Part shown: in pieces, positions 1-64,000 of the stretch | Layout: the number at the start of each line of letters is the position of its first letter | How positions within the stretch are numbered: position 1 is the stretch's first letter | DNA from: Aurantiacibacter odishensis | GTDB lineage: Bacteria; Pseudomonadota; Alphaproteobacteria; Sphingomonadales; Sphingomonadaceae | DNA length: 64,000 nt | Reading direction: 5' to 3' | NCBI RefSeq assembly: GCF_003605195.1 | Contig: NZ_QYOS01000019.1 | Span: forward strand, 1-64,000 | The notes under the pieces: generated by a model | The model's input: the letters and a program-made list of their open reading frames with translations, nothing else | Databases searched by the model: none | Told to the model about the DNA's origin: nothing | Program-made: the position numbers and the translations under genes

Positions 1-1305
1 TCACCGCCCCACGGCGACGTATTCGAACCCGTGGCGTTCGACGTCGGTGCGGCTGTAGAGGTTCCTGAGGTCTACCAGCAGGGGCGTTTTCAGCAGGCCT
101 TTCATGCGCTCCAGGTCCAATGCGCGGAAGGTGTCCCACTCGGTCACGATCACGGCGGCGTCGGCGCCGTCCATCGCTTCGTAGGGCCCCTCGCAATAGG
201 TCACCTTGTCGATCACCTTCTTCGCCTGCTCCATGCCTTCGGGATCGTAGGCCTTCACCCTGATCCCTGCATCCTGCAACGCCTGCACCACGCTGATCGC
301 GGGGCTGTCGCGCATGTCGTCGGTGTTCGCCTTGAACGTCAGCCCCAGCACCGCCACGGTCCTGCCGTGCTGGTCGCCGCCGCCAAGGGCATTGATGACC
401 TTGCGCCCCATCGAGCGCTTGCGCTGGTCGTTGCTGGCGACAACGCTTTCCACGATCCGCAGCGGGCTTTCGTAATCCTGCCCGGTCTTCAGCAGGGCCA
501 GCGTGTCCTTGGGAAAGCACGAGCCGCCATAGCCCGGCCCCGGCATCAGGAAACGGTTGCCGATGCGGCTGTCGAGGCCGATGCCCTTCGCGACATCGCG
601 CACGTCCGCACCCACCTTCTCGCACAGGTCGGCGATCTCGTTGATGAAGCCGATCTTGGTGGCGAGGAAGGCGTTGGCGGCATACTTGGTCAGTTCCGCC
701 CCGCGCCGGCTCATCACCACCAGCGGGCTCTCGTTGCGGGTGAGCGGGCGATAGATTTCCGCCAGCACCGTCTCGGCGTGCTCGTCGTTCACACCGATCA
801 CTACGCGGTCGGGCCGCTTGAAGTCGTCGATTGCCGCGCCCTCGCGCAGGAACTCGGGGTTGGAGGCGACGGAGAACTCGAGATCGGGCGCGGTCTCGCG
901 GATGATGCGCTCCACCTCGTCACCCGTGCCGACCGGCACCGTCGACTTGTCGACCACCACCACGCCTTTCGGCAGCAGCGGCGCCATCTCTTCGGCCGCG
1001 GCATAGACATAGGACAGGTCCGCATGGCCATCCCCGCGGCGGCTGGGCGTTCCCACTGCAATGAACACCGCGTCCGTTCCCGGCAGCGCCTCGGCAAGGT
1101 CCAGCGTGAACGCCAGCCGCCCGGCTTCCACGTTCTTCGCCACCAGCTCGTCCAGCCCAGGCTCGAAAATAGGGATTTCGCCAGCCAGCAGCGCGTCGAT
1201 CTTCGACTGATCCTTGTCGACGCACACGACCTCGTGACCGAAATCCGCAAAACAGGCGCCGGAAACAAGGCCTACATAGCCGGTTCCGATCATCACGATA
1301 CGCAT
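1..1305 (-). CDS. ugd: UDP-glucose 6-dehydrogenase
   Basis: Cytoplasmic enzyme that oxidises UDP-glucose to UDP-glucuronate with two NAD+, feeding surface polysaccharide synthesis. The N-terminal Rossmann motif GTGYVG is at residues 7-12 and the catalytic cysteine is Cys263 in GGSCFPKD. The length of 434 residues is normal for the family and the protein looks complete. It follows the epimerase at 1346-2341 on the same strand with a 40-base gap, so the two probably form an operon converting UDP-glucose to UDP-GlcA and then UDP-GalA; galU at 9586 would supply the UDP-glucose. Its stop codon is the first three bases of the window, so any downstream genes are out of view. Confidence 0.95.
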   Translation of the reverse strand: MRIVMIGTGYVGLVSGACFADFGHEVVCVDKDQSKIDALLAGEIPIFEPGLDELVAKNVEAGRLAFTLDLAEALPGTDAVFIAVGTPSRRGDGHADLSYVYAAAEEMAPLLPKGVVVVDKSTVPVGTGDEVERIIRETAPDLEFSVASNPEFLREGAAIDDFKRPDRVVIGVNDEHAETVLAEIYRPLTRNESPLVVMSRRGAELTKYAANAFLATKIGFINEIADLCEKVGADVRDVAKGIGLDSRIGNRFLMPGPGYGGSCFPKDTLALLKTGQDYESPLRIVESVVASNDQRKRSMGRKVINALGGGDQHGRTVAVLGLTFKANTDDMRDSPAISVVQALQDAGIRVKAYDPEGMEQAKKVIDKVTYCEGPYEAMDGADAAVIVTEWDTFRALDLERMKGLLKTPLLVDLRNLYSRTDVERHGFEYVAVGR

Positions 1306-1345
1306 TACATACTCCCGGTTAGCCGCTTGGGGCTGTGTTCAGGCT

Positions 1346-2341
1346 TCACACCCTATAATGGTCACGGTACCAACGCACGAAGCGCGGCAACCCATCTCCT
1401 ATGTCCGTTGTCGGCCTGTAGCCGAGGTCGCGGCTGATCGCATCGATATCGGCGTAGGTGCGCACAACATCGCCCGCCTGCATCGGCTGCCATTCGATCT
1501 CCGCCTTCTTGCCACACGCATCCTCCAGAATGGCTATCAGATCGGTCAGTTTTTCCGAACGATGATTTCCGATATTGTAGAGCGCGTGCGGCGAGTATGA
1601 GCCCCCCGGTTTCACCGCACGATCATCAGCAGGCGGATGGTCCAGCACCGCCAGGACCCCGGCGATGATGTCGTCGATGTAGGTAAAGTCCCGCCACATC
1701 TCGCCCTGATGAAAAACCTGGATCGGCTGACCCGCGAGAATCTTCTTCGTGAAGAGCCAGTAGGCCATGTCCGGCCTTCCCCAAGGCCCGTAGACGGTGA
1801 AAAAGCGCAGCCCCGTCAGCGGAAGGCGATAGAGATGTGCGTAGCTCTCGCTCAATAGCTCGTCGGCGCGCTTCGTCGCGGCGTAGAGGCTGACGGGGTG
1901 GTCTGCCCGGTCGTCCACGCTGAACGGCACCTTGTCGTTGCCGCCGTAGACGCTGGAAGAACTCGCATAGACCATGTGCTCGACACTGCGGCGGCGCGCG
2001 ATTTCGAGCAGGTTGGCATGGCCGACGACGTTCGACTGGATATAGGCTGCGGGGTTCTCCAGTGAGTAGCGAACCCCGGCCTGAGCACCAAGGTGCACCA
2101 TGCGATCGATCTGCTCGCCAGCCAGCGCCGATTCGAGCGCGGCCATGTCGGCGAAATCGAGCTTGTGGAACGTGAAGGCGCCGCCGAGCTTATCGAGCCG
2201 GGCCAACCGGGCCTTTTTAAGCGAAGGATCGTAATAGGCGTTGCAATTGTCGATGCCGATAACGCTGTCGCCGCGCGCCAGCAGGCGTTCGGCAAGCGCC
2301 GAGCCGATGAAACCGGCAGCTCCTGTTACCAGAACCTGCAT
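1346..2341 (-). CDS. UDP-glucuronate 4-epimerase-like NAD-dependent epimerase
   Basis: Extended short-chain dehydrogenase of 331 residues. The NAD-binding motif GAAGFIG is at residues 7-13 and the catalytic pair is Tyr153 and Lys157 in SLYAATK. The segment HLGAQAGVRYSLENP (84-98) is typical of the CapI/LpsL group, which interconverts UDP-glucuronate and UDP-galacturonate. Position just upstream of ugd on the same strand supports this substrate. A related UDP-sugar epimerase activity cannot be excluded from sequence alone. The product would go into capsule, exopolysaccharide or the acidic glycolipids of sphingomonads. Confidence 0.88.
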   Translation of the reverse strand: MQVLVTGAAGFIGSALAERLLARGDSVIGIDNCNAYYDPSLKKARLARLDKLGGAFTFHKLDFADMAALESALAGEQIDRMVHLGAQAGVRYSLENPAAYIQSNVVGHANLLEIARRRSVEHMVYASSSSVYGGNDKVPFSVDDRADHPVSLYAATKRADELLSESYAHLYRLPLTGLRFFTVYGPWGRPDMAYWLFTKKILAGQPIQVFHQGEMWRDFTYIDDIIAGVLAVLDHPPADDRAVKPGGSYSPHALYNIGNHRSEKLTDLIAILEDACGKKAEIEWQPMQAGDVVRTYADIDAISRDLGYRPTTDIGDGLPRFVRWYRDHYRV

Positions 2342-2412
2342 GTGTCATCGTCTCCAATCTATCGGCCGGGTGAAGCGCCCCAAGTGACAGGGGCCCGATG
2401 ATATCGCAATGC

Positions 2413-2437
2413 AAAAAATCCCCGGTGCCGGGACTTT
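2413..2437 (-). terminator. Rho-independent terminator of the leuS-lptE-holA operon
   Basis: Read on the minus strand, a short stem CCCG-GCAC-CGGG is followed by a run of six T. It sits just past the holA stop codon at 2452, where the operon coming from about 7 kb should end. The stem is short, so strength is uncertain. Confidence 0.6.
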
Positions 2438-2451
2438 GCTGCTCCGCCTGA

Positions 2452-3492
2452 TTAACGTCCCGTGCGAGCAGCGGCGTAGCGGGCGATCTGTGCCAGCTCC
2501 TGCGACAGGATCAGTTCTGCCGACTGGCTGTTGGCCAGCAGCGAGCGATGCAGTTCGCACAGCCGCGGGACTAGCCTTTCCAGCTTGCCGCCGCGCCAGC
2601 GTTGCAACTGGTCTCCCACTTCGCGGTGCTCACGGAAGAACACACCCTGCGATTTGAGGAAGCCCTGCATGTCATCGCCAGGGCGCAGGTTCGCCGAAAG
2701 CCGCGCCAGTTGCGCCGCCCGCCGCTCCAGCGCCAGCGCAACGCCGACGGGGTTGAGTGACACTTCGCGAAGGCGCCGCAGTTCGCCCGGCAGCTTGCGC
2801 ACTTCGCCACTGAGCGCTGCGTTGACCAGCGGCATGAAGCCGTCTTCCTCGGTAGAGGCGCCGATCATGTCGAAGTCATCCATATTCGCCTGTTTGGGCG
2901 ACTGCGGCGAGGCATCGAGATAGAGCGCCAGCTTGTCGACCTCGGACTGCGCCAGCCGCACGTCGAGTCCCGCGGCATGGGCGATACGTTCGGCAAGGTT
3001 GCCGTTGAGGCGCATTCCCGCTGCATCGGCCATTGCGCGCACGTCTGCGGTGACGGAGCGGAGGTCCGGCGGATAGAACACCGCCGCCAGCGCATCGCCG
3101 CGCTTGATCAGCAGCTTGGCGCTGCGCGACTTGTCCGTGGCGGAGGTGGCGACGATGAAGATGGGCCAGGCATTATCCGCCTCGCCCCTGTCGGCCAGTT
3201 CACAATAGGTATTGATGGCCTCGTAGGCCTCGTCCCCGGTAACGCGGGCAAGAATGTGACGCGAATCGCCGAACAGCGAGGTGGAGCGGGCCTCGTCCAG
3301 CAGTCGGGCGGGGTCCGATTTCAGGTCCTGCCCCGAGAGTTCTACTGTTTCCCCCGGATCGTCGAGGCGAGCGATCAGTTTCTTCGCTGCGGCGGAAGCC
3401 CCGGCCTCGTCGGCGCCACAGAAGAAACAGATGCGCAGGCCCTTGCCCGCTTTTTGCGCGGCCTGGGCGTAATCGCGTTGAGTGGCCTTCAT
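2452..3492 (-). CDS. holA: DNA polymerase III subunit delta
   Basis: Clamp-loader delta subunit, which opens the beta sliding clamp during replication. The 346-residue protein has the family layout: an N-terminal RecA-like domain (RICFFCGADEAGA near residue 20, then ARLDDPGETVELSG), a middle helical region, and a C-terminal collar domain. Delta has no ATPase active site, so identification rests on the overall pattern and on context. The start overlaps the lptE stop as ATGA, giving translational coupling; lptE-holA adjacency is common in bacteria. Last gene before the terminator at 2413. Confidence 0.88.
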   Translation of the reverse strand: MKATQRDYAQAAQKAGKGLRICFFCGADEAGASAAAKKLIARLDDPGETVELSGQDLKSDPARLLDEARSTSLFGDSRHILARVTGDEAYEAINTYCELADRGEADNAWPIFIVATSATDKSRSAKLLIKRGDALAAVFYPPDLRSVTADVRAMADAAGMRLNGNLAERIAHAAGLDVRLAQSEVDKLALYLDASPQSPKQANMDDFDMIGASTEEDGFMPLVNAALSGEVRKLPGELRRLREVSLNPVGVALALERRAAQLARLSANLRPGDDMQGFLKSQGVFFREHREVGDQLQRWRGGKLERLVPRLCELHRSLLANSQSAELILSQELAQIARYAAARTGR

Positions 3493-3995
3493 TGCCGCTC
3501 GCGCAGGGTGCGGGTGATGCGAACGACGATCTGGTCCGCCACTTCCTGCGAAAGGTTTTCCAGCGCCGTCTGTTCAGCGGCGATAGTGGCGAATTCGCTG
3601 GAAACGACGTCGATCCCCGCATCCGAACCTGCCGTGGCATCGATTAGAATCGTGTCGGTGGTTACGTCCACCAGTTGGTATCGCGCACGAAGAATGCGGC
3701 GCTGGCGACCGATGGTGTCGTCGGTCAGCAGGCCGAGGCCTTCGAGATCGTCGTCGAGCACCACGTCGAGACGGTATTGCGAGGTGCTGCCGCTGGCGCC
3801 GCGTCCCAGCCTGTCGGTAAGCGCGTTGCGCACCAGCCAGCCTTCGCGGCCCGGTATCGCGGGAACGTCGATCGCGGCAAGTTCGCGCGCCACATAGCCG
3901 TCACCGCCGCCTGCGTAGATGGGCTGTAGGCCGCATCCGGCAAGGGGCAGGGAAAGCGCGGCAAGGGCCAGTAAAAGGCGAGACGCGCGCCTCAC
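3489..3995 (-). CDS. lptE: LPS-assembly lipoprotein LptE
   Basis: Outer-membrane lipoprotein that plugs the LptD barrel and helps insert lipopolysaccharide. The 168-residue product has a lipoprotein signal with lipobox LAGC (Cys21), followed by GLQPIYAGG, the usual LptE/RlpB opening after the cysteine. The start codon is GTG at 3993-3995 and overlaps the leuS stop as GTGA; its own stop overlaps the holA start as ATGA. It is thus coupled on both sides. The family is poorly conserved, so the call rests on the GLQP motif, lipobox, length and the leuS/holA neighbours. Confidence 0.88.
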
Positions 3996-6505
3996 GTGAC
4001 GATGTTCACCAGCCTGCCGGGCACCACGATCACCTTCCTGATTTCCGCGCCATCGATCGAACGCTGGACCTTCTCGCTGGCAAGCGCAAGCGCCTCCAGA
4101 TCCTCTTTCGTTGCGTCCTTGGGCGCGGTCAGCGTGTCGCGCAGCTTGCCCTTGTGCTGCACCGCGATGGTGACTTCGTCGTCCACCAGCAGCGCAGGGT
4201 CGACCTCGGGCCAGTCAGCTTCGGCAATCAGGCCCTCGCCGCCCATTGCCGCCCAGCCTTCCTCGGCAAGGTGCGGCATCATGGGAGAGGCCATCAGCAG
4301 CAGGGAGCGGATCGCGAAGTTGCGGTCTGCCGAGGCGTTCGCCTTTTCAGCGGCGCTGGTGAGTTCGTAGATGCGGGCGACTGCCTTGTTGAAGGCGAGT
4401 GCTTCGATATCCTCGGCAACGGCGGCGATGGTCTGGTGCGTCTTGCGCAGCAGATCCTTGTCCTCGCCGCTCGCGCCGTCCTCGTACTTGCCGAACAGAC
4501 GCCACAGGCGCTGGACGAAACGGCCGCAACCCTCGATCCCGGCTTCGGACCACGGCAGGTCGCGCTCGGGTGGCGAATCCGACAGCATGAACCAGCGCAC
4601 CGCGTCGGCGCCGTAATCGCGGATGATGTCTTCCGGGTCGACGACGTTCTTCTTCGACTTGGACATCTTGATGACCTTGCCGATAGCAACCGGCTGGCCA
4701 TCGGCCTTCAGCGTCGCGCCCTCGCCGGTGCGTTCGACTTCGCCCGGCGTGTAATAGACCTCGCGCGGGCCGTCCTTGCGGCTGTAGGTCTCGTGCGTCA
4801 CCATGCCTTGCGTGAACAGGCTGGCGAAAGGCTCCTTCACCTCCAGCTTCCCGCAATGCGCCAAGGCGCGGGTCCAGAAGCGGGCGTAGAGCAGGTGCAG
4901 GATCGCGTGCTCGATCCCGCCGATGTACTGGTCCACCGGCATCCACTGGGCGACTTCGTCAGCGTCGAATGGCTTGTCAGTCGGCTGACTGGCGAAGCGC
5001 AGGAAATACCACGAAGAATTGACGAAAGTGTCGAGCGTGTCCGTCTCCCGCTCCGCCTTGCCGCCGCACTTGGGGCACTCGGTATGCTTCCAGGTGGGAT
5101 GGCGCAGCAGCGGGTTGCCTGGCTGCTCGAACGAAACGTCCTCGGGCAGCTTCACCGGCAACTGGTCCTTGGGCACCGGCACCACGCCGCAAGCATCGCA
5201 ATGGATGAACGGTATGGGCGTGCCCCAGTACCGCTGGCGCGAAACGCCCCAGTCGCGCAGGCGCCAGACGGTCGTACCCTTGCCCCATCCGCCCTGTTCG
5301 GCGCGGGCGATGACTTCGGCCTTGGCCTCTTCCACGCTCTTGCCGTCGAGGAAATCGGAATTGACGAGCACGCCCTCGCCCGCCTCCGCCTCGCCCGCGA
5401 AGGGCTTGCCCGCTTCGTCCACGCTGGGCGCGACCACGCGCGGGATCGGCAGGCCGTACTTGGTGGCAAATTCGAAATCGCGCTGGTCGTGCCCCGGCAC
5501 CGCCATGATCGCGCCGGTTCCGTAATCCATCAGCACGAAGTTCGCGATGTAGAGCGGCAACTGCGCGCCAGTGAACGGATGCGTCGCGGTGATGCCGGTG
5601 TCGAAGCCCAGCTTCTCCGCCGTTTCCAGTTCCGCCGCCGTGGTGCCGCCCTTCTTGCACAGGGCGATGAATTCGCGCGCCGCTTCGCTATCCAGCGATT
5701 GCGCAATCGGATGGTCCGCAGCCACGGCGACGAAGCTGGCGCCGAAGATCGTATCGGGCCGCGTGGTATAGACAGGCAGCTTCTCGCCGTTCGAAAGGTC
5801 GAAGGCGAATTCGAGGCCCTGCGACTTGCCGATCCAGTTTTCCTGCATCAGCCGCACCTTCTGCGGCCAGTCCTTCAGGGTATCGAGCCCGTCCAGCAGG
5901 TCCTCGGCGAACTGCGTGATCTTCAGGAACCACTGGTTCAGCTTGCGCTTCTCGACATCGGCGCCCGAACGCCAGCCCTTGCCGTCGATCACCTGCTCGT
6001 TGGCGAGCACGGTCATGTCGACAGGGTCCCAGTTGACCTCGCTTTCCTTGCGGTAGACGAGGCCGTTTTCGTAGAGGTCGATGAACAGCGCCTGCTCGTG
6101 ACCGTAGTATTCCGGATCGCAGGTGGCGAATTCGCGGGACCAGTCGAGCGCGAAGCCCAGTTGCTTCAACTGGCCTTTCATCGTCTCGATGTTGTCGTAG
6201 GTCCAGCCGCCGGGGTGGACGCCCTTTTCCATCGCCGCGTTCTCGGCAGGCATGCCGAACGCGTCCCAGCCCATCGGGTGCAGTACCTCGCGCCCGCGCA
6301 TCTTGTGATACCGCGCCAGCACGTCACCCATGGTGTAATTGCGCACGTGGCCGATGTGGATGCGCCCGCTGGGGTAGGGGAACATCTCCAGCACGTAGCT
6401 TTTCGGCTTGTGGCTGGTGCTGTCGGCCTCGAAGCACCGGGCTTCGTCCCACGCACGTTGCCAGCGCCCGTCGGCGACAGACGGATCGAATCGTTCAGCA
6501 GTCAT
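3992..6505 (-). CDS. leuS: Leucyl-tRNA synthetase
   Basis: Class I aminoacyl-tRNA synthetase charging tRNA-Leu. The 837-residue sequence shows the HIGH motif ([13 protein letters not shown] near residue 45-58), the CP1 editing domain ([12 protein letters not shown]), and KMSKS in [16 protein letters not shown] zinc-type cluster CDACG and CPKCG is visible in the insertion. Length and order match bacterial LeuRS. It starts 21 bases after the DUF3576 gene and overlaps lptE by four bases. A tRNA-Leu(UAA) gene lies at 45855 in this window but is unlinked. Confidence 0.98.
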
Positions 6506-6526
6506 GGTCGTGCCCCTTAAGGCGAA

Positions 6527-6988
6527 TTAGCTGACAGCGGAACGCCTGAGGTCGCGCGCCTTGGTGAGGATGATGTCTTCCAGCCGCTGCACGGTGGCGG
6601 CCTGAACCGGCGCGTCCACCCAGGTGCCGCCCTGCATCACCTGCCGACTGGCGGCGACGCGCAGGGCATCGGCTCGCAGGTCCTGATCGAGGATGGCGAC
6701 GGAGACCTTCACCCGTTCGTTCGGATTGTCGGGAGAGGCATACCAGTCCGTCACCAGCACGCCGCCGTTGCTGTCCGCCTGCGTCAGCGGCATGAAGCTA
6801 AGCGTTTCGAGGCTGGCGCGCCAGAGATAGGAATTCACCCCGATGGAAGTGACGCGGGCAGCAGCCAGGTCGGTCTGCAAGCGTTCGTCATTGCCGCCGC
6901 CGCATGCCGACAGCGCGAAGGTTGCCGTGCCCAGCATGGCAGCACCAGCTATCTGGCGGGAAAAGGTGCGGAGTGAGGAAAAAGCCAT
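6527..6988 (-). CDS. DUF3576 family lipoprotein
   Basis: A 153-residue protein with an N-terminal signal ending in a lipobox-like FALSACGGG, then a soluble domain with the conserved feel of DUF3576 (GVNSYLWRASLETLSFMPL, GGVLVTDWY, RVKVSV, DLRADALRVA). Function is unknown; it is probably periplasmic or membrane-anchored. Two adjacent ATG codons (6991, 6988) are possible; AGGA on the minus strand sits six bases before the inner one, so I chose 6988 over an upstream start at 7039 that would put a charged stretch before the signal. First gene of the leuS-lptE-holA operon, an arrangement I believe is common in sphingomonads. Confidence 0.8.
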   Translation of the reverse strand: MAFSSLRTFSRQIAGAAMLGTATFALSACGGGNDERLQTDLAAARVTSIGVNSYLWRASLETLSFMPLTQADSNGGVLVTDWYASPDNPNERVKVSVAILDQDLRADALRVAASRQVMQGGTWVDAPVQAATVQRLEDIILTKARDLRRSAVS

Positions 6989-7320
6989 CATTGGTCCTGT
7001 AAACGAGTATTCGCGGTCGCCAGCCTCTATAACGGGCATGTCGCCCGCGGCAAGGCGAAGCGGCCCCCGCAGCTACGAAGGCGGGCACAAAAACGAACAT
7101 CTGCCGTGAATAGTCGCTTAATCGCTATCTCCGACCGTTCTCCACGGCAGTCTAGCGGCGTGTGGAAAACCGGCAACAGTCCGGGAAAAGGCATTCGGTT
7201 TGAAAGCGATGTCTGGAATTCGTCTTGATTCCGTCGTAGCAGAAGGATTGCTTGATGCGACTCGGAACAGGAACCGACAGGTTCATCGTGAGTCCATGGG
7301 CAGAGGGATAAAGAGGCATC
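6989..7320. promoter_or_regulatory. Divergent intergenic region (332 bases)
   Basis: No gene seen. It must carry the divergent promoters of the DUF3576-leuS operon and of the gene at 7321. It contains a distant 8-base inverted repeat, CTGCCGTG at 7101-7108 and CACGGCAG at 7143-7150. A GAGG ribosome site lies just before the ATG at 7321. I cannot assign promoter boxes with confidence. Confidence 0.4.
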
Positions 7321-8115
7321 ATGTTGAAGTTGCGCAAAGGTCTGGCAGGAAAGGCGACGCTCGCTGCGTCTGCCGCGCTGCTTGCCGTCGCGCTTCCCAG
7401 TGCCGGCCTCGCCTTCGTGTCGCTCTCCGATTCGGACAGCGTACAGGAAGCTGGCGAGGCTCTGCTTGCTTTCACCCCTGCCGATGGCGACCCGCGACTT
7501 GCGCAAGCCATTGCCGAACGTCGCGGCTCTGCCACGATGATGCGCTTCACGCCGGCAGGTGCTGCCAGCGCGCCCGGCGCACGCAGCGTGACCGTGGCCG
7601 TTCGTGTCGACCAGCAGACCGCCGATGCCCTGGCCGCAAGTTCCCTGGTCGCACCGCGCAACGCCGATACCGGTACTGCTGGCCTGCGCGTTGCGCCGAC
7701 GCGTTACAATCTCGGCCTCGCCCGTGGCTATTCCAGCTTCGCGGCGGCACCCGTTGCCGGCCGCACCGAAAGTGCGACGCGCGCCGTTTCGGCTCCGTCG
7801 CTCTCGCGCAATCTTTCCAGCGCGCGCATTCCCGACCTTGCCCAGTTCACGCCGCGCACCAGCACGCGCGAGGAACCGAGCCGCTTTGCCGCGCGCATCG
7901 ATCTCGAGCAGGACAAGACGGCAGACGATGTCGCCGTTTCGGGCGAAACCCTGCGCGACCAGATGCTGGACGTTGGCGGCAGCTACCGCCTGACGCGCAA
8001 CCTCGATATTACCGCGGGCGTGCGGTACGAGCAGGACCGCGACCTGATCAAGGTTCCCGATCTCGACCAGCAGGACAGCCAGGCCGTCTACGTCGGCACG
8101 CAATTCCGCTTCTGA
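7321..8115 (+). CDS. Secreted protein with outer-membrane beta-barrel-like C-terminus
   Basis: A 264-residue protein of unknown function. Residues 1-31 form a Sec signal peptide (basic start, hydrophobic core, ending near GLAF). The middle is Ala/Ser/Arg-rich and low in complexity. The last 60 residues look like amphipathic beta strands (GGSYRLTRNLDITAGVRYEQD, here only the pattern is meant) and the chain ends in GTQFRF; a terminal aromatic residue is typical of outer-membrane barrel proteins. Only about four strands are evident, too few for a monomeric barrel. It has its own terminator at 8145, so it is probably transcribed alone. Confidence 0.65.
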   Translation: MLKLRKGLAGKATLAASAALLAVALPSAGLAFVSLSDSDSVQEAGEALLAFTPADGDPRLAQAIAERRGSATMMRFTPAGAASAPGARSVTVAVRVDQQTADALAASSLVAPRNADTGTAGLRVAPTRYNLGLARGYSSFAAAPVAGRTESATRAVSAPSLSRNLSSARIPDLAQFTPRTSTREEPSRFAARIDLEQDKTADDVAVSGETLRDQMLDVGGSYRLTRNLDITAGVRYEQDRDLIKVPDLDQQDSQAVYVGTQFRF

Positions 8116-8144
8116 TCGCCACAGAAAATACTGTCTTCCTACAG

Positions 8145-8168
8145 ACCCGCTTCGGCGGGTTTTGTTTT
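8145..8168 (+). terminator. Rho-independent terminator
   Basis: A perfect 6-base stem ACCCGC/GCGGGT closes a TTCG tetraloop and is followed by TTTGTTTT. It lies 30 bases after the stop of the gene at 7321 and ends that transcript before the reductase at 8233. Confidence 0.85.
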
Positions 8169-8232
8169 GCGCGTGATGCAAGTGGCGGCTACGCTTCATG
8201 CAACTCACCAAAGCGAACGAAGGGGATATCTC

Positions 8233-8955
8233 ATGGCACACGTAGCAGTCGTTACCGGCGGCACTCGCGGCATTGGCCGCGCAATTTGTGAGGCGCTGAA
8301 GGAAGACGGCTTTACCGTGGTGGCCAGCTATGCCGGGAACGATGAAAAGGCCCGCGCCTTCACTGACGAAACCGGCATCCCCGCCTACAAGTTCGACGTT
8401 GGCGATCACGATGCGACGCTGGCCGCCTGCGAGAAGATCGCCGCCGAAGTCGGCCCGATCGACGTGGTGGTGAACAACGCCGGCATCACCCGCGACGGTA
8501 CGCTTCTCAAGATGAGCTACGAGGACTGGGAGGATGTGATGCGCACCAACCTTGGCGGCTGCTTCAACATGGCCAAGGCGACCTTCGCCGGAATGAAGGA
8601 CCGCAAGTGGGGCCGCATCATCAACATCGGCTCGATCAACGGCCAGGCCGGGCAGTACGGCCAGGTCAACTACGCTGCGGCCAAGAGCGGCATCCACGGT
8701 TTCACTAAGGCATTGGCGCAGGAAGGCGCACGCTACGGGATCACCGTGAACGCGATCGCGCCGGGCTACATCGATACAGACATGGTCGCCGCCGTGCCTG
8801 AGAACGTGCTGGAGAAGATCGTCGCCAAGATCCCTGTCGGCCGTCTCGGCAAGGCCAGCGAGATCGCGCGCGGCGTGGCTTTCCTTGCTTCGGAGGACGG
8901 CGCCTTCGTTACCGGGTCGACCATGTCGATCAACGGCGGCCAGCACATGTACTGA
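8233..8955 (+). CDS. phbB: Acetoacetyl-CoA reductase (PhaB-type SDR)
   Basis: NADPH-dependent short-chain dehydrogenase reducing acetoacetyl-CoA to (R)-3-hydroxybutyryl-CoA for polyhydroxybutyrate synthesis. The 240 residues show TGGTRGIGRAI (cofactor), NNAGITRDG, the serine of NIGSINGQAGQYGQ, and Tyr/Lys in NYAAAKSG; these segments are closer to PhaB than to FabG. The start at 8233 follows GAAGGGG; an upstream start at 8167 would lie inside the terminator and was rejected. The stop overlaps the next gene's ATG by one base (TGATG). No PHA synthase or thiolase is nearby, so a generic 3-oxoacyl reductase role remains possible. Confidence 0.87.
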   Translation: MAHVAVVTGGTRGIGRAICEALKEDGFTVVASYAGNDEKARAFTDETGIPAYKFDVGDHDATLAACEKIAAEVGPIDVVVNNAGITRDGTLLKMSYEDWEDVMRTNLGGCFNMAKATFAGMKDRKWGRIINIGSINGQAGQYGQVNYAAAKSGIHGFTKALAQEGARYGITVNAIAPGYIDTDMVAAVPENVLEKIVAKIPVGRLGKASEIARGVAFLASEDGAFVTGSTMSINGGQHMY

Positions 8956-9212
8956 TGCGCGTGCCGGTGGCTGACCTCTATCATCCGCCGGTCAAGCGTT
9001 CCGTCGAGATTGCGGGGCACAAGACCTCGATCAGCCTCGAACCGCTGTTCTGGGAAATGCTGAACGCCGTCGCCGCTCGCGAGGGCCTGCCGCTCAATGC
9101 CGTGGTTGCGCGAATCGACGCCGAACGCATCGAGGCCGAGCATCCGCCCGGCCTCGCGACAGCCATCAGGTTGTGGCTGGTTGACGACTTGCGTCGTCAG
9201 TTCGATCAGTAG
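8955..9212 (+). CDS. Ribbon-helix-helix domain protein
   Basis: An 85-residue protein matching the short ribbon-helix-helix family of alphaproteobacteria (PF13467 type): a KRSVEIAGHKTSISLEPLFW strand-turn segment, a helix with MLNAVAAREGLPLNAVVARID, and a tail ATAIRLWLVDDLRRQ. Such proteins are presumed DNA-binding regulators; targets are unknown. Its start overlaps the reductase stop (TGATG), so translation is coupled and it may respond to or regulate the same metabolism. Its 3' end overlaps the opposite-strand gene at 9206 by seven bases. Confidence 0.75.
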   Translation: MRVPVADLYHPPVKRSVEIAGHKTSISLEPLFWEMLNAVAAREGLPLNAVVARIDAERIEAEHPPGLATAIRLWLVDDLRRQFDQ

Positions 9213-9451
9213 TTTGCTGGCGGATCGCTGGCCGGGAAAGTCTCGTCCAGTTCCTCGTCCACTTCGTCCCAGGTGTCTTTCTTGGGCTTGTCGGCCATGG
9301 CATTCGGACCGGCGTTGCGAACCTGCTTGAAGTTCGAACCACCGGCCTGATTGGCCGCAAAGGCCTCGTTCTGGTGGTTGCGGATGTTCCTGTCGTAATA
9401 GCGATAACCGGCGTACCCCAGGGCACCCAGCGCTGCGAGCTTGATAAGCAT
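9206..9451 (-). CDS. Small membrane-anchored protein with acidic C-terminus
   Basis: An 81-residue protein of unknown function. Residues 2-16 form a short hydrophobic segment (LIKLAALGALGYAGY), followed by a basic stretch, a polar linker and an acidic tail (DEVDEELDETFPASDPP). Tails of the form DE-x-FPASDPP recur in small bacterial proteins of unknown role. The start at 9451 is preceded by AAGGAG nine bases away on the minus strand; a longer frame to 9577 has no such site and was not used. It converges on and slightly overlaps the ribbon-helix-helix gene. Confidence 0.65.
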   Translation of the reverse strand: MLIKLAALGALGYAGYRYYDRNIRNHQNEAFAANQAGGSNFKQVRNAGPNAMADKPKKDTWDEVDEELDETFPASDPPANY

Positions 9452-9585
9452 GACGCATAACTCCTTTCTCGTGTCTTCAACGCGTGACATGGCCGAAAGT
9501 TCAGGGTGATAATTCACCGGGTCCACCTTTCGACACGGCGCGATCACGGTTGACCGCACCGATGCCGCACTGCACAAACATATGC

Positions 9586-10473
9586 ATGACTACGCGCAAA
9601 CCGATCCGCAAAGCCGTTTTCCCCGTTGCAGGCCTCGGCACCCGCTTTCTGCCCGCTACCAAGGCCATTCCGAAGGAGCTGCTGCCGATCGTCGATCGCC
9701 CGCTGATCCAGTACGCGGTGGACGAGGCGCGCGAGGCGGGGATCGAGCAGATGATTTTCGTCACCGGGCGCGGCAAGACCGCCATCGTCGAGCATTTCGA
9801 TGTCGCCTACGAACTGGAAAGCACGATGGAGGAGCGCGGCAAGGACATGTCCGTGCTCGATCCCACGCGCGCAACGCCGGGCGATATCATCACTGTGCGC
9901 CAGCAGGTGCCGCTGGGCCTCGGCCACGCGATCTGGTGCGCCCGCGCTATCGTGGGTGACGAGCCCTTCGCCATCCTGCTGCCAGACGAGATGATGGTGG
10001 GCGACGCCGGCGCCAGGGGCGGCTGCATGAAGCAGATGGTGGAAGCCTACAGCGAAGTGGGCGGCAACCTGATCTCGGTGCTTGAAGTGCCGCACGACGA
10101 GGTATCCAGCTACGGCGTGATCGATCCGGGCGAGGAGCGCGGCAACCTGACCGAGGTCAAGGGCCTGGTCGAGAAGCCGCCCGTCGACGAGGCACCGTCT
10201 AACAAGATCGTCTCCGGCCGCTACATCCTGCAGCCCGAAGTCATGCGTACGCTGGAGACGCAGGGCAAGGGTGCCGGCGGTGAGATCCAGCTTACCGACG
10301 CGATGGCGCGCATGATCGGCAAACAGCCCTTCAACGCCGTGACGTTCGAGGGCCGCCGCTTCGATTGCGGCAGCAAGCTGGGCTTCGTGGAAGCGACGCT
10401 GGCGCTGGCGCTGGAGCGGGAGGACATGGGCGACCAGGTGCGCGCCATGGCACAGCGACTGCTCGCCCAGTAG
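9586..10473 (+). CDS. galU: UTP-glucose-1-phosphate uridylyltransferase
   Basis: Makes UDP-glucose from UTP and glucose-1-phosphate. The 295-residue protein opens with the nucleotidyltransferase signature GLGTRFLPATKAIPKELLP (residues 12-30), and shows VDEAREAGIEQMIFVTGRGK, GLGHAI, PDEMM and the late segment GRRFDCGSKLGFVEA, all typical of bacterial GalU. I chose the ATG at 9586; longer frames start in non-conserved sequence. The product feeds ugd and the epimerase at the left end of the window. A strong bidirectional terminator follows at 10502. Confidence 0.95.
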   Translation: MTTRKPIRKAVFPVAGLGTRFLPATKAIPKELLPIVDRPLIQYAVDEAREAGIEQMIFVTGRGKTAIVEHFDVAYELESTMEERGKDMSVLDPTRATPGDIITVRQQVPLGLGHAIWCARAIVGDEPFAILLPDEMMVGDAGARGGCMKQMVEAYSEVGGNLISVLEVPHDEVSSYGVIDPGEERGNLTEVKGLVEKPPVDEAPSNKIVSGRYILQPEVMRTLETQGKGAGGEIQLTDAMARMIGKQPFNAVTFEGRRFDCGSKLGFVEATLALALEREDMGDQVRAMAQRLLAQ

Positions 10474-10501
10474 GTCACAAGAAACGCAGCCCCCCGAAAC
10501 G

Positions 10502-10531
10502 AAAAAGGCGGACCGCGAGGCCCGCCTTTTT
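10502..10531. terminator. Bidirectional Rho-independent terminator
   Basis: A perfect 10-base inverted repeat, AAAAAGGCGG and CCGCCTTTTT, with a 10-base loop between the convergent galU and M23 peptidase genes. The A and T tracts allow it to end transcription from both sides. Confidence 0.88.
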
Positions 10532-10552
10532 CATGTCAGCGTGACGAGAGCC

Positions 10553-11224
10553 TTACTCGGGGCCGCCGCGTGCAGCCTGCTCGTCATCGGTGGTTTCGAG
10601 GTGCGCCACCATGTAGGGAATGGGATTCACCGCTTCGCCGGCAACGCGCACTTCGTAGTGCAGGTGCGGGCCGGTGGAACGGCCGGTCGAGCCGATGTAG
10701 CCGATGAGGTCGCCCTTGCGGACCTGCTGGCCATCGCTGACGGTGTAGCTGGAGAGGTGGGCGTAGCGCGTTTCCAGATCGCCGCCGTGGCCGATCTGCA
10801 CGTAGTTGCCGTAGGAGCCCCAGTACTTGGCCATCTCGACCATGCCATCGGCAGTTGCGTAAACCGGCGTGCCGCGCGGGGCGGCGAGGTCGACGCCGTT
10901 GTGCTGGCGGCGCTGGCGCAGGATCGGGTGATCGCGCATCCCGTAGCCGCTGGTCAGCTGCACGCCGTCGACCGGCATGCGCGAGGGAACCGAGACGGCG
11001 ATGCGCGGCGCGGCGATGATATTGCCGGTCGCGGTCACGCGGCCGCCTTCTTCAAGGTCTTCCCAGCTGGCGAACAGTTCGGTGAATTCCTCGTCGTCAC
11101 CCAGGGGTGCCTGGGCCACGGTGTTGGTGTCGATCACGCCATTGGCGGGGGCTTCATCGGCCATGGCAGGGCTTGCAACAGCAGCGGTGCCCATGGCGAG
11201 AATGGTAGCAATCTTGACGAGCAT
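10553..11224 (-). CDS. M23 family metallopeptidase (LytM-type)
   Basis: A 223-residue secreted zinc peptidase-like protein, probably acting on or sensing peptidoglycan in the periplasm. A signal peptide covers about residues 1-22 (ending SPAMA). The M23 domain begins near residue 90: SGYGMRDHP, then the zinc ligands H-x3-D in HNGVDLAAPRGTPVYA, and HLHYEVR near the C-terminus. Both metal-binding motifs are intact, so it may be catalytically active rather than an EnvC-like activator. The gene stands alone, convergent with galU. Confidence 0.87.
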   Translation of the reverse strand: MLVKIATILAMGTAAVASPAMADEAPANGVIDTNTVAQAPLGDDEEFTELFASWEDLEEGGRVTATGNIIAAPRIAVSVPSRMPVDGVQLTSGYGMRDHPILRQRRQHNGVDLAAPRGTPVYATADGMVEMAKYWGSYGNYVQIGHGGDLETRYAHLSSYTVSDGQQVRKGDLIGYIGSTGRSTGPHLHYEVRVAGEAVNPIPYMVAHLETTDDEQAARGGPE

Positions 11225-11375
11225 ACGATCCCTTTTGCTTCGTCAGGCGCTTTCCAACGCCCTTTCGGTTTCTATGGCGACCCGGCGTCCCCGGCTCTTC
11301 ATTTCGTCCATTTTTTTCGACCCTGCGGAACCTCCCGCCGTGTCTGTGAGTATGGGTTATGAGGGCAAAGGTTAA

Positions 11376-12164
11376 CTACACAACAGTTTCGTAGAGATCG
11401 CGCGACAAACCGGCAGCAAGACGCGCCGAGTCGTTGAATGGCGGTCTCAGCACGCCTTTGAAGTGGCGATTCACCAGCATTTTCCAGTGATTCTTCGGCT
11501 CTTTGCCGTGCGTGCGACAAAAGACGTCGAAATGTCTTGCCCCCGCAGCGACGTGGCGGATTTCATCGTCAAGGATTCGTTGGAGGATCTTTGCGCCGCG
11601 TAGATCGCCCTGCGATTCGACCCGGGCGAGCGTGCCGGGCGTCACGTCCAGCCCGCGCGCTTCCAGCACCATCGGCACCACCGCCAGCCGCGCGCCGGCA
11701 TCGTGCGCGGTTTCCTGCGCCGACAGCCACAGCCCGGCATGGACGGGAAGATCGCCATAGGTCGCGCCCATCGTCGCGAGATGCCGCTCTATCAGCGCGA
11801 AGTGCATCGCCTCGTCCGCCGCCACGGCAAGGAAGTCTGCAACGAAGTCCTCGCTCATATTCGCCCCGAATCGCCCGACAATGTCGAGCGCGAGGTCGAT
11901 GGCGACAAATTCGATATGCGCGAGGCTGTGCCACAGCGCGATGCGGTTGCGATCAGAACCGCCCTTCCCGCGCTTCGGCATCCGGCCCGGCGGCAGAATC
12001 TCCAGACCGTCCGGCCAGGCGGGATGGTCCGGCATCGGAACGGAAAACCCGGTGGGCAGCGCGCCCCGTCGCCAGCCGCGCACCAGAGCGCGGGTGGCCA
12101 TCACCTTGCCGCGCTTGTCGCCGGTGAGCAGGGCTGCGCGGATTGCTTGCGACAGGTCGGTCAC
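11376..12164 (-). CDS. DUF455 ferritin-like protein
   Basis: A 262-residue, all-helical protein of the DUF455 family. The ferritin-like metal motifs are visible: HSLAHIEFVAIDLALD, then AADEAMHFALIERHL and DDEIRHVAAGARHFD, supplying the Glu and His residues of a di-iron site. The function of DUF455 is not established; relation to di-iron hydroxylases such as MiaE has been suggested for similar folds. It starts eight bases after the bcp stop on the same strand and so forms an operon with glnE and bcp. Confidence 0.8.
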   Translation of the reverse strand: MTDLSQAIRAALLTGDKRGKVMATRALVRGWRRGALPTGFSVPMPDHPAWPDGLEILPPGRMPKRGKGGSDRNRIALWHSLAHIEFVAIDLALDIVGRFGANMSEDFVADFLAVAADEAMHFALIERHLATMGATYGDLPVHAGLWLSAQETAHDAGARLAVVPMVLEARGLDVTPGTLARVESQGDLRGAKILQRILDDEIRHVAAGARHFDVFCRTHGKEPKNHWKMLVNRHFKGVLRPPFNDSARLAAGLSRDLYETVV

Positions 12165-12172
12165 AAAAAGGC

Positions 12173-12649
12173 TTACAGCGCCTTGGCGGCTTCCAGCACT
12201 TCGTCCACGTGGCCCTTCACCTTCACCTTGGGCCAGACGCGGGCGATCTTTCCGTCCGTATCCACGAGGTAGGTGGTTCGCACCATGCCCATGAAGGTCT
12301 TGCCGTACATCTTCTTCTCGGCCCAGATGCCCAGCGCATCGGACAGGCCGCCGTCTTCGGGATCGGATGCGAGCGGCACGGTCAGGTCGCGCTTGGCGAT
12401 GAACTTCTCGTGCCGGGCATAGGGGTCCTTCGAAACGCCGAGCAGCGCGGTGTTGGCGGCCGCGAACTCGTCCTTCGCCTGGCTGAATTCGATATTCTCG
12501 GTCGTGCAGCCGGGCGTCATGTCCTTGGGATAGAAGAACAGCACCAGCTTATGCCCGCGAAAGTCGGAGGGTTTCACCACCGATCCATCCGCGCCTTCCA
12601 TCGCCACGTCGGGCATCATGTCGCCTTCGCCGGGGAAATTGTTGCTCAT
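12173..12649 (-). CDS. bcp: Peroxiredoxin of the BCP/PrxQ family (one-cysteine type)
   Basis: Reduces hydroperoxides in the cytoplasm. The 158-residue protein carries the peroxidatic motif FYPKDMTPGCTTENIEF with a single cysteine. It is the only cysteine in the protein; the resolving cysteine found five residues later in E. coli BCP is absent, so it should act as a one-Cys enzyme needing an external thiol. The chosen ATG at 12649 overlaps the glnE stop by one base (TGATG), which favours it over an upstream start at 12688 within glnE. Confidence 0.88.
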   Translation of the reverse strand: MSNNFPGEGDMMPDVAMEGADGSVVKPSDFRGHKLVLFFYPKDMTPGCTTENIEFSQAKDEFAAANTALLGVSKDPYARHEKFIAKRDLTVPLASDPEDGGLSDALGIWAEKKMYGKTFMGMVRTTYLVDTDGKIARVWPKVKVKGHVDEVLEAAKAL

Positions 12650-15315
12650 CAGTCGATCTCCAGTATCTCGCCGAAATGTTCGGCCCATTGCGCGGCGATG
12701 CCTTGCCTTGCCTCGTGCAGCGATTGCAACAGGGCCTTATAGCTATCCTTGCCGCAGGCCTGGGCCAGCACCGCCCGATGCGCCTCTGCCGGCTCCGCCC
12801 CGTCAGGCGCGAACAGGCGCACGGCGACGAGGTATCGCGTTATCGCGAGGTGGTGGCGGACATAGTCTTCAGGCAGCAGCCCCTCGGCGGCCAGCCCGGC
12901 AACCGCTTTCTCTATGGCCGGATCGAAGCCCAGCCCCTCGCGCAGTTGCAGGTAGTGGATCAGGAATTCGGAATCCACCAACCCGCCGCGCATCAGCTTC
13001 ACGTCCAGCGGACCCTTGGGAGGCTTGGCCGCCAACATCTCGTTCCGCATGTTGAGGACGTCGGCCTTTAGCTTTTCCGGATCACGCGGATCGCACAGCA
13101 CTTCGCAGATCAGGTCCGACAGCTTCTCCTGCGCCGCCGGGGAGCCGTAGATGGGCCGCGCACGGGCCAGCGCCATGTGCTCCCACGTCCAGGCCGATTC
13201 GTGCTGGTAGCGGGCGAACGCCTCGAACCCTGTCGCCAGCGGTCCCTGCGCGCCCTGCGGCCTGAGGCGCGTGTCGATCTCGTACAGCGCGCCCTCGGCA
13301 GTGGGCACGCTGAGCGCCGCCGTCACCCGCGCGGCGAGACGGTTGTAATAGAGCGCGGTGGAAAGCGGGCGCTCGCCATCCGATTCAGCTCCTGCCTCCG
13401 CCGGATCGGTGAACAGGAACACCACGTCGAGATCGCTGGCATGGGTCAGCGCGCCGCCGCCCAGCCGCCCGAGGCCGAGGATCACCAGTTCGCTGCCGGG
13501 AATGGTACCGTGCTTGGCGCGGAAATCGGCAATGGCGACATCGGCTCCGGTACGCACGGCGGCCTCCGCCACGCGGCACAGCCCCTCCGCGATTTCCAGC
13601 GGGTCGTGGCGGCATTCCACCATCTGCGCGCCCAGCGCAAAGCGCTCCTCCCCCACCACCTGCCGCAGCCGGTCGAGACGGGATTCGGTATCGCTGTCCT
13701 CCGCCGCTTCCATGCGCGCGGCGAGGGTCTCGATGGAGCCGGGCAGGTCGAGCGCGTTGGGGTCGATCAGCGCGTCGAGCAGTTCCGCGCGCCGCGCCAG
13801 CGCGTCGGCCAGCGGCTTAGCCAGCGTGAGGATACGCAGCACGCGGTCGAGCAAGCCGGGCCGCTGCTCGAACAGGCGGAACAGGTTGATGGCGGTGGGC
13901 AGCCGCTCCAGCAGCGTTTCCCAGCGGGCCATGGCATGATCCGGATCGGGCGCGGCGGCGAGCGAGGTGAGCAGTTCGTCCTCGATTGCGGCGAAAGCTA
14001 TGCGCGCCTCGTTGGAACGCAGGGCGCGCAGCGTGCCGCGCCAGTGCTCGACGCGGGCCTCGAAATGCTCTCGGAAGTCGGCGGGCACGGAAACGGTGGT
14101 GCGCGTGTCCTCGTCGTCCTCGCCGAGCAGGTCGTCATAGCGCTCTGCCACCCGGTCGCAGATGGCGCGCACTTCCTCCACCAATGCGGCCCCGTCGGGC
14201 AGGCCGTCGAGCCGGGCGACATTGTCGATCTTCTCCGCGCTGTCGGGGAAGGAGTGGGTCTGCCGGTCGGACACCATCTGGAAACGGTGCTCGATGGTGC
14301 GAAGACGGTCGTAACTCTCGCCCAGCACGCGCGCGTCCTCCGCGCCGATGACCTGCGCCTCGGCCAGCGCATCCAGCGCCGCGCGGGTGCCGCGCTGGCG
14401 CAGGGCCGGCTTGCGCCCGCCGTATATGAGCTGGTGGGTCTGGGCATAAAACTCGATCTCGCGAATGCCGCCGCGGCCCTTCTTGATGTCGAAACCCGGC
14501 CCCACTTCGCGCGTGCCTTTATAGGCCTCGCGGATACGCATGGTGAGACGGCGCACTTCCTCGATGGCGGTGAAATCGAGGCTGCGACGCCACACGAAGC
14601 TGCGGATTTCGTCGAGAAAATGCTCTCCTGCGGCGATGTCACCTGCCGCCGCGCGGGCGCGGATGTAGGCGGCGCGTTCCCATGCCAGCGCGCTCGATTC
14701 GTAATGCGAGATTGCGGCGTTGAAGGATATGGCGAGCGGACTGACTTCGCTGGCGGGGCGCAGCCTGAGGTCGACGCGCAGCACGTAGCCATCACCGGTG
14801 GGCTGGCCCAGCATCTCCACCACCTGCCGCGCGTACCGCTGCGCCGCCTCGCCCGGCTCGTCCCGCTCGCGCCGGGCGAGGCGTTCGGGATCGAACAGCA
14901 GTATGGGGTCGATATCGGAGGAATAATTGAGTTCGTGCGCGCCCTGCTTGCCCAGCGCCAACGCGGTAAAGCCGCTGGTATCGGCGTCCTCCACCCGCTT
15001 TCGCACGACGGCCAGCATGGCGGCATCGAGCGCCCGGTCGGCAAAGTCGGAGAGTTCCGTGACGACCTTCGTCAGATCGAAAGCCCCCGCAAGATCGCCG
15101 ATCGCCAGCACCAATGCGAGCGAGAGGCGTTCGCGACGCAGGGCGGTGCCGGTGTCCTCCACCCCCTCACCTTCCGCCTTGGCCATGGTGAGAGCATCGT
15201 CACCGCGCCCCTCCCGCAGCAGCGCGACGAGATCGGCGCGGTTGTCCATCGCGCGCTTCAGGAACGGAGAGTGCGCCTCGGCGCGTTGCAGGGCGGATTG
15301 CCAGTCGACTGTCAT
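12649..15315 (-). CDS. glnE: Bifunctional glutamine synthetase adenylyltransferase/deadenylase
   Basis: Controls glutamine synthetase by adding or removing AMP in response to PII. The 888-residue protein has the two nucleotidyltransferase domains: the N-terminal deadenylylating one with ALGKQGAHELNYSSDID near residue 130, and the C-terminal adenylylating one with GLGRLGGGALTHASDLD near residue 625; both D-x-D pairs are intact. The reading frame stays open far upstream to 17262, but that part overlaps the M28 and agmatine deiminase genes and shows no family similarity, so the start is set at 15315 (MTVDWQSALQRAE). The stop overlaps bcp. Confidence 0.93.
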   Translation of the reverse strand: MTVDWQSALQRAEAHSPFLKRAMDNRADLVALLREGRGDDALTMAKAEGEGVEDTGTALRRERLSLALVLAIGDLAGAFDLTKVVTELSDFADRALDAAMLAVVRKRVEDADTSGFTALALGKQGAHELNYSSDIDPILLFDPERLARRERDEPGEAAQRYARQVVEMLGQPTGDGYVLRVDLRLRPASEVSPLAISFNAAISHYESSALAWERAAYIRARAAAGDIAAGEHFLDEIRSFVWRRSLDFTAIEEVRRLTMRIREAYKGTREVGPGFDIKKGRGGIREIEFYAQTHQLIYGGRKPALRQRGTRAALDALAEAQVIGAEDARVLGESYDRLRTIEHRFQMVSDRQTHSFPDSAEKIDNVARLDGLPDGAALVEEVRAICDRVAERYDDLLGEDDEDTRTTVSVPADFREHFEARVEHWRGTLRALRSNEARIAFAAIEDELLTSLAAAPDPDHAMARWETLLERLPTAINLFRLFEQRPGLLDRVLRILTLAKPLADALARRAELLDALIDPNALDLPGSIETLAARMEAAEDSDTESRLDRLRQVVGEERFALGAQMVECRHDPLEIAEGLCRVAEAAVRTGADVAIADFRAKHGTIPGSELVILGLGRLGGGALTHASDLDVVFLFTDPAEAGAESDGERPLSTALYYNRLAARVTAALSVPTAEGALYEIDTRLRPQGAQGPLATGFEAFARYQHESAWTWEHMALARARPIYGSPAAQEKLSDLICEVLCDPRDPEKLKADVLNMRNEMLAAKPPKGPLDVKLMRGGLVDSEFLIHYLQLREGLGFDPAIEKAVAGLAAEGLLPEDYVRHHLAITRYLVAVRLFAPDGAEPAEAHRAVLAQACGKDSYKALLQSLHEARQGIAAQWAEHFGEILEID

Positions 15316-15393
15316 TGCCGCGAGTCCTGCCCTTGCCCCCCGCCCGTGGCAATGCCAAATGGGCCGCTGATGATTTCGCCTGAAAGGAAATCC

Positions 15394-17046
15394 ATGATCC
15401 GGATCGCCGCCACGCTGGCCCTGTTGCCGCTTGCTGCCTGTGCCACGACACCCGACACGCAAGGCGAGCAGGCTGTTCCTCCGCTTTCGCTGGAAACGAT
15501 GAAGGAAACCGTGCGCACGCTGTCCTCCGACGCGTTCGAGGGCCGGATGCCGGGAACGCCGGGCGGGCAGATGACCGTGGACTACCTCGCCCGGAAATTC
15601 GCGGCGGCGGGCCTGCAGCCGGGCAACGGCGATTCGTGGTTGCAGGAAGTGCCGCTGGTGGAAATCACCGGCAGCGACTTCGCGCCGCTGACAGTCGGCG
15701 ACCTCCAGTTGCAACATGGCGAGGACTGGGTCGGTGTATCCTACCGGCAGACGCCCACCACCACGCTGGCGGACAGCGAGATCGTGTTCGTCGGCTACGG
15801 CATCAACGCGCCGGAACGCGGCTGGAACGACTACGAAGGCGTAGACATGACGGGCAAGACCGCGCTGATCCTCGTCAACGATCCCGACTACATGGCAGAG
15901 GGGCTGGACGGCCCCTTCGGCGGCCGCGCCATGACCTATTATGGCCGCTGGACCTACAAGTACGAGGAAGCCGCACGGCAGGGCGCTGCTGCGGCCATCA
16001 TCGTGCACGAGGATTTTCCCGCCAGCTACGGCTGGAACGTGGTGGAATCGAGCTGGTCCGGCCCGCAGGCCTATGCCGATACCGGCGGCGACGGATCGGA
16101 CCAGACGCTGATGAACGGCTGGGTCCAGCTGGATGCCGCTGAGGCCATCGCCGAACAGGCCGGGATGGACCTTGCCGAGATGACGCGCGCTGCCTCGCAA
16201 CCGGACTTCGAGGCTGTGCCATTGGGCGTTACCGCCTCCACCAGCTTCACCAATTCCTATCGCCGCTACACCTCGAACAACGTGATCGGCGTGCTGCCGG
16301 GCACGCAGCGTCCCGACGAGGTCATCCTCCACACCGCGCACTGGGACCACCTCGGCCGCTGCACGCCCAATGCGGCGGGCGACGACATCTGCAACGGCGC
16401 GGTGGACAACGCCACCGGCACAGCGGGCCTCGTCGCGCTGGCAGAGGCGCATGTCGAGGTCGGCGCGCCCGATCGCAGCCTGGTGTTCCTGGCGGTGACG
16501 GCGGAGGAATCTGGCCTGCTGGGCGCGGAATATTATGCGTCGAACCCGGTCTATCCGCTGGACCGGACAGTAGCGGGCATCAACATGGATGGCATCGCCG
16601 TGCGCGGGGAATCGCGCGACGTGAACGTGCGCGGCGGCGGCAAGAGCGATCTCGACGCCTACCTCACCACCGCGTTGCAAACGCAGGGCCGCACCGCCTC
16701 TCCCGATCCGGCACCGGAAGCGGGGTACTACTACCGCTCCGACCACTTCCCGATGGTGAAGCGCGGCGTGCCGATGTTCTACGTGAAATCGGGCCTCGAC
16801 CTGGTGAACGGCGGCACCGCCGCTGGCGAAGCTGCGGAAGCCGCATACCGCGCCAATGCCTATCACGGGCCGGACGACGAGTACGATCCCAACTGGGACT
16901 GGTCGGGTTTGATGCAGGACCTCGACCTCTACTACCGTCTCGCGCGCGATCTGGCGGGCACCACCGACTGGCCGGAATGGTACGAAGGCGACGAATTCCG
17001 CGCCGTGCGCCAGCAAAGCTGCGCCGCGTCGCCGGAAGGGTGCTGA
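15394..17046 (+). CDS. M28 family metallopeptidase, lipoprotein
   Basis: A 550-residue zinc aminopeptidase-like protein exported as a lipoprotein (lipobox LAAC in LLPLAACATT). A PA-type insert occupies the middle (NAPERGWNDYEGVDMTGKTA region). The M28 di-zinc ligands are in order: His in HTAHWDHLGR, Asp in GAVDNATGTAG, the Glu pair in TAEESGLLGAEY, Asp in INMDGIAV and His in YRSDHFPMVKRG. The start at 15394 has AAAGGA five bases upstream. It is divergent from glnE and four bases ahead of the agmatine deiminase-like gene, with which it is probably cotranscribed. Confidence 0.88.
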   Translation: MIRIAATLALLPLAACATTPDTQGEQAVPPLSLETMKETVRTLSSDAFEGRMPGTPGGQMTVDYLARKFAAAGLQPGNGDSWLQEVPLVEITGSDFAPLTVGDLQLQHGEDWVGVSYRQTPTTTLADSEIVFVGYGINAPERGWNDYEGVDMTGKTALILVNDPDYMAEGLDGPFGGRAMTYYGRWTYKYEEAARQGAAAAIIVHEDFPASYGWNVVESSWSGPQAYADTGGDGSDQTLMNGWVQLDAAEAIAEQAGMDLAEMTRAASQPDFEAVPLGVTASTSFTNSYRRYTSNNVIGVLPGTQRPDEVILHTAHWDHLGRCTPNAAGDDICNGAVDNATGTAGLVALAEAHVEVGAPDRSLVFLAVTAEESGLLGAEYYASNPVYPLDRTVAGINMDGIAVRGESRDVNVRGGGKSDLDAYLTTALQTQGRTASPDPAPEAGYYYRSDHFPMVKRGVPMFYVKSGLDLVNGGTAAGEAAEAAYRANAYHGPDDEYDPNWDWSGLMQDLDLYYRLARDLAGTTDWPEWYEGDEFRAVRQQSCAASPEGC

Positions 17047-17050
17047 GAGC

Positions 17051-18037
17051 ATGGCCTTTCTGATGCCCGCCGAATGGGCGAAGCAGGACTGGATCTGGAT
17101 CGGCTTCCCCGCCCACGGCGATCTTTGGGAAGAGAACCTCGCGCCCGCGCAGGAGCAGATGGCAGCCTTTGCCAATGCCGTTGCCGAAACCGGCCAGCAG
17201 GTACGGCTGGTGGTGCGCGATGCGGCGGCGGAAATGCGCGCGAAGCAGCTCGTTTCCGGCAACGTGCAGTTCGAGCGGCATCCCTACGGCGACATCTGGC
17301 TGCGTGACACCGGCCCGCTCACCGTGCTCGGCCCCGATGGCGAACGCCGTGCGCAAGGGTTCGGCTTCAATGGCTGGGGCGGGAAATACCTGCTCGAAGG
17401 CGATCTGGAGACCGGCCCCTCGCTCGCGGACGCAGGCGGCCTGCCCTATTCGCGCGCGGACTGGATCCTCGAAGGCGGCGCGGTGGAGAGCGACGGCACC
17501 GGGCTGGTCGTCACCACAGAGCAATGCCTGCTCAATCCCAATCGCAATCCCTCGCTTTCGCGCGAGGACATCTGGGCGAACCTCCAGCGCGACCTCGGCT
17601 TCGATCGCATCCTGTGGCTGGGCGACGGGCTGGCGGGCGACCATACCGACGGCCACGTAGACAACCTTGCGAGGCTGGTCGGTGAGAACACCATCGCCAT
17701 TCCGCGCGCCACTACGCCGGACGATCCCAACGCCGCCGTCTACGACGATGCCCGCGCCCGCGCGGCAGACTTCGGGCTGACCGTGCGCGACATCCCTTCT
17801 CCTGGATGGATGGGTGAAGGCGACGAGGCGGAACCTGCCAGCTACATGAATTTCGCCATCTGCAACGACGTGGTTGTGGTGCCGACCTACGGCTGCGCCC
17901 ACGACGAGGAGGCAGTGGCAGCCGTGGGCGACCTGTTCCCCGGCCGCGTGGCCGTGGGCCTTCGCGCCGACGCGGTGCTGACCGGCGGGGGCAGCTTCCA
18001 TTGCGCCAGCCAGCACGTGCCCGCGGCGAAATCTTAA
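17051..18037 (+). CDS. Agmatine deiminase family protein
   Basis: Guanidine-modifying enzyme that hydrolyses agmatine to N-carbamoylputrescine and ammonia. The 328-residue sequence has WIGFPAH near the start, the substrate-site segment PYGDIWLRDTGP, the catalytic His region GDGLAGDHTDGHVDN and the catalytic Cys318 in GGGSFHCASQ. The core of the PPADS-type fold is complete. No arginine decarboxylase or N-carbamoylputrescine amidase lies nearby, so the physiological substrate could differ from agmatine. Likely cotranscribed with the M28 peptidase. Confidence 0.87.
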   Translation: MAFLMPAEWAKQDWIWIGFPAHGDLWEENLAPAQEQMAAFANAVAETGQQVRLVVRDAAAEMRAKQLVSGNVQFERHPYGDIWLRDTGPLTVLGPDGERRAQGFGFNGWGGKYLLEGDLETGPSLADAGGLPYSRADWILEGGAVESDGTGLVVTTEQCLLNPNRNPSLSREDIWANLQRDLGFDRILWLGDGLAGDHTDGHVDNLARLVGENTIAIPRATTPDDPNAAVYDDARARAADFGLTVRDIPSPGWMGEGDEAEPASYMNFAICNDVVVVPTYGCAHDEEAVAAVGDLFPGRVAVGLRADAVLTGGGSFHCASQHVPAAKS

Positions 18038-18072
18038 CCAGTTGTTAGGATTTGCAGGGCTATCCCTCGGCA

Positions 18073-18180
18073 ATGGACCACGCAATCGCCTTCACCCGGC
18101 AGACCATAGCCGTTCCGCACGACCTGCTGCGCAGCGCGATCGTGTGCGGCTGCGCGCTGGCCGTGATCCTCGCCAGCTAA
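18073..18180 (+). CDS. Possible 35-residue hydrophobic peptide
   Basis: A short open frame starting MDHAIAFTRQTIAV and ending with a hydrophobic stretch LLRSAIVCGCALAVILAS that could span a membrane. It lies between the agmatine deiminase-like gene and the convergent LuxR-type regulator. The ribosome site is weak and there is no family match I recognise. Its reading frame keeps strong GC at third positions, which is mild support. It could be chance. Confidence 0.3.
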   Translation: MDHAIAFTRQTIAVPHDLLRSAIVCGCALAVILAS

Positions 18181-18193
18181 GGCTTCTGCGTCC

Positions 18194-19273
18194 CTAGTGC
18201 ACGGTCAGCGCGACGACGCTGGTGAGCACTCGGCGCATGAAATCGACCTGTCCCTTTGCGCCAGTCTTGGCATAGATCTTCTTCGAATACTGCCGCGCGC
18301 TCTCGATCGTGAGGCCATGCTTCTGAGCCGCGTCGGCGATGGAAATGCCCTGCGCCAGTGACCATGCGAAGCGCGCCTCGCTCTGGGTCAGCTTGAACAC
18401 GTCGACGAGTTGCTGGCACCTGTCGGCGGAAGAACTCTGGTCGCCGCGGAAATAGACCACCGCCACTGCCTTGCCGCCCGCCGATAGCGACGCGACCCGA
18501 ACCGGCGAGACAAGAATGTCGATCCAGGGATCCTGACTGAGATTGACGGCGCGCGGGCGGGCGTCCGGCTTGTCGGCAAATTCCTTCACCAGTGCGGTAA
18601 GCTCGCGATCGATAGCGGGTGCGGAGGGTGTCAGCCTGCCGTAGGGCCCCTGCCTGAGCGACCCGGTGCGGCTGAGGAAACGCTCGGCCTGCTCGTCCAT
18701 GTCGACCACGTGACAGCGGCGGTCGACCGCGATCCAGCCGAAATCGATGTGACTGAACGCACCCGCCGTCATCGAGGCGCGGGCCCGTTCCTCCTCCATC
18801 CGCGCCAGCACACGAAGCGCCACACGCATGTGCGGCACCAGCGCCGAAAGCAGCGCGCTGGCGGACGGGGGAATGGCCTCGCGCGAGGAAAGGGCCAGCC
18901 AGACGTTCAGTCCGCCCGGATCGCTCAGGCGCACGGCCCGTATGTGGGCAATGCCCGCCGAGCCCAGCATCGTGCGCGCCGGGTCCCGTTGCCTCTCCCC
19001 CGCGCTCTCCAGCATTTCAGCCAGGCTGTAGACCCGCCCTTCGCGCATTGAGCCTGCCGCAAGAAGGTTGCGCAGTCCTCCCGGGGGCGAGCCGGGCGCT
19101 GCCGTCAGATGAATGGTCGATGCACTGTCGGGGGCGTGGATCAGCAGGCTGGCATCGTCGCATCTCGCCGCCAGTTTCAGCCGCTTGAGGAACGTGTCCC
19201 ACATCGGCTTCTCGAACATGCCGTCGTGGAGGGGCACGAGCAGTTCCGTCTCGCCAAGATTGGGTATCCGCAT
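18194..19273 (-). CDS. LuxR-type helix-turn-helix transcriptional regulator
   Basis: A 359-residue regulator with a C-terminal LuxR/GerE-type DNA-binding domain ([18 protein letters not shown], then [39 protein letters not shown]). The first 290 residues have no recognised sensor domain; they contain a middle segment ([24 protein letters not shown]) resembling a PAS-like fold. It is divergent from cysD with an 88-base gap that holds an inverted repeat at 19287, so it may regulate itself or the sulfate genes. Ligand and targets are unknown. Confidence 0.78.
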
Positions 19274-19286
19274 GGCAAATTTATAT

Positions 19287-19304
19287 ACCTCCCATTTGGG
19301 AAGT
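19287..19304. promoter_or_regulatory. Imperfect palindrome between the LuxR-type regulator and cysD
   Basis: The 18-base sequence ACCTCCCATTTGGGAAGT has arms AC-c-TCCCA and TGGGA-a-GT around a TT centre, with one mismatched pair. It begins 14 bases upstream of the regulator's start and 58 bases before cysD. Read on the minus strand it includes GGGAGGT, which could simply be the regulator's ribosome site, so operator function is only a possibility. Confidence 0.4.
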
Positions 19305-19361
19305 CAAAACAGTAGCAGGCCACCTTATTGCGATGCACAAGATAACCGCGAGGCCCGACGC

Positions 19362-20276
19362 ATGACCGCAGCACTCACCCATCTCCAGCGCCTCGAGGCA
19401 GAGGCGATCCACATCATCCGCGAAGTGGCGGCAGAGGCCGAGAAGCCGGTGATGCTCTACTCCATCGGCAAGGACAGCGCGGTGATGCTGCATCTGGCGA
19501 AGAAGGCGTTCTACCCCTCGCCGCCGCCCTTCCCGCTGCTGCATGTCGACACCACCTGGAAGTTCCAGGACATGTATGCCCTGCGCGAAAAGGCCGCGCA
19601 GGATGCCGGGATGGAACTGCTGGTCTACCAGAACCCGGAAGCGAAGGAGCGCGGGATCAACCCGTTCGACCACGGCCCGCTGCATACCGACATGTGGAAG
19701 ACCGAAGGGCTGAAGCAGGCCCTCGACCTCTACGGCTTCGATGCGGCTTTCGGCGGCGCGCGCCGCGACGAGGAAAAGAGCCGCGCCAAGGAACGCGTGT
19801 TCTCCTTCCGCACCGCCAGCCACGGATGGGATCCGAAGAACCAGCGCCCTGAGTTGTGGAACCTCTACAACGCGAAGAAGAAGAAGGGCGAATCGATCCG
19901 CGTCTTCCCGATCTCCAACTGGACCGAGCTGGACGTGTGGCAATACATCCAGCTGGAAAACATCGAGATCGTGCCGCTCTATTTCGCCGCGCCGCGCCCT
20001 ACCTTCATCTACGAAGGCGGCCTGTTCATGGCTGACGATATCGAACGGCTGGAAAAGGTGATGGGCACTCGCCCCGAGATCACGACCCGGTCCGTGCGCT
20101 TCCGCACGCTGGGCTGCTTCCCGTTGACGGGCGCTGTGGAAAGCGAGGCAAGCACGCTGTCCGAAGTGATCCAGGAAACGCTTCTCACCACCACCAGCGA
20201 ACGGCAGGGCCGCGTGATCGACAAGGATGCGGGCGGCGCCGGCATGGAGAAGAAAAAGCAGGAGGGGTACTTCTGA
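19362..20276 (+). CDS. cysD: Sulfate adenylyltransferase subunit 2
   Basis: Small subunit of ATP sulfurylase, which with CysN activates sulfate to adenosine 5'-phosphosulfate. The 304-residue protein shows the PP-loop in [34 protein letters not shown], and [15 protein letters not shown], all standard in CysD. The start at 19362 gives the family's usual N-terminus ([18 protein letters not shown]). The stop overlaps the cysNC start by one base (TGATG). The cluster continues into cysNC, cysQ and a permease. Confidence 0.97.
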
Positions 20277-22198
20277 TGACCGAGCAGACAACGGACGCGA
20301 TCTACAAGACCGACGCGCTGATCGCCGAGGATATCGATACCTACCTGGAAACCCACCAGCACAAGACGATGCTGCGCTTCATCACCTGCGGCAGCGTGGA
20401 TGATGGCAAGAGCACTCTGATCGGACGCCTGCTGTACGATTCGAAGATGATCTTCGAGGACCAGCTCGAAGCGCTCAGCAACGACAGCAAGAAGGTCGGT
20501 ACGCAAGGACAGGATATCGATTTCGCGCTGCTGGTGGATGGCCTGGCGGCGGAGCGCGAGCAGGGCATCACCATCGATGTCGCCTACCGCTTCTTCAACA
20601 CCGAAAAGCGCAAATTCATCGTCGCCGATTGTCCGGGGCACGAGCAGTACACGCGCAACATGGTGACAGGCGCCTCCACGGCGGACCTTGCCGTGGTGAT
20701 GATCGATGCGCGCAAGGGCGTGCTGGTGCAGACGCGGCGGCACTCCTATTTGTGCAACCTAATCGGCATCAAGAACATCGTGCTGGCGGTGAACAAGATG
20801 GACCTGGTGGATTACAGCCAGGACGTGTTCGACCAGATCGTGGCCGATTATGCGAAGTTCGCCGAGGAAATCGGCATCGAGAGCTTCACCGCCATGCCGA
20901 TCAGCGGCTTCAAGGGCGACAACATCACGTCTGCGCCCAGCGCCAACACGCCGTGGTACGAAGGGCCGAGCCTCGTCGAGCACCTGGAAAGCGTGGAAGT
21001 GCTGTCGGAAGTTGCGGCGGACAAGCCGTTCCGCATGCCGGTGCAATGGGTGAACCGCCCCAATCTCGATTTCCGCGGATTTTCCGGGCTGATCGCCACC
21101 GGCTCCGTCAAGCCGGGCGATGCCGTGCGCGTTCTGCCTTCGGGCAAGACCAGTACGGTGAAATCGGTCGTCACCTTCGATGGCGATCTGGATGAAGCCG
21201 TGGCCGGCCAGTCCGTCACCATCACGCTGAACGACGAGATCGACTGTTCGCGCGGCGACGTGCTGTGCGTGGCCGACAATCCGCCCGAAACCGCCGACCA
21301 GTTCGAGGCCACGATCGTCTGGCTGAACGACGAGGACATGCACGTCGGGCGCGGCTACTGGCTGAAGATCGGCTCGCAGACCGTGTCTGCCACGGTGCAG
21401 CAGCCCAAGTATCGCATCGATGTAAACACGATGGACGAGCTGGCGGCGAAGACGCTGTCGCTGAACGATATTGGCGTGGCGGAAGTCTATTCCGACAAGC
21501 CGCTGGTGTTCGAGGCTTACGAGACGAACCGCACGCTGGGCGGCTTCATCCTGATCGACAAGATCACTAATGCCACGGTTGCCGCAGGGATGCTGAACTT
21601 CAGCCTGCGCCGCAGCCAGAACGTGCACTGGCAATCGACCGACATCACGCGCGAACATCACGCGCAGATGAAGAACCAGACGCCGCGCGTGCTGTGGTTC
21701 ACCGGCCTCTCCGGCTCCGGCAAGTCGACCATCGCCAACGAGGTGGAAAAGAAGCTGGCGCTTATGAACCGCCACACCTTCCTGCTGGATGGCGACAACG
21801 TGCGCCACGGCCTGAACAAGGATCTGGGCTTTACCGAAGCCGACCGGATCGAGAATATCCGCCGCATCGGCGAAGTCGCCCGGCTGATGACCGATGCCGG
21901 TCTGATCGTGCTCACCGCCTTCATCAGCCCGTTCCGCGCGGAGCGGCAGATGGTGCGCAGCATGCTGGAGGATGCCGAATTCATCGAGATCTTCGTCGAC
22001 ACTCCGCTGGAAGTGGCGGAGGAACGCGATGTGAAGGGCCTTTACAAAAAAGCCCGCGCGGGCGACCTCAAGAACTTCACCGGGATCGACAGTCCGTACG
22101 AGCCGCCGGTAAATCCGGAAATCACCGTCAACACGGTGGAGATGACGCCTGCCGAGGCTGCCGATCACATCATCCAGCAAATCCTGCCGCTCAAGTGA
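20276..22198 (+). CDS. cysNC: Bifunctional sulfate adenylyltransferase subunit 1 / APS kinase
   Basis: Fusion of the GTPase subunit of ATP sulfurylase with adenylylsulfate kinase, making PAPS from sulfate. The EF-Tu-like GTPase has G1 near residues 39-47 (GSVDDGKST), [12 protein letters not shown] and NKMD. The C-terminal kinase begins near residue 465 with the Walker A motif GLSGSGKS at 477-484, followed by [16 protein letters not shown]. The total of 640 residues is typical of the fusion. CysNC fusions are common in alphaproteobacteria; PAPS may serve sulfonate or sulfolipid synthesis as well as cysteine synthesis. Confidence 0.97.
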
Positions 22199-22206
22199 GG
22201 ACCAGC

Positions 22207-22944
22207 ATGACAGACGCCGAACTCGCCGCTCAGCTGGCCCACCATGCGGGCCAGATCCTGCTCCAGGTCCGCGCGTCCGGAATGATCGAGGGCAAGCCGC
22301 TCGGCAAGGCGGGTGACGAGACGGCGAACCAGTTCCTCGTCCACGCCCTCAGGCACCAGCGACCCGACGACGGCCTGCTGTCGGAAGAGAGCAAGGACAC
22401 GGCAGAGCGGCTGGACAAGGAGCGCGTCTGGATCATCGATCCCGTCGACGGCACCCGCGAATACGGCGAGGCACGCACCGACTGGGCCGTGCACGTGGCC
22501 CTGGCGATCGGCGGCAAGCCCGAGATCGGTGCCGTGGCACTCCCCGGCCTCGGCGAAGTCCTGCGCACCGACCAGCCTGTCGCCGTTCCGGACGCCGCCG
22601 AGACGCCGCGCCTCGTCGTCAGCCGCACGCGCCCGGCTGCCGAAGCCGTGGCCGTGGCCGAACGCATCGGCGGCGAACTGGTCGCCATGGGCAGCGCCGG
22701 GGCGAAGGCCATGGCAGTCGTGCGGGGCGAAGCCGAAATCTACCTGCACTCGGGCGGCCAGTACGAATGGGATAGCTGCGCGCCCGCCGCCGTCGCCATG
22801 GCGCACGGCCTGCACTGCTCGCGCATCGATGGCTCCCCGCTCGTCTACAACCAGCGAGATACCTACATGCCCGACCTGCTGATCTGCCGACCAGAATGGG
22901 CAGAGCGGGTGCTGGCCGAAGTGAGGGATCTGGCTTCGGCCTGA
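22207..22944 (+). CDS. cysQ: 3'(2'),5'-bisphosphate nucleotidase CysQ
   Basis: Magnesium-dependent phosphatase that removes PAP, the by-product of PAPS use. The 245-residue protein has the inositol-monophosphatase-fold motifs SEESKD and IDPVDGTREYGE (metal ligands), and a C-terminal EWDSCAPAAVAMAHG where a W-D-x-x-A-type motif is expected. GAGGA sits five bases before the ATG at 22207 and overlaps the cysNC stop, so it belongs to the same operon. Confidence 0.92.
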   Translation: MTDAELAAQLAHHAGQILLQVRASGMIEGKPLGKAGDETANQFLVHALRHQRPDDGLLSEESKDTAERLDKERVWIIDPVDGTREYGEARTDWAVHVALAIGGKPEIGAVALPGLGEVLRTDQPVAVPDAAETPRLVVSRTRPAAEAVAVAERIGGELVAMGSAGAKAMAVVRGEAEIYLHSGGQYEWDSCAPAAVAMAHGLHCSRIDGSPLVYNQRDTYMPDLLICRPEWAERVLAEVRDLASA

Positions 22945-22949
22945 CATCT

Positions 22950-23744
22950 ATGCTGGGGGGCATAGATCTGGGCTATTCCGTCGCGGGGGCTTTCGTCAGC
23001 TTCCTCGTCGGCCTCACCGGCGTCGGCGGCGGTTCGCTGATGGCGCCGATCCTGATCCTGCTGTTCGGCATCAACCCGGCGGTCGCCATCGGCACGGACC
23101 TGTGGTTTGCCGCCATCACCAAGATCGCTGGTGGAGCTGTCCACCACCGTCTCGGCACGGTGGACTGGCTACTCGTGAAACGGCTGGCGCTGGGAAGCAT
23201 CCCCGTCGCCGTGCTGACACTGCTGTGGCTGTGGCTGATCCAGGGCGGGCGGCTCGACAGCACGTTCCTGATGCGATTGCTCGGCGGCGCGCTTCTGCTG
23301 ACGTCCGTCCTGATGATTTGCAAGCCCAAGATCCAGCCCGCCATGCGCAAGCTGAAAGACAGCCTCGGGCCGACAATCCGCTCGCAGCAACTGGTGCTTA
23401 CCGTGGGGAGCGGCGCGGTGATCGGCGCGCTCGTCACGCTCACCTCGGTGGGCGCGGGCGCGCTGGTGGCCGTGGTGCTGGCGATGATCTATCCGCTGCG
23501 CCTCTCCACCAAGACCATCGTGGGCACCGATATCATGCACGCCGTCCCGCTCACGCTGGTGGCGGCGACCGGCCACAGCTTCCTCGGCAACGTCAACGGA
23601 TGGCTGCTGGCCAGCCTCCTGATCGGTTCGATTCCCGGCATCATTCTCGGCTCACTGGCGAGTGGCCGGGTCAACGAGAACCTAGTGCGCTATGCCCTGG
23701 CGGCGATGCTGGCGGTCTCGGCAATCAAGATGATCGCGGCCTAG
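22950..23744 (+). CDS. Sulfite exporter TauE/SafE family permease (first of three)
   Basis: A 264-residue inner-membrane protein with about eight hydrophobic segments and the family's glycine-rich loop SFLVGLTGVGGGSLMAPIL near the N-terminus, repeated in the second half (ALVTLTSVGAGALVAVVL). It starts five bases after cysQ, so it is probably the last gene of the sulfate operon; transport of sulfate, sulfite or an organosulfonate is the natural guess. The TAG stop shares the palindrome CTAG (23741-23744) with the stop of the convergent permease gene. Confidence 0.87.
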   Translation: MLGGIDLGYSVAGAFVSFLVGLTGVGGGSLMAPILILLFGINPAVAIGTDLWFAAITKIAGGAVHHRLGTVDWLLVKRLALGSIPVAVLTLLWLWLIQGGRLDSTFLMRLLGGALLLTSVLMICKPKIQPAMRKLKDSLGPTIRSQQLVLTVGSGAVIGALVTLTSVGAGALVAVVLAMIYPLRLSTKTIVGTDIMHAVPLTLVAATGHSFLGNVNGWLLASLLIGSIPGIILGSLASGRVNENLVRYALAAMLAVSAIKMIAA

Positions 23745-24481
23745 CCCGCCAGCTTCCACAGCGCGCCAACCGCTGCGCCGCCCAGCACCAGCGCGGTGGC
23801 GACCTGCCATTGCCGCTGGCTCACGCGGCCGAAGGCGCGGTGCCCGAACCAGTCGCCCAGCAGCACAGCGGGAAACAGCAGAGCGGCCAGTTCCACTTCG
23901 GGCCAGCCGCCCACGTCCAGCCAGATGAACAGCAGCGCCGATAGCGGCGTCAGCACCAAGAAAATCGCCATCATGGAGGCACGTGCCACTTTCGGCTCCA
24001 GCCGCCCGCGCAGGTAGAAGGGCGCCATCCCCGGCCCCGGCATTCCGGCGAACCCGCCAAAGAAGCCGGTGAAGAAACCCGACAGCGCCATCGCCGGGCG
24101 GCGCGGCATGGCAATCTTTCCCAGCGGCACCACCACCAGCACGAACGCGCCGAGCGAGACGAGCGCGATCAGCACGCGCGCCCACGCAGGCGCCAGGGCG
24201 ACCAGCGCCCACATGCCGAGCGGCATGCAGGCAAGCGCCAGCAAGGTGATCGGCACGGCGGAAGAGCGGTCCGCATCGCGATAGATTCGCCTTACATCGG
24301 TCAGGCCGATCAGGAACAACGAGACGATGCCCACCAGCACCGCGGCGCTGGGCGCGACCGCCAGTTGCAACACCGGCACCAACACCACCGAAAGGCCAAA
24401 GCCTGCAAGACCGCGCACGAACCCCGCCGCAATGGCCGCGAGCACGGCGACGAGGACTGCCTCGATGGGAAAGCCGAACAT
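23741..24481 (-). CDS. TauE/SafE family permease (second of three)
   Basis: A 246-residue polytopic membrane protein. The N-terminal half has AAGFVRGLAGFGLSVVLVPVL and the C-terminal half GFFTGFFGGFAGMPGPGMAPF, the paired inverted-repeat signature of the family in its AGFGxG variant. It differs clearly from the permease at 22950 and is closer to the one at 24485, three bases upstream on the same strand. The two probably arose by tandem duplication. The substrate is unknown. Confidence 0.85.
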   Translation of the reverse strand: MFGFPIEAVLVAVLAAIAAGFVRGLAGFGLSVVLVPVLQLAVAPSAAVLVGIVSLFLIGLTDVRRIYRDADRSSAVPITLLALACMPLGMWALVALAPAWARVLIALVSLGAFVLVVVPLGKIAMPRRPAMALSGFFTGFFGGFAGMPGPGMAPFYLRGRLEPKVARASMMAIFLVLTPLSALLFIWLDVGGWPEVELAALLFPAVLLGDWFGHRAFGRVSQRQWQVATALVLGGAAVGALWKLAG

Positions 24482-24484
24482 CGG

Positions 24485-25228
24485 CTAGACCAGCTTCACC
24501 AGCGCGGCGAGCGCGGCTGCGCCCAGCACCAGCCCCACGAAGATGCGCCAGGCCCTGTCACTCACCTTGCCGAACGCAAGGGAGCCAAGCCAGTTGCCCA
24601 GCAGCACCAACGGGAACAGCGCAAGGCCGAGCACGACGATGCGCCATTCCAGCAGGCCAGACACAGCGCCGGAGGTGACACCCGCCATCGCCGCGACACC
24701 GAAAATGCCGATCATGCTGGCCTTCGCCGTCGTGCGGGAAATGTCGCGCCCGACGTAATAGGGCACCACCGGCGGCCCCGGCATGGCGGCAAACCCGGTG
24801 AGTATCCCGGCGGAAAGGCCGGTGAGGCCCGTGGTAAGCGGCCCCGGAACATGCGCCGCGCGGCGCGGCAGCAGGATCGCGACAAAGGCGGACAGCGCCA
24901 CCAGCGCGATCAGGAAGCGGGCGAGGCCGGTGGACAGGGCATCGAGCAAAAGCAGGCCGGGCAAGGTGGTGATCACCAGCAGGACGCTGATGGTCAGCGC
25001 CGAGCGTTCCGCCTCGCGCAGGACGTAGCGGACCTCACTCAGCGCCAGCAACCCGGCCATGATGTTCAGCGCCAGCACCGCCTCCACCGGCGTGATCGCC
25101 AGCGCCAGGATCGGCACCAGCAGGATGCCGAAGCCGAACCCCGTCAGCCCGCGGATGAACGCCGCACCCAGCGTGGCGGCGGCGGCCACGCCGATCTGGA
25201 GCGCGCTGAAACCGGCGAGGAAATCCAA
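24485..25228 (-). CDS. TauE/SafE family permease (third of three)
   Basis: A 247-residue membrane protein with GAAFIRGLTGFGFGILLVPIL and GILTGFAAMPGPPVVPYYVG, closely paralleling the gene at 23741. The start codon appears to be TTG at 25228, since the next in-frame ATG lies well inside the transmembrane region. It begins three bases after the thrS stop, so thrS and the two permeases form one transcriptional run. Linkage to thrS suggests read-through rather than a functional tie. Confidence 0.83.
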   Translation of the reverse strand: MDFLAGFSALQIGVAAAATLGAAFIRGLTGFGFGILLVPILALAITPVEAVLALNIMAGLLALSEVRYVLREAERSALTISVLLVITTLPGLLLLDALSTGLARFLIALVALSAFVAILLPRRAAHVPGPLTTGLTGLSAGILTGFAAMPGPPVVPYYVGRDISRTTAKASMIGIFGVAAMAGVTSGAVSGLLEWRIVVLGLALFPLVLLGNWLGSLAFGKVSDRAWRIFVGLVLGAAALAALVKLV

Positions 25229-25231
25229 GTG

Positions 25232-27262
25232 TTATCCGTCGCGCAGGTCAGGCGGCGTCGCTTCCGCCTTTAGCAGCGCGATCGCCTCGTCCAGCGAGAT
25301 GAACTTCTGCTCTTTCTCGCCCAGGCTGCGCATGGCGACGGTGCCTTCCTCGGCCTCCCGCTTGCCGACAACCAGCATGTGCGGAACCTTCGCCAGCGAG
25401 TGCTCGCGCACCTTGTAGTTGATCTTCTCGTTGCGAAGATCGCTGTCCACGCGAATGCCCGCCGCTTTCAGTTTCGCGACGGCCTCGTTCGCGTAGTCGT
25501 CCGCATCGGAAACGATGGTGGCGACCACCGCCTGAACGGGCGCGAGCCAAGTAGGCAGCCGACCGGCGAAGTGTTCGATCAGGATGCCGATGAAGCGTTC
25601 GTAGCTGCCGAAGATCGCGCGGTGCAGCATCACCGGACGATGCTTCTCGCCATCCTCGCCGATATAGGTTGCGTCCAGCCGGTCGGGCAGCACGCGGTCG
25701 CCCTGGATCGTGCCCACCTGCCAGGTGCGGCCGATGGCATCGGTGAGGTGCCATTCCAGCTTGGGCGCATAGAACGCGCCTTCGCCGGGCAGTTCTTCCC
25801 AGCCATATTCCTCGTTCATCATGCCGGCTTCTTCCACGGCATCGCGCAGTTCCTGTTCGGCCTTGTCCCAGTCGGCATCGCTGCCGAACCGCTGCTCGGG
25901 CCGCAGCGCCAGCTTGATGGAGTAGGTGAAGCCGAAATCCTTGTAGACCGCGTCCGCCAGCTCGATGAAGGCGCGCACTTCGTCCACCACCTGTGCCTCG
26001 GTGCAGAAAATGTGTGCGTCGTCCTGCGTGAACTGGCGCACGCGCATCAGGCCGTGCAGCGCGCCGTGCGGTTCGTTGCGGTGGCAGCAGCCCATCTCGC
26101 CCAGCCGGATCGGCAGATCGCGGTAGGAGGTGATGCCCTGCTTGAACACCAGCACGTGTGCCGGGCAGTTCATCGGCTTGATCGCCATCCAGTCCGCATC
26201 CTTGGCGACGGTGGGCGAAGCCACGCCGCTGTCCTCGTCGACCTCGGGCACGATGTCAGGCACGACGAACATGTTCTGCGCGTACTTTCCCCAGTGGCCG
26301 GACTGCTCCCATTGGCGCACGTCCATCAGCTGCGGCGTCTTGATCTCGCGGTACTGCGCATCGTCCATCTTGCGGCGCATGTAGGCTTCCAGCTCGCGCC
26401 AGATGCGATAGCCGTTGGGGTGCCAGAAGACGCTGCCGTGCGCCTCTTCCTGCAGGTGGAACAGGTCCATCTCGCGGCCCAGCTTGCGGTGGTCGCGCTT
26501 GGCGGCTTCCTCCAGCCGGGTGAGGTGGGCATTGAGCTGCTTCTTGTTGAGCCACCCTGTGCCGTAGATGCGGGTAAGCTGCGCGTTCTTCTGATCACCG
26601 CGCCAGTAGGCGCCTGCCACGCGCATCAGCTTGAACGCCTGCGGATCGAGCTTGCCGGTGCTGGCAAGGTGCGGCCCGCGGCACATGTCCAGCCAGGCGC
26701 CGTCGCTGCCCGGTTCGCCCGACCAGTAGACGGTCAGTTCCTCGTCCTCAGGCAGTTCCTTCGCCCATTCGGCCTTGAAGGTCTCGCCTTCCTTTTCCCA
26801 CTTCTCGATCAGCTGCTCACGGCTCCAAACCTCGCGCACCAGCGGCTTGTCCGCCTTGATGATTGCGCGCATCCGCTCCTCGATCTGCGGCAGGTCGTCC
26901 ATCGAGAACGGCTCGCGGCTGTCAGGGGCCTTCACGTCGTAGTAGAAGCCATCGTCGGTGGCCGGGCCGAAAGTGATCTGCGTGCCGGGCCACAGCGATT
27001 GCACCGCTTCGGCCAGCACGTGGGCATAGTCGTGCCGCGCCAGTTCCAGCGCATCTTCCTCGTCACGCGCGGTAATGAGTTCCAGTTCGCTGTCGCAATC
27101 GAATGGCCGGTTGAGGTCGCGCACCTCGCCATTCACACGCGCGGCGAGCGCGGCCTTGGCAAGGCCGGGGCCGATGGCAGCTGCAACGTCGCCGGGAGTG
27201 CTGCCCGGCTCCATCGCGCGCGTTGAACCATCGGGAAGGCTGATCTGGACTAGTTCGGTCAT
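25232..27262 (-). CDS. thrS: Threonyl-tRNA synthetase
   Basis: Class II synthetase that charges tRNA-Thr and edits Ser-tRNA-Thr. The 676-residue protein has the N-terminal TGS domain (VQISLPDGSTRAMEPGSTP), the editing domain with HDYAHVLAEAV, motif 2 in CHRNEPHGALHGLMRVRQF, and the C-terminal anticodon-binding domain. The start at 27262 gives the normal N-terminus and has AGGTGG shortly upstream; a frame extension to 27307 was rejected. It is divergent from the hydrolase at 27348. Confidence 0.97.
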   Translation of the reverse strand: MTELVQISLPDGSTRAMEPGSTPGDVAAAIGPGLAKAALAARVNGEVRDLNRPFDCDSELELITARDEEDALELARHDYAHVLAEAVQSLWPGTQITFGPATDDGFYYDVKAPDSREPFSMDDLPQIEERMRAIIKADKPLVREVWSREQLIEKWEKEGETFKAEWAKELPEDEELTVYWSGEPGSDGAWLDMCRGPHLASTGKLDPQAFKLMRVAGAYWRGDQKNAQLTRIYGTGWLNKKQLNAHLTRLEEAAKRDHRKLGREMDLFHLQEEAHGSVFWHPNGYRIWRELEAYMRRKMDDAQYREIKTPQLMDVRQWEQSGHWGKYAQNMFVVPDIVPEVDEDSGVASPTVAKDADWMAIKPMNCPAHVLVFKQGITSYRDLPIRLGEMGCCHRNEPHGALHGLMRVRQFTQDDAHIFCTEAQVVDEVRAFIELADAVYKDFGFTYSIKLALRPEQRFGSDADWDKAEQELRDAVEEAGMMNEEYGWEELPGEGAFYAPKLEWHLTDAIGRTWQVGTIQGDRVLPDRLDATYIGEDGEKHRPVMLHRAIFGSYERFIGILIEHFAGRLPTWLAPVQAVVATIVSDADDYANEAVAKLKAAGIRVDSDLRNEKINYKVREHSLAKVPHMLVVGKREAEEGTVAMRSLGEKEQKFISLDEAIALLKAEATPPDLRDG

Positions 27263-27347
27263 GGATAAGCCACCTAGTGCGCCAAGGCGATTGCGCCAAG
27301 CCTGCAATCATCCTTGCAGGCCGCATTTTCGCGCCCATAGTTGTGTC

Positions 27348-28073
27348 ATGACAATGCAATTTCACGAAGTGGGCGGCCAGAGCATCGCTTATCGGCATAA
27401 TCCGGGAAGCGGACCCGCCGTGGTCTTCCTGCCCGGCTACATGTCCGACATGGCGGGCGGCAAGGCGACAGCGCTGTTCGACTGGTGCGCCGCGAACGGG
27501 CGCGAATGCCTGCTATTGGACTATTCCGGTTGCGGGGAAAGCAGCGGCAACTTTGCCGATGGCACGCTCAGCCGCTGGCGCGACGAGGTGCTGGCGCTGG
27601 TGCAGGTGAAGATTGCATCGGACAAGGTGATCGTGATCGGTTCCTCGATGGGCGGGTGGCTGATGCTGCTCGTCGGCACGGCGCTGGGCGAGAGGCTGCA
27701 CGCCCTTGTCGGCATTGCGGCCGCGCCCGATTTCTCGGACTGGGGCTTCGACGAGGTGCAGAAGAGCCAGCTGCGCGCAGGCGTGACGATCTACGAAAAG
27801 AACAATTACGGCTACGACCCCACGCCGACCCATGCGAAGTTCTGGCAGGACGCAGAGGACAACCGCCTGCTCCACCGCGAGGTGCCGGTTACAGCACCGG
27901 TGCGCCTGCTGCACGGACAGGAGGATACCGACGTGCCGCCCGAAACATCGCTGCGTCTCGCACGTGCGCTGGCGAGCGAGGACGTGCAGGTGACACTGGT
28001 GAAAGGCGGCGACCATCGCCTTTCCCGCGACGGCGATATCGCGCTGCTGCTGCGCACCGTGGAGATACTATGA
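27348..28073 (+). CDS. Alpha/beta hydrolase
   Basis: A 241-residue serine hydrolase of unknown substrate. The nucleophile elbow is GSSMGG, the acid is in GQEDTDVP and the histidine in KGGDHRLS, giving a full Ser-Asp-His triad. LLDYSGCGESSG is the oxyanion-loop region. The closest general resemblance is to palmitoyl-thioesterase ABHD10-like and acyl-esterase-like bacterial hydrolases. The stop overlaps the next start as ATGA, so it is coupled to the LLM oxidoreductase. Confidence 0.83.
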   Translation: MTMQFHEVGGQSIAYRHNPGSGPAVVFLPGYMSDMAGGKATALFDWCAANGRECLLLDYSGCGESSGNFADGTLSRWRDEVLALVQVKIASDKVIVIGSSMGGWLMLLVGTALGERLHALVGIAAAPDFSDWGFDEVQKSQLRAGVTIYEKNNYGYDPTPTHAKFWQDAEDNRLLHREVPVTAPVRLLHGQEDTDVPPETSLRLARALASEDVQVTLVKGGDHRLSRDGDIALLLRTVEIL

Positions 28074-29047
28074 CCGACCTTTCCGTTCTCGATCTCGTGC
28101 CCGTGCGCGAGGGCAGCAACGTGTCCGAAGCCATCGCCGAGGCCGGCCAGCTTGCCAGGGTGGCGGAGGAAGCGGGCTACAAGCGCTTCTGGGTGGCAGA
28201 ACACCACGCCAGCGAAGGCATCGCCGGTGGCCCCACCGCCGTCGTCATCAGCCACATCGGCCACGTTACCACCACGATCCGCATCGGGGCGGGCGGCATC
28301 ATGCTGCCCAACCATAACCCCTTCGTGATCGCCGAGCAGTTCGGCGCGCTCGATGCGCTGTTTCCGGGCCGCGTCGACCTCGGCCTCGGCCGTGCGCCAG
28401 GCTCCGCGCCGATCATCGGGCAGGCGCTGCGCAAGGACCTGCACCGTGCGTCGGAATACTTCCCGCAGGACGTGGTTGAACTGCGCGCGCTGTTCACCGG
28501 CGACGTCGATCTGCCGATCACCGCCACGCCGGGGCGCGGGGCGAAGGTGGAAATGTGGATGCTCGGCTCCAGCCTGTTCGGCGCACAGCTCGCCGCGCGC
28601 CTCGGCCTGCCTTACGCCTTCGCCAGCCATTTCGCGCCCACCCACCTCGACGAGGCGCTGCGCATCTACCGGCAGGACTTTCGCCCGTCCGATGCGCTGG
28701 AGAGGCCGCATGTCATGGCCGCGATGGGGGTGATGTGCGCCGAGACGGACGAGGAAGCCGAACTGCTCTCCAGCAGCCAGGACCAGGCCTTCGTCCGCCT
28801 TCGCACAGGCGAACCCGGCAAGCTGCCCCCGCCCATCCCGAATTACCGCGACACGCTGCCGATACAGGCCCGCGCCATGCTGGAAGGGATGGACGTCGCC
28901 CGCGCCGTCGGCTCGCCCGCCACCGTGCGCGAGAAGATCGGCCGCTTCATCGAGCGCACCAAGGCGGATGAGATCATTGTCGCAGGGGCAACGCACGATC
29001 CCGCGGCAAGAAAGGAGTCGCTCAAGCTGACGATGGAGAGTATTTGA
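28070..29047 (+). CDS. LLM class flavin-dependent oxidoreductase (MsnO8-like)
   Basis: A 325-residue member of the bacterial luciferase-like monooxygenase superfamily. It opens with LSVLDLVPVREG and shows RFWVAEHHASEGIAG, IRIGAGGIMLPNHNP and GRVDLGLGRAPGS, typical of the MsnO8/YtmO-like subgroup. These use reduced flavin to oxidise a small substrate; the substrate here is unknown. It overlaps the alpha/beta hydrolase by four bases. Its transcript would run into the hairpin-rich element that begins at 29050, whose first hairpin could act as its terminator. Confidence 0.87.
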   Translation: MTDLSVLDLVPVREGSNVSEAIAEAGQLARVAEEAGYKRFWVAEHHASEGIAGGPTAVVISHIGHVTTTIRIGAGGIMLPNHNPFVIAEQFGALDALFPGRVDLGLGRAPGSAPIIGQALRKDLHRASEYFPQDVVELRALFTGDVDLPITATPGRGAKVEMWMLGSSLFGAQLAARLGLPYAFASHFAPTHLDEALRIYRQDFRPSDALERPHVMAAMGVMCAETDEEAELLSSSQDQAFVRLRTGEPGKLPPPIPNYRDTLPIQARAMLEGMDVARAVGSPATVREKIGRFIERTKADEIIVAGATHDPAARKESLKLTMESI

Positions 29048-29049
29048 GT

Positions 29050-29305
29050 GTTTGTTTTGCGAAGCCGCCTCCGCGGCTTCGTCCTCGGGGCTGTTCGCTC
29101 CGTCCTGCGGACTGCGCGGCACCTGCGGGCGGCAGTTCGGCCTTGCGGTCCGCTAGTCGCGGACCGAGCCAGTTCCTCTCTTGAACTTTAACGCGGGACA
29201 CGGGCGCACCAGCGCCCGCAAGCGCGAACGCGCGCCCGAGCTTTTTTCGAGGAAAGCCAAGGGGCGCGGACGCGCCCCGCCCGGCGCCTGAGGGTCCAAA
29301 CAAAC
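29050..29305. repeat. Hairpin-rich intergenic element with short terminal inverted repeats
   Basis: This 256-base segment is bounded by GTTTGTTT (29050-29057) and AAACAAAC (29298-29305). Inside are several consecutive perfect hairpins: CGAAGCCGC/GCGGCTTCG (29060-29081), CGGTCCGC/GCGGACCG (29146-29166), CGGGCGC/GCGCCCG (29201-29218), GCGCG/CGCGC (29222-29233) and GGGGCGCG/CGCGCCCC (29261-29278). No convincing gene lies here; a 97-codon open frame on the minus strand spans it but is Arg/Gly/Pro-rich. It resembles a dispersed non-coding repeat or small non-autonomous element. There is no second copy in this window. Confidence 0.55.
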
Positions 29306-29446
29306 TAGTTACCAACGTAACTTTTCACTCGCGTCCGCCGGACGACGGCGATAGAGGCGCTTGGGAACTTCCGGTAAGGGTCATCGCTGGAAGAGGGAGT
29401 CGCGGCGCCAGCCCGTGGGGCCGGGCTCTAGAGGAGACAGGCAGGC
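29306..29446 (+). promoter_or_regulatory. Leader region of NAD-glutamate dehydrogenase
   Basis: The 141 bases between the hairpin-rich element and the ATG at 29447 presumably hold the promoter of the dehydrogenase gene. GAGGAGA lies about ten bases before the start codon. I see no clear operator. Confidence 0.4.
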
Positions 29447-32400
29447 ATGGCGAAATCGAGCAGCAAGTCCGCGGCTTTCAAGGAACTCACCAAGGAAGAA
29501 CGGGGCTTTGCCGCCGTGCTGAAGGACCGGATCAGCGATTCGCTGCTTCCGGGCGAAAGCGCGCTGGAAGGCGAGCAGATGGACGAGGCCGCTGCCTTCG
29601 TGGTCGAGGCCGCCCGCACCCGCGAGGACGGCAAGCCCTCCATCCTGCTACGCACCGAATCGGGCGAGCGCCGCTTTATGCGCATCGCCATCATCAACAA
29701 GGACATGCCGTTCCTGGTCGATTCCATCGCCGCCACCATGTCCGCGCGCGGACTGGCGATAGACCTGCTCGTCCACCCCATCCTGCCCGTGCGCCGGCGT
29801 GACGAGGCGCTGGTCGACGTGCCCGAGGGCGACGGCACCGGCGAGAAGAAGGAAAGCTGGGTCTACATCGAGACAGGCCGGATCGACGCGAAGGACCGGC
29901 GCGAACTGGAAGCCGAGCTTCGCACCGCGATCCTGGATGTGCGCGCCGCCGTTGCCGACTGGCCGAAGCTGCGCGAGGCCATCGGCGAGGATGCGGACCG
30001 CCTGCCCGATGCCGAAGGCGCGGCGCTCCTGCGCTGGCTGGGCGGCGGCATGATGACGCAGCTGGGCCACGTCACCCGCAAGCGCGACGGCAGCCAGTCC
30101 GACGAATTCGGCATCTGCCGCCGCTCCACGCCCGACCTGATGGCCGACGATGCCTACGACAAGGCCTTCGCCTGGTTCGACGGCAAGGATGATGGCAAGG
30201 GGGGCCACCAGGGCCGCGCCCCGCTGATCGTGAAGGCCAACCGCCTCTCGAAGGTGCATCGCCGCGTGCCGCTGGACCTGTTCATCGTGCCGCGCATGGA
30301 AGATGGCCGGGTCGAGGCGCTCAGCGTCCACGCCGGCATCTGGACCAGCGCCGCGCTGGTCACTTCGCCCGACACCGTGCCGGTTCTGCGCCAGCAGTTG
30401 AAGACAATCATGGACCGGCTGGATTTCGAGCCCGGCAGCCACGACTACAAATCATTGGTCCACGCGTTGACCGCCTTGCCGCACGACCTGATCATCAGCT
30501 TCTCCGACGACGACATCACCCGCGTCGCCACGGCGATGATGGGTCTCACCGATCGCCCGCGCCCGCGCGCCACGCTTGTCACCGCACCGCTGGGCCGCCA
30601 CGTGTTCGGTTTCGTCTGGCTGCCGCGCGACATGATTTCCACCGCCGTGCGCCTACAGATCCAGGACCTGCTGGAAACCCAGACCGGCGCGACCACGCTC
30701 GACTGGAGCCTGATGGTGGAAGGCGGCAACCTCGCCCTGCTGCGCTACGTCATGGATTTCCGCGGCAAGGGCACCAGCGTCGATGCCGACGCAGTCGACA
30801 CGGCACTCAACGCCATGCTGCGCGGCTGGCAGGATGCGGTGGAAGACGCGCTGCTGGAAACCGAGGACGCCAGCCGCGCTGCCGCCCTTGCGCTGCGCTA
30901 TGCCGAGAGCTTCCCGGCGTTCTATCGCACCGCCTACAGCGCCGCCGAAGCCGCCGCCGATATCGGCCGCCTGCGCCTGCTGGCTGCCCATTCGGAGGAC
31001 GGCGGAGAGGGCCGCGACGTGCGCCTCTATCATTCCGACGCCGACGACGATGACCGTTTGCGGCTGAAGGTCTACCAGCATCACGGTTCCCTGCCGCTCT
31101 CGGATGCGGTGCCCGCGCTGGAGAACTTCGGCTTCCGCGTGCTTTCTGAAATTCCTGCCCGTCTGCAAGGCGAGGATGCCGGGACCATCCACGATTTCAC
31201 GCTCGGCCTGCCTGCCGGGGTGGAGCATGACGACGTGCTCTCCCGCGCCGCCGATATCGAGGAGGCCATTTCCGCCGTTCTCAACGAACGCGCGGAGGAT
31301 GACGTGTTCAACCGCCTCGTCGTCGTCTCCGGCCTCGTCGCGCGGGAAACCGACTGGCTGCGCGCATTCTACCGCTATCTGCGGCAGGCCAACATCGCCT
31401 TTACCATCTACACCGTGGTGGATGCGCTGGCAGCAGCGCCGAAGGTCACACGAGGGCTGATCGACCTGTTCGTGACGCTGCACGACCCGGCTACCAAGGG
31501 CGACCGGGCAAAGGCCGCGGAAGCCATCGACGACGAGATCCGCTCCGGCCTCGCCGAGGTGACTGCGATCAACGACGATCGCATCCTGCGCCTTTACTGG
31601 AGCACGCTGCGCGCCATCCTGCGCACCAATGCCTTTGCACCCTCGGCGGCAGAAGCACTCGCCTTCAAGTTCGATTCCGCGCAGGTTCCCGGTCTGCCCA
31701 AGCCCGTTCCGTGGCGCGAGATCTTCGTCTATTCGCGCCGTGTCGAGGGCGTGCACCTGCGCGCCGGACCCGTGGCGCGCGGCGGCATCCGCTGGTCGGA
31801 CAGGCGCGACGACTTCCGCACCGAAGTGCTGGGCCTGATGAAGGCGCAGAAGGTGAAGAACGCCGTGATCGTGCCGACCGGCGCGAAGGGCGGCTTCTAT
31901 CCCAAGCGCCTGCCCAACCCGGCGATCGACCGCGACGCCTGGTTCACCGAGGGCAAGGAAAGCTACAAGCTCTATATCCGCTCGCTGCTGTCGATCACCG
32001 ACAACTACGAAGGCGACAAGGTCGTCCACCCCGAAAGCGTGGTGATCCACGACGGGGAAGACCCCTACTTCGTGGTCGCCGCCGACAAGGGCACCGCGAC
32101 CTTCTCCGACACGGCCAATGCCATCGCGCTGGAAAGGGACTTCTGGCTGGGCGACGCTTTCGCCAGCGGCGGCTCCAACGGTTACGATCACAAGGCCATG
32201 GGCATCACCGCGCGCGGCGCCTGGATTTCCGTGCAGCGCCATTTCCTTGAAATGGACGTCGACGTGCAGACCGATCCGGTGCGCGTGGTGGGATGCGGCG
32301 ACATGTCGGGCGACGTTTTCGGCAACGGCATGCTGCTGTCGAAGTCGATCAAGCTGATTGCCGCGTTCGACCATCGCCACATCTTCATCGATCCCGATCC

Positions 32401-34189
32401 CGATCCCGCCGCGAGCTGGAAGGAGCGCAAGCGATTGTTCGAGATGGACCGGTCCAACTGGGCCGAATACGACGAGAAACTGATCTCGCGCGGGGGCGGC
32501 ATCTACCCGCGCACGATGAAGCGCATCGAGCTCAGCAAGACCGCGATGGCTGCGCTCGGCATTGCCGAAAGCGATATCGGGGACGGCGGGCTCGATCCCG
32601 ACAGCCTGATCGCCGCCATCCTGAAAAGCCCGAACGACCTACTGTGGTTCGGCGGCATCGGCACCTACGTGAAATCGAGCGACGAGAGCCACGCCGAAGT
32701 GGGCGACCCCGCCAACGACGGGCTGCGCGTGAACGGCGAGGACCTGCGAGTGAAGGTCATCGGCGAAGGCGCGAACCTCGGCGTGACGCAGGAAGGCCGC
32801 ATCGAGTTCGCCCTGAACGGTGGGCGCATCAACACCGATTTCATCGACAACTCCGCAGGCGTCGATTGCTCGGACAACGAGGTGAATATCAAGATCGCCC
32901 TGGCCGCGGCGCGCGAGGCCGGTCGCCTGTCCGAGGAACGCCGCAACGCGCTGCTGAAGGACATGACCGAGGAAGTTGCCGAACTGGTGCTGGAGGACAA
33001 CCGCCTCCAGGCTCTCGCCCTCTCGATCGCCGAACAGGGCGGCAGCCGCACCGTGGGCGCGCAGGCCCGCCTGATCGAGACGCTCGAGGAGCTGGGCGGC
33101 ATGGACCGCACCAACGAAGGCCTTGGCGATGCCGAGACGCTGAAGCGGCGCGCCAGCGATGGTCGCGGCCTCGTGCGGCCCGAACTGGCCGTCCTGCTCT
33201 CGCATTCCAAGCTGGTGCTGCAGGATGCCGTCGAGTCGAGCCCGCTGGCGGGCGACGACGCGGCAGATCCGCTGGTGCTGGGCGATTTCCCGCCGCAGTT
33301 GCAGGAAGGCTTCCGCAAGCAGTTGCTGGACCACCGCCTGCGCAACGAGATCGTTGGCACCGTGGTTGCGAACAAGATCGTCAACCGCATGGGGATGCTC
33401 CACCCCTTCGAACTCGCCGAGGAAGAAGGCGCAGGACTTGAGCTGATCGGCAGTGGCTTCGTCGCTGCCAGCGACCTGCTTGGCATGGAGGAAATCTGGC
33501 AAGCGCTCGAAACCGCCAAGATGCCGGAGAACGCGCGCCTGATGCTGTTCGACCAGGCGGCGCTGGCATTACGCGGCCACATAGCCGACCTATTGCGCTC
33601 TGGCGGCGGCACCAAGTCGCCCTCGCAATTGCGAGAGGAGATCGGCGATACCGTGGCAGAGCTGACCGACAAGGTCGACAGCCTGCTGGGCGACGAGGCC
33701 CGCGCGCACGTGGAGGTCATTGCCGACCGCATGTGCGAGAAGGGCGCACCCGCCAAGCTGGCGCAGAAGGTGGCGCAGCTTTTCGCACTCGACGGGGTGA
33801 TCGGCCTCGCCTGCCTCGGCAGCGAGACCGAGATCGCGCCGATGGACCTTGCCCACGCCTTCGTGAAGCTGGGCCACCTGCTGGGCATCGACTGGGCGCA
33901 GTCGCGCGCCGCAGTGATGTCGCCCTCCGACCCTTGGGAGCGGCTACTGGTGGCAGGGCTTGCCCGCGATTTCCAGGCGATGCGCTTCGAATTCCTGCGC
34001 GGCCTTGCCCGCAAGCGCGGAAAGTCGGCGGGCGATCCCATGGCCCTGATCGAGGAATGGGCGAGCGCGAACGAGAAGCCGGTCGCCCAGTTCCGCCGCA
34101 TGGTGAACCGCGCACAGGCGGCAACGCCGGTTGCACCCGCCATGCTGGCACAGGTGGCCAGCCAGGCCCGCAACCTGTTGCTGGGGTAA
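29447..34189 (+). CDS. gdhB: NAD-specific glutamate dehydrogenase, large (GDH-180) type
   Basis: Converts glutamate to 2-oxoglutarate and ammonia with NAD+, linking amino-acid catabolism to the TCA cycle. At 1580 residues it matches the 1550-1650 range of the large bacterial class. The N-terminal third is the regulatory region; the catalytic core includes GVHLRAGPVARGGIRWSDR and KNAVIVPTGAKGGFYPKRLP (near 765-825), then GVTQEGRIEFALNGGRINTD before a long C-terminal domain. A GAGGAGA ribosome site precedes the ATG. It stands alone as one large gene. Confidence 0.95.
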   Translation: MAKSSSKSAAFKELTKEERGFAAVLKDRISDSLLPGESALEGEQMDEAAAFVVEAARTREDGKPSILLRTESGERRFMRIAIINKDMPFLVDSIAATMSARGLAIDLLVHPILPVRRRDEALVDVPEGDGTGEKKESWVYIETGRIDAKDRRELEAELRTAILDVRAAVADWPKLREAIGEDADRLPDAEGAALLRWLGGGMMTQLGHVTRKRDGSQSDEFGICRRSTPDLMADDAYDKAFAWFDGKDDGKGGHQGRAPLIVKANRLSKVHRRVPLDLFIVPRMEDGRVEALSVHAGIWTSAALVTSPDTVPVLRQQLKTIMDRLDFEPGSHDYKSLVHALTALPHDLIISFSDDDITRVATAMMGLTDRPRPRATLVTAPLGRHVFGFVWLPRDMISTAVRLQIQDLLETQTGATTLDWSLMVEGGNLALLRYVMDFRGKGTSVDADAVDTALNAMLRGWQDAVEDALLETEDASRAAALALRYAESFPAFYRTAYSAAEAAADIGRLRLLAAHSEDGGEGRDVRLYHSDADDDDRLRLKVYQHHGSLPLSDAVPALENFGFRVLSEIPARLQGEDAGTIHDFTLGLPAGVEHDDVLSRAADIEEAISAVLNERAEDDVFNRLVVVSGLVARETDWLRAFYRYLRQANIAFTIYTVVDALAAAPKVTRGLIDLFVTLHDPATKGDRAKAAEAIDDEIRSGLAEVTAINDDRILRLYWSTLRAILRTNAFAPSAAEALAFKFDSAQVPGLPKPVPWREIFVYSRRVEGVHLRAGPVARGGIRWSDRRDDFRTEVLGLMKAQKVKNAVIVPTGAKGGFYPKRLPNPAIDRDAWFTEGKESYKLYIRSLLSITDNYEGDKVVHPESVVIHDGEDPYFVVAADKGTATFSDTANAIALERDFWLGDAFASGGSNGYDHKAMGITARGAWISVQRHFLEMDVDVQTDPVRVVGCGDMSGDVFGNGMLLSKSIKLIAAFDHRHIFIDPDPDPAASWKERKRLFEMDRSNWAEYDEKLISRGGGIYPRTMKRIELSKTAMAALGIAESDIGDGGLDPDSLIAAILKSPNDLLWFGGIGTYVKSSDESHAEVGDPANDGLRVNGEDLRVKVIGEGANLGVTQEGRIEFALNGGRINTDFIDNSAGVDCSDNEVNIKIALAAAREAGRLSEERRNALLKDMTEEVAELVLEDNRLQALALSIAEQGGSRTVGAQARLIETLEELGGMDRTNEGLGDAETLKRRASDGRGLVRPELAVLLSHSKLVLQDAVESSPLAGDDAADPLVLGDFPPQLQEGFRKQLLDHRLRNEIVGTVVANKIVNRMGMLHPFELAEEEGAGLELIGSGFVAASDLLGMEEIWQALETAKMPENARLMLFDQAALALRGHIADLLRSGGGTKSPSQLREEIGDTVAELTDKVDSLLGDEARAHVEVIADRMCEKGAPAKLAQKVAQLFALDGVIGLACLGSETEIAPMDLAHAFVKLGHLLGIDWAQSRAAVMSPSDPWERLLVAGLARDFQAMRFEFLRGLARKRGKSAGDPMALIEEWASANEKPVAQFRRMVNRAQAATPVAPAMLAQVASQARNLLLG

Positions 34190-34240
34190 GGCGCGCCGAG
34201 CCCATGAGGCTTGACGCAAGGCCCGATATTGGCGACCGCC

Positions 34241-35470
34241 ATGTCCATGACCCGATATGATGTTGTCATCGTGGGCACCGGACATGGCGGCGCACAGGCC
34301 GCGATAGCCCTGCGCCAGAACGGTTTCGAAGGCTCGATCCAGATGATCGGGCGCGACGCCAACCCGCCTTACGAACGCCCCCCGCTGTCAAAGGAATACC
34401 TCGCTGGCGAGAAGCCGTTCGAGCGTATCCTGATCCGGCCCGCACAATTCTGGGCCGACAAGGATATTGGCCTCACATTGGGCGAGACGGTCTCGAAGAT
34501 CGAACCAGAACTGAAGGAAGTGGTGCTCGGCTCCGGAGAACGCGTTGGCTACGGCCGGCTGATCTGGTCCGCCGGTGGCGACGCGCGGAGGCTGTCTTGC
34601 CCCGGTTCGCACCTTGATGGCGTGCACGCCGTGCGAGACCGGCGTGATGTGCAGAATCTGAAGGCGGACCTCGATGCAGGCGCTGAGAAGTTCGTCGTGA
34701 TCGGCGGCGGCTATATCGGCCTGGAAGCTGCTGCCGTGCTGCGCAAGCTCGGCTGCGATGTCACGCTGGTCGAGGCGGAGGGCAGACTGCTGTCACGCGT
34801 CGCGGGCGAGGACATGTCACGGTTCTTCGCAGAAGAGCACCGCCGCCAGGGCGTCGACGTGCGGCTGGGATGCCAGGTCGAGCGGCTTGAGGGCGATGAC
34901 CGGGTGACGGGCGTAACGCTGGCCGATGGGGAGACCATACCGTGCGATGCGGTGGTCGCCGGGATCGGCATCGTCCCCTCTGTCGGGCCGCTGATCGCTG
35001 CAGGTGCCGCAGGGGCCAACGGGGTCGATGTTTCCGACATCTGCCACACCAGCCTCGAAAAGGTCTACGCCATCGGCGACTGCGCCGCCCACGCAAACCC
35101 CTATGCCAACGGCGCGGTGGTGCGGCTGGAAAGCGTTCAGAACGCCAACGATATGGCCACCACCGTGGCCAAGGCGATCTGCGGCGATCCGCAACCCTAC
35201 GATGCGATGCCGTGGTTCTGGTCGAACCAGTACGATCTCAAATTGCAGACAGCTGGCCTCAGCGTGGATTACGACACCACTGTCCTGCGCGGAAATCCGG
35301 AGGAGCGCAGCTTCTCTGTCATCTATCTGCGCGACGGCGTGGTGATCGCGGTGGACGCGGTGAACCGCACCAAGGATTATGCGCAAGGCGGCAAGCTGGT
35401 GAAGGTCCGCGCGCAGGTCGCGCCGGAACTGCTGATGGATACCGATGTGCCGCTCAAGGAGATGTTGTAA
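34241..35470 (+). CDS. Ferredoxin/rubredoxin reductase-like FAD-dependent oxidoreductase
   Basis: A 409-residue flavoprotein. The FAD motif [18 protein letters not shown] is at the N-terminus, the NAD(P)H motif [20 protein letters not shown] follows near residue 145, and YAIGDCA near 280 is the second FAD contact; a reductase C-terminal domain follows. The family reduces ferredoxins that supply P450s or Rieske oxygenases, but none is nearby. Two in-frame ATGs (34241, 34247) are possible; I list the first. Its 3' end overlaps the convergent queG gene by 17 bases. Confidence 0.87.
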
Positions 35471-36503
35471 GTCTCGCCAGCGCCCACTCCGCAGCCTCGG
35501 CCACGACTGGGTCATCATCGCCAAGCAAGGCACGCACCCTCGGAACCAGCGCGGCATCGCCGCTGTTGCCCGCCGCGATCAGGCAGTTGCGCACGAAGCG
35601 ATTGCGCCCCACCCGCTTGATCGGACTGCCGGAGAATTTCGCGCGGAAAGCCGCGTCGTCCAGCGCCAGCAATTTCCCAAGATCGGGATCGACGAGATCC
35701 TCGCGCGGGGCGAGTTTCGCATGGCGCGCCGCGATGTCGGCAAACTTGTTCCAGGGGCACACCGCCAGGCAATCATCGCAGCCGTAGATGCGGTTGCCCA
35801 TGGCTTCGCGGAATTCCTCGGGGATCGGCCCCTTGTGCTCGATCGTCAGGTACGAGATGCAGCGCCGCGCATCCAGCCGATACGGTCTGGGAAAAGCGTT
35901 CGTCGGGCAGGCATCCTGACAGGCACGGCACGAACCGCAACGATCGCCGTGCGGCGCGTCGGCGGAAAGCTCCAGCGTGGTGTAAATTGCCCCCAGGAAC
36001 AGCCAACTGCCGTGTTCGTGGCTGACGAGGTTGGTGTGCTTGCCCTGCCAGCCGATGCCCGCCGCCTCGCCCAGCGGCTTCTCCATGACGGGCGCGGTAT
36101 CGACGAAAACCTTGAGCTCGGTTTCGGGGCGCTGCTCCACCAGCCAGCGCGCCAGTGCCTTCAGCGCCTTTTTCACAACGTCGTGATAATCGCGCCCCTG
36201 TGCATAGACCGATATCTTGGCCTCGCCCTCTGCAAGCGGATCGACCTCGGGCGCGTAGCTCATGCCGAGCGCGATCACGCTTCTCGCCGCAGGCCACATG
36301 CTTTGCGGGCCCTGCCGCACGTCGGCACGGTTCTGCATCCACGCCATGTCGCCGTGATGGCCCGCATCCAGCCATTCGTGCAGCCGCTCCGCCCGCACCG
36401 GGTCGTCCGCCGCCGGGGCAATGCCCACGGCCGCGAAGCCAAGCTCGCGCGCCTTTGCTTTCAGCGCATCCTCAAGCGAAGCGGTATCGCGGCTATTAAC
36501 CAT
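35454..36503 (-). CDS. queG: Epoxyqueuosine reductase
   Basis: Cobalamin- and iron-sulfur-dependent enzyme for the last step of queuosine synthesis in tRNA. The 349-residue protein has the N-terminal B12-binding domain (GFAAVGIAP, then HGDMAWM and VIALGMSY) and two 4Fe-4S motifs, [16 protein letters not shown] and [11 protein letters not shown], with a C-terminal HEAT-like tail ([21 protein letters not shown]). All cluster cysteines are present. It is divergent from the ABC transporter at 36549 with only 45 bases between. Confidence 0.94.
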
Positions 36504-36548
36504 TATGCACGTTCAACCCGTTCATTCCTTCGCGATAGCTGATAGGGC

Positions 36549-37529
36549 ATGGATATGGCGACAGGTGAATTCCAGGCGGGCGTGGATACGGCACGCGATC
36601 TGGCGATAGAGGCGCGCGGCCTCGTCAAGCGGTTCGACGGCACACTGGCAGTGGACGGCGTGGACATCGCCGTGCCCGAAGGGGCGATCTACGGCGTGCT
36701 TGGCCCCAACGGCGCGGGCAAGACCACGTCCCTGCGGATGCTGCTTGGCATCATCGACCCGGACGAAGGCTATCGGCGCGTGCTGGGCGCGGAAAATCCG
36801 CAACATGTTGCCCGTCTGATCGGCTACCTGCCCGAGGAGCGCGGCCTCTATCCCTCGATGAAAGCCTACGAGGCTATCGGCTTCATGGGCGCGCTACGCG
36901 GGCTGCCGCTGGAGGTGGGACGCGAGCGCGGCAAGGAGCTGATGGAACAGCACGGCCTCGGCCACGCGATCGACAGGCAGATTCGCCAGCTTTCCAAGGG
37001 CATGGCGCAGACCGTGCAATTGCTCGGCACGCTGGTGCACGAACCGAAGCTGGTGGTGTTCGACGAACCGTTCAGCGGGCTCGACGCGATCAACCAGGGC
37101 AAGCTGGAAGGGCTGATCCGGGGGCTGGCAGACAAGGGCACGACCGTGATTTTCTCCACCCATGTGATCGCCCATGCGGAGCGTCTGTGCGAGAACATCG
37201 CCATCATCGCAGGTGGCAAGGTGCCCTATGCGGGCAGCGTGGAGGAAGCGCGTGATCGCATCCCGGCGCAAGTGCGACTGGAAACGCGACGGCGCGACGG
37301 CGTATGGCGCGCCGCCCTGCCCGCCGAAACGCGGCAGGTGGGCGATTTCTTCCATTTCCCGCTGCCGGAAAGCGGGATCGAGCCGCTGCTGAAGGCCCTC
37401 ATCGAAGGCGAGGCGGGTATCCTGTCGCTTTCCATCGAGCGGGCAGGCCTGCACGATGCCTTTGTCGCAATCGCCGGCGAGGCGGCGGCGCGGGACATGG
37501 TTTCCGGCACCGAGGGAGAAAAGGCATGA
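36549..37529 (+). CDS. ABC transporter ATP-binding protein (NatA-like)
   Basis: A 326-residue cytoplasmic ATPase. Walker A GPNGAGKTT starts at residue 52, the signature is the LSKGM variant in QLSKGMAQTVQ, and Walker B is KLVVFDEPFSGLD, followed by the H-loop in FSTHV. The C-terminal DUF4162-like tail (QVRLETRRRDG) is typical of ABC-2 exporters of the NatA type. It overlaps the permease gene as ATGA, so the two make one exporter; sodium or drug export is the family precedent but the substrate is unknown. Confidence 0.92.
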   Translation: MDMATGEFQAGVDTARDLAIEARGLVKRFDGTLAVDGVDIAVPEGAIYGVLGPNGAGKTTSLRMLLGIIDPDEGYRRVLGAENPQHVARLIGYLPEERGLYPSMKAYEAIGFMGALRGLPLEVGRERGKELMEQHGLGHAIDRQIRQLSKGMAQTVQLLGTLVHEPKLVVFDEPFSGLDAINQGKLEGLIRGLADKGTTVIFSTHVIAHAERLCENIAIIAGGKVPYAGSVEEARDRIPAQVRLETRRRDGVWRAALPAETRQVGDFFHFPLPESGIEPLLKALIEGEAGILSLSIERAGLHDAFVAIAGEAAARDMVSGTEGEKA

Positions 37530-38788
37530 GCGCGCGAAATCCGGGACGCCTCTCCATCTGGCAGGCCGCCTACGTCATCGCCCGGCGCGATTTCACCGCC
37601 ATCCTGTTGAGCCGCGCCTTCATTTTCTTCCTCCTCGGCCCCCTGTTCCCGGTGATCGTCATGGCGCTGGCCGGCGGCGTGGGCGCGCAGGTGCAGTCCG
37701 AAGCGATTTCCGCCGATGTCGGCATTGCGATGGAATCGCGCGATGTCGATGCGATGCTGGCCGCGCGGGACGAGGTGCGCCAGCTTGTCGGCCCGGCCCT
37801 GCCCAACATGGTGGAGCTGGAACGGGTCGCCCCCGGCGAGACGTTCGACGCGTCCGCCTATCTCGAAAACCGCGAAGGCAGCCTTGCCGCCATCGTCACC
37901 GGTTCACCGGAGGCCCCGGTGCTGACAGCCACCGCCGGTCGCCTGGCACGCTGGCAGGGCATGGTCGCGCTGGTCGCCGCCCACGCCAGCCAGCCCGGCG
38001 CACAGACCTACCCCGCAGTTTCGACGGCAACCGTGGAAACCAGCGGTGCATCGGAAAACACTGGGCGGCTGCGCACGGCGCAGGGTGGGCAACTGCTGCT
38101 GTTCCTGCTGATCATGCTGCTGGCCAGCATGGTGCTTTCCAACCTCGTCGAGGAAAAAGGCAACAAGATCATCGAAATCCTCGCCGCCGCCATCCCTATG
38201 GACGCTGTGTTTCTGGGCAAGCTGTTTGCCATGCTGGGCATTTCGGTCGTCGGCATCGCGGTGTGGGGCGCAACCGGTTTTGCCGTCCTGACAGCGGGGG
38301 GAGTCACGCTTTCCGACTATGCCAATCCGGGGGTAGGCTGGCCGATTTTCTTCCTGCTCTTCGCCCTTTACTTCGGCATGGGCTACCTACTGCTGGGCGC
38401 GATATTCCTCGCCGTCGGATCGCTGGCGACCACGGTGCGCGAAGTGCAGACGCTGTCCATGCCTGCCACGATGTTCCAGATCATCGTGTTCTTCCTCGCC
38501 AGCCTCGCCGTTACAGACCGGGGTGGGTGGCCCGAATATACCGCAATTGCGTTTCCCCTGTCCTCGCCTTTCGCCATGGTGGCGCGCGCCGCGACCGAGG
38601 AAACGCTGTGGCCCCACCTGGTGGCGCTCGCCTGGCAGGCGCTGTGCGTGGCGGTGTTCGTTAAGGCCGGGGCCAGCCTGTTCCGCAAGCGGGTGATGAA
38701 GAGCGGCCCGCGTAGCGCAAGGGGTTCGCGCTCGCTCTTGAAGCTGATGGGCGGTATGTTCAGGAACCGTTCGACCTTAGCGGAATAG
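37526..38788 (+). CDS. ABC-2 type permease (NatB-like)
   Basis: A 420-residue membrane partner of the ATPase at 36549. One N-terminal transmembrane helix (AFIFFLLGPLFPVIVMALAG) is followed by an extracytoplasmic domain of about 170 residues, then a group of five or six helices with the ABC-2 motif LVEEKGNKIIEILAAAIP. This is the NatB/CcmB-like architecture. The start ATG at 37526 overlaps the ATPase stop. It ends 11 bases before msrB, so the three may share a transcript. Confidence 0.88.
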   Translation: MSARNPGRLSIWQAAYVIARRDFTAILLSRAFIFFLLGPLFPVIVMALAGGVGAQVQSEAISADVGIAMESRDVDAMLAARDEVRQLVGPALPNMVELERVAPGETFDASAYLENREGSLAAIVTGSPEAPVLTATAGRLARWQGMVALVAAHASQPGAQTYPAVSTATVETSGASENTGRLRTAQGGQLLLFLLIMLLASMVLSNLVEEKGNKIIEILAAAIPMDAVFLGKLFAMLGISVVGIAVWGATGFAVLTAGGVTLSDYANPGVGWPIFFLLFALYFGMGYLLLGAIFLAVGSLATTVREVQTLSMPATMFQIIVFFLASLAVTDRGGWPEYTAIAFPLSSPFAMVARAATEETLWPHLVALAWQALCVAVFVKAGASLFRKRVMKSGPRSARGSRSLLKLMGGMFRNRSTLAE

Positions 38789-38799
38789 AATCCATTGTC

Positions 38800-39300
38800 A
38801 TGACCAAGATTATCGCCAATCGCCGCTCCGCCCTCGCCTGGCTCGGTGCCGGGGCATCCGTTCCCGTCCTCGCCGCCTGTGGTGGCAACGAGGCGCGGGC
38901 TCAGGGCAACTTCCCGATATCCTATTCCGAAGCCGAGTGGCGTCGCCGCCTGACCGCGCAGGAATTCCGCGTGCTGCGCGAAGCCGCGACCGAACGGCCC
39001 TACACCTCCCCGCTGAACGACGAGAAGCGCCGTGGCACCTATCACTGCCAGGGCTGCGGCAACCGCCTGTTCTCCAGCTCGCACAAGTATGACAGCGGCA
39101 CCGGCTGGCCCAGCTTCTGGCGCGCGATCGACAACGGAGCGGTGGGATATTCTACCGACTACAACCTCGGCTACCCGCGCACCGAAGAACACTGCGCGGA
39201 TTGCGGCGGCCATCTGGGCCACCGCTTCGACGACGGGCCTGAACCGACCGGCCACCGCCATTGCATCAACGGCGTCGCGCTGGAATTCCGGCCCGCCTAA
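38800..39300 (+). CDS. msrB: Peptide-methionine (R)-S-oxide reductase, exported lipoprotein form
   Basis: Repairs methionine-R-sulfoxide in proteins. The 166-residue chain has the MsrB core: zinc cysteines in YHCQGCGNRLF and HCADCGGHLGHRF, SGTGWPSFW, and the catalytic Cys155 in RHCINGVALEF (usual form RYCIN). Unlike the common cytoplasmic enzyme it begins with a signal carrying a twin arginine (NRRSALAWLG) and a lipobox LAAC (Cys27), so it should act in the cell envelope. It follows the ABC permease by 11 bases. Its stop overlaps the convergent GT-C-like gene. Confidence 0.92.
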   Translation: MTKIIANRRSALAWLGAGASVPVLAACGGNEARAQGNFPISYSEAEWRRRLTAQEFRVLREAATERPYTSPLNDEKRRGTYHCQGCGNRLFSSSHKYDSGTGWPSFWRAIDNGAVGYSTDYNLGYPRTEEHCADCGGHLGHRFDDGPEPTGHRHCINGVALEFRPA

Positions 39301-41039
39301 CGCACGACGCGGTAGATGCGCAGTGAAGAGTGGCTGAAGGTGAGGGCTGGCTCGAGCCACGCGGGCGGCTCGTCCGATACGAGCGCGTTCGCGAAATTGT
39401 CGGGCGAGGCCGTGCGGTAGAACGCCACGTCGCTCGCCGATCCGCAAATCGCCACATAGTCGATACCGTATTCGCGCACGATGGCTTCCGCCTCGTCGAC
39501 CGATCCGGTCATCGCCAGCAGCAGGTCCACCATCGGGCGCTGGTTGCGGTGGTAGCTGGCCGCCATGATCGTGTGATCGGTCTTGCCAAGTATCTCCAGC
39601 CCACCGTCGAAAGGAGCCATGACGAGGCCCGGCGGAAGATCGGCAAGCGCACCGTAATCGCAGCCCCATTGCTGTGTGAAATTCTCCGCATCCGGCGGCA
39701 CGCCGTCCCGAGACACGTAGTCGTCCAGCGGGGCGAAGAGGGCACTCGCGAACAGAGGCGTCGTCATGCCCACGGCCGCCAGCGTGGCGACGATACGCGG
39801 TGCAGGCGAGGCGATAGCGCGGGCCTTGGGCAGGAATTCCGCCATCAGCAGCGCCGCGAACGGGATCGCCAGCAGCTGCGCCACCACGCCCTCGCGCATC
39901 ACAAGCAAGGAATAGCCACCTGCCGCCAGCGCAAACAGGAATAGCAAGGTGCACGGCAGGGCGCGGCCCTGGTGGAACAGGCCGCGACAATGTGCGCGCC
40001 ACCAGCCCGCGACGATGATGCCGATGGTCCACACCAGCGTCAGCGCCACCGAAGGCGCCTGCTCCCAGATCGGCAGGCCTTCGGCGATCTTGCCATGCCA
40101 CCATTCCTGCAACACAGGATCGAGCTCTGCCATCGGGTTCGTGGCGCAGGGGCCGAGCAGCGCGCTGACCAGTTGCAGGCAGACCAGCCCCATCGCGCCC
40201 AGCGCGAGCAGGCGGCCCTGCACCCGGTCCTGCCACGGCAGAAAGGGTATGATCGCTGCGATCAGCGCCGCAGCGGCGAATGTCAGGAGGTGACCGGGCA
40301 GCAGCACGTCGCAATATGCCGTATCGAGCGGGCCGCGCGTGCCGTAGGCGAGCGCCGCCGCCGCAATCGCGAGAGCGCCTAGGAACCACGGCAGCAAGGT
40401 GCGCTCCCCGAACCAGTAGCGCACGCCGTAGAGCCCGGCGAGCACGGCGACGAGCGGCAGGCCCTCCAGCGAGATCACCACCCACGCCGCCGCGCACAGC
40501 CCGCAGGCGACCGCACTCCAGCGCGAGTCCCGGATCAGCAGCGCCGCGCAGACCAGCGCCAGCACCGCCTGCGGCGCGTGATGGTCGATCCGCATGGGGG
40601 CAAAGTTGCCCGGCAGCATCGGGAACAACGGCATGATGAGGAGGCCGAACGCAAAGGCCAGCGGCGGGAAGTCCAGCCGCAGCATGATCGCGCGCAGGGC
40701 GAACAGCGCGGGCAGCAGCCACAGGAGCGGCACCAGCACCAGCGCGGCGCTCTCCCCGAACAGCAGCATCAGCGCGGCCAGCGGCAGGTCCACCAGCCGC
40801 GACCAGTGCATGGAGAAACCCTCGGGCGGGTTCATCCGGTATTGCGTCACATCCCAGAACGCCTGCCCGTCCAGCCAGGCGCGCACCTGCAACAGGCGCG
40901 TCCAGTCATCGGGGCCGACAGGCTCCCAGCCCAACAGCGGCTGGATGGCAATGCGCACCAGCGCATAGGCCAGCCACACGGCCAGCACCGCCTGCCACGT
41001 GCGCACGAAACTGCGCCACTCGAACCCCCGACCCGTCAT
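39297..41039 (-). CDS. Polytopic membrane protein, GT-C glycosyltransferase-like
   Basis: A 580-residue protein with roughly a dozen hydrophobic segments and a soluble C-terminal domain of about 150 residues. An acidic motif after the first helix (VGPDDWTRLLQVRAWLDG) and RIDHHAPQ in a later loop recall GT-C fold enzymes such as PMT or STT3 relatives, which use lipid-linked sugars. No named family is certain. It is followed upstream by GtrA and a UDP-galactopyranose mutase-like gene on the same strand, suggesting a role in decorating a surface glycan. Confidence 0.6.
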   Translation of the reverse strand: MTGRGFEWRSFVRTWQAVLAVWLAYALVRIAIQPLLGWEPVGPDDWTRLLQVRAWLDGQAFWDVTQYRMNPPEGFSMHWSRLVDLPLAALMLLFGESAALVLVPLLWLLPALFALRAIMLRLDFPPLAFAFGLLIMPLFPMLPGNFAPMRIDHHAPQAVLALVCAALLIRDSRWSAVACGLCAAAWVVISLEGLPLVAVLAGLYGVRYWFGERTLLPWFLGALAIAAAALAYGTRGPLDTAYCDVLLPGHLLTFAAAALIAAIIPFLPWQDRVQGRLLALGAMGLVCLQLVSALLGPCATNPMAELDPVLQEWWHGKIAEGLPIWEQAPSVALTLVWTIGIIVAGWWRAHCRGLFHQGRALPCTLLFLFALAAGGYSLLVMREGVVAQLLAIPFAALLMAEFLPKARAIASPAPRIVATLAAVGMTTPLFASALFAPLDDYVSRDGVPPDAENFTQQWGCDYGALADLPPGLVMAPFDGGLEILGKTDHTIMAASYHRNQRPMVDLLLAMTGSVDEAEAIVREYGIDYVAICGSASDVAFYRTASPDNFANALVSDEPPAWLEPALTFSHSSLRIYRVVR

Positions 41040-41051
41040 GGGGCAAAGTCC

Positions 41052-41453
41052 CTAACGGAAAACCACGCGGCTGCGTAGGAGCCATGTGGCAACGAAGCTG
41101 ACGGCAATCGCAACGAGCTTGGCAAGGCGCGGGTCGAACCCGCTGGCATCCCCTGCCCAGACGATCGCAGTCGTCAGGCCAAGGCCCACCAGCGCGGAAA
41201 TCACGAACAGCGCTTTTTGCCGGGTGCGCGCCGCACCGCGCTCGGCAACATTGCCGATGAAGACCGCCCGGCTGCTCATCAGCCAGTGCGCCGCGATGCC
41301 GAGGCAATAGCCCACGGCAGAAGCGCCCGCCGCCCAGATACCCAGCGACAGCAGGGCAAGGAACGTGCCCATGTCCACCGCCAGCGCGCCCACGCTCGCC
41401 AGCAGGTAGCGCACCAGCCGCGTATCGATCATCCGCATGAACACGGCGGGCAT
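41052..41453 (-). CDS. GtrA family membrane protein
   Basis: A 133-residue protein with four transmembrane helices in the GtrA pattern: RYLLASVGALAVDMGTF, GYCLGIAAHWLMSSRAVF, a third helix with ISALVGLGLTTAIV and a last one with VAIAVSFVATWLLRSRVVF. GtrA proteins are thought to move polyprenyl-phosphate-linked sugars across the inner membrane. It lies three bases from the flavoprotein gene and 12 from the GT-C-like gene, a tight three-gene run. Confidence 0.87.
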   Translation of the reverse strand: MPAVFMRMIDTRLVRYLLASVGALAVDMGTFLALLSLGIWAAGASAVGYCLGIAAHWLMSSRAVFIGNVAERGAARTRQKALFVISALVGLGLTTAIVWAGDASGFDPRLAKLVAIAVSFVATWLLRSRVVFR

Positions 41454-41456
41454 GGC

Positions 41457-43061
41457 CTAGGCCGCCTTCTTGCCCTTGGAAACAACGCGTTCCGGCACAT
41501 CTCGCACGGAGGAAAGCGCGGCGGCCTGATCGTCGGTCACACTCTTGCGGCTTTCGGGCAGGGCCTTCTCTGCTCCTTCGTCGCCTGCCTCGTGATACTC
41601 GGCGTCCTCGTTGACGCACCAGGTATCATAGACGCGCTCTCCGGCGAGGATGTTCTCGACCGTCAGCATGGCCGTCATCATGGCGTGGTCCTGGTTGTTG
41701 TAGCGGTGCATCCCGTTGCGACCGACGAGGTGCAGGCTCGGATACTTCGCTTCCAGCTCGGCGCGCATTGCATCGACATTGGCGGCATAGTCCTCGTCGT
41801 AGACGGGGTAGGCCTTTTCCTGCCGCACCACTGCGCCGCCGATCACTTTTTCGGGCGAAACGAGGCCGAGGATATCCATTTCCTTCTTGGCCAGTTCGAC
41901 AAGGTCAGCATCGTCCATCGACCAGAGGCCGTCGCCTTCGAAGCAGAAGTATTCGAGGCCCACGCAGGCCACATTCTCGTTCGGCACCATTTCGGGCGAC
42001 CACGAGCGGAAGTTCTGCACGCGGCCCACCTTCACCTTGGAATCGTGGATGTATATCCAGTTGTCGGGGAACAGGTCCTCGCTGCGTATCATCAGGGCCA
42101 CGGTCAGGAAATCGCGGTACTTGAGATTGCTGGCGTTCAGTGTCGTTTCGGGCAGCGGGTGCATGCGCGCAGCGAGCTGGCGCATCGGCGCGCTGCTGAT
42201 GGCGTCCTTAGCGCGGATCACCACTTCGCCCTGCTCGCTCTCCGTCGTCATGCGCCAGCCGCCCTTGCCATCGGCCGCAAGCTGCTTGAGAGCGTGACCC
42301 ATCAGCACCCGGCCCTTGCCGGTCGCCACGATCTTGTCGCGCGCAGCTTCCCACATCATGCCGGGGCCAAGGCGCGGGTAGCGGAAGGTTTCGAGCAGGG
42401 TCTTCGCCTGCTTGCCACTGCCGTCGTTCAGCTTGTTGAGGCCAAGCGAGCGCTTCAGCCCGTCGACCACCGCGCCCCAAAGCGATAGGCCCTTGATGCG
42501 CTGGGCAGCCCAGTCGGCGCTCATTTCGTTGCAGGGCATCCCCCACACCTTCTCGGTGTAGGTCTTGAAGAAGATGGAATAGAGCTTCTTTCCGAACTGG
42601 TTGCTCGTCCAGTCCTCGAAGCTGCGGATCTCGCGCTCCGGGAACACCTTCGCCTTGGCGTAGCTCGCCATGCACAGCGTCGAACGCCAGATGCCGAGGT
42701 TCCACAGCGCTTCGAACGCGCGCAGTGGATAGCTGTAGAACTTGCCCTCGTAATAGATGCGGCTCATGCGGGGGCGCTGGATGAAATCGTCGGGCAGGAT
42801 CTCGTTCCACAGGTCCACGACCTGCTGGCTCTTCGAGAAGAACCGGTGCCCGCCGATGTCGAAGCGGTAGCCCTCGTGCTCCACAGTGCGGCTGATCCCG
42901 CCGACGTAGGTCGCATCCTTCTCGATAATGGCAACGGTCTTGCCCTGCTTCGTCAGCAGGTAGCCTGCCGTCAGCCCTGCCGGTCCGGCACCGATAATGG
43001 CCACGTCGACTTCGATTTCGCCGCTCGCGAAACCCGCGTTGCCATTGGAAAGATCGTGCAT
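41457..43061 (-). CDS. NAD(P)/FAD-dependent oxidoreductase, UDP-galactopyranose mutase-like
   Basis: A 534-residue flavoprotein with VDVAIIGAGPAGLTAGYLL near residue 19, EKDATYVGGISRTVEHEGYR, and IGGHRFFSK, the N-terminal pattern shared by protoporphyrinogen-oxidase-like and UDP-galactopyranose mutase-like proteins. The neighbouring GtrA and GT-C-like genes suggest a sugar nucleotide or lipid-linked sugar as substrate rather than a porphyrin or carotenoid. True UGM enzymes are shorter (about 380 residues), so identity as a mutase is uncertain. Confidence 0.72.
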   Translation of the reverse strand: MHDLSNGNAGFASGEIEVDVAIIGAGPAGLTAGYLLTKQGKTVAIIEKDATYVGGISRTVEHEGYRFDIGGHRFFSKSQQVVDLWNEILPDDFIQRPRMSRIYYEGKFYSYPLRAFEALWNLGIWRSTLCMASYAKAKVFPEREIRSFEDWTSNQFGKKLYSIFFKTYTEKVWGMPCNEMSADWAAQRIKGLSLWGAVVDGLKRSLGLNKLNDGSGKQAKTLLETFRYPRLGPGMMWEAARDKIVATGKGRVLMGHALKQLAADGKGGWRMTTESEQGEVVIRAKDAISSAPMRQLAARMHPLPETTLNASNLKYRDFLTVALMIRSEDLFPDNWIYIHDSKVKVGRVQNFRSWSPEMVPNENVACVGLEYFCFEGDGLWSMDDADLVELAKKEMDILGLVSPEKVIGGAVVRQEKAYPVYDEDYAANVDAMRAELEAKYPSLHLVGRNGMHRYNNQDHAMMTAMLTVENILAGERVYDTWCVNEDAEYHEAGDEGAEKALPESRKSVTDDQAAALSSVRDVPERVVSKGKKAA

Positions 43062-43152
43062 GAATGCCCCCGGTTGTTGGTCCTGACCGGGAGTGAAGGA
43101 AAATGGTTATGAGCCGGTTAACACGCCTGTTCGAGCAAGGCCCGCCAAAGGC

Positions 43153-43821
43153 TCACTCGCCCAGTTGCAGGTCTGCCGCGATGCGCGCGAAATCGCCGTA
43201 CTGGTAGGTATCCTCGAAGATCAGGCCGCAACCGCCATCCTTGCGCCAGCGAACCTTGGCGTTGGTTTCGGGCAGGCCCGCCGCCGAAAGCTTCACCCGC
43301 TCATCCAGCGCGAAGCGGCAGTCGCAGGCGATTTTCGCGCCCTGCTGCGAAAGGTCCACGATCTCCACGTCCTCGCGCCGCCCGCCTGCCTTCTCGATCA
43401 CGGCAGGTGCGCTGAGATTGAGGCGGATGGCGCGCTTGGCATAGCGGCTGGGACTCACGATGATGCGATCGATATCGGCCTGGTGCACGAACCGGAAACC
43501 GGCCCGGTCGTCCTTCTGCCAGATCGGCTCCATCTCGTGCCGGTCGCCGTTCTGCAATTCCACCACCATGCGCGCCGCAGGAGGCAAGCGATGGAAGGTG
43601 CGCACGCTGATCCCGCTTTCCGATACGTCGCGGATGACGCAGAGGAATTCGCCTGCATCGCAGAGCAATTTTGCGGCGCGGATCAGCAGGGTGTAGCGGG
43701 TTGCCTCGCGCTGCTCGATATCGCCGCCGCCTGCGATGACAGCGCCTGGCAGTGCTTCGTCCTGATGTAGGGCGTTGTGCATGTGGTCCCCATGTTGCCG
43801 GGCGGCCAGGCTGGCCACCAT
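43153..43821 (-). CDS. Tandem PilZ domain protein
   Basis: A 222-residue protein likely to bind cyclic di-GMP. Two PilZ-like units can be seen: the first with REATRYTLLIRAAKL and DVSESGISVRT (RxxxR and D-x-S-x-x-G), the second with SRYAKRAIRLNLSAPAVI and DLSQQGAKIACD. The second lacks the exact RxxxR spacing and may be degenerate. Starts at 43821 and 43782 are both possible; GGAGTGAGG upstream of 43821 on the minus strand favours the longer form. The target process, such as motility or exopolysaccharide, is unknown. Confidence 0.8.
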   Translation of the reverse strand: MVASLAARQHGDHMHNALHQDEALPGAVIAGGGDIEQREATRYTLLIRAAKLLCDAGEFLCVIRDVSESGISVRTFHRLPPAARMVVELQNGDRHEMEPIWQKDDRAGFRFVHQADIDRIIVSPSRYAKRAIRLNLSAPAVIEKAGGRREDVEIVDLSQQGAKIACDCRFALDERVKLSAAGLPETNAKVRWRKDGGCGLIFEDTYQYGDFARIAADLQLGE

Positions 43822-43942
43822 TGCTGACAGGCCTCACTCCTATTGGCTCGTCCTTAACGGCAATAGAGCGCCTCTATGCGTATTTCCCTGTGATTGCTGG
43901 TTAACGGGCCGGTCATCCCCTTCCGGGAGGAGCCTTGCGCGA

Positions 43943-45766
43943 CTATCTGAGCACTCTTTCAAATAGCGGCATCGTCAGCGCTGCACCTGTATCGGAAAGG
44001 TGGCCAGCGTCCTGATACAGAAAGCGTCCATCCTCCCCGATGACTCTCGTGCCGTTCGGGCCGTCGAAGATCGGAAAAACGTCCACGATGGTCGCCTGGG
44101 AGGAGTAAGTGTCTACCACAGCAGCGCCTGCCTCACGTTTCGATCCCCTGTCTTCCGGCTCGAAGAAGGGTGGCCGCAGGCCTTCCCTTATCGACTGACG
44201 GGATACATCGTCCGAAAGAAGCGGCATCTGCTGCACCAGGACGATTTTCCCGGCGTGCGCGTTGAGGTGGCGCATGGCCTGCGCCAATCGTTCCGGATGT
44301 TCGCCGATCTTTATTCCCCACGCGTAGGCAAACACGATCACGTCAGGCTGCTCGCGGGCCACCAGGCGGGCAACATCATTCCAGATCGTATCCTCTTCTT
44401 CCGGCAGGAGGTTGCCCGCAGGCATGCCTGCCACGCGCAGGTTGAATTCCTCTTCGCGTGCCAGTTCTGCCAGCGGAAGGGCATACATGTAGGCCTGGCT
44501 GTCTCCGAGCAGGAGAACGTCCCGGCTGTGACCGGATACGGCTTCAATTCCGCCGGCGGCAATGTCCCCGCTATCTGCTCCGAGATAGTGGCTCTCCCGA
44601 AGATGGTAGCCGACTGCGGAGAGAGCGATAACCCCGGTCGCAAAGAACAACAGCGCTGCGCGAACCATGCCCTGCCGGTTGAAGTACCTTCTTGCCGGAC
44701 GCTCGATCAGAAAATAGCTCGCGACCGACAGCACAACTGTAAGCACCACCTTGAGAGCAAGTCGCACTTCTGCCGAGGCTTCGAAAAGGCGGTAGTCGAT
44801 GAAAGAGAAGATGGGCCAATGCCAAAGGTATAGCGAATAGGACAGAAGTCCTATGGCAACTACGGGACGCCACGCCAGATATCGTTGAACCCGTGATCCC
44901 TCGGCCCGCGCTCCCTCCAGAATTGCCAGAGTTGCCAGAACCGGCAATGCCGCAGTCGGACCTGGAAAATGCTCTGGACCCAAGAACAGGAACGACAGCA
45001 GCAGACCCACGAGCCCCAGCTCCGCCACCCCGGGTCGGCGGGTTGCCTCGTGTCTTGCGTGCCAGACAGCCAGCGCACCGCCGACCAGCAGTTCCCATGC
45101 CCGCGTGGGAAGGGTGTAGAAGGCAATGTCCTTCGCCAGGTAAGTAAGCACGATGGCACAGGCAAAGCTGACCGCCGCCGCGCCTAGCAATGGCGGCAGG
45201 ATCCGCCGCTTCGTCAGCCAAAGGAGCGCGAGCGGGTAAAGAAGGTAGAACTGCTCTTCGACCGCCAGCGACCAGTAGTGCAGGAGCGGCTGGGCATCCT
45301 GCGAAATGGTGAAGTAGTCCCCCTGGAAAATCAGCTTCATGTTTATGAGTGACAGCGCGGCGGCCGCGCCACTCGTCCCCGCAGATGCGATATCCTGGGC
45401 CGAATAGAGATAGAGGCTGGCGGCGTAGGTCGCTGCTATGACGACAGCGAATGCCGGGAAAATACGGGCGATGCGCCGTTGATAGAAGCGGGCGACGGAA
45501 AACCGCCCCTGCTCTATCTCCCGGAGGATAACCCCGGTTATGAGGTAGCCGGAAAGAACGAAGAAAACGTCCACTCCGACAAACCCGCCGGGCAAAACCG
45601 AATGGTCGAGGTGGAACAGTAATACAGACAGAACGGCAAGCGCACGGATTCCATCGAGATGCGCATAGTATGGATGAGTTGAGGCGAATCCGCTGACCGG
45701 CCGCCGCAGTTGTACCGTCTTACCCCACATGGCCCGGCTGTATAGCGGCGGAGGCTGACCCGGCAA
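43943..45766 (-). CDS. Acyltransferase with C-terminal SGNH domain (OafA-like)
   Basis: A 607-residue protein that probably O-acetylates a surface polysaccharide. The N-terminal acyltransferase-3 part has HLDGIRALAVLSVLLFHLD, GFVGVDVFFVLSGYLIT and HYWSLAVEEQFYLLYPL across about ten helices. The C-terminal SGNH part has LLLGDSQAYMY and DAGHLSDTGA, holding the Ser and the Asp-His pair. Base composition looks lower than its neighbours: one 60-base sample (44101-44160) has 35 G+C against 42 of 60 at 46201-46260. It ends beside the PilZ gene and begins near a tRNA-Leu. Confidence 0.88.
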   Translation of the reverse strand: MPGQPPPLYSRAMWGKTVQLRRPVSGFASTHPYYAHLDGIRALAVLSVLLFHLDHSVLPGGFVGVDVFFVLSGYLITGVILREIEQGRFSVARFYQRRIARIFPAFAVVIAATYAASLYLYSAQDIASAGTSGAAAALSLINMKLIFQGDYFTISQDAQPLLHYWSLAVEEQFYLLYPLALLWLTKRRILPPLLGAAAVSFACAIVLTYLAKDIAFYTLPTRAWELLVGGALAVWHARHEATRRPGVAELGLVGLLLSFLFLGPEHFPGPTAALPVLATLAILEGARAEGSRVQRYLAWRPVVAIGLLSYSLYLWHWPIFSFIDYRLFEASAEVRLALKVVLTVVLSVASYFLIERPARRYFNRQGMVRAALLFFATGVIALSAVGYHLRESHYLGADSGDIAAGGIEAVSGHSRDVLLLGDSQAYMYALPLAELAREEEFNLRVAGMPAGNLLPEEEDTIWNDVARLVAREQPDVIVFAYAWGIKIGEHPERLAQAMRHLNAHAGKIVLVQQMPLLSDDVSRQSIREGLRPPFFEPEDRGSKREAGAAVVDTYSSQATIVDVFPIFDGPNGTRVIGEDGRFLYQDAGHLSDTGAALTMPLFERVLR

Positions 45767-45854
45767 TCCTTAGTTCGGCGCCTGCGGGGAACTGCTGAAA
45801 GCGGTCGCCGTGTGCGTTCCGGAGACAAGGAGCATGAAACGCGCGCAGTCAATG

Positions 45855-45940
45855 TGGTACGGGCGGCCGGACTCGAACCGGCACGTCACAAAGGACAGGG
45901 GATTTTAAGTCCCCGGCGTCTACCATTCCGCCACGCCCGC
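45855..45940 (-). tRNA. tRNA-Leu (anticodon UAA)
   Basis: An 86-base class II tRNA. On the minus strand it begins GCGGGCGTGGCGGAATGGT and ends with an encoded CCA. The anticodon arm GGGGA-CTTAAAA-TCCCC gives anticodon TAA. A long variable arm and the T arm GCCGG-TTCGAGT-CCGGC are visible. The first acceptor pair is G-U rather than G-C. The gene separates the acyltransferase from the catabolic-looking cluster that begins at 46050. Confidence 0.95.
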
Positions 45941-46016
45941 ACTCGCGAAGCGCCCTAGCCGCTATCGGGCGTGCTTGCCAATTGGCTCTTGCGTTTCACC
46001 CCCCGCGTCGCGCACT

Positions 46017-46030
46017 GTAACGTTCGTTAG
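46017..46030. promoter_or_regulatory. Palindromic operator-like site before the GMC oxidoreductase
   Basis: GTAACGTTCGTTAG contains perfect arms TAACG and CGTTA around TT, and ends 19 bases before the ATG at 46050. It matches 12 of 14 bases of the palindrome at 57957, upstream of the opposing operon. Short palindromes of this form are typical of TetR-type regulators, but no such gene is in the window. Confidence 0.6.
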
Positions 46031-46049
46031 GGAGAGGCGCCGAACGAAA

Positions 46050-47699
46050 ATGAGCGCAGTGGAATTCGACTTCATCGTCATCGGTGCAGGCTCTGCCGGT
46101 GCTGCCGTCGCCGCACGCCTGGGCGAAGACACCGCCTCCACCACCTGCGTGCTGGAAGCGGGCGGGCACGACAGCCACCCGTTCTTCCATGTGCCCAGCT
46201 TCGTTGCCGCCGCCATCGGGCGCAAGGACAGCAACTGGGGCTTTGCCACGGTGCCGCAGGCGGGCATGGCGGGCCGCCGGATCGGCGTGCCGCGCGGGCG
46301 CGTGCTGGGCGGTTCGGGCGCGATCAACGGCATGGTCTATTTCCGCGGCCACCCGACAGATTACGACGACTGGGCCGATGCCGGGTGCAAGGGCTGGTCC
46401 TACCGCGAGGTGCTGCCCTATTTCACCCGGACGGAGCGGAACGAGGATTATCCCGAAAGCGTCTTTCACGGCACCCAGGGGCCGATCAATGTCAAGCTGG
46501 TCGAGAATCCCAATGCGCTGAACTATGCCTTCATGGATGCGCTGGGCAGGCTGCAATTCCCGGCCTGTCCCGATTTCAACGGCCCGGACCCGGAAGGCTA
46601 CGGCAGGCGGCAGGGCCTGATCGGCAACGGCCAGCGACAAAGCACCTGGCAACAGATGCTGAAGCCAGCGCTGGCGCGCGGGAACATGCACGTGCAGACC
46701 GATGCCCGCGTCGCCCGGATCGTTGTGCAGGATGGCCGCGCCACGGGCGTCGAACTGGTTGATGGCCGCACGATCCGTGCGCGGCGCGAGATCGTGCTGA
46801 GCGCGGGCACGGTGCAGACACCGCAGATCATGATGCTTTCCGGCATCGGCCCAGCCGAGCATTTGCGCGCACACGACATCGAGGTTGTTCATGCGCTGGA
46901 GGGCGTAGGCGGCAACTACCAGGACCATGTCGCCAGCCCGATCCACATGGAAACAGAGGATACCACCAGCTACGGCATCAGCTGGAAGGTGCTCCCGCGC
47001 GACATCTATTACGGCATCGAATACCTGCTGAAACGCACCGGGCCGCTGGCGGGCAACGTGTTCGAAAGCGTGGCTTTCCTGCGCACCGATCCCTCGCTGG
47101 CCAAGCCGGACGTGCAGTTCGTGTTCCAGCCTGCAAAGCGGCTTACCAATTCGAAAATCCCGTTTCCGCTCGGCCACGGCTACGCCATCAGCCCGGTGGC
47201 GCTCTATCCCAAGAGCAGGGGCACGGTGCGGCTCGGCTTGCCCGATCCGGCGGCGGACCCGCTGATCGACCCGCACCTGCTGGAGCATCCTGACGACATC
47301 AAGCCGCTGATCCGCGCGCTGAAAATCTCGCGAGAGGCTTTCGCCAGCAAGCCGTTCGCCCGCTACAACGGCACCGAAGTCGCCCCCGGCCCCGATTGCC
47401 AGAGCGACGATGAATGGGACGCCTACATCCGCGAGACGGGCTACACCGTCCACCACCCCGTCGGCACCTGCCGCATGGGCGATCCCGCAGACGCCGAGAC
47501 CGTGGTCGACCCGCAATTGCGCGTGAAGGGTATCGCAGGGCTGCGCGTGGCCGATGCCAGCGTGATGCCCACGGTGATCGGCGGCAACACCAATGCGCCC
47601 TGCGTGATGATCGGCGAACGCTGCGCCGACTTCATCCTGGGCAAGCCGCCAATGGAACCGGCGCAGCTGCCGCCCGAAAGCGTCGCGCGCTACAGGTAG
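46050..47699 (+). CDS. GMC family FAD-dependent alcohol oxidoreductase
   Basis: A 549-residue flavoprotein of the glucose-methanol-choline family. FDFIVIGAGSAGAAVAARLG is at the N-terminus, then GGSGAINGMVYFRGHPTDYD (GMC signature 1), LSAGTVQTPQIMMLSGIGP (signature 2), and the C-terminal HHPVGTCRMG with GGNTNAPCVMIGER, carrying the catalytic His region. It should oxidise a primary or secondary alcohol. It is the first gene of the plus-strand arm, 19 bases past an operator-like palindrome, and is followed after 17 bases by a metallo-hydrolase. Confidence 0.92.
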   Translation: MSAVEFDFIVIGAGSAGAAVAARLGEDTASTTCVLEAGGHDSHPFFHVPSFVAAAIGRKDSNWGFATVPQAGMAGRRIGVPRGRVLGGSGAINGMVYFRGHPTDYDDWADAGCKGWSYREVLPYFTRTERNEDYPESVFHGTQGPINVKLVENPNALNYAFMDALGRLQFPACPDFNGPDPEGYGRRQGLIGNGQRQSTWQQMLKPALARGNMHVQTDARVARIVVQDGRATGVELVDGRTIRARREIVLSAGTVQTPQIMMLSGIGPAEHLRAHDIEVVHALEGVGGNYQDHVASPIHMETEDTTSYGISWKVLPRDIYYGIEYLLKRTGPLAGNVFESVAFLRTDPSLAKPDVQFVFQPAKRLTNSKIPFPLGHGYAISPVALYPKSRGTVRLGLPDPAADPLIDPHLLEHPDDIKPLIRALKISREAFASKPFARYNGTEVAPGPDCQSDDEWDAYIRETGYTVHHPVGTCRMGDPADAETVVDPQLRVKGIAGLRVADASVMPTVIGGNTNAPCVMIGERCADFILGKPPMEPAQLPPESVARYR

Positions 47700-47716
47700 G
47701 AGAGGGAGAGGGCCGC

Positions 47717-48619
47717 ATGGCCAAGGAGCATATCAAGACCTGGCAGGTGGGCGACGTAAAGATCAGCCGCATTGTCGAGATCTGGGATTTCCAGGACGAC
47801 ATCCACATGGCCATGCCCGACGCGACGCCCGAAGAGGTGAAAGCGATGGACTGGCTCCACCCCCATTATGCCACGCCCGAGGGGCAGATGCGGATGAACT
47901 TCCAGGGCATCGTGTTGCAAACGTCCGATCGCACCATCGTGGTGGATACCTGCATCGGCGCCGGACGGGAGCGGGAATACGAGGTGTTCACGGACCTGCC
48001 CGAGGGCTTCCTTGAGGACCTCTCCGCGCTCGGCATCACGCGAGAGGACGTGGACACCGTCTTCTGCACCCACCTGCATTTCGATCACGTAGGCTGGAAC
48101 ACCTACAAGGACCCTGAGACAGGCGAATACAGGCCGACTTTCCCCAACGCCCGCTACCTGTTCGGCAAGACCGAGTATGCGGCATGGCAGAACGACCTGC
48201 GGCACGACGATCACCATGATGACAAGCACATGGTGGAAAGCGTCGACCCCATCGTGGCCGCGGGGCTGGTGGATTTCATCGATGCTGACCACCAGATTGC
48301 GCCGGGTATCCATGCCGAACCCAGCCACGGCCACACGCCGGGCCACATCCACGTGGTGATCGAGAGCAAGGGAGAGCGCGCCGTCATCACAGGCGACCTG
48401 ATGCACCACCCGATGCAATGCGCGATGCCGCACCGCCATGCGACGTTCGACATGAACCGCGAGGCGGGCAGCGCAACGCGGCAGGGCTTCGTCGACAAGT
48501 ATCGCGACAGCGGCACGCTGGTGGTCGGCATGCATTTCTTCGAGCCGACCGCGGGCCACTTCGTGACGGGAAGCGACGGCGAGACCTGGTTCCGCGGGCT
48601 GGGCGTGGCCGACCGGTGA
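47717..48619 (+). CDS. MBL-fold metallo-hydrolase (first)
   Basis: A 300-residue metallo-beta-lactamase-fold protein. The metal motif HLHFDH begins at residue 119, followed by a His in EPSHGHTPGH and an Asp in ITGDLMHHP. Overall layout (KISRIVEIWDF start, NFQGIVLQTSDRTIVVDTCIG) resembles lactonase-like hydrolases such as AiiA relatives and quorum-quenching enzymes, but the substrate is not evident. GGAGAGGG overlaps the GMC gene stop and serves as its ribosome site, so the two are cotranscribed. Confidence 0.88.
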   Translation: MAKEHIKTWQVGDVKISRIVEIWDFQDDIHMAMPDATPEEVKAMDWLHPHYATPEGQMRMNFQGIVLQTSDRTIVVDTCIGAGREREYEVFTDLPEGFLEDLSALGITREDVDTVFCTHLHFDHVGWNTYKDPETGEYRPTFPNARYLFGKTEYAAWQNDLRHDDHHDDKHMVESVDPIVAAGLVDFIDADHQIAPGIHAEPSHGHTPGHIHVVIESKGERAVITGDLMHHPMQCAMPHRHATFDMNREAGSATRQGFVDKYRDSGTLVVGMHFFEPTAGHFVTGSDGETWFRGLGVADR

Positions 48620-48639
48620 CTCGATGCCTTTCCACAATA

Positions 48640-48657
48640 GCTCAAGCCAACTTGAGT
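48640..48657. promoter_or_regulatory. Inverted repeat resembling a SoxR-type box or a hairpin
   Basis: GCTCAAGCCAACTTGAGT has perfect arms CTCAAG and CTTGAG around CCAA. It shares 14 of 18 bases with the known SoxR operator of E. coli soxS. It ends six bases before the ATG at 48663. No fitting -35 or -10 boxes surround it, so it could instead be an RNA hairpin that affects translation of the next gene. Confidence 0.35.
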
Positions 48658-48662
48658 TAACC

Positions 48663-49487
48663 ATGGTGTCGCCCGCAGATCCTGCGCCCGTCACGGCCAT
48701 CCAGGCCATTCGTTACGCCCGGCACGAGCGCACCGCGCAGGCCAACTTTACCGCACCCGTTGACGATCACGACCTGCCGATGCCTCTCGATTACTACGTC
48801 TGGGCGATCCACCGGGACGACCATCCGCCCGTGATCGTGGATACGGGCTTCGGCGCGCAGGCCGCCGCGGCCCGCGGGCGCGAGATCACCCGCCCCATCC
48901 GCAAGGGATTGCGCGATGCGGGGATAGACCGGCTGGGCGTGGAGGACGTGATCCTCACACACCTGCATTACGATCATGCTGGCGGGCTCGACGATTTCCC
49001 CAACGCTCGTTTCCACGTGCAGGATGCCGAACTGGCCTGGGCCACCAGCCGCCATGTCTGCGACGCGACGGCGCGCGCGCCTTTCGATGGCGAGCCCGTC
49101 GCCGAACTGGTGCGCAGGCTCTATGCAGGCCGCGTAGTCTTTCACGACGGCGACGAGCAATTCGCCCCCGGCATCGCGCTATGCCTCGCGCACGGTCACA
49201 CGGCCGGTCTGCAACTGGTGGTGTGCGACACGGCGCGCGGGCCCGTGGTGCTCGCCAGCGATGCAGCACATCTTTACGCCAACATCACGCGCAAGGTCCC
49301 TTTCCCGATCTTCGTGGACGAGGAAGACTACCGTCGGGCACAGCTCCGCGCGCTGGACCTTGCGGGCGGCTCGCTTGATCACCTGATACCGGGGCACGAT
49401 CCGCTGGTGCTGGCGTGTTTCGAGACCGATAACGATATCGCGCGGGTGGACCTGCCCCCGCACACACCCGTTGCGGAGATGCTTTGA
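48663..49487 (+). CDS. MBL-fold metallo-hydrolase, N-acyl homoserine lactonase-like
   Basis: A 274-residue protein. The metal motif HLHYDHAGG starts at residue 100, with a later His in CLAHGHTAGLQ, Asp in LASDAAHLY and His in LIPGHDP. The spacing and the DYYVWAIHRDDHPPVIVDTGFG opening match the N-acyl homoserine lactonase group, which opens lactone rings. Within this cluster a lactone intermediate is a likely substrate. A start at 48624 is possible but would place the inverted repeat at 48640 inside the coding region; neither start has a good ribosome site. Confidence 0.85.
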   Translation: MVSPADPAPVTAIQAIRYARHERTAQANFTAPVDDHDLPMPLDYYVWAIHRDDHPPVIVDTGFGAQAAAARGREITRPIRKGLRDAGIDRLGVEDVILTHLHYDHAGGLDDFPNARFHVQDAELAWATSRHVCDATARAPFDGEPVAELVRRLYAGRVVFHDGDEQFAPGIALCLAHGHTAGLQLVVCDTARGPVVLASDAAHLYANITRKVPFPIFVDEEDYRRAQLRALDLAGGSLDHLIPGHDPLVLACFETDNDIARVDLPPHTPVAEML

Positions 49488-49505
49488 AATGATCGTCGGC
49501 TTGCC

Positions 49506-50387
49506 ATGATTCTTGGATTTCTGGGCCTTGGCCGCATGGGCGGCCCGATGGCGGAAAACCTTCTGCGCCATACCGGCCAGTTGCTCGTGCACGATGTCTC
49601 GGAAGAAGCCGTTGCCGCGCTGGTCGAAAAGGGGGCGGAAGCCGCGGGCAGCGCCGCCGCTCTGGGTGAACGGTGCGACGTCGTCTTCACCAGCCTGCCG
49701 ACCCCGCCCATCGTGCGCGAGGCGGTGCTGGGCGCGGATGGCATCACCGCAAATAAGGCTCCGCGCATCATCTGCGACCTTTCCACCAGTGGCCCGCAAC
49801 TCGCCGCCGAGCTGGCAGAGGCGCTGGAAGGCAGGACGGCCTGCCTCGATGCACCCGTTTCAGGCGGGATCGCCGGTGCCAGGGCGGGCACGATCTCGAT
49901 CATGGTCGGCGGGCCGGAAGCGGCTTTCGAGGAGGTGCGCCCCCTGCTCGAAGCCATGGGCAAGCCGACGCACATGGGCGAGACGCCCGGTGCCGGGCAG
50001 ACCATGAAGCTGGTCAACAACCTGCTCGGCGCGGTCGCCATCGGGGTGACGGCGGAAGGCATGGCTTTCGGCATCAAGCAGGGGCTGGACCCTGCGCGCA
50101 TGATCGAGGTGCTCAACCAGTCCACCGGCATCAATTCCGCCACCCGCGACAAGTGGCCGAAATCCGTCCTCCCGCGCACCTTCGACTTCGGCTTCGCCGC
50201 CGCGCTCAGCCTGAAAGACACGAAGCTGCTGCTGGACGAGGCGGACGCGGCCGAGGTGCCCCTGCCGCTGGGCCGGATCGTGGCTGACTACCTGGAGCGC
50301 ACGCTGGAACGCGAAGGCCCGCAGGCCGATTTCACCGCAATCGCCAAGGTTGTGGAGGAAGCCGCCGGGCTGGACCCGGAGCGCTGA
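49506..50387 (+). CDS. NAD(P)-dependent oxidoreductase, 3-hydroxyisobutyrate dehydrogenase-like
   Basis: A 293-residue beta-hydroxyacid dehydrogenase. The cofactor motif GFLGLGRMGGPMAENLLR is at the N-terminus, the substrate loop is DAPVSGGIAGARAGTISIMV, and the catalytic Lys lies in GAGQTMKLVNNLLGA. The family oxidises 3-hydroxyacids such as 3-hydroxyisobutyrate or tartronate semialdehyde; the exact substrate is open. It follows the lactonase-like gene by 18 bases in the plus-strand arm. Confidence 0.9.
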   Translation: MILGFLGLGRMGGPMAENLLRHTGQLLVHDVSEEAVAALVEKGAEAAGSAAALGERCDVVFTSLPTPPIVREAVLGADGITANKAPRIICDLSTSGPQLAAELAEALEGRTACLDAPVSGGIAGARAGTISIMVGGPEAAFEEVRPLLEAMGKPTHMGETPGAGQTMKLVNNLLGAVAIGVTAEGMAFGIKQGLDPARMIEVLNQSTGINSATRDKWPKSVLPRTFDFGFAAALSLKDTKLLLDEADAAEVPLPLGRIVADYLERTLEREGPQADFTAIAKVVEEAAGLDPER

Positions 50388-50435
50388 GCGTACGAATCAT
50401 GGTTACCGCGATTGCGAGTCGGCCGTTTCAGGCGC

Positions 50436-50831
50436 ATGTTCGGCCCCATGCTGAGTCTCGCCTTCCTTTTCGCCGCGCAATTCGCTGCCGATGCCCTGCC
50501 CACCGGCACCTACAGCGGCACCTGCCTCTACCCGGAAGCGGTGGAGGAACGCGCCGCGCCGGGTGAACTCATCACCTGCAACGAAGTGCGTATCAGCGGC
50601 GGGCAGATCAGCTTCGGCCAGCGCGGCTGGCAAACCCGCACGCGGTTCAACGGCACGTTCGAAGGCAGCCGCATGACGGTCGATTCCGTCACCCTGCCGA
50701 ACGGGCGCACCTACGAGGTGCGCGGCGTGTGCGAGGTCTATTTCGCGAACGAGGAGCTATCGGCCGTCGCCTGCACGGCCAGTTCGAACCGCGGCAGCAT
50801 GGCCGCCAACTTCGTCGTCTCGCGGCTTTAG
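50436..50831 (+). CDS. Small secreted protein of unknown function
   Basis: A protein of about 131 residues with an N-terminal signal peptide (LSLAFLFAAQFAADA) and a compact, beta-rich domain with four cysteines (GTCLYP, LITCNEV, GVCEVYF, VACTAS), probably two disulfides in the periplasm. I recognise no family. The start could be 50436 or 50448; a TTG start at 50412 is less likely. It closes the plus-strand arm and its stop overlaps that of the SDR on the other strand. Confidence 0.6.
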   Translation: MFGPMLSLAFLFAAQFAADALPTGTYSGTCLYPEAVEERAAPGELITCNEVRISGGQISFGQRGWQTRTRFNGTFEGSRMTVDSVTLPNGRTYEVRGVCEVYFANEELSAVACTASSNRGSMAANFVVSRL

Positions 50832-51616
50832 ATATCGTTGCGGATGGTTGCCAGCGCGCCGCCGTCGATTTCCCACTTCGCGCCGTTGACGTAGCTGGCC
50901 TCTTCCGAAAGCAGGAAGCTGACCACGTCGCCCACTTCGCGCGGCTGACCCACGCGGTTGAGCGTTGCCGTCTGGCCCAGCTTCTCCATCCCGGCTTCCA
51001 CGCTGTCGAACATCTGTTCCAGCATCCCGACCAGCAGCGGCGTCTCGATCACGCCGGGCATCACGCAGTTCACCCGCACGCCCTTCTGCGCCACTTCGCT
51101 CGCCGCCGTGCGCGTCAGTCCGACCGCGCCGTGCTTGGCGGCGTTGTAGGCGCAGGCGCCCGCGAGGCCGCGTTCCGAACCGATGGAGGCAGTGTTCACC
51201 ACCGCACCTTTCCCGGCGGCGACCATGTGCGGGATGACGAACCGCAGGCCCAGGAACATGCCGCGCAGGTTGACGCGCAGCACATGATCGAACTCGTCGA
51301 TCGGGTATTCGTGCGTGGGCGCGAGAGTGCCCTCGATGCCGGCGTTGTTGAAGAACCCGTCGATCCTGCCGAATGCGGTGATGGCTTCCTTGGCATAGCC
51401 CGCCACCGCGTCCTCCTCCGCGCAATCGGCCACGTGGGCTATCGCCGTGTGGCCTGCGTCACGCAGCTGTGCAGCGCGTTTCTCCAGCCGCTCCCCGTCG
51501 ATGTCGACCATCAGCAATTGCGCCCCTTCGCGGGCGAGGATCTCGCAGGTTGCAAAGCCGATGGCCCCTGCAGCCCCGGTAACGATGATCGCGTTTCCTT
51601 CGTGACGTTTCGTCAT
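50828..51616 (-). CDS. SDR family oxidoreductase (last gene of the minus-strand operon)
   Basis: A 262-residue classical short-chain dehydrogenase. TGAAGAIGFATCEILARE binds the cofactor, NNAGIEG and NTASIGSERG supply the Asn and Ser, and the active Tyr and Lys are in AYNAAKHG. The chain ends INGAKWEIDGG-like, as usual. It should interconvert a hydroxyl and a ketone. Its ATG at 51616 overlaps the stop of the 72-residue gene (ATGA), so translation is coupled. Confidence 0.9.
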   Translation of the reverse strand: MTKRHEGNAIIVTGAAGAIGFATCEILAREGAQLLMVDIDGERLEKRAAQLRDAGHTAIAHVADCAEEDAVAGYAKEAITAFGRIDGFFNNAGIEGTLAPTHEYPIDEFDHVLRVNLRGMFLGLRFVIPHMVAAGKGAVVNTASIGSERGLAGACAYNAAKHGAVGLTRTAASEVAQKGVRVNCVMPGVIETPLLVGMLEQMFDSVEAGMEKLGQTATLNRVGQPREVGDVVSFLLSEEASYVNGAKWEIDGGALATIRNDI

Positions 51617-51831
51617 TTGGCATCCTTCGATTTGCGGAACGGCATGGTGAGAAGGAACAGCGCCAGCTTCGGCGTCATCAGCTTGAGGAAGTTCTTCGCC
51701 TCCTCCGGCGTCAGTGTCGCGGTCATCGGCATGGTGCCGTAGACCTTGCCTTTCAGGACGAGGTCGTTGCCCTTCCGCTCGATCTTGCTGACCTGCATCA
51801 GCTCGCTCTTGTCGGCAGCGTGTATCTTCAT
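51613..51831 (-). CDS. 72-residue protein of unknown function
   Basis: A small basic protein beginning MKIHAADKSELMQVSKIER, then a beta-rich stretch (DLVLKGKVYGTMPMTATL) and a helix with a hydrophobic face (EEAKNFLKLMTPKLALFLL). I do not recognise the family. It overlaps the flavoprotein upstream and the SDR downstream by four bases each, which strongly supports it as a real gene of the operon. It could be a chaperone-like or membrane-associated partner of one of them. Confidence 0.72.
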   Translation of the reverse strand: MKIHAADKSELMQVSKIERKGNDLVLKGKVYGTMPMTATLTPEEAKNFLKLMTPKLALFLLTMPFRKSKDAK

Positions 51832-53405
51832 GACACGCGCACCTCGTCGAAATCAATGCCGAGATCTTCGGCGGCGACCATTGCGGTCGCGCGCCCCGCG
51901 CCGAACACGCCGCCGCCCGGATGTTGGAACGGCCCGACGAGGTAGAGCCTGTCGACCCCCGGCACGCGGTACTGGCCAAGGTCCGGCGTCGGGCGGTGCG
52001 AACCGGACTGGTAGGTGGTGGTGGCGATGCCGTGCAGGTCGCCGCGGTAGAAGCTGGGGCTCGTGCGCTCCATGTCCACCGGACTGTCGCAGTGGTAGTC
52101 CAGCACCACGTCGGGCACGTTGGCGATGTATTTGCCCATCTGCGCGATCATCTTTTCGGCGAATTCGCCCTTCGCCTCGTCCCAGCTCCGCCCGTCCTGC
52201 CGGGTGTAGGGCACGTAGTCCCACGCGTGGAAGATGGACTTGCCTTCGGGGCAGCGTGTGGGATCGTGCTGCGGCAACTGCCCCACGCCCACCAGCGGGG
52301 TGGGGCTCATGTTGCCATAGCGCAATTCGTCGAAGGCGCGGCGCATGTCCTCGTAACTGGCGGGCATCAGTTCGTACATCACGGCGGACAGCGGTTCGCC
52401 ATCGTGACGCTTCGCCCGGAATTCGAGCGGCGCATCGAGCGCGGCGTGGACGGTGAAGCAGGCGGCATCGGTGATGTGCGTGCGTTTCGCGCGGTGGCCC
52501 ACGTCTGCGGGCAGCGCGTCGACCATGTCGGGCAGCACATGGGGGTGCAGCGCACCGATGATGCCGTCGCCAGCCGATAGCCGCTCGCCATCGTCCAGCA
52601 CCACGCCCGTCGCGCGGCCGCCTTCGGTGGTGACTTCGCGCACGCTGGCAGAAGCGCGCACGCTGCCGCCGTGGTCCTCGATGCAGGCGATCAGCGCATT
52701 GGTGAGACTGCCCGAACCGCCCACCGGCACGCCGAAGCCGTATTTCTCGAGGAAGCCGAGGAACACGTAAGCGCCGATCCCGGTCGCCTTCTCATCCGGA
52801 GAGACAAGGTTTTCGCCCGCCACCCGGCCAAAGTGCGCGCGCACTTTCTCGTGCTCGAACAGTTCCTCCATCAGGTCGAAAGTGGAGACCTGCGTGGTGC
52901 GCCACATCTCGCGTCCCTCGACCGACTGGTCCATCATCGCCGCCTGCGCGCCCTGCGGCATGGGCGGCGAATATAGCCCCGCCTGGATCATCGGCAGCCA
53001 CTGCGCGGCCTGCTGACTCATCTTCAGGAACGTCTCGGCGTCTTTCTGCGAAAAGCGGGCAATGGCCTCGGCGCTCTTTGCCGGATCGCGGTGGAGCGGG
53101 AGGGTGGTGCCGTCTTCCCACACGCTCATCATCGGCACGTCGGGGAAGACGTATTTGAGGCCGTATTTCGATTTCAGGCCAAGGTCGTCACTCGCCAGCA
53201 GCGGATTGCCCTGGATGAAGATGTGGCTCATCGAATGCTGGTCATGCATGAAACCGGGGCGCGTCAATTCCCGGCTGACTACGCCGCCGCCGTGCCATTC
53301 GTTGCGCTCCAGCACGAGCACGCGCTTGCCCGCAACGGCAAGGTATGCGCCCGCGACCAGCCCGTTGTGGCCCGATCCGATGATGATGATGTCTGCGTCT
53401 GCCAT
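51828..53405 (-). CDS. Phytoene desaturase-like FAD-dependent oxidoreductase
   Basis: A 525-residue flavoprotein of the CrtI/retinol saturase-like superfamily. IIIIGSGHNGLVAGAYLA binds FAD, followed by VLERNEWHGGGVVSREL; the C-terminal FAD segment is LYLVGPFQHPGGGVFGAGRA. Members desaturate or isomerise isoprenoid chains, but many homologues outside carotenoid clusters act on unknown lipids. No phytoene synthase is nearby, so carotenoid synthesis is unlikely; a role on a terpenoid or polyketide ring is my inference. Confidence 0.85.
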   Translation of the reverse strand: MADADIIIIGSGHNGLVAGAYLAVAGKRVLVLERNEWHGGGVVSRELTRPGFMHDQHSMSHIFIQGNPLLASDDLGLKSKYGLKYVFPDVPMMSVWEDGTTLPLHRDPAKSAEAIARFSQKDAETFLKMSQQAAQWLPMIQAGLYSPPMPQGAQAAMMDQSVEGREMWRTTQVSTFDLMEELFEHEKVRAHFGRVAGENLVSPDEKATGIGAYVFLGFLEKYGFGVPVGGSGSLTNALIACIEDHGGSVRASASVREVTTEGGRATGVVLDDGERLSAGDGIIGALHPHVLPDMVDALPADVGHRAKRTHITDAACFTVHAALDAPLEFRAKRHDGEPLSAVMYELMPASYEDMRRAFDELRYGNMSPTPLVGVGQLPQHDPTRCPEGKSIFHAWDYVPYTRQDGRSWDEAKGEFAEKMIAQMGKYIANVPDVVLDYHCDSPVDMERTSPSFYRGDLHGIATTTYQSGSHRPTPDLGQYRVPGVDRLYLVGPFQHPGGGVFGAGRATAMVAAEDLGIDFDEVRVS

Positions 53406-53415
53406 TCGTTATCCT

Positions 53416-54561
53416 CTAGAGACAGGCGGAAAGCGCGATGTCGGAAAGCTTGCCCATGCGCTCGATATTGGCGGCCTGCGTCATCACCCCGGCGCTGAGG
53501 AAGCTGAATGACAGGTCCGCTTCGGGATCGACCATGAACATCGTCGAACCCGCGCCGTAGTTGCCGAAAGTCTCCGGGCTGGAGAGCTGGCCGAAGAGGT
53601 GATGGAACACGCCCTCCCCGCGTACCTGGAACCCGATGCCCTGATTGGCAGGCGGCACTTCCCATCCGGACCGCAGCGCCACGCCGCGATAAAGTTCGTT
53701 GGGCTTGTCGCCGGTGTGGACCTTCCGCGCGAGGCGCACCATGCGCGGGGACAGCAGGCGCACGCCGTCCAGTTCGCCCTCGCGCCGCAGCATCTCGGCA
53801 AAGCGCCACAGGTCTCCGCAGGTGGACGCGCAGCCGACGTGCGGGGCTTCCACCTGCGGGTCCTCGAACAAGGCATGATCGCCATCGATAATGCGGCTGA
53901 GATGCTTGATAGGCACCGTGCCGCGCATGTCGGGACGCACGTGGCGTTCGTTCAGATCGGCGCGCAGGCCCATGCTGGTGGAGTGCATCTTCAGCGGCTC
54001 GAACAAGTCTTCCGCCAGCAGGGTTCGATAATTGCGGCCCTTGGGGTCGGTGCGCACCAGCGCGGTGCCCATCAGCACGTGATTCACCAGCGGCGAATAG
54101 TCGCACCGCTCGCCCGGCGGCGTGGCGCCGTGGACGTTGGCGATGCTTTCTTCGAACAGCTCATCCAGCCGGTCGAGATACATGCCCGGCTTCGGGCTCC
54201 ACACGCCCGGCATCCCGGCTGTGTGAGTGAGCAGGTGGTAGAACGTCGCTTCCTCGCGCGGTTGCCCGGTGAATTCGGGCAGCACGTCCTTCACCTTGGT
54301 GGTCAGCTGGAAGCGCCCTTCCTCGATCGCCTTCATCATCAGCACGTTGGTGAAGGCCTTGGTGACGGAGAAGAGCGAGAACACGTCGTCCTTTTTCAGC
54401 GGGCGCTGTCTGTCCGCGTAAGCGTGGCCGATCGCTTCCTCGAACACCACCACGTCGCCGCGCCCGATCTTCAGGACCGCGCCGTAATAGTCGCCGCGAT
54501 CGACATCGGCCTCGATCACGGCTTTCAGATGGTCGAGCCGTTCCTGCCAGATCCTGCTCAT
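53416..54561 (-). CDS. Class-C beta-lactamase-fold serine hydrolase (second in operon order)
   Basis: A 381-residue cytoplasmic hydrolase, no signal peptide. The catalytic S-x-x-K is Ser65-Lys68 in FSVTKAF, with a Tyr in CDYSPLVNHVLMG. Without export it is more likely an esterase of family VIII (EstB-like) than a resistance enzyme. A second such gene lies in the same operon at 56680. The chosen start at 54561 follows the SDR stop by 11 bases. Confidence 0.87.
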   Translation of the reverse strand: MSRIWQERLDHLKAVIEADVDRGDYYGAVLKIGRGDVVVFEEAIGHAYADRQRPLKKDDVFSLFSVTKAFTNVLMMKAIEEGRFQLTTKVKDVLPEFTGQPREEATFYHLLTHTAGMPGVWSPKPGMYLDRLDELFEESIANVHGATPPGERCDYSPLVNHVLMGTALVRTDPKGRNYRTLLAEDLFEPLKMHSTSMGLRADLNERHVRPDMRGTVPIKHLSRIIDGDHALFEDPQVEAPHVGCASTCGDLWRFAEMLRREGELDGVRLLSPRMVRLARKVHTGDKPNELYRGVALRSGWEVPPANQGIGFQVRGEGVFHHLFGQLSSPETFGNYGAGSTMFMVDPEADLSFSFLSAGVMTQAANIERMGKLSDIALSACL

Positions 54562-54572
54562 GCCAAACTCCG

Positions 54573-55331
54573 TCAGCCCGCCGCGATGATGCCGCCATCC
54601 ACGGCCAGCATCGCGCCATTGATGAAACTCGCCTCGTCGCTCAGCAGGAAGGCGGCGGCCTGCGCCACGTCCTCCACCGTGCCGTTGCGTCGGAGCGGGA
54701 TGTTCTTCGCCCTTTGCTCGTATTGCTCCGGCGTCACGAAGCCTTCGGTTGCGGGCGTTGGCACGGAGCCGGGAGCAATCGCGTTCACGCGGATCCCGCG
54801 CGGGCCAAGCTCGCCCGCCAGCACCTTCGTCAGCCCGGCGATGCCGGCCTTGATGGTGGTGTAGGCCCCGGTGTTGGGCCTGCCGCGATAGGCGACGGGG
54901 CTGGAATAATTCAGGATATTGCCGGGCGCGTCCTCGTCCCGCGAGGCAAGGAAAGCCTGCACGCCCCAGAACACGCTTTTCAGGCCCGCCGACAGCATCG
55001 TGTCGAGCGTTTCTTCGGTCACAGCCTCGATCGGTTCGTAAACCAGCACGCTGGCATTGTTGATGACGGCGCGAAGTGGGCCTGCATCGCTGGCGAAGTC
55101 CTGCGCGGCTTCCATGAAGGCCGCGCGGCTGCCGCAATCCGCACCATAGCTGTAGGCGCACCCGCCGGCATCGTTGATGGCCTCTGCCACCTCCATCGCG
55201 GACTGGCCCTTGATATCGACGATCCCGATGATCGCGCCTTCGCTGGCGAGGTGTTTCGCGATACCTTCGCCCAGCCCGCGCCCGGCGCCCGAAATCAGGA
55301 TCGGTTGTTTTTCGAACCGGCCCGCCATCAT
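54573..55331 (-). CDS. SDR family oxidoreductase (second of two in the operon)
   Basis: A 252-residue short-chain dehydrogenase. ISGAGRGLGEGIAKHLASEG binds the cofactor, NNASVLVYEP replaces the usual NNAG, the Ser lies in LNYSSPVAYRG and the Tyr-Lys pair in AYTTIKAG. The chain ends NGAMLAVDGG. It overlaps the NTF2-like gene upstream, where two adjacent ATGs sit on that gene's stop. It probably handles a different intermediate from the SDR at 50828. Confidence 0.88.
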   Translation of the reverse strand: MMAGRFEKQPILISGAGRGLGEGIAKHLASEGAIIGIVDIKGQSAMEVAEAINDAGGCAYSYGADCGSRAAFMEAAQDFASDAGPLRAVINNASVLVYEPIEAVTEETLDTMLSAGLKSVFWGVQAFLASRDEDAPGNILNYSSPVAYRGRPNTGAYTTIKAGIAGLTKVLAGELGPRGIRVNAIAPGSVPTPATEGFVTPEQYEQRAKNIPLRRNGTVEDVAQAAAFLLSDEASFINGAMLAVDGGIIAAG

Positions 55332-55744
55332 TCCATCCCGAACAGCTTGGCGGTGTAGTGGCTGTCCATGTATTCGCGCATGGCGTCGATCTTGCCGTTC
55401 GAGACCTCGAACACCCAGCAATAGTCGTTGTCGTAAACCAGGCCGTCCATCGTCTTGCCGGTGGAGTTGGATTCGACGCAGACCCACGGGCCGACGGAAA
55501 ACATGTTCTGCACGTGGACCTTGGGATCGCCGGGTTCGAACATGCCGCGCACGGGGGCGAGGAACTTGTCGATGATGTCCATCCCCACGTGCTTTCCTGC
55601 CCCTGCAATGTCCTTCACCTTCGGCTCCCACACCGAGTGTTCGTGGTAGAACTTACGCAGCTTCTCTAGGTCGCCCGAGGACAGCACCTCGAAGAAATCC
55701 AGCACCAGCTGTTCGTTTTCGTTCTTTGCCTCGACTGCCATCAT
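55328..55744 (-). CDS. NTF2-like/SnoaL-type protein
   Basis: A 138-residue protein with the cone-shaped NTF2 fold pattern: a helix (ENEQLVLDFFEVLSSGDLEKL), RKFYHEHSVWEP, and a beta-sheet part ending EVSNGKIDAMREYMDSHY. Such proteins act as small isomerases, dehydratases or cyclases, for example SnoaL or ketosteroid isomerase. Catalytic residues cannot be assigned. GGAGAGG sits right before the double ATG. One of two NTF2-fold genes side by side. Confidence 0.8.
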   Translation of the reverse strand: MMAVEAKNENEQLVLDFFEVLSSGDLEKLRKFYHEHSVWEPKVKDIAGAGKHVGMDIIDKFLAPVRGMFEPGDPKVHVQNMFSVGPWVCVESNSTGKTMDGLVYDNDYCWVFEVSNGKIDAMREYMDSHYTAKLFGME

Positions 55745-55760
55745 CCTCTCCGTTCTTGTC

Positions 55761-56249
55761 TCAGGCCAGCCCGCGCGCTTCGTCGCTGGGTGGCGGAATC
55801 TTCGGCATCGCCCCGCCCATATGCAGGGCCACCATTCCGGCTCGCTTGGCGAAGCGCCACACGCCGCCCGGCTCGGATTGGTCGAGCACGTATTCATCCT
55901 CGAACCCGCCGACGTAGAGCGCGCCCGCTTCCTGCGGCGGCTCGGTGCTGGCGTGGCTGGAGAGCATGGTGAGATAGTTCGTCCCGCGCGCCCGCGTCTC
56001 GGTAATGGCTTCCACCAGCACGTTGGTGACCACGTGCCGCACAAGGATCGGCGGGCGATTGCGGAACACGCGTTCCACCGCCGCGCGCCCGTAGAACGGG
56101 TAGTCGGGCTGGAATGGCCGCGAGAACTCGCAATCGGTAGTAAACAACTGCGCCAGCGCCTCGGCATCGCCGTTGTCCGCATACCTGGCGAACAGCAGCG
56201 GCAGCTTGCCGCAGGCCAGTTCTATGGCGAGGCGGTGGCCGTCATCCAT
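55761..56249 (-). CDS. SnoaL-like/NTF2-fold protein
   Basis: A 162-residue protein starting MDDGHRLAIELACGKLPLL, with the NTF2-fold hallmark LFARYADNGDAEALAQLFTTDCEF and a later beta-sheet region. It resembles SnoaL_4-type proteins related to the small subunits of aromatic dioxygenases, but without an alpha-subunit gene nearby it is more likely an isomerase or dehydratase. The start at 56249 overlaps the CMD gene stop by eight bases; a longer start at 56264 is possible. Confidence 0.78.
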   Translation of the reverse strand: MDDGHRLAIELACGKLPLLFARYADNGDAEALAQLFTTDCEFSRPFQPDYPFYGRAAVERVFRNRPPILVRHVVTNVLVEAITETRARGTNYLTMLSSHASTEPPQEAGALYVGGFEDEYVLDQSEPGGVWRFAKRAGMVALHMGGAMPKIPPPSDEARGLA

Positions 56250-56667
56250 CGGGATTCTCGGCATTGTCGTTCTCGGCGTCGATCTCAGCCAGAGCCTCGT
56301 TGACGATGCGGAAGCTGTCGACCGCCGCGGGAATGCCGGCGTAGATGCCGACCTGCAGCAGCACCTCGCGGATTTCCTCGCGCGAGAGGCCGTTGTTCAG
56401 CGCGCCGCGGGTGTGGACCTTCAACTCATGCTTGCGGCCCAGCACGGAAATCATGGCGAGGTTGATCAGGCTGCGGTCACGGCGGGAGAGTTCTTCCTCG
56501 CGCCCCCAGGTCCAGCCCCAGCAATAGGTGGCGACCAGTTCCTGCAGCGGGTCGTTGAAGGGGTTGGGATTGGCCGTCGCCTTGTCGACATAGGCATCGC
56601 CCAGCACCTCGCGGCGGATTTTCATGCCCCGCTCGAACAAATTCTGGTCGAAGAGATCCTTGTCCAT
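56242..56667 (-). CDS. Carboxymuconolactone decarboxylase family protein
   Basis: A 141-residue protein with the CMD pattern GREEELSRRDRSLINLAMISVLG, then HTRGALNNGLSREEIREVLLQVGIYAGIPAAVD, very close to the PcaC subgroup (4-carboxymuconolactone decarboxylase). No other protocatechuate-pathway gene is present, so it may act on another lactone or beta-keto acid. It lacks the CxxC of AhpD-type peroxidases in this fold. Second gene of the operon that starts at 57909. Confidence 0.87.
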   Translation of the reverse strand: MDKDLFDQNLFERGMKIRREVLGDAYVDKATANPNPFNDPLQELVATYCWGWTWGREEELSRRDRSLINLAMISVLGRKHELKVHTRGALNNGLSREEIREVLLQVGIYAGIPAAVDSFRIVNEALAEIDAENDNAENPDG

Positions 56668-56679
56668 GGTGTGTCCTTT

Positions 56680-57909
56680 TCAGAGAGCCGCGTAGACCGC
56701 GTCGATCAGCCGCCGCGCACGCGGGCCATTGTCGCCCACGGCGTGCATCTGGTTGCAGCAGTAGGAAAAGCCGAGCTTCGCATCGGGATCGCCGAAACCG
56801 ATCGAGCCGCCGAGGCCGTGATGGCCGAAACTGCGCATGTTCGGCCCCATGTAGACTGCCTCGGGCGTGTTCAGCAGGACGCCGTTCGCCTGGTGGTAGG
56901 GCCGATCCTGTAGCAGTTCGATCTGGTTGTGCTGCTCCGTAATCATCGCTTCGAGCTGCGCGTCGGACAGCAGGTCGACGCCGTCCACCTCTCCGGTAGC
57001 CGCGCCGTAGATGCGCGCCACGCCGCGCGCGTTGCCGTGGCCGGAGCCGCTGGCGATCTCCACCTCGCGCCAGCGGGCGGAGTTCATGGTGTCGTACCAC
57101 GGCTCCTTCGCGTTCTGCAGGAAAGCGAAGCTGCGCAGCACCGCGCCATCCTGCCAGCCTTCGGGCGTGGTCGGCTTCTCCGGCACCTGCTGGTCCTTCG
57201 CCGCGAACAGGCGCGCCTTGGTGTTGGGCAAAACCTCGGCGACATGGCTCTGCTCTTCGGCGTCCATGCCGCCGATGTAATATTCCGCGCCCAGCGGCTC
57301 TGTCACGTTTTTGCGCAGGAACGGGCCTACGGTCATGCCCGTCACGCGGCGCATGATTTCGCCCAGCAGGAAGCCCTGATTGTGCACGTGGTATGCGGCG
57401 ACGGTGCCCGGCTCCCACAGCGGCTCCTGCACTTCCAGCGCGCGGATGTAGTTCTCGTAATCGAGCAGGCCGCCGGGATACATAACATCGTTGGTGAGCA
57501 CCGGAATGGCGGCGGTGTGATCGAGGATCATCCGAACGGTGATCCGCTCTTTCCCGCCATGCGCGAATTCCGGCCAGTAGGTCGCCACCGACTCGTCGAA
57601 GTCAACCAGCCCCCGGTCCGCGAGCATGTTGAACGCGATGCCGGTCACGCCCTTGGCAACGCTCATCATGCAGACGGTGGAGTGCTTGTCCCACTCGGCG
57701 GAATGGTCGGCCTGCGCAAAGCCGCCCCACAGGTCCACCACGGTCTGCCCGTCGACGACCACGGAGCAGCCCGCCCCCAGTTCCTCTTCCTCGCGGAAAT
57801 TGGTGGCAAAGGCCTCTGCCACCCCCTCGAACCCTTCGGCCACATGGCCGTGCAGCGGAAACGTGCTCCCGCGCGCTTGGATATCCTGCGCGATTTCGAC
57901 GTGCGCCAA
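56680..57909 (-). CDS. Class-C beta-lactamase-fold serine hydrolase (first gene of operon)
   Basis: A 409-residue hydrolase with S-x-x-K as Ser83-Lys86 in MSVAKGVTG, a Tyr-containing AYHVHNQGFLLGE and the C-terminal HHGLGGSIGFGDP in place of the KTG box. No signal peptide. The pattern fits family VIII carboxylesterases (EstB/LovD-like) that hydrolyse or transfer acyl groups. It opens the nine-gene minus-strand operon, 47 bases downstream of the palindrome at 57957. Confidence 0.88.
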   Translation of the reverse strand: MAHVEIAQDIQARGSTFPLHGHVAEGFEGVAEAFATNFREEEELGAGCSVVVDGQTVVDLWGGFAQADHSAEWDKHSTVCMMSVAKGVTGIAFNMLADRGLVDFDESVATYWPEFAHGGKERITVRMILDHTAAIPVLTNDVMYPGGLLDYENYIRALEVQEPLWEPGTVAAYHVHNQGFLLGEIMRRVTGMTVGPFLRKNVTEPLGAEYYIGGMDAEEQSHVAEVLPNTKARLFAAKDQQVPEKPTTPEGWQDGAVLRSFAFLQNAKEPWYDTMNSARWREVEIASGSGHGNARGVARIYGAATGEVDGVDLLSDAQLEAMITEQHNQIELLQDRPYHQANGVLLNTPEAVYMGPNMRSFGHHGLGGSIGFGDPDAKLGFSYCCNQMHAVGDNGPRARRLIDAVYAAL

Positions 57910-57956
57910 TCATGCTCTCCCCTTGTGAAGTCGCCTGGTTTGTTCTCCGGTCGACT

Positions 57957-57970
57957 CTAACGATCGTTAG
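57957..57970. promoter_or_regulatory. Perfect palindrome upstream of the minus-strand operon
   Basis: CTAACGATCGTTAG is a perfect 14-base palindrome lying 47 bases before the start codon at 57909. Its TAACG-NN-CGTTA core recurs at 46017 before the GMC gene. Its position between the operon start and the end of the CmcJ/NvfI-like gene fits a repressor operator, probably of TetR type. Confidence 0.65.
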
Positions 57971-58000
57971 CGTAGGCGAGGCTTGTGCCCCGCATCAAGC

Positions 58001-58813
58001 TCAATCGAAGTAGGCGATGGTGCGCAGCTCGATGGATTCGCGCGGCGCGGCGTCGCTCGGCACTTCCGTCGGGTTGAAGCTGGTGTGCGCGGTGAACTGC
58101 ACGGCATCTTCGTTGGTATCGAACAGCTTGAACACCATCATTTCTTCGGGACGCTGGTAGGGCAGCCAGCACCAGCGATGGACGGGATTGTAAGCGAGGT
58201 TGAAGCCCCACAGCGAGAAATCCACGCCGCCAAGGCCGCCCACGATCTCGCTGGGGAACAGGTCTTCGCGCTTCACCGTGCTGGCATCGCACAGGGCAAA
58301 AGGGGCGCTCTCGACCGTGGAGATGGGTCGCCACAGGTTGAACAGCATGTGCCGTTTTGCCAGCCGCTCCTCGGCCTCCTCGGCGGGCAGGATCAGGCGG
58401 GTGTAGTCGCCCACTGTCTTCGCCCCGTAATCGACATGTGCGCCGTTGGCGGGCTGGTTGTGCCCGTGGGTGCCGGTGGCACTGGTGCGCCGGATCGCGC
58501 CGAAACTGACGACTTTCGATGCGCCTGTCAGCCGCTGGACCGTGTCCTCGCAATAGCGGCAGTAGGCTTCGAGCTGATCTGGATCGGCATAGTCCGAAAC
58601 GGGCGATGGCTCGTCCAGAACGACAAAGCCGTTGCGGTCAAACGCCAGCCGGTCCTTCTCGCCGCGGATATCGTGGATGGTGACGAGGTGGTCCTCCCCC
58701 GGCCAGTAGCTGCGGTCGCGGTCGCCCGCGTAGAAGGTCGCCTTCTCCCCTCGCACGACATAGCGGATTTCCGCCTCCGCATCGCGGGTGATCGTATCGC
58801 TGTCGTTTCGCAT
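58001..58813 (-). CDS. CmcJ/NvfI family oxidoreductase
   Basis: A 270-residue protein of the CmcJ/NvfI/AsaB group, best known from cephamycin and fungal natural-product pathways. I see THGHNQPANGAHVDYGA (His and Asp of a probable iron site), LFNLWRPISTVESAPFALCD and the C-terminal SIELRTIAYFD, which are the family's hallmarks. Some members hydroxylate or desaturate with iron and 2-oxoglutarate; others are cofactor-free isomerases. Separated from the operon at 57909 by the palindrome, it likely has its own promoter in the region at 58814. Confidence 0.83.
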   Translation of the reverse strand: MRNDSDTITRDAEAEIRYVVRGEKATFYAGDRDRSYWPGEDHLVTIHDIRGEKDRLAFDRNGFVVLDEPSPVSDYADPDQLEAYCRYCEDTVQRLTGASKVVSFGAIRRTSATGTHGHNQPANGAHVDYGAKTVGDYTRLILPAEEAEERLAKRHMLFNLWRPISTVESAPFALCDASTVKREDLFPSEIVGGLGGVDFSLWGFNLAYNPVHRWCWLPYQRPEEMMVFKLFDTNEDAVQFTAHTSFNPTEVPSDAAPRESIELRTIAYFD

Positions 58814-59181
58814 CGGTCGTGCCTAACCTCTCGCTCTCCGCGCATGCCATATCGCCAAGCGCCGGTGTGCCGCAAGTCGCGCAGGTGCCAATTCCCCCTC
58901 GAAGCTTGCCATTCGTTTCAAGCAGATCGGTCAATGCTGTTGCTTGATTACGACAATCACGCCCAGCTTCTTGGATTCGTGCGCAACGCGCTTGATTGTA
59001 ACAGTCGTGATTGTAAAAAGGCGACTGGAGAGGAAATTGGCAGAAACGCGCGTCTGGCAGACAGCGTAACTGTACTTGCACCCTCACCAGACTTCGAAGC
59101 GACCCGCCAATAATGGGCGCGCGAAATACATAGCATTTGCGCACCGTCTTAACGGGCGGCGCGCCATAGGGAGGATGCCTG
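58814..59181. promoter_or_regulatory. Divergent intergenic region (368 bases) with repeated half-sites
   Basis: No gene seen. It holds the divergent promoters of the CmcJ/NvfI-like gene and the TonB-dependent receptor. GATTGTAA occurs at 58994-59001 and 59009-59016 (15-base period), and the inverted half-site ACAATCACG at 58953-58961 pairs with CGTGATTGT at 59006-59014. This clustering suggests binding sites of a regulator. AGGGAGGA precedes the receptor start. Confidence 0.5.
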
Positions 59182-61800
59182 ATGAAATTCAAGAAGCTCA
59201 GCGTAGCGTCGTCGCTGGCCATTGCCGTGTGCATGGCCGCGCCAGCGCTCGCCCAGGACGAAACGGATGCGCAGGAAGCGTCCGAGCGTCGCGACAACCA
59301 GACCAACGTCATCGTCGTGACCGCGCAGTTCCGCGAACAGAACCTGCAGGAAACCCCGATCGCGATCACCGCGGTGAACGCGGAAATGCTGGCCGCCCGC
59401 GGCCAGACGGACATCTCCCAGGTCGCCGCCCAGGCCCCGAACGTAACCCTGCGCCCGCAGCCGCAAAACGGCGGCTCGGGCCTCATCGCCTTCATCCGCG
59501 GCGTCGGCCAGACGGACTTCAACTACGCGCTCGACCCGGCAGTGGGTGTCTACGTGGACGATGTCTATATACCCACCCTGTCCAGCTCGCTGCTTGAACT
59601 GGTCGACCTCGACCGGGTGGAAATCCTTCGCGGTCCGCAAGGCACGCTCGCCGGCAAGAACTCGCTGGGCGGTGCCATCAAGCTGTTCTCCGCCCGTCCG
59701 ACCGGCGACGGCTCGGGCTCGCTGCGCGCCGAGTACGGTTCCTACAACAGCGTGTCGATCCGCGGCATGGCCGACATCGGGCTGACCGACACCCTGGCCA
59801 TGCGTGTGTCCGGCATGGGCCGCACGCGCGACGGCTATGTCGACATCGTCGACTATTCGCTGACCCATCCGAACTCCAACGTGCCGTCGAACAACGCGCG
59901 CGGCGCACAGACCAGCTACGAGACGATGGGCGGCCAGAGCGTCGTCGCCGGTCGTGTCGCGCTGGAGTGGGAGCCCAACGATCGCCTCAACATCTATGTC
60001 GCGGGCGATTTTAACCGCGAGGATTCGGACGCCATCCCGACCGTGCTGATCGCGGCCGGCGCTCCGGTCGGCAATGCCGCCAACTTCGATCCGGATTCGA
60101 CCAACCCGGCAACGGATGCGAATGGCAACGCCTGGCTTCCAGGCCTGAACGGTCAGCCGGTAACGGTGGATTGCCGCTTCGTGCCCGCCGGGCAGTACAG
60201 CTGCGACAGCGCGAACCTTTCCAGCCTCGGCTATGATCCGCGCTATGTCAGCTATTCCAACTTCGCGGACACCAAGGTTCCGACAGGACAGGCTCCGTAC
60301 AAGCCCTACTTCGCTCTTCCGATTACGGAATTCGAAGGCTGGGGCGTGATGTCGAACGTCACCTACGACTTCACCGATGCGCTGCAACTGGTGGCCATCG
60401 GCTCTTACCGTACCTACACCTCGCGCTGGGGACAGGACCAGGATGCGACCCCGGTTCCGATCGCGCAGCTGGACAACCAGCTCGACCACGAGGCGTGGAG
60501 CGCGGAAGTTCGCCTGAACTTCGAATTCGCGGACGAACTGGTGCAGGGTACAGTCGGCGGCTTCTACCTCGATCAGGATGGTGAATACACCGCCCGCGTC
60601 GATCTGAACTACGCCGGTATCGACTTCATCCACGGCCCGGACACCACGCCGAGCACGACGAAGGCCGCGTTCGGCACGGTAACGATCACGCCGAGCGAAG
60701 TGTTCAGCATCACGGGCGGCATCCGCTATACGAAGGACGAGAAGCTCTACACCTACTTCCGTTCGAATCCCGATGGCACCGTGCCGTTCCGCGAGAACGG
60801 TTCGCTGCTCGGGCCGGAACTCGAAGTTGCGCCCGGCGTCTTTATCCCGACGCCTCCTGTCTGCGAGTTCTTCCTCGGCGCGCCGACAGCCGGCCCGACC
60901 GGCATCGGCAATACGCCCAACTGCCTGCTCACCGGCTTGTTCGGGATTTCGGACGGCTTCGAGGGCGATCGCTGGGACTGGCGCATCGTGGGTAACCTCA
61001 ACGTCACCGAAGACGTGCTGCTCTACGCCTCGGTTTCGACCGGGTTCAAGGGCGGCGGCGTGAACCCGCGTCCGTTCTTCGGCCCCTCCGCCGGTGACTG
61101 TAACGCGCCTGACTACGTCGCTCCGGCGCCGTGTAACCAGCTGCGTTCCTTCGATCCGGAGGAAATCACCACCTACGAAATAGGCTTCAAGGTCGATGCT
61201 CTAGACCGTGCCCTGCGCCTGAACGGTGCAGCGTTCTACAACGACTACAAGAACATCATCCTGACACTGCCGGCCTGCCCCAGCGTGCCCTGCCTGCAGC
61301 CGCGCAACGTAGGCGAGGCCAAGGTGAAGGGCTTCGAACTGGAAGTGACGGCCTATCCGGCCGATGGCTTCTCGCTCGACGGTGCACTAAGCTACATCGA
61401 CTTCAACTACGATGATACCTCGGTCGCCGCTGCAGGACTGACGGGTGACGAAATCACCCCCTATACGCCGGAATGGACCTGGAGCTTCGGCGCCCAGTAC
61501 GACCACGAACTGCAGAGCGGCGCGAACATTTCCGCCCGTTTCGACGGCAGCTACCAGTCGACCATCTACACCGACGTGTTCAACACTGTGTGGTCGGAAA
61601 TCGAAGGCTACTTCATCGGCGGTGCCCGCGTCGCCTTCACCGATCCGGCCGATCAGTGGACGCTGGCGCTGCGCGTCGACAACATCTTCGACGAATACTA
61701 CTTCCAGTCGGTCAGCGATGTGACCACTTCGCTGGGCGTGGTGACGGGTGCCCCCGGTCTGCCGCGCACCTGGTCGCTGTCGGTCGAACGCCGCTTCTGA
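59182..61800 (+). CDS. TonB-dependent outer-membrane receptor
   Basis: An 872-residue receptor that imports a substrate across the outer membrane with energy from TonB. The signal peptide ends near residue 24 (AAPALA-Q). A TonB-box-like NVIVVTAQFREQNLQETPIAI is followed by the plug domain (FIRGVGQTDFNYALDPAVG, VEILRGPQGTLAGKNSLGGA) and a barrel ending in WSLSVERRF. Sphingomonads use such receptors for aromatic, terpenoid and polysaccharide substrates, and this one caps the catabolic cluster. It has its own terminator at 61809. Confidence 0.94.
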   Translation: MKFKKLSVASSLAIAVCMAAPALAQDETDAQEASERRDNQTNVIVVTAQFREQNLQETPIAITAVNAEMLAARGQTDISQVAAQAPNVTLRPQPQNGGSGLIAFIRGVGQTDFNYALDPAVGVYVDDVYIPTLSSSLLELVDLDRVEILRGPQGTLAGKNSLGGAIKLFSARPTGDGSGSLRAEYGSYNSVSIRGMADIGLTDTLAMRVSGMGRTRDGYVDIVDYSLTHPNSNVPSNNARGAQTSYETMGGQSVVAGRVALEWEPNDRLNIYVAGDFNREDSDAIPTVLIAAGAPVGNAANFDPDSTNPATDANGNAWLPGLNGQPVTVDCRFVPAGQYSCDSANLSSLGYDPRYVSYSNFADTKVPTGQAPYKPYFALPITEFEGWGVMSNVTYDFTDALQLVAIGSYRTYTSRWGQDQDATPVPIAQLDNQLDHEAWSAEVRLNFEFADELVQGTVGGFYLDQDGEYTARVDLNYAGIDFIHGPDTTPSTTKAAFGTVTITPSEVFSITGGIRYTKDEKLYTYFRSNPDGTVPFRENGSLLGPELEVAPGVFIPTPPVCEFFLGAPTAGPTGIGNTPNCLLTGLFGISDGFEGDRWDWRIVGNLNVTEDVLLYASVSTGFKGGGVNPRPFFGPSAGDCNAPDYVAPAPCNQLRSFDPEEITTYEIGFKVDALDRALRLNGAAFYNDYKNIILTLPACPSVPCLQPRNVGEAKVKGFELEVTAYPADGFSLDGALSYIDFNYDDTSVAAAGLTGDEITPYTPEWTWSFGAQYDHELQSGANISARFDGSYQSTIYTDVFNTVWSEIEGYFIGGARVAFTDPADQWTLALRVDNIFDEYYFQSVSDVTTSLGVVTGAPGLPRTWSLSVERRF

Positions 61801-61808
61801 AGAAAGGG

Positions 61809-61836
61809 GGCTCCCGCTTCGGCGGGGGCCTTCCTT
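61809..61836 (+). terminator. Rho-independent terminator of the TonB-dependent receptor
   Basis: A 9-base stem closes a TTCG loop (CCCGC/GCGGG core at 61813-61826, extended by GG/CC pairs and one G-T), followed by TTCCTTCC. It begins nine bases after the receptor stop. Confidence 0.8.
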
Positions 61837-61859
61837 CCACGCCCTCCTTTCACGCAGGG

Positions 61860-61907
61860 CAAACAAGAAGGGCGCGGACTTTACGAAGTCCGCGCCCTTC
61901 TTGTTTG
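61860..61907. terminator. Long perfect hairpin, bidirectional terminator
   Basis: A 22-base-pair stem with a TACG loop at 61882-61885. The arms run 61860-61881 and 61886-61907, contain AAGGGCGCGGACTT, and have flanking A- and T-rich ends. It lies between the convergent receptor and ihfB genes and can stop transcription in both directions. The length of perfect pairing is unusual. Confidence 0.8.
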
Positions 61908-61928
61908 TGCCGCTATGTGCGAGGAGGA

Positions 61929-62213
61929 TCAGCCTTCCGGGTTCAGCCGCTCGCGCATTTCCTTGCCCGGCTTGAAATACGGCACCCGCTTGGCCGGAAC
62001 GTCCACCGTTTCTCCGGTGCGCGGATTGCGCCCCGTGCGCGCATCGCGCTCACGCGTGGAGAACGTGCCGAAGCCGCGCAGTTCGACCCGGCCGCCTTCA
62101 GCCAGTCGCTGCGTGATTTCCTCGAAGAAGATGTCGACCACCTGTTCGACTTCTTCGGGCCGCAGGTCGGGATTGTCTGCCGAAAGGGCTTGGAGAAGTT
62201 CGGACCTTATCAT
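61929..62213 (-). CDS. ihfB: Integration host factor subunit beta
   Basis: DNA-bending nucleoid protein of 94 residues. [17 protein letters not shown] starts the helical body; [19 protein letters not shown] and [21 protein letters not shown] form the beta arm with the Pro that intercalates DNA, the standard IhfB pattern. It would pair with IhfA encoded elsewhere. An inverted repeat TAACATTTGTTA lies upstream at 62291. Confidence 0.94.
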
Positions 62214-62290
62214 TTATTTCCCCCCAGAGGCTCGGCCACGCGAACGCGTTGCCGTTGTTATCGTCCAATGCGCGCGACCCGAAGCGCAGC

Positions 62291-62302
62291 TAACATTTGT
62301 TA
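62291..62302. promoter_or_regulatory. Inverted repeat upstream of ihfB
   Basis: TAACATTTGTTA has perfect arms TAACA and TGTTA around TT, 77 bases before the ihfB start and 70 bases past the GntR-type gene's end. Its architecture resembles the TAACG-NN-CGTTA sites at 46017 and 57957 with one base changed per arm. It may be a weak relative of those sites or unrelated. Confidence 0.25.
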
Positions 62303-62371
62303 ACGTGCCAGAACATGTGCGCAAGCGCAATTATTTGGGTCAATTATCGGCGGGGCCGGGAGTGACGAAAT

Positions 62372-62710
62372 CTAGGCGTGATCGAGCAGGTCTGCCGGGT
62401 CGAGACCGAGGCGCTCTATCCGCGCGCGAATGTCGGGCCATTCGTCCTTGAGAAAGGTCTCCCGCTCCGCCTGGCGCAGCGCCTGAGCCGCGCCTTCGCG
62501 CACGAACATGCCGACCCCGCGCTGCACCCGGATCAGGCCGTCCGCCTGGAATTGCTGGTAGGCCTTGGCCACCGTCAGCGGATTGGCGCCCTGTTCCGCC
62601 GCGAACGCGCGTACGGAAGGCAACATCTCGCCCTCAGGATAGCTGCCGTCGATGATCGCGGCGGCAATCTGCTCTCGCAAGCGAAGGTAGACGGGGCGGG
62701 TATCGGCCAT
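62372..62710 (-). CDS. GntR family transcriptional regulator, YtrA-like
   Basis: A 112-residue regulator with an N-terminal winged helix-turn-helix (VYLRLREQIAAAIIDGSYPEG, MLPSVRAFAAEQGANPLTVAKAYQQ, RVQRGVGMFV) and only a short C-terminal helix instead of an effector-binding domain. Such short forms are the YtrA subgroup. It is divergent from the peptide transporter at 62885, which it may regulate. Confidence 0.88.
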   Translation of the reverse strand: MADTRPVYLRLREQIAAAIIDGSYPEGEMLPSVRAFAAEQGANPLTVAKAYQQFQADGLIRVQRGVGMFVREGAAQALRQAERETFLKDEWPDIRARIERLGLDPADLLDHA

Positions 62711-62884
62711 AGGTGAGTGAGTGCCATAATACAGCGGGTCAGGTCAAGGGATTGGCCCGTAAGCGCCCAACAAAATTCGGTTTCATGCGCAACTTGGCTT
62801 CACATGACCGAAACAATCGCTAGGGTGCCCGTTTTTCGGGACAAGCCTGGCAAGCCGGGCAAGCAGTGAATTCGGGGAGTACGA

Positions 62885-64000
62885 ATGAAAGACATGGCCT
62901 TGTGGAACGAGGGCGACTGGATCGTGGCGATCGCCTCGGTCGTCCTTGCGCTCTTCCTGATAGCCGGCGCCTGGGCGGTGACCCGCAAGGAGCCGGAAGT
63001 CGGCGGACACCCGAAGGGTCTCTACATTCTGTTCTTCGCCGAGATGTGGGAGCGTTTCTCCTACTACGGCATGCGGGCTTTGCTGATCTTCTACCTTACG
63101 CAGCACTGGCTCTATAACGACAGTTCCTCGAACATCATCTACGGCGCCTACGTCAGCCTCGTTTACATCACGCCGGTCCTCGGCGGCTGGTTGGCAGACC
63201 GCTACCTCGGGCAGCGCAAGGCGGTGCTGTTCGGCGCGGTTCTGCTGACGCTGGGCCACTTCTTCATGGCCTTCGAGGGTACCGGCGGGCAGAACGATCC
63301 CACGATCAACATCTTCTGGCTGGCGCTCAGCTTCATCATCGTCGGCTCGGGCTTCCTGAAAGCCAACATCTCGGTGATCGTCGGCCAGCTCTATCCGCGC
63401 ACCGACGTGCGCCGCGACGGTGCCTACACCATCTTCTACATGGGCATTAACGTGGGTGCTGCCGTCGGCACGATCATCGCCGGCTACCTCGGCCAGACAC
63501 TCGGCTGGGCTTACGGCTTCGGTGCGGCCGGCATCGGCATGCTGCTCGGCCTCGTCGTCTTCATCCTCGGCAAGCCGCTCCTGCTGGGCCGGGGCGAGCC
63601 GCCGCGTCCGCTTGCAAAGCGCACCGAAACCACGATGTACGCCATCGGTATCCTTGGCGTTGCCATCATGTGGGTGCTGATCCAGTACCAGTCGGTCGTC
63701 GGCTGGCTGATGCTGGTCTGCGGTGCCGCGCTGCTGCTCTACGTGCTCATCGAAGCCTTCAAACTTGAGAAGCACCCGCGCGAGCGCATGTTCGCCATTC
63801 TCTTCCTTATCGCCCTGCAGCCGCTGTTCTGGGGCCTGTTCGAACAGGCTGGCGGCTCGCTCAACCTGTTCACCGATCGCTACATCGATCGCCAGGGCGT
63901 GCCTGCTTCGCTGTTCCAGTCGATCAACCCGATCTACATCATCCTGCTGGCACCCGTGTTCGCCGGACTGTGGACCTGGCTGGGCCGACGCGGCCTGGAA
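62885..64000 (+). CDS. Proton-dependent oligopeptide transporter (POT family), partial
   Basis: The first 372 residues of a POT/PTR2-family peptide symporter; the gene runs past the window edge. PTR2 signatures are clear: ILFFAEMWERFSYYGMRALL (ExxERFxYYG), DRYLGQRKAV, and FYMGINVGAAVGTIIAGYLG. About nine transmembrane segments are visible. Reading is open to base 64000 with no stop. It should import di- or tripeptides using protons across the inner membrane. Divergent from the YtrA-like gene. Confidence 0.93.
   Translation, partial: MKDMALWNEGDWIVAIASVVLALFLIAGAWAVTRKEPEVGGHPKGLYILFFAEMWERFSYYGMRALLIFYLTQHWLYNDSSSNIIYGAYVSLVYITPVLGGWLADRYLGQRKAVLFGAVLLTLGHFFMAFEGTGGQNDPTINIFWLALSFIIVGSGFLKANISVIVGQLYPRTDVRRDGAYTIFYMGINVGAAVGTIIAGYLGQTLGWAYGFGAAGIGMLLGLVVFILGKPLLLGRGEPPRPLAKRTETTMYAIGILGVAIMWVLIQYQSVVGWLMLVCGAALLLYVLIEAFKLEKHPRERMFAILFLIALQPLFWGLFEQAGGSLNLFTDRYIDRQGVPASLFQSINPIYIILLAPVFAGLWTWLGRRGLE

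Follow-up and report, generated by a model that had tools for sequence, protein, structure and literature searches.

A conserved gene cluster of Aurantiacibacter odishensis and its probable role in plant-phenolic catabolism

What is degraded by the two facing gene arms found in a 64,000-nt stretch of Aurantiacibacter odishensis DNA (hereafter, the window), and to which other genes is their expression connected? The original prediction saw in them an uncharacterised catabolic cluster unlike the sphingomonad pathways for PEG, lignin dimers and microcystin. The cluster is confirmed, and a search of the open-licence PMC literature found no substrate assigned to it. We consider these genes a conserved set of about 15 that probably degrades a plant phenolic. 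The substrate class, the reactions and the identity of the regulator are what we infer from comparisons of sequence, gene order and distribution.

Layout of the cluster and families of its proteins

Sixteen genes lie within 46050-61800 and form two convergent arms, plus a CmcJ gene and a TonB receptor gene. The features are as follows.

46018..46029: palindrome TAACGTTCGTTA, 20 nt upstream of the GMC start codon
46050..47699, plus strand: GMC oxidoreductase, 549 aa, choline-dehydrogenase-like (Pfam GMC_oxred_N, GMC_oxred_C; motifs HHPVGT, GNTNAP)
47717..48619, plus strand: MBL1, MBL-fold hydrolase (Pfam; HLHFDH motif)
48663..49487, plus strand: MBL2, MBL-fold hydrolase, AidB/AiiA-lactonase-like, under equivalog cut-offs (Pfam, NCBIfam; HLHYDH)
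49506..50387, plus strand: 3-hydroxyacid dehydrogenase (HIBDH) of HIBADH / tartronate semialdehyde reductase type, under equivalog cut-offs (Pfam, NCBIfam)
50412..50831, plus strand: 139-aa predicted secreted protein without Pfam family, present in only part of the relatives
50828..51616, minus strand: SDRb, short-chain dehydrogenase (Pfam)
51613..51831, minus strand: p72, 72-aa protein without Pfam match, partner gene of the CrtI-like flavoprotein
51828..53405, minus strand: CrtI/CrtO-like FAD oxidoreductase, 525 aa (Pfam, NCBIfam)
53416..54561, minus strand: EstB, serine beta-lactamase-fold esterase (Pfam; SVTK motif)
54573..55331, minus strand: SDRa, short-chain dehydrogenase (Pfam)
55328..55744, minus strand: SnoaL-like protein, model closest to limonene-1,2-epoxide hydrolase (Pfam; structure model)
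55761..56264, minus strand: NTF2/SnoaL_4 protein (Pfam)
56242..56667, minus strand: CMD-family protein (Pfam)
56680..57909, minus strand: EstA, family VIII-like esterase, TTG start (Pfam; SVAK motif)
57958..57969: palindrome TAACGATCGTTA, 48 nt upstream of the EstA start codon
58001..58813, minus strand: CmcJ/NvfI-family oxidoreductase (NCBIfam NF041278)
59182..61800, plus strand: TonB-dependent receptor, 872 aa (Pfam)
61860..61907: perfect inverted repeat of 22 nt with a 4-nt loop, 3' of the TonB gene, a possible terminator

The gene order was as first described. Neighbouring genes within an arm are spaced by -23 to +43 nt; the pairs SDRb/p72, p72/CrtI and SDRa/SnoaL each overlap by 4 nt, as do the two arms where they meet tail to tail. 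The start first given, 46017, falls at the palindrome, whereas translation of GMC begins at 46050. The family calls were also borne out, by Pfam matches in 13 of the 16 proteins and by NF041278 for the 58001-58813 product (236 bits against a cut-off of 80). The Pfam search returned zero matches for the 139-aa protein and p72, and there is no regulator gene among the 16.

EstA is family VIII-like in its SVAK (S-x-x-K), its Pfam Beta-lactamase match and its closest PDB entries, the carboxylesterase 5gmx and the fenoxaprop-ethyl hydrolase 7y3z. Esterases of this family have a catalytic Y-x-N/S motif; EstA has one YEN, of uncertain position, and a literal match is absent from EstB. For MBL1, the nearest PDB entries are a reconstructed dihydrocoumarin lactonase and methyl parathion hydrolase, and for MBL1 and MBL2 the best N-acyl homoserine lactonase equivalog scores are 74 and 68 bits, under cut-offs of 425 and 360. 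The carotenoid models likewise score the CrtI-like protein below their cut-offs (CrtO, 214 bits for 1000; crtI_fam, 88 for 238). This flavoprotein and the 72-residue protein are a widespread uncharacterised pair: once alignments under 300 residues and duplicates are set aside, 60 of 68 CrtI relatives have a p72 gene no more than 700 nt downstream. The fold prediction of p72 has a pLDDT of 56. In the fold search with SnoaL, limonene-1,2-epoxide hydrolases rank first among the best 50 of 519 matches (E up to 0.001), and no LdpA-type lyase is found among these 50.

The palindrome and the loci that it marks

A palindrome common to both arms had been proposed, and it is there: TAACGNNCGTTA precedes each of them, with two exact matches in the window, where 100 shuffles average 0.00, and no further copy in the window with one mismatch allowed. 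Across the whole genome it occurs 6 times, versus 8 for a control (the pattern read backwards). Five of the 6 are intergenic, and the remaining one (L007) lies within the start of a longer ORF, for which we adopted the downstream ATG as the presumed start. Intergenic position says little by itself, as it is shared by 4 of the 8 control sites. All four palindromes outside the window adjoin catabolic genes; one of them (L010) overlaps the final bases of a flavin monooxygenase gene, with cupin genes behind it.

Two of the four lie elsewhere on the chromosome in a locus that we term C18. It encodes a syringate O-demethylase, DesA (831 bits for an NCBI cut-off of 800; the LigM model gives 601 for 580), and the lignostilbene dioxygenase NOV2 (854 bits for 650), and it also holds DUF3237, FAD_binding_4 and cytochrome c genes. 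These last are of the families of PinX, PinW and PinV (PMC12607616, section 8), a family-level resemblance of the DUF3237 and flavoprotein/cytochrome genes to the pinoresinol pathway. C18 also encodes a MarR-like protein (C18:95840-96367) and an IclR protein (C18:85108-85884). The palindrome recurs at C18-type loci in other genera and on plasmids of Novosphingobium RL4 and Sphingobium V4. On these plasmids it accompanies DesA/DUF3237-type genes, and at the DUF3237 operon a MarR-like gene is closer to the site than the IclR gene is. In the plasmid stretches examined, the window cluster is absent and the CrtI relatives are distant (48% and 45%).

Within the genus, 15 of 25 genomes have the CrtI marker, at least 4 palindromes, the IclR gene and the MarR-like gene all together, and the other 10 are without all three genes and have no palindrome (nine genomes) or one (one genome), a split that may follow one clade. 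The palindrome count per genome is 0-1 or 4-10, against 3 to 30 for the control. Against the pattern stand G213, with the IclR gene and no cluster, and G076, with the cluster and no MarR-like match. Control of the TetR type, which the palindrome had suggested, was set aside, as the cluster has no regulator gene and the two compared regulators that follow the sites are the MarR-like and the IclR proteins.

Conservation of the cluster and of its sites

The proposed search for the same gene order in other genomes found the set conserved in 41 non-redundant alphaproteobacterial loci (786,541 nt in total, identical CrtI loci merged and CrtI under 68% identity left out), with convergent arms in 32. 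All 26 exact palindromes in these loci precede GMC or EstA by no more than 120 nt. An exact site is present on the GMC side in 7 of 27 testable relatives, with a one-mismatch site in 5 more, and on the EstA side in 19 of 38. When both arms are testable (26 loci), it is found at both in 5, at EstA only in 10, at GMC only in 1 and at neither in 10, so that the function of the cluster is independent of control through the palindrome. A culturable relative with both sites is Aurantiacibacter rhizosphaerae GH3-10 (L094). Loci with an AraC gene are without the site. Outside the search pattern, the flanks are partly symmetric, with Y(-2)/R(15) in 63 and A(-3)/T(16) in 37 of 87 distinct sites (32-nt duplicates on both strands counted once; 94 without strand merging). 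The original claim of co-regulated arms therefore stands in part: an operator-like site is kept at the arm promoters, but the putative shared control of both arms is lineage-specific, and the site reaches four more places.

Rearranged gene sets are found in a Nevskiaceae locus, in a bog gammaproteobacterium and on the Sphingobium sp. EP60837 plasmid pEP1. The latter has relatives of GMC, MBL1, MBL2, SDRa, SnoaL, CMD, EstB, CrtI and p72 at 46-66% identity; it differs in that they are scattered over about 46 kb together with a CoA ligase gene and with neighbours that include an aminomethyltransferase-family gene, folD, a catechol-type dioxygenase and a maleylacetate reductase. One paper naming this strain is listed, on carotenoids. 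A relative of the TonB receptor stands next to the cluster in some loci; many loci end before reaching this position. Variovorax SRS16 shares only EstB, HIBDH, CMD and MBL2, and Rhodococcus plasmids only EstB and an SDR, not the whole set.

The likely substrate and the readings that compete

Our reading, to which we give about even chances, is that of a new catabolic cluster in a lignan/lignin-dimer regulon, whose substrate is probably an ester or lactone of the methoxylated phenylpropanoid type. One regulator binding TAACGNNCGTTA would switch it jointly with C18; co-occurrence and proximity point to the C18-encoded MarR-like protein as the most likely candidate, with the C18 IclR protein as the alternative. 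The TonB protein would import an oxygenated plant compound of the phenylpropanoid type, most likely an aromatic with methoxyl groups and an ester or lactone (e.g., a lignan, a lignin-derived dimer or a derivative), which would then be degraded stepwise. Ester or lactone bonds would be opened by EstA, EstB, MBL1 and MBL2, and alcohols oxidized by GMC and the SDRs. CrtI with p72 would modify a C=C bond; SnoaL, NTF2 and CMD would perform lyase, isomerase or decarboxylase steps, and HIBDH would handle a small 3-hydroxyacid. Of the import and ester or lactone degradation first proposed, this keeps the conserved catabolic cluster and its likely importer; ester or lactone chemistry suits the two serine esterases and the two MBL proteins of lactonase type. 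The terpenoids, polyketides and mycotoxins then put forward as substrates would give way to methoxylated plant phenolics, because the palindrome also marks the DesA/NOV2 locus.

Known systems share part of this logic. The pinoresinol (pin) pathway of Novosphingobium rhizosphaerae LY is likewise a sphingomonad route for plant-phenolic dimers with a GMC oxidoreductase (PMC12607616), and its PinX, PinWV and PinU families are matched in C18 by DUF3237, FAD_binding_4 with cytochrome c, and lignostilbene dioxygenase. The 16 window genes, in contrast, include neither a DUF3237 decarboxylase (PinX/PhcF/PhcG) nor PinWV nor a lignostilbene dioxygenase (PinU/LsdD type), and they have esterases, lactonases, CrtI/p72, CMD and SnoaL; their GMC enzyme compares with PinY/PhcC at the family level. 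The beta-5 (DCA) pathways phc and pcfL-lsdD combine GMC side-chain oxidation, NTF2-family lyases and lignostilbene dioxygenases (PMC11323797, PMC12997858); they differ from the cluster by the last of these, and the NTF2/SnoaL likeness is one of family. The anaerobic phloroglucinol pathway was dropped, as the passages of PMC10470551 showed no family link to the cluster.

Against our reading, no enzyme of the cluster is aromatic-specific, and Pfam finds no ring-cleavage dioxygenase family among its 16 proteins. The substrate could be a non-aromatic terpenoid or polyketide lactone, with the regulator a general "plant debris" switch that informs little on it: an alicyclic lactone would suit the esterases, the lactonases, the SDRs, the CrtI-like flavoprotein and the limonene-epoxide-hydrolase-like SnoaL, and the palindrome set also takes in the cupin genes. 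We consider this unlikely, since a CYP199-like P450 is present in 28 of the 41 loci and an MhpA-type FAD hydroxylase in many, the pEP1 relative adjoins aromatic-catabolism genes, and the best-defined co-marked locus is that of DesA/NOV2. The nearest PDB entries of this P450 are CYP199 enzymes; positions that we take to be carboxylate-binding in CYP199A4 are not all kept in it. Neither the P450 nor the FAD monooxygenase of the relatives is part of the window cluster, and the window genome is without an ortholog of the P450, its best matches to the two having only 37% and 45% identity.

The cluster might instead be a lower pathway for fragments released by DesA/NOV2, to whose locus the palindrome and the genus co-occurrence tie it, and the CMD and lactonase families recall the processing of ring-fission products. 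This seems quite improbable to us: the Gammaproteobacterial loci bring their own P450, pEP1 has its own TonB receptors and the AraC loci lack the site, which suits an independent pathway, and vanillate, syringate and the like go by other known routes (PMC12997858). A palindrome left over from chance or phylogeny, with arms that are not co-regulated, as the 8 control copies, half of them intergenic, and the 20 of 27 relatives without an exact GMC-side site could suggest, is scarcely credible in view of the 26 sites all at the two arm promoters, the genus counts and the flank symmetry.

The lignan/lignin-dimer regulon reading makes an orphan cluster open to testing, with a conserved operator-like site, two candidate regulators and a short list of substrates (lignans, lignin dimers, methoxylated phenylpropanoids), carried by named isolates of Aurantiacibacter and Croceibacterium. 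The CrtI-p72 pair also occurs in Novosphingobium aromaticivorans (pNL2), a well-studied host, and would be, if true, a new kind of flavoprotein partner. The reading also suggests that Erythrobacter-group bacteria are involved in plant-phenolic turnover. In its widest form, which is possible but doubtful, a new sphingomonad regulon acting through an extended operator, AYNNTAACGNNCGTTANNRT, would join the lignan/lignin-dimer pathway to an undescribed one for lactone or ester methoxylated phenylpropanoids, with a new two-component CrtI/72-residue flavoenzyme across Alpha-, Beta- and Gammaproteobacterial catabolic clusters.

Gene content, layout and marked promoters

The start codons of the sixteen genes of the cluster were re-called, and their families were checked against Pfam and NCBIfam. 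The genes are arranged as follows:

46050-50831, plus strand: plus arm, with GMC (an oxidoreductase), the MBL-fold hydrolases MBL1 and MBL2, the 3-hydroxyacid dehydrogenase HIBDH and a 139-aa protein
57909 down to 50828, minus strand: minus arm, with EstA (serine esterase), CMD, NTF2, SnoaL, SDRa, EstB (serine esterase), CrtI (a CrtI-like flavoprotein), p72 (its 72-aa partner) and SDRb
58001-58813, minus strand: CmcJ
59182-61800, plus strand: TonB receptor

Intergenic gaps within each arm range from -23 to +43 nt, and the two arms converge with an overlap of 4 nt. A tRNA-Leu(taa) gene (45855-45940), whose 3' end is directed away from the cluster, adjoins its left edge, and the TonB gene is followed by a perfect inverted repeat of 22 nt, with a loop of 4 nt (61860-61907). 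Elsewhere in the same genome, on C18, several stretches at about 375-381 kb (L002-L006) share 69-75% DNA identity with the start of the plus arm; they are probably GMC paralogs. Each arm is preceded by a copy of the palindrome TAACGNNCGTTA, at a distance of 20 nt from GMC and of 48 nt from EstA; the window has these two copies in all, whereas 100 shuffles gave 0.00 on average.

Conservation in relatives

When the CrtI protein was used as a query against 249 genomes of the family, 31 gave matches (E up to 1e-60), and in 20 of these, the window's own genome included, CrtI is at least 70% identical. A scan of genome contigs gave 45 loci, onto which all 16 proteins were mapped. Our set of relatives comprises 41 non-redundant loci with CrtI at 68% identity or more, the window itself not being counted, from records named Aurantiacibacter, Alteraurantiacibacter, Altererythrobacter, Croceibacterium and Erythrobacter and from other alphaproteobacterial MAGs. 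The original prediction had called for a search for the same gene order in other sphingomonad genomes. The convergent arms, scored as a CrtI arm facing at least two of GMC, MBL1, MBL2 and HIBDH, were found again in 32 of the 41 loci. Two more (L064 and L065) have both arms on one strand, and at most one plus-arm gene is seen in the remaining seven, of which five are on stretches shorter than 13 kb. Rearranged sets are found in a Nevskiaceae MAG (L100) and a bog gammaproteobacterium (L105), and plasmid pEP1 of Sphingobium sp. EP60837 carries relatives of nine cluster genes (46-66% identity). Given this spread, the gene set looks like a unit moved between lineages.

The clusters of the relatives also contain additional genes. 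A cytochrome P450 is present in 28 of the 41 loci, and the solved structures nearest to it are those of CYP199 enzymes. Many loci have, in addition, an MFS transporter and an FAD monooxygenase of the MhpA type, the latter encoded between CmcJ and EstA. The genome of the window has no close copy of this P450 or FAD monooxygenase, the best matches being 37% and 45% identical, respectively.

The 41 loci contain 26 exact palindromes, every one of them at most 120 nt upstream of EstA or GMC. The exact site precedes EstA in 19 of 38 testable loci (a one-mismatch copy in 4 more) and GMC in 7 of 27 (5 more); among the 26 loci testable at both arms, five have both sites, ten EstA only, one GMC only and ten neither. 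Nine loci (L050, L061, L064, L082, L084, L090-L092 and L103) have an AraC gene within the cluster; two of them have no arm promoter in view, and the exact palindrome is absent from all seven with at least one in view, which suggests a regulator swap. Some further loci have neither the AraC gene nor the site. Across all stretches analysed, strands merged, there are 87 distinct sites, and their flanks, outside the searched pattern, are partly symmetric, with Y at -2 and R at 15 in 63 of them and A at -3 and T at 16 in 37, these counts, like those of the palindrome, being non-independent because the genomes are related.

The 72-residue protein, for which no Pfam match was found, forms with CrtI (51613-53405; loci L098-L117) a conserved two-gene pair in Alpha-, Beta- and Gammaproteobacterial loci. 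It lies within 700 nt downstream of the CrtI-like gene in 60 of 68 distinct relatives at 35% identity or more, and in 0 of 4 at 30-35%. Among the relatives with the pair are those in N. aromaticivorans pNL2, K84 pAtK84c, Burkholderia anthina and Diaphorobacter, near genes for a VOC-family or annotated extradiol dioxygenase, or for a ring-hydroxylating dioxygenase. Twenty aligned p72 members share 12 invariant positions; its structure model is poor.

Other sites and candidate regulators

The whole genome contains six sites, versus eight for the same pattern read backwards. Outside the window they are located as follows:

C11: between the genes of an O-methyltransferase and a CmcJ-family protein, close to a TonB gene
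C18: flanked by a methionine-synthase-like gene on one side and SnoaL-SDR-DUF3237 genes on the other
C18: between a gene for a 293-aa protein without clear family and a pair of FAD_binding_4 and cytochrome c genes
C20 (L127), 9991: upstream of tandem cupin-like genes, which follow a flavin monooxygenase gene

The palindrome beside cupin genes is also seen in two other genomes (L220, L222).

The C18 locus (L125, L126; about 78-115 kb), with two exact palindromes, encodes the syringate O-demethylase DesA, above the NCBI cut-off and passing that of LigM too, and the lignostilbene dioxygenase NOV2, also above its cut-off; for the C1 unit it has FolD-like, formyl-transferase and MTHFR genes. The locus resembles the pinoresinol pathway (PMC12607616): at the level of families, its DUF3237 gene corresponds to PinX, the FAD_binding_4 and cytochrome c genes to PinWV, and the lignostilbene dioxygenase gene to PinU. 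Fifteen stretches were taken from relatives around the C18-type locus or its IclR gene; 13 contain the locus (not L225 and L233), and the site adjoins the SnoaL/DUF3237 operon in 12 of these 13 (the exception is L217), a GMC gene following in 10. Three sites among C18-type genes are also present on each of the plasmids from Novosphingobium RL4 and Sphingobium V4.

Counts in 25 genomes of the genus are 4-10 sites in 15 of them, a single site in one and zero in nine. Exactly the 15 with 4-10 sites carry the CrtI marker of the cluster (E up to 1e-100) and the two candidate regulator genes of the C18 locus, IclR (1e-30) and MarR-like (1e-20). At these limits, all three are absent from sixteen genomes of other families of the same taxonomic order, which have 0-5 sites. 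Of 17 further genomes, which include 16 with the cluster, all have IclR and 15 have MarR-like; G213 has IclR and lacks both the cluster and MarR-like. Of the two candidates compared, we prefer the MarR-like protein as the likelier regulator, because on the plasmids of RL4 and V4 its gene lies closer than that of IclR to the site of the DUF3237 operon.

Proposed pathway

No description of the cluster was found in the available parts of PMC12607616, PMC12997858, PMC11323797 and PMC10470551. The gene families, their order, the sites and the co-occurrence are observed directly, and the roles that follow are proposals: the TonB receptor would import the substrate, EstA, EstB, MBL1 and MBL2 would open an ester or lactone, GMC and the SDRs would oxidize alcohols, and CrtI with p72 may change a C=C bond. 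SnoaL, whose fold is limonene-epoxide-hydrolase-like in a structure model (judged from the best 50 of 519 matches), NTF2 and CMD could provide lyase, isomerase or decarboxylase steps, and HIBDH would act on a small 3-hydroxyacid. From the co-marked C18 locus, the CYP199-like P450 of the relatives and the neighbours on pEP1, we infer that the substrate class would be a methoxylated phenylpropanoid ester or lactone.
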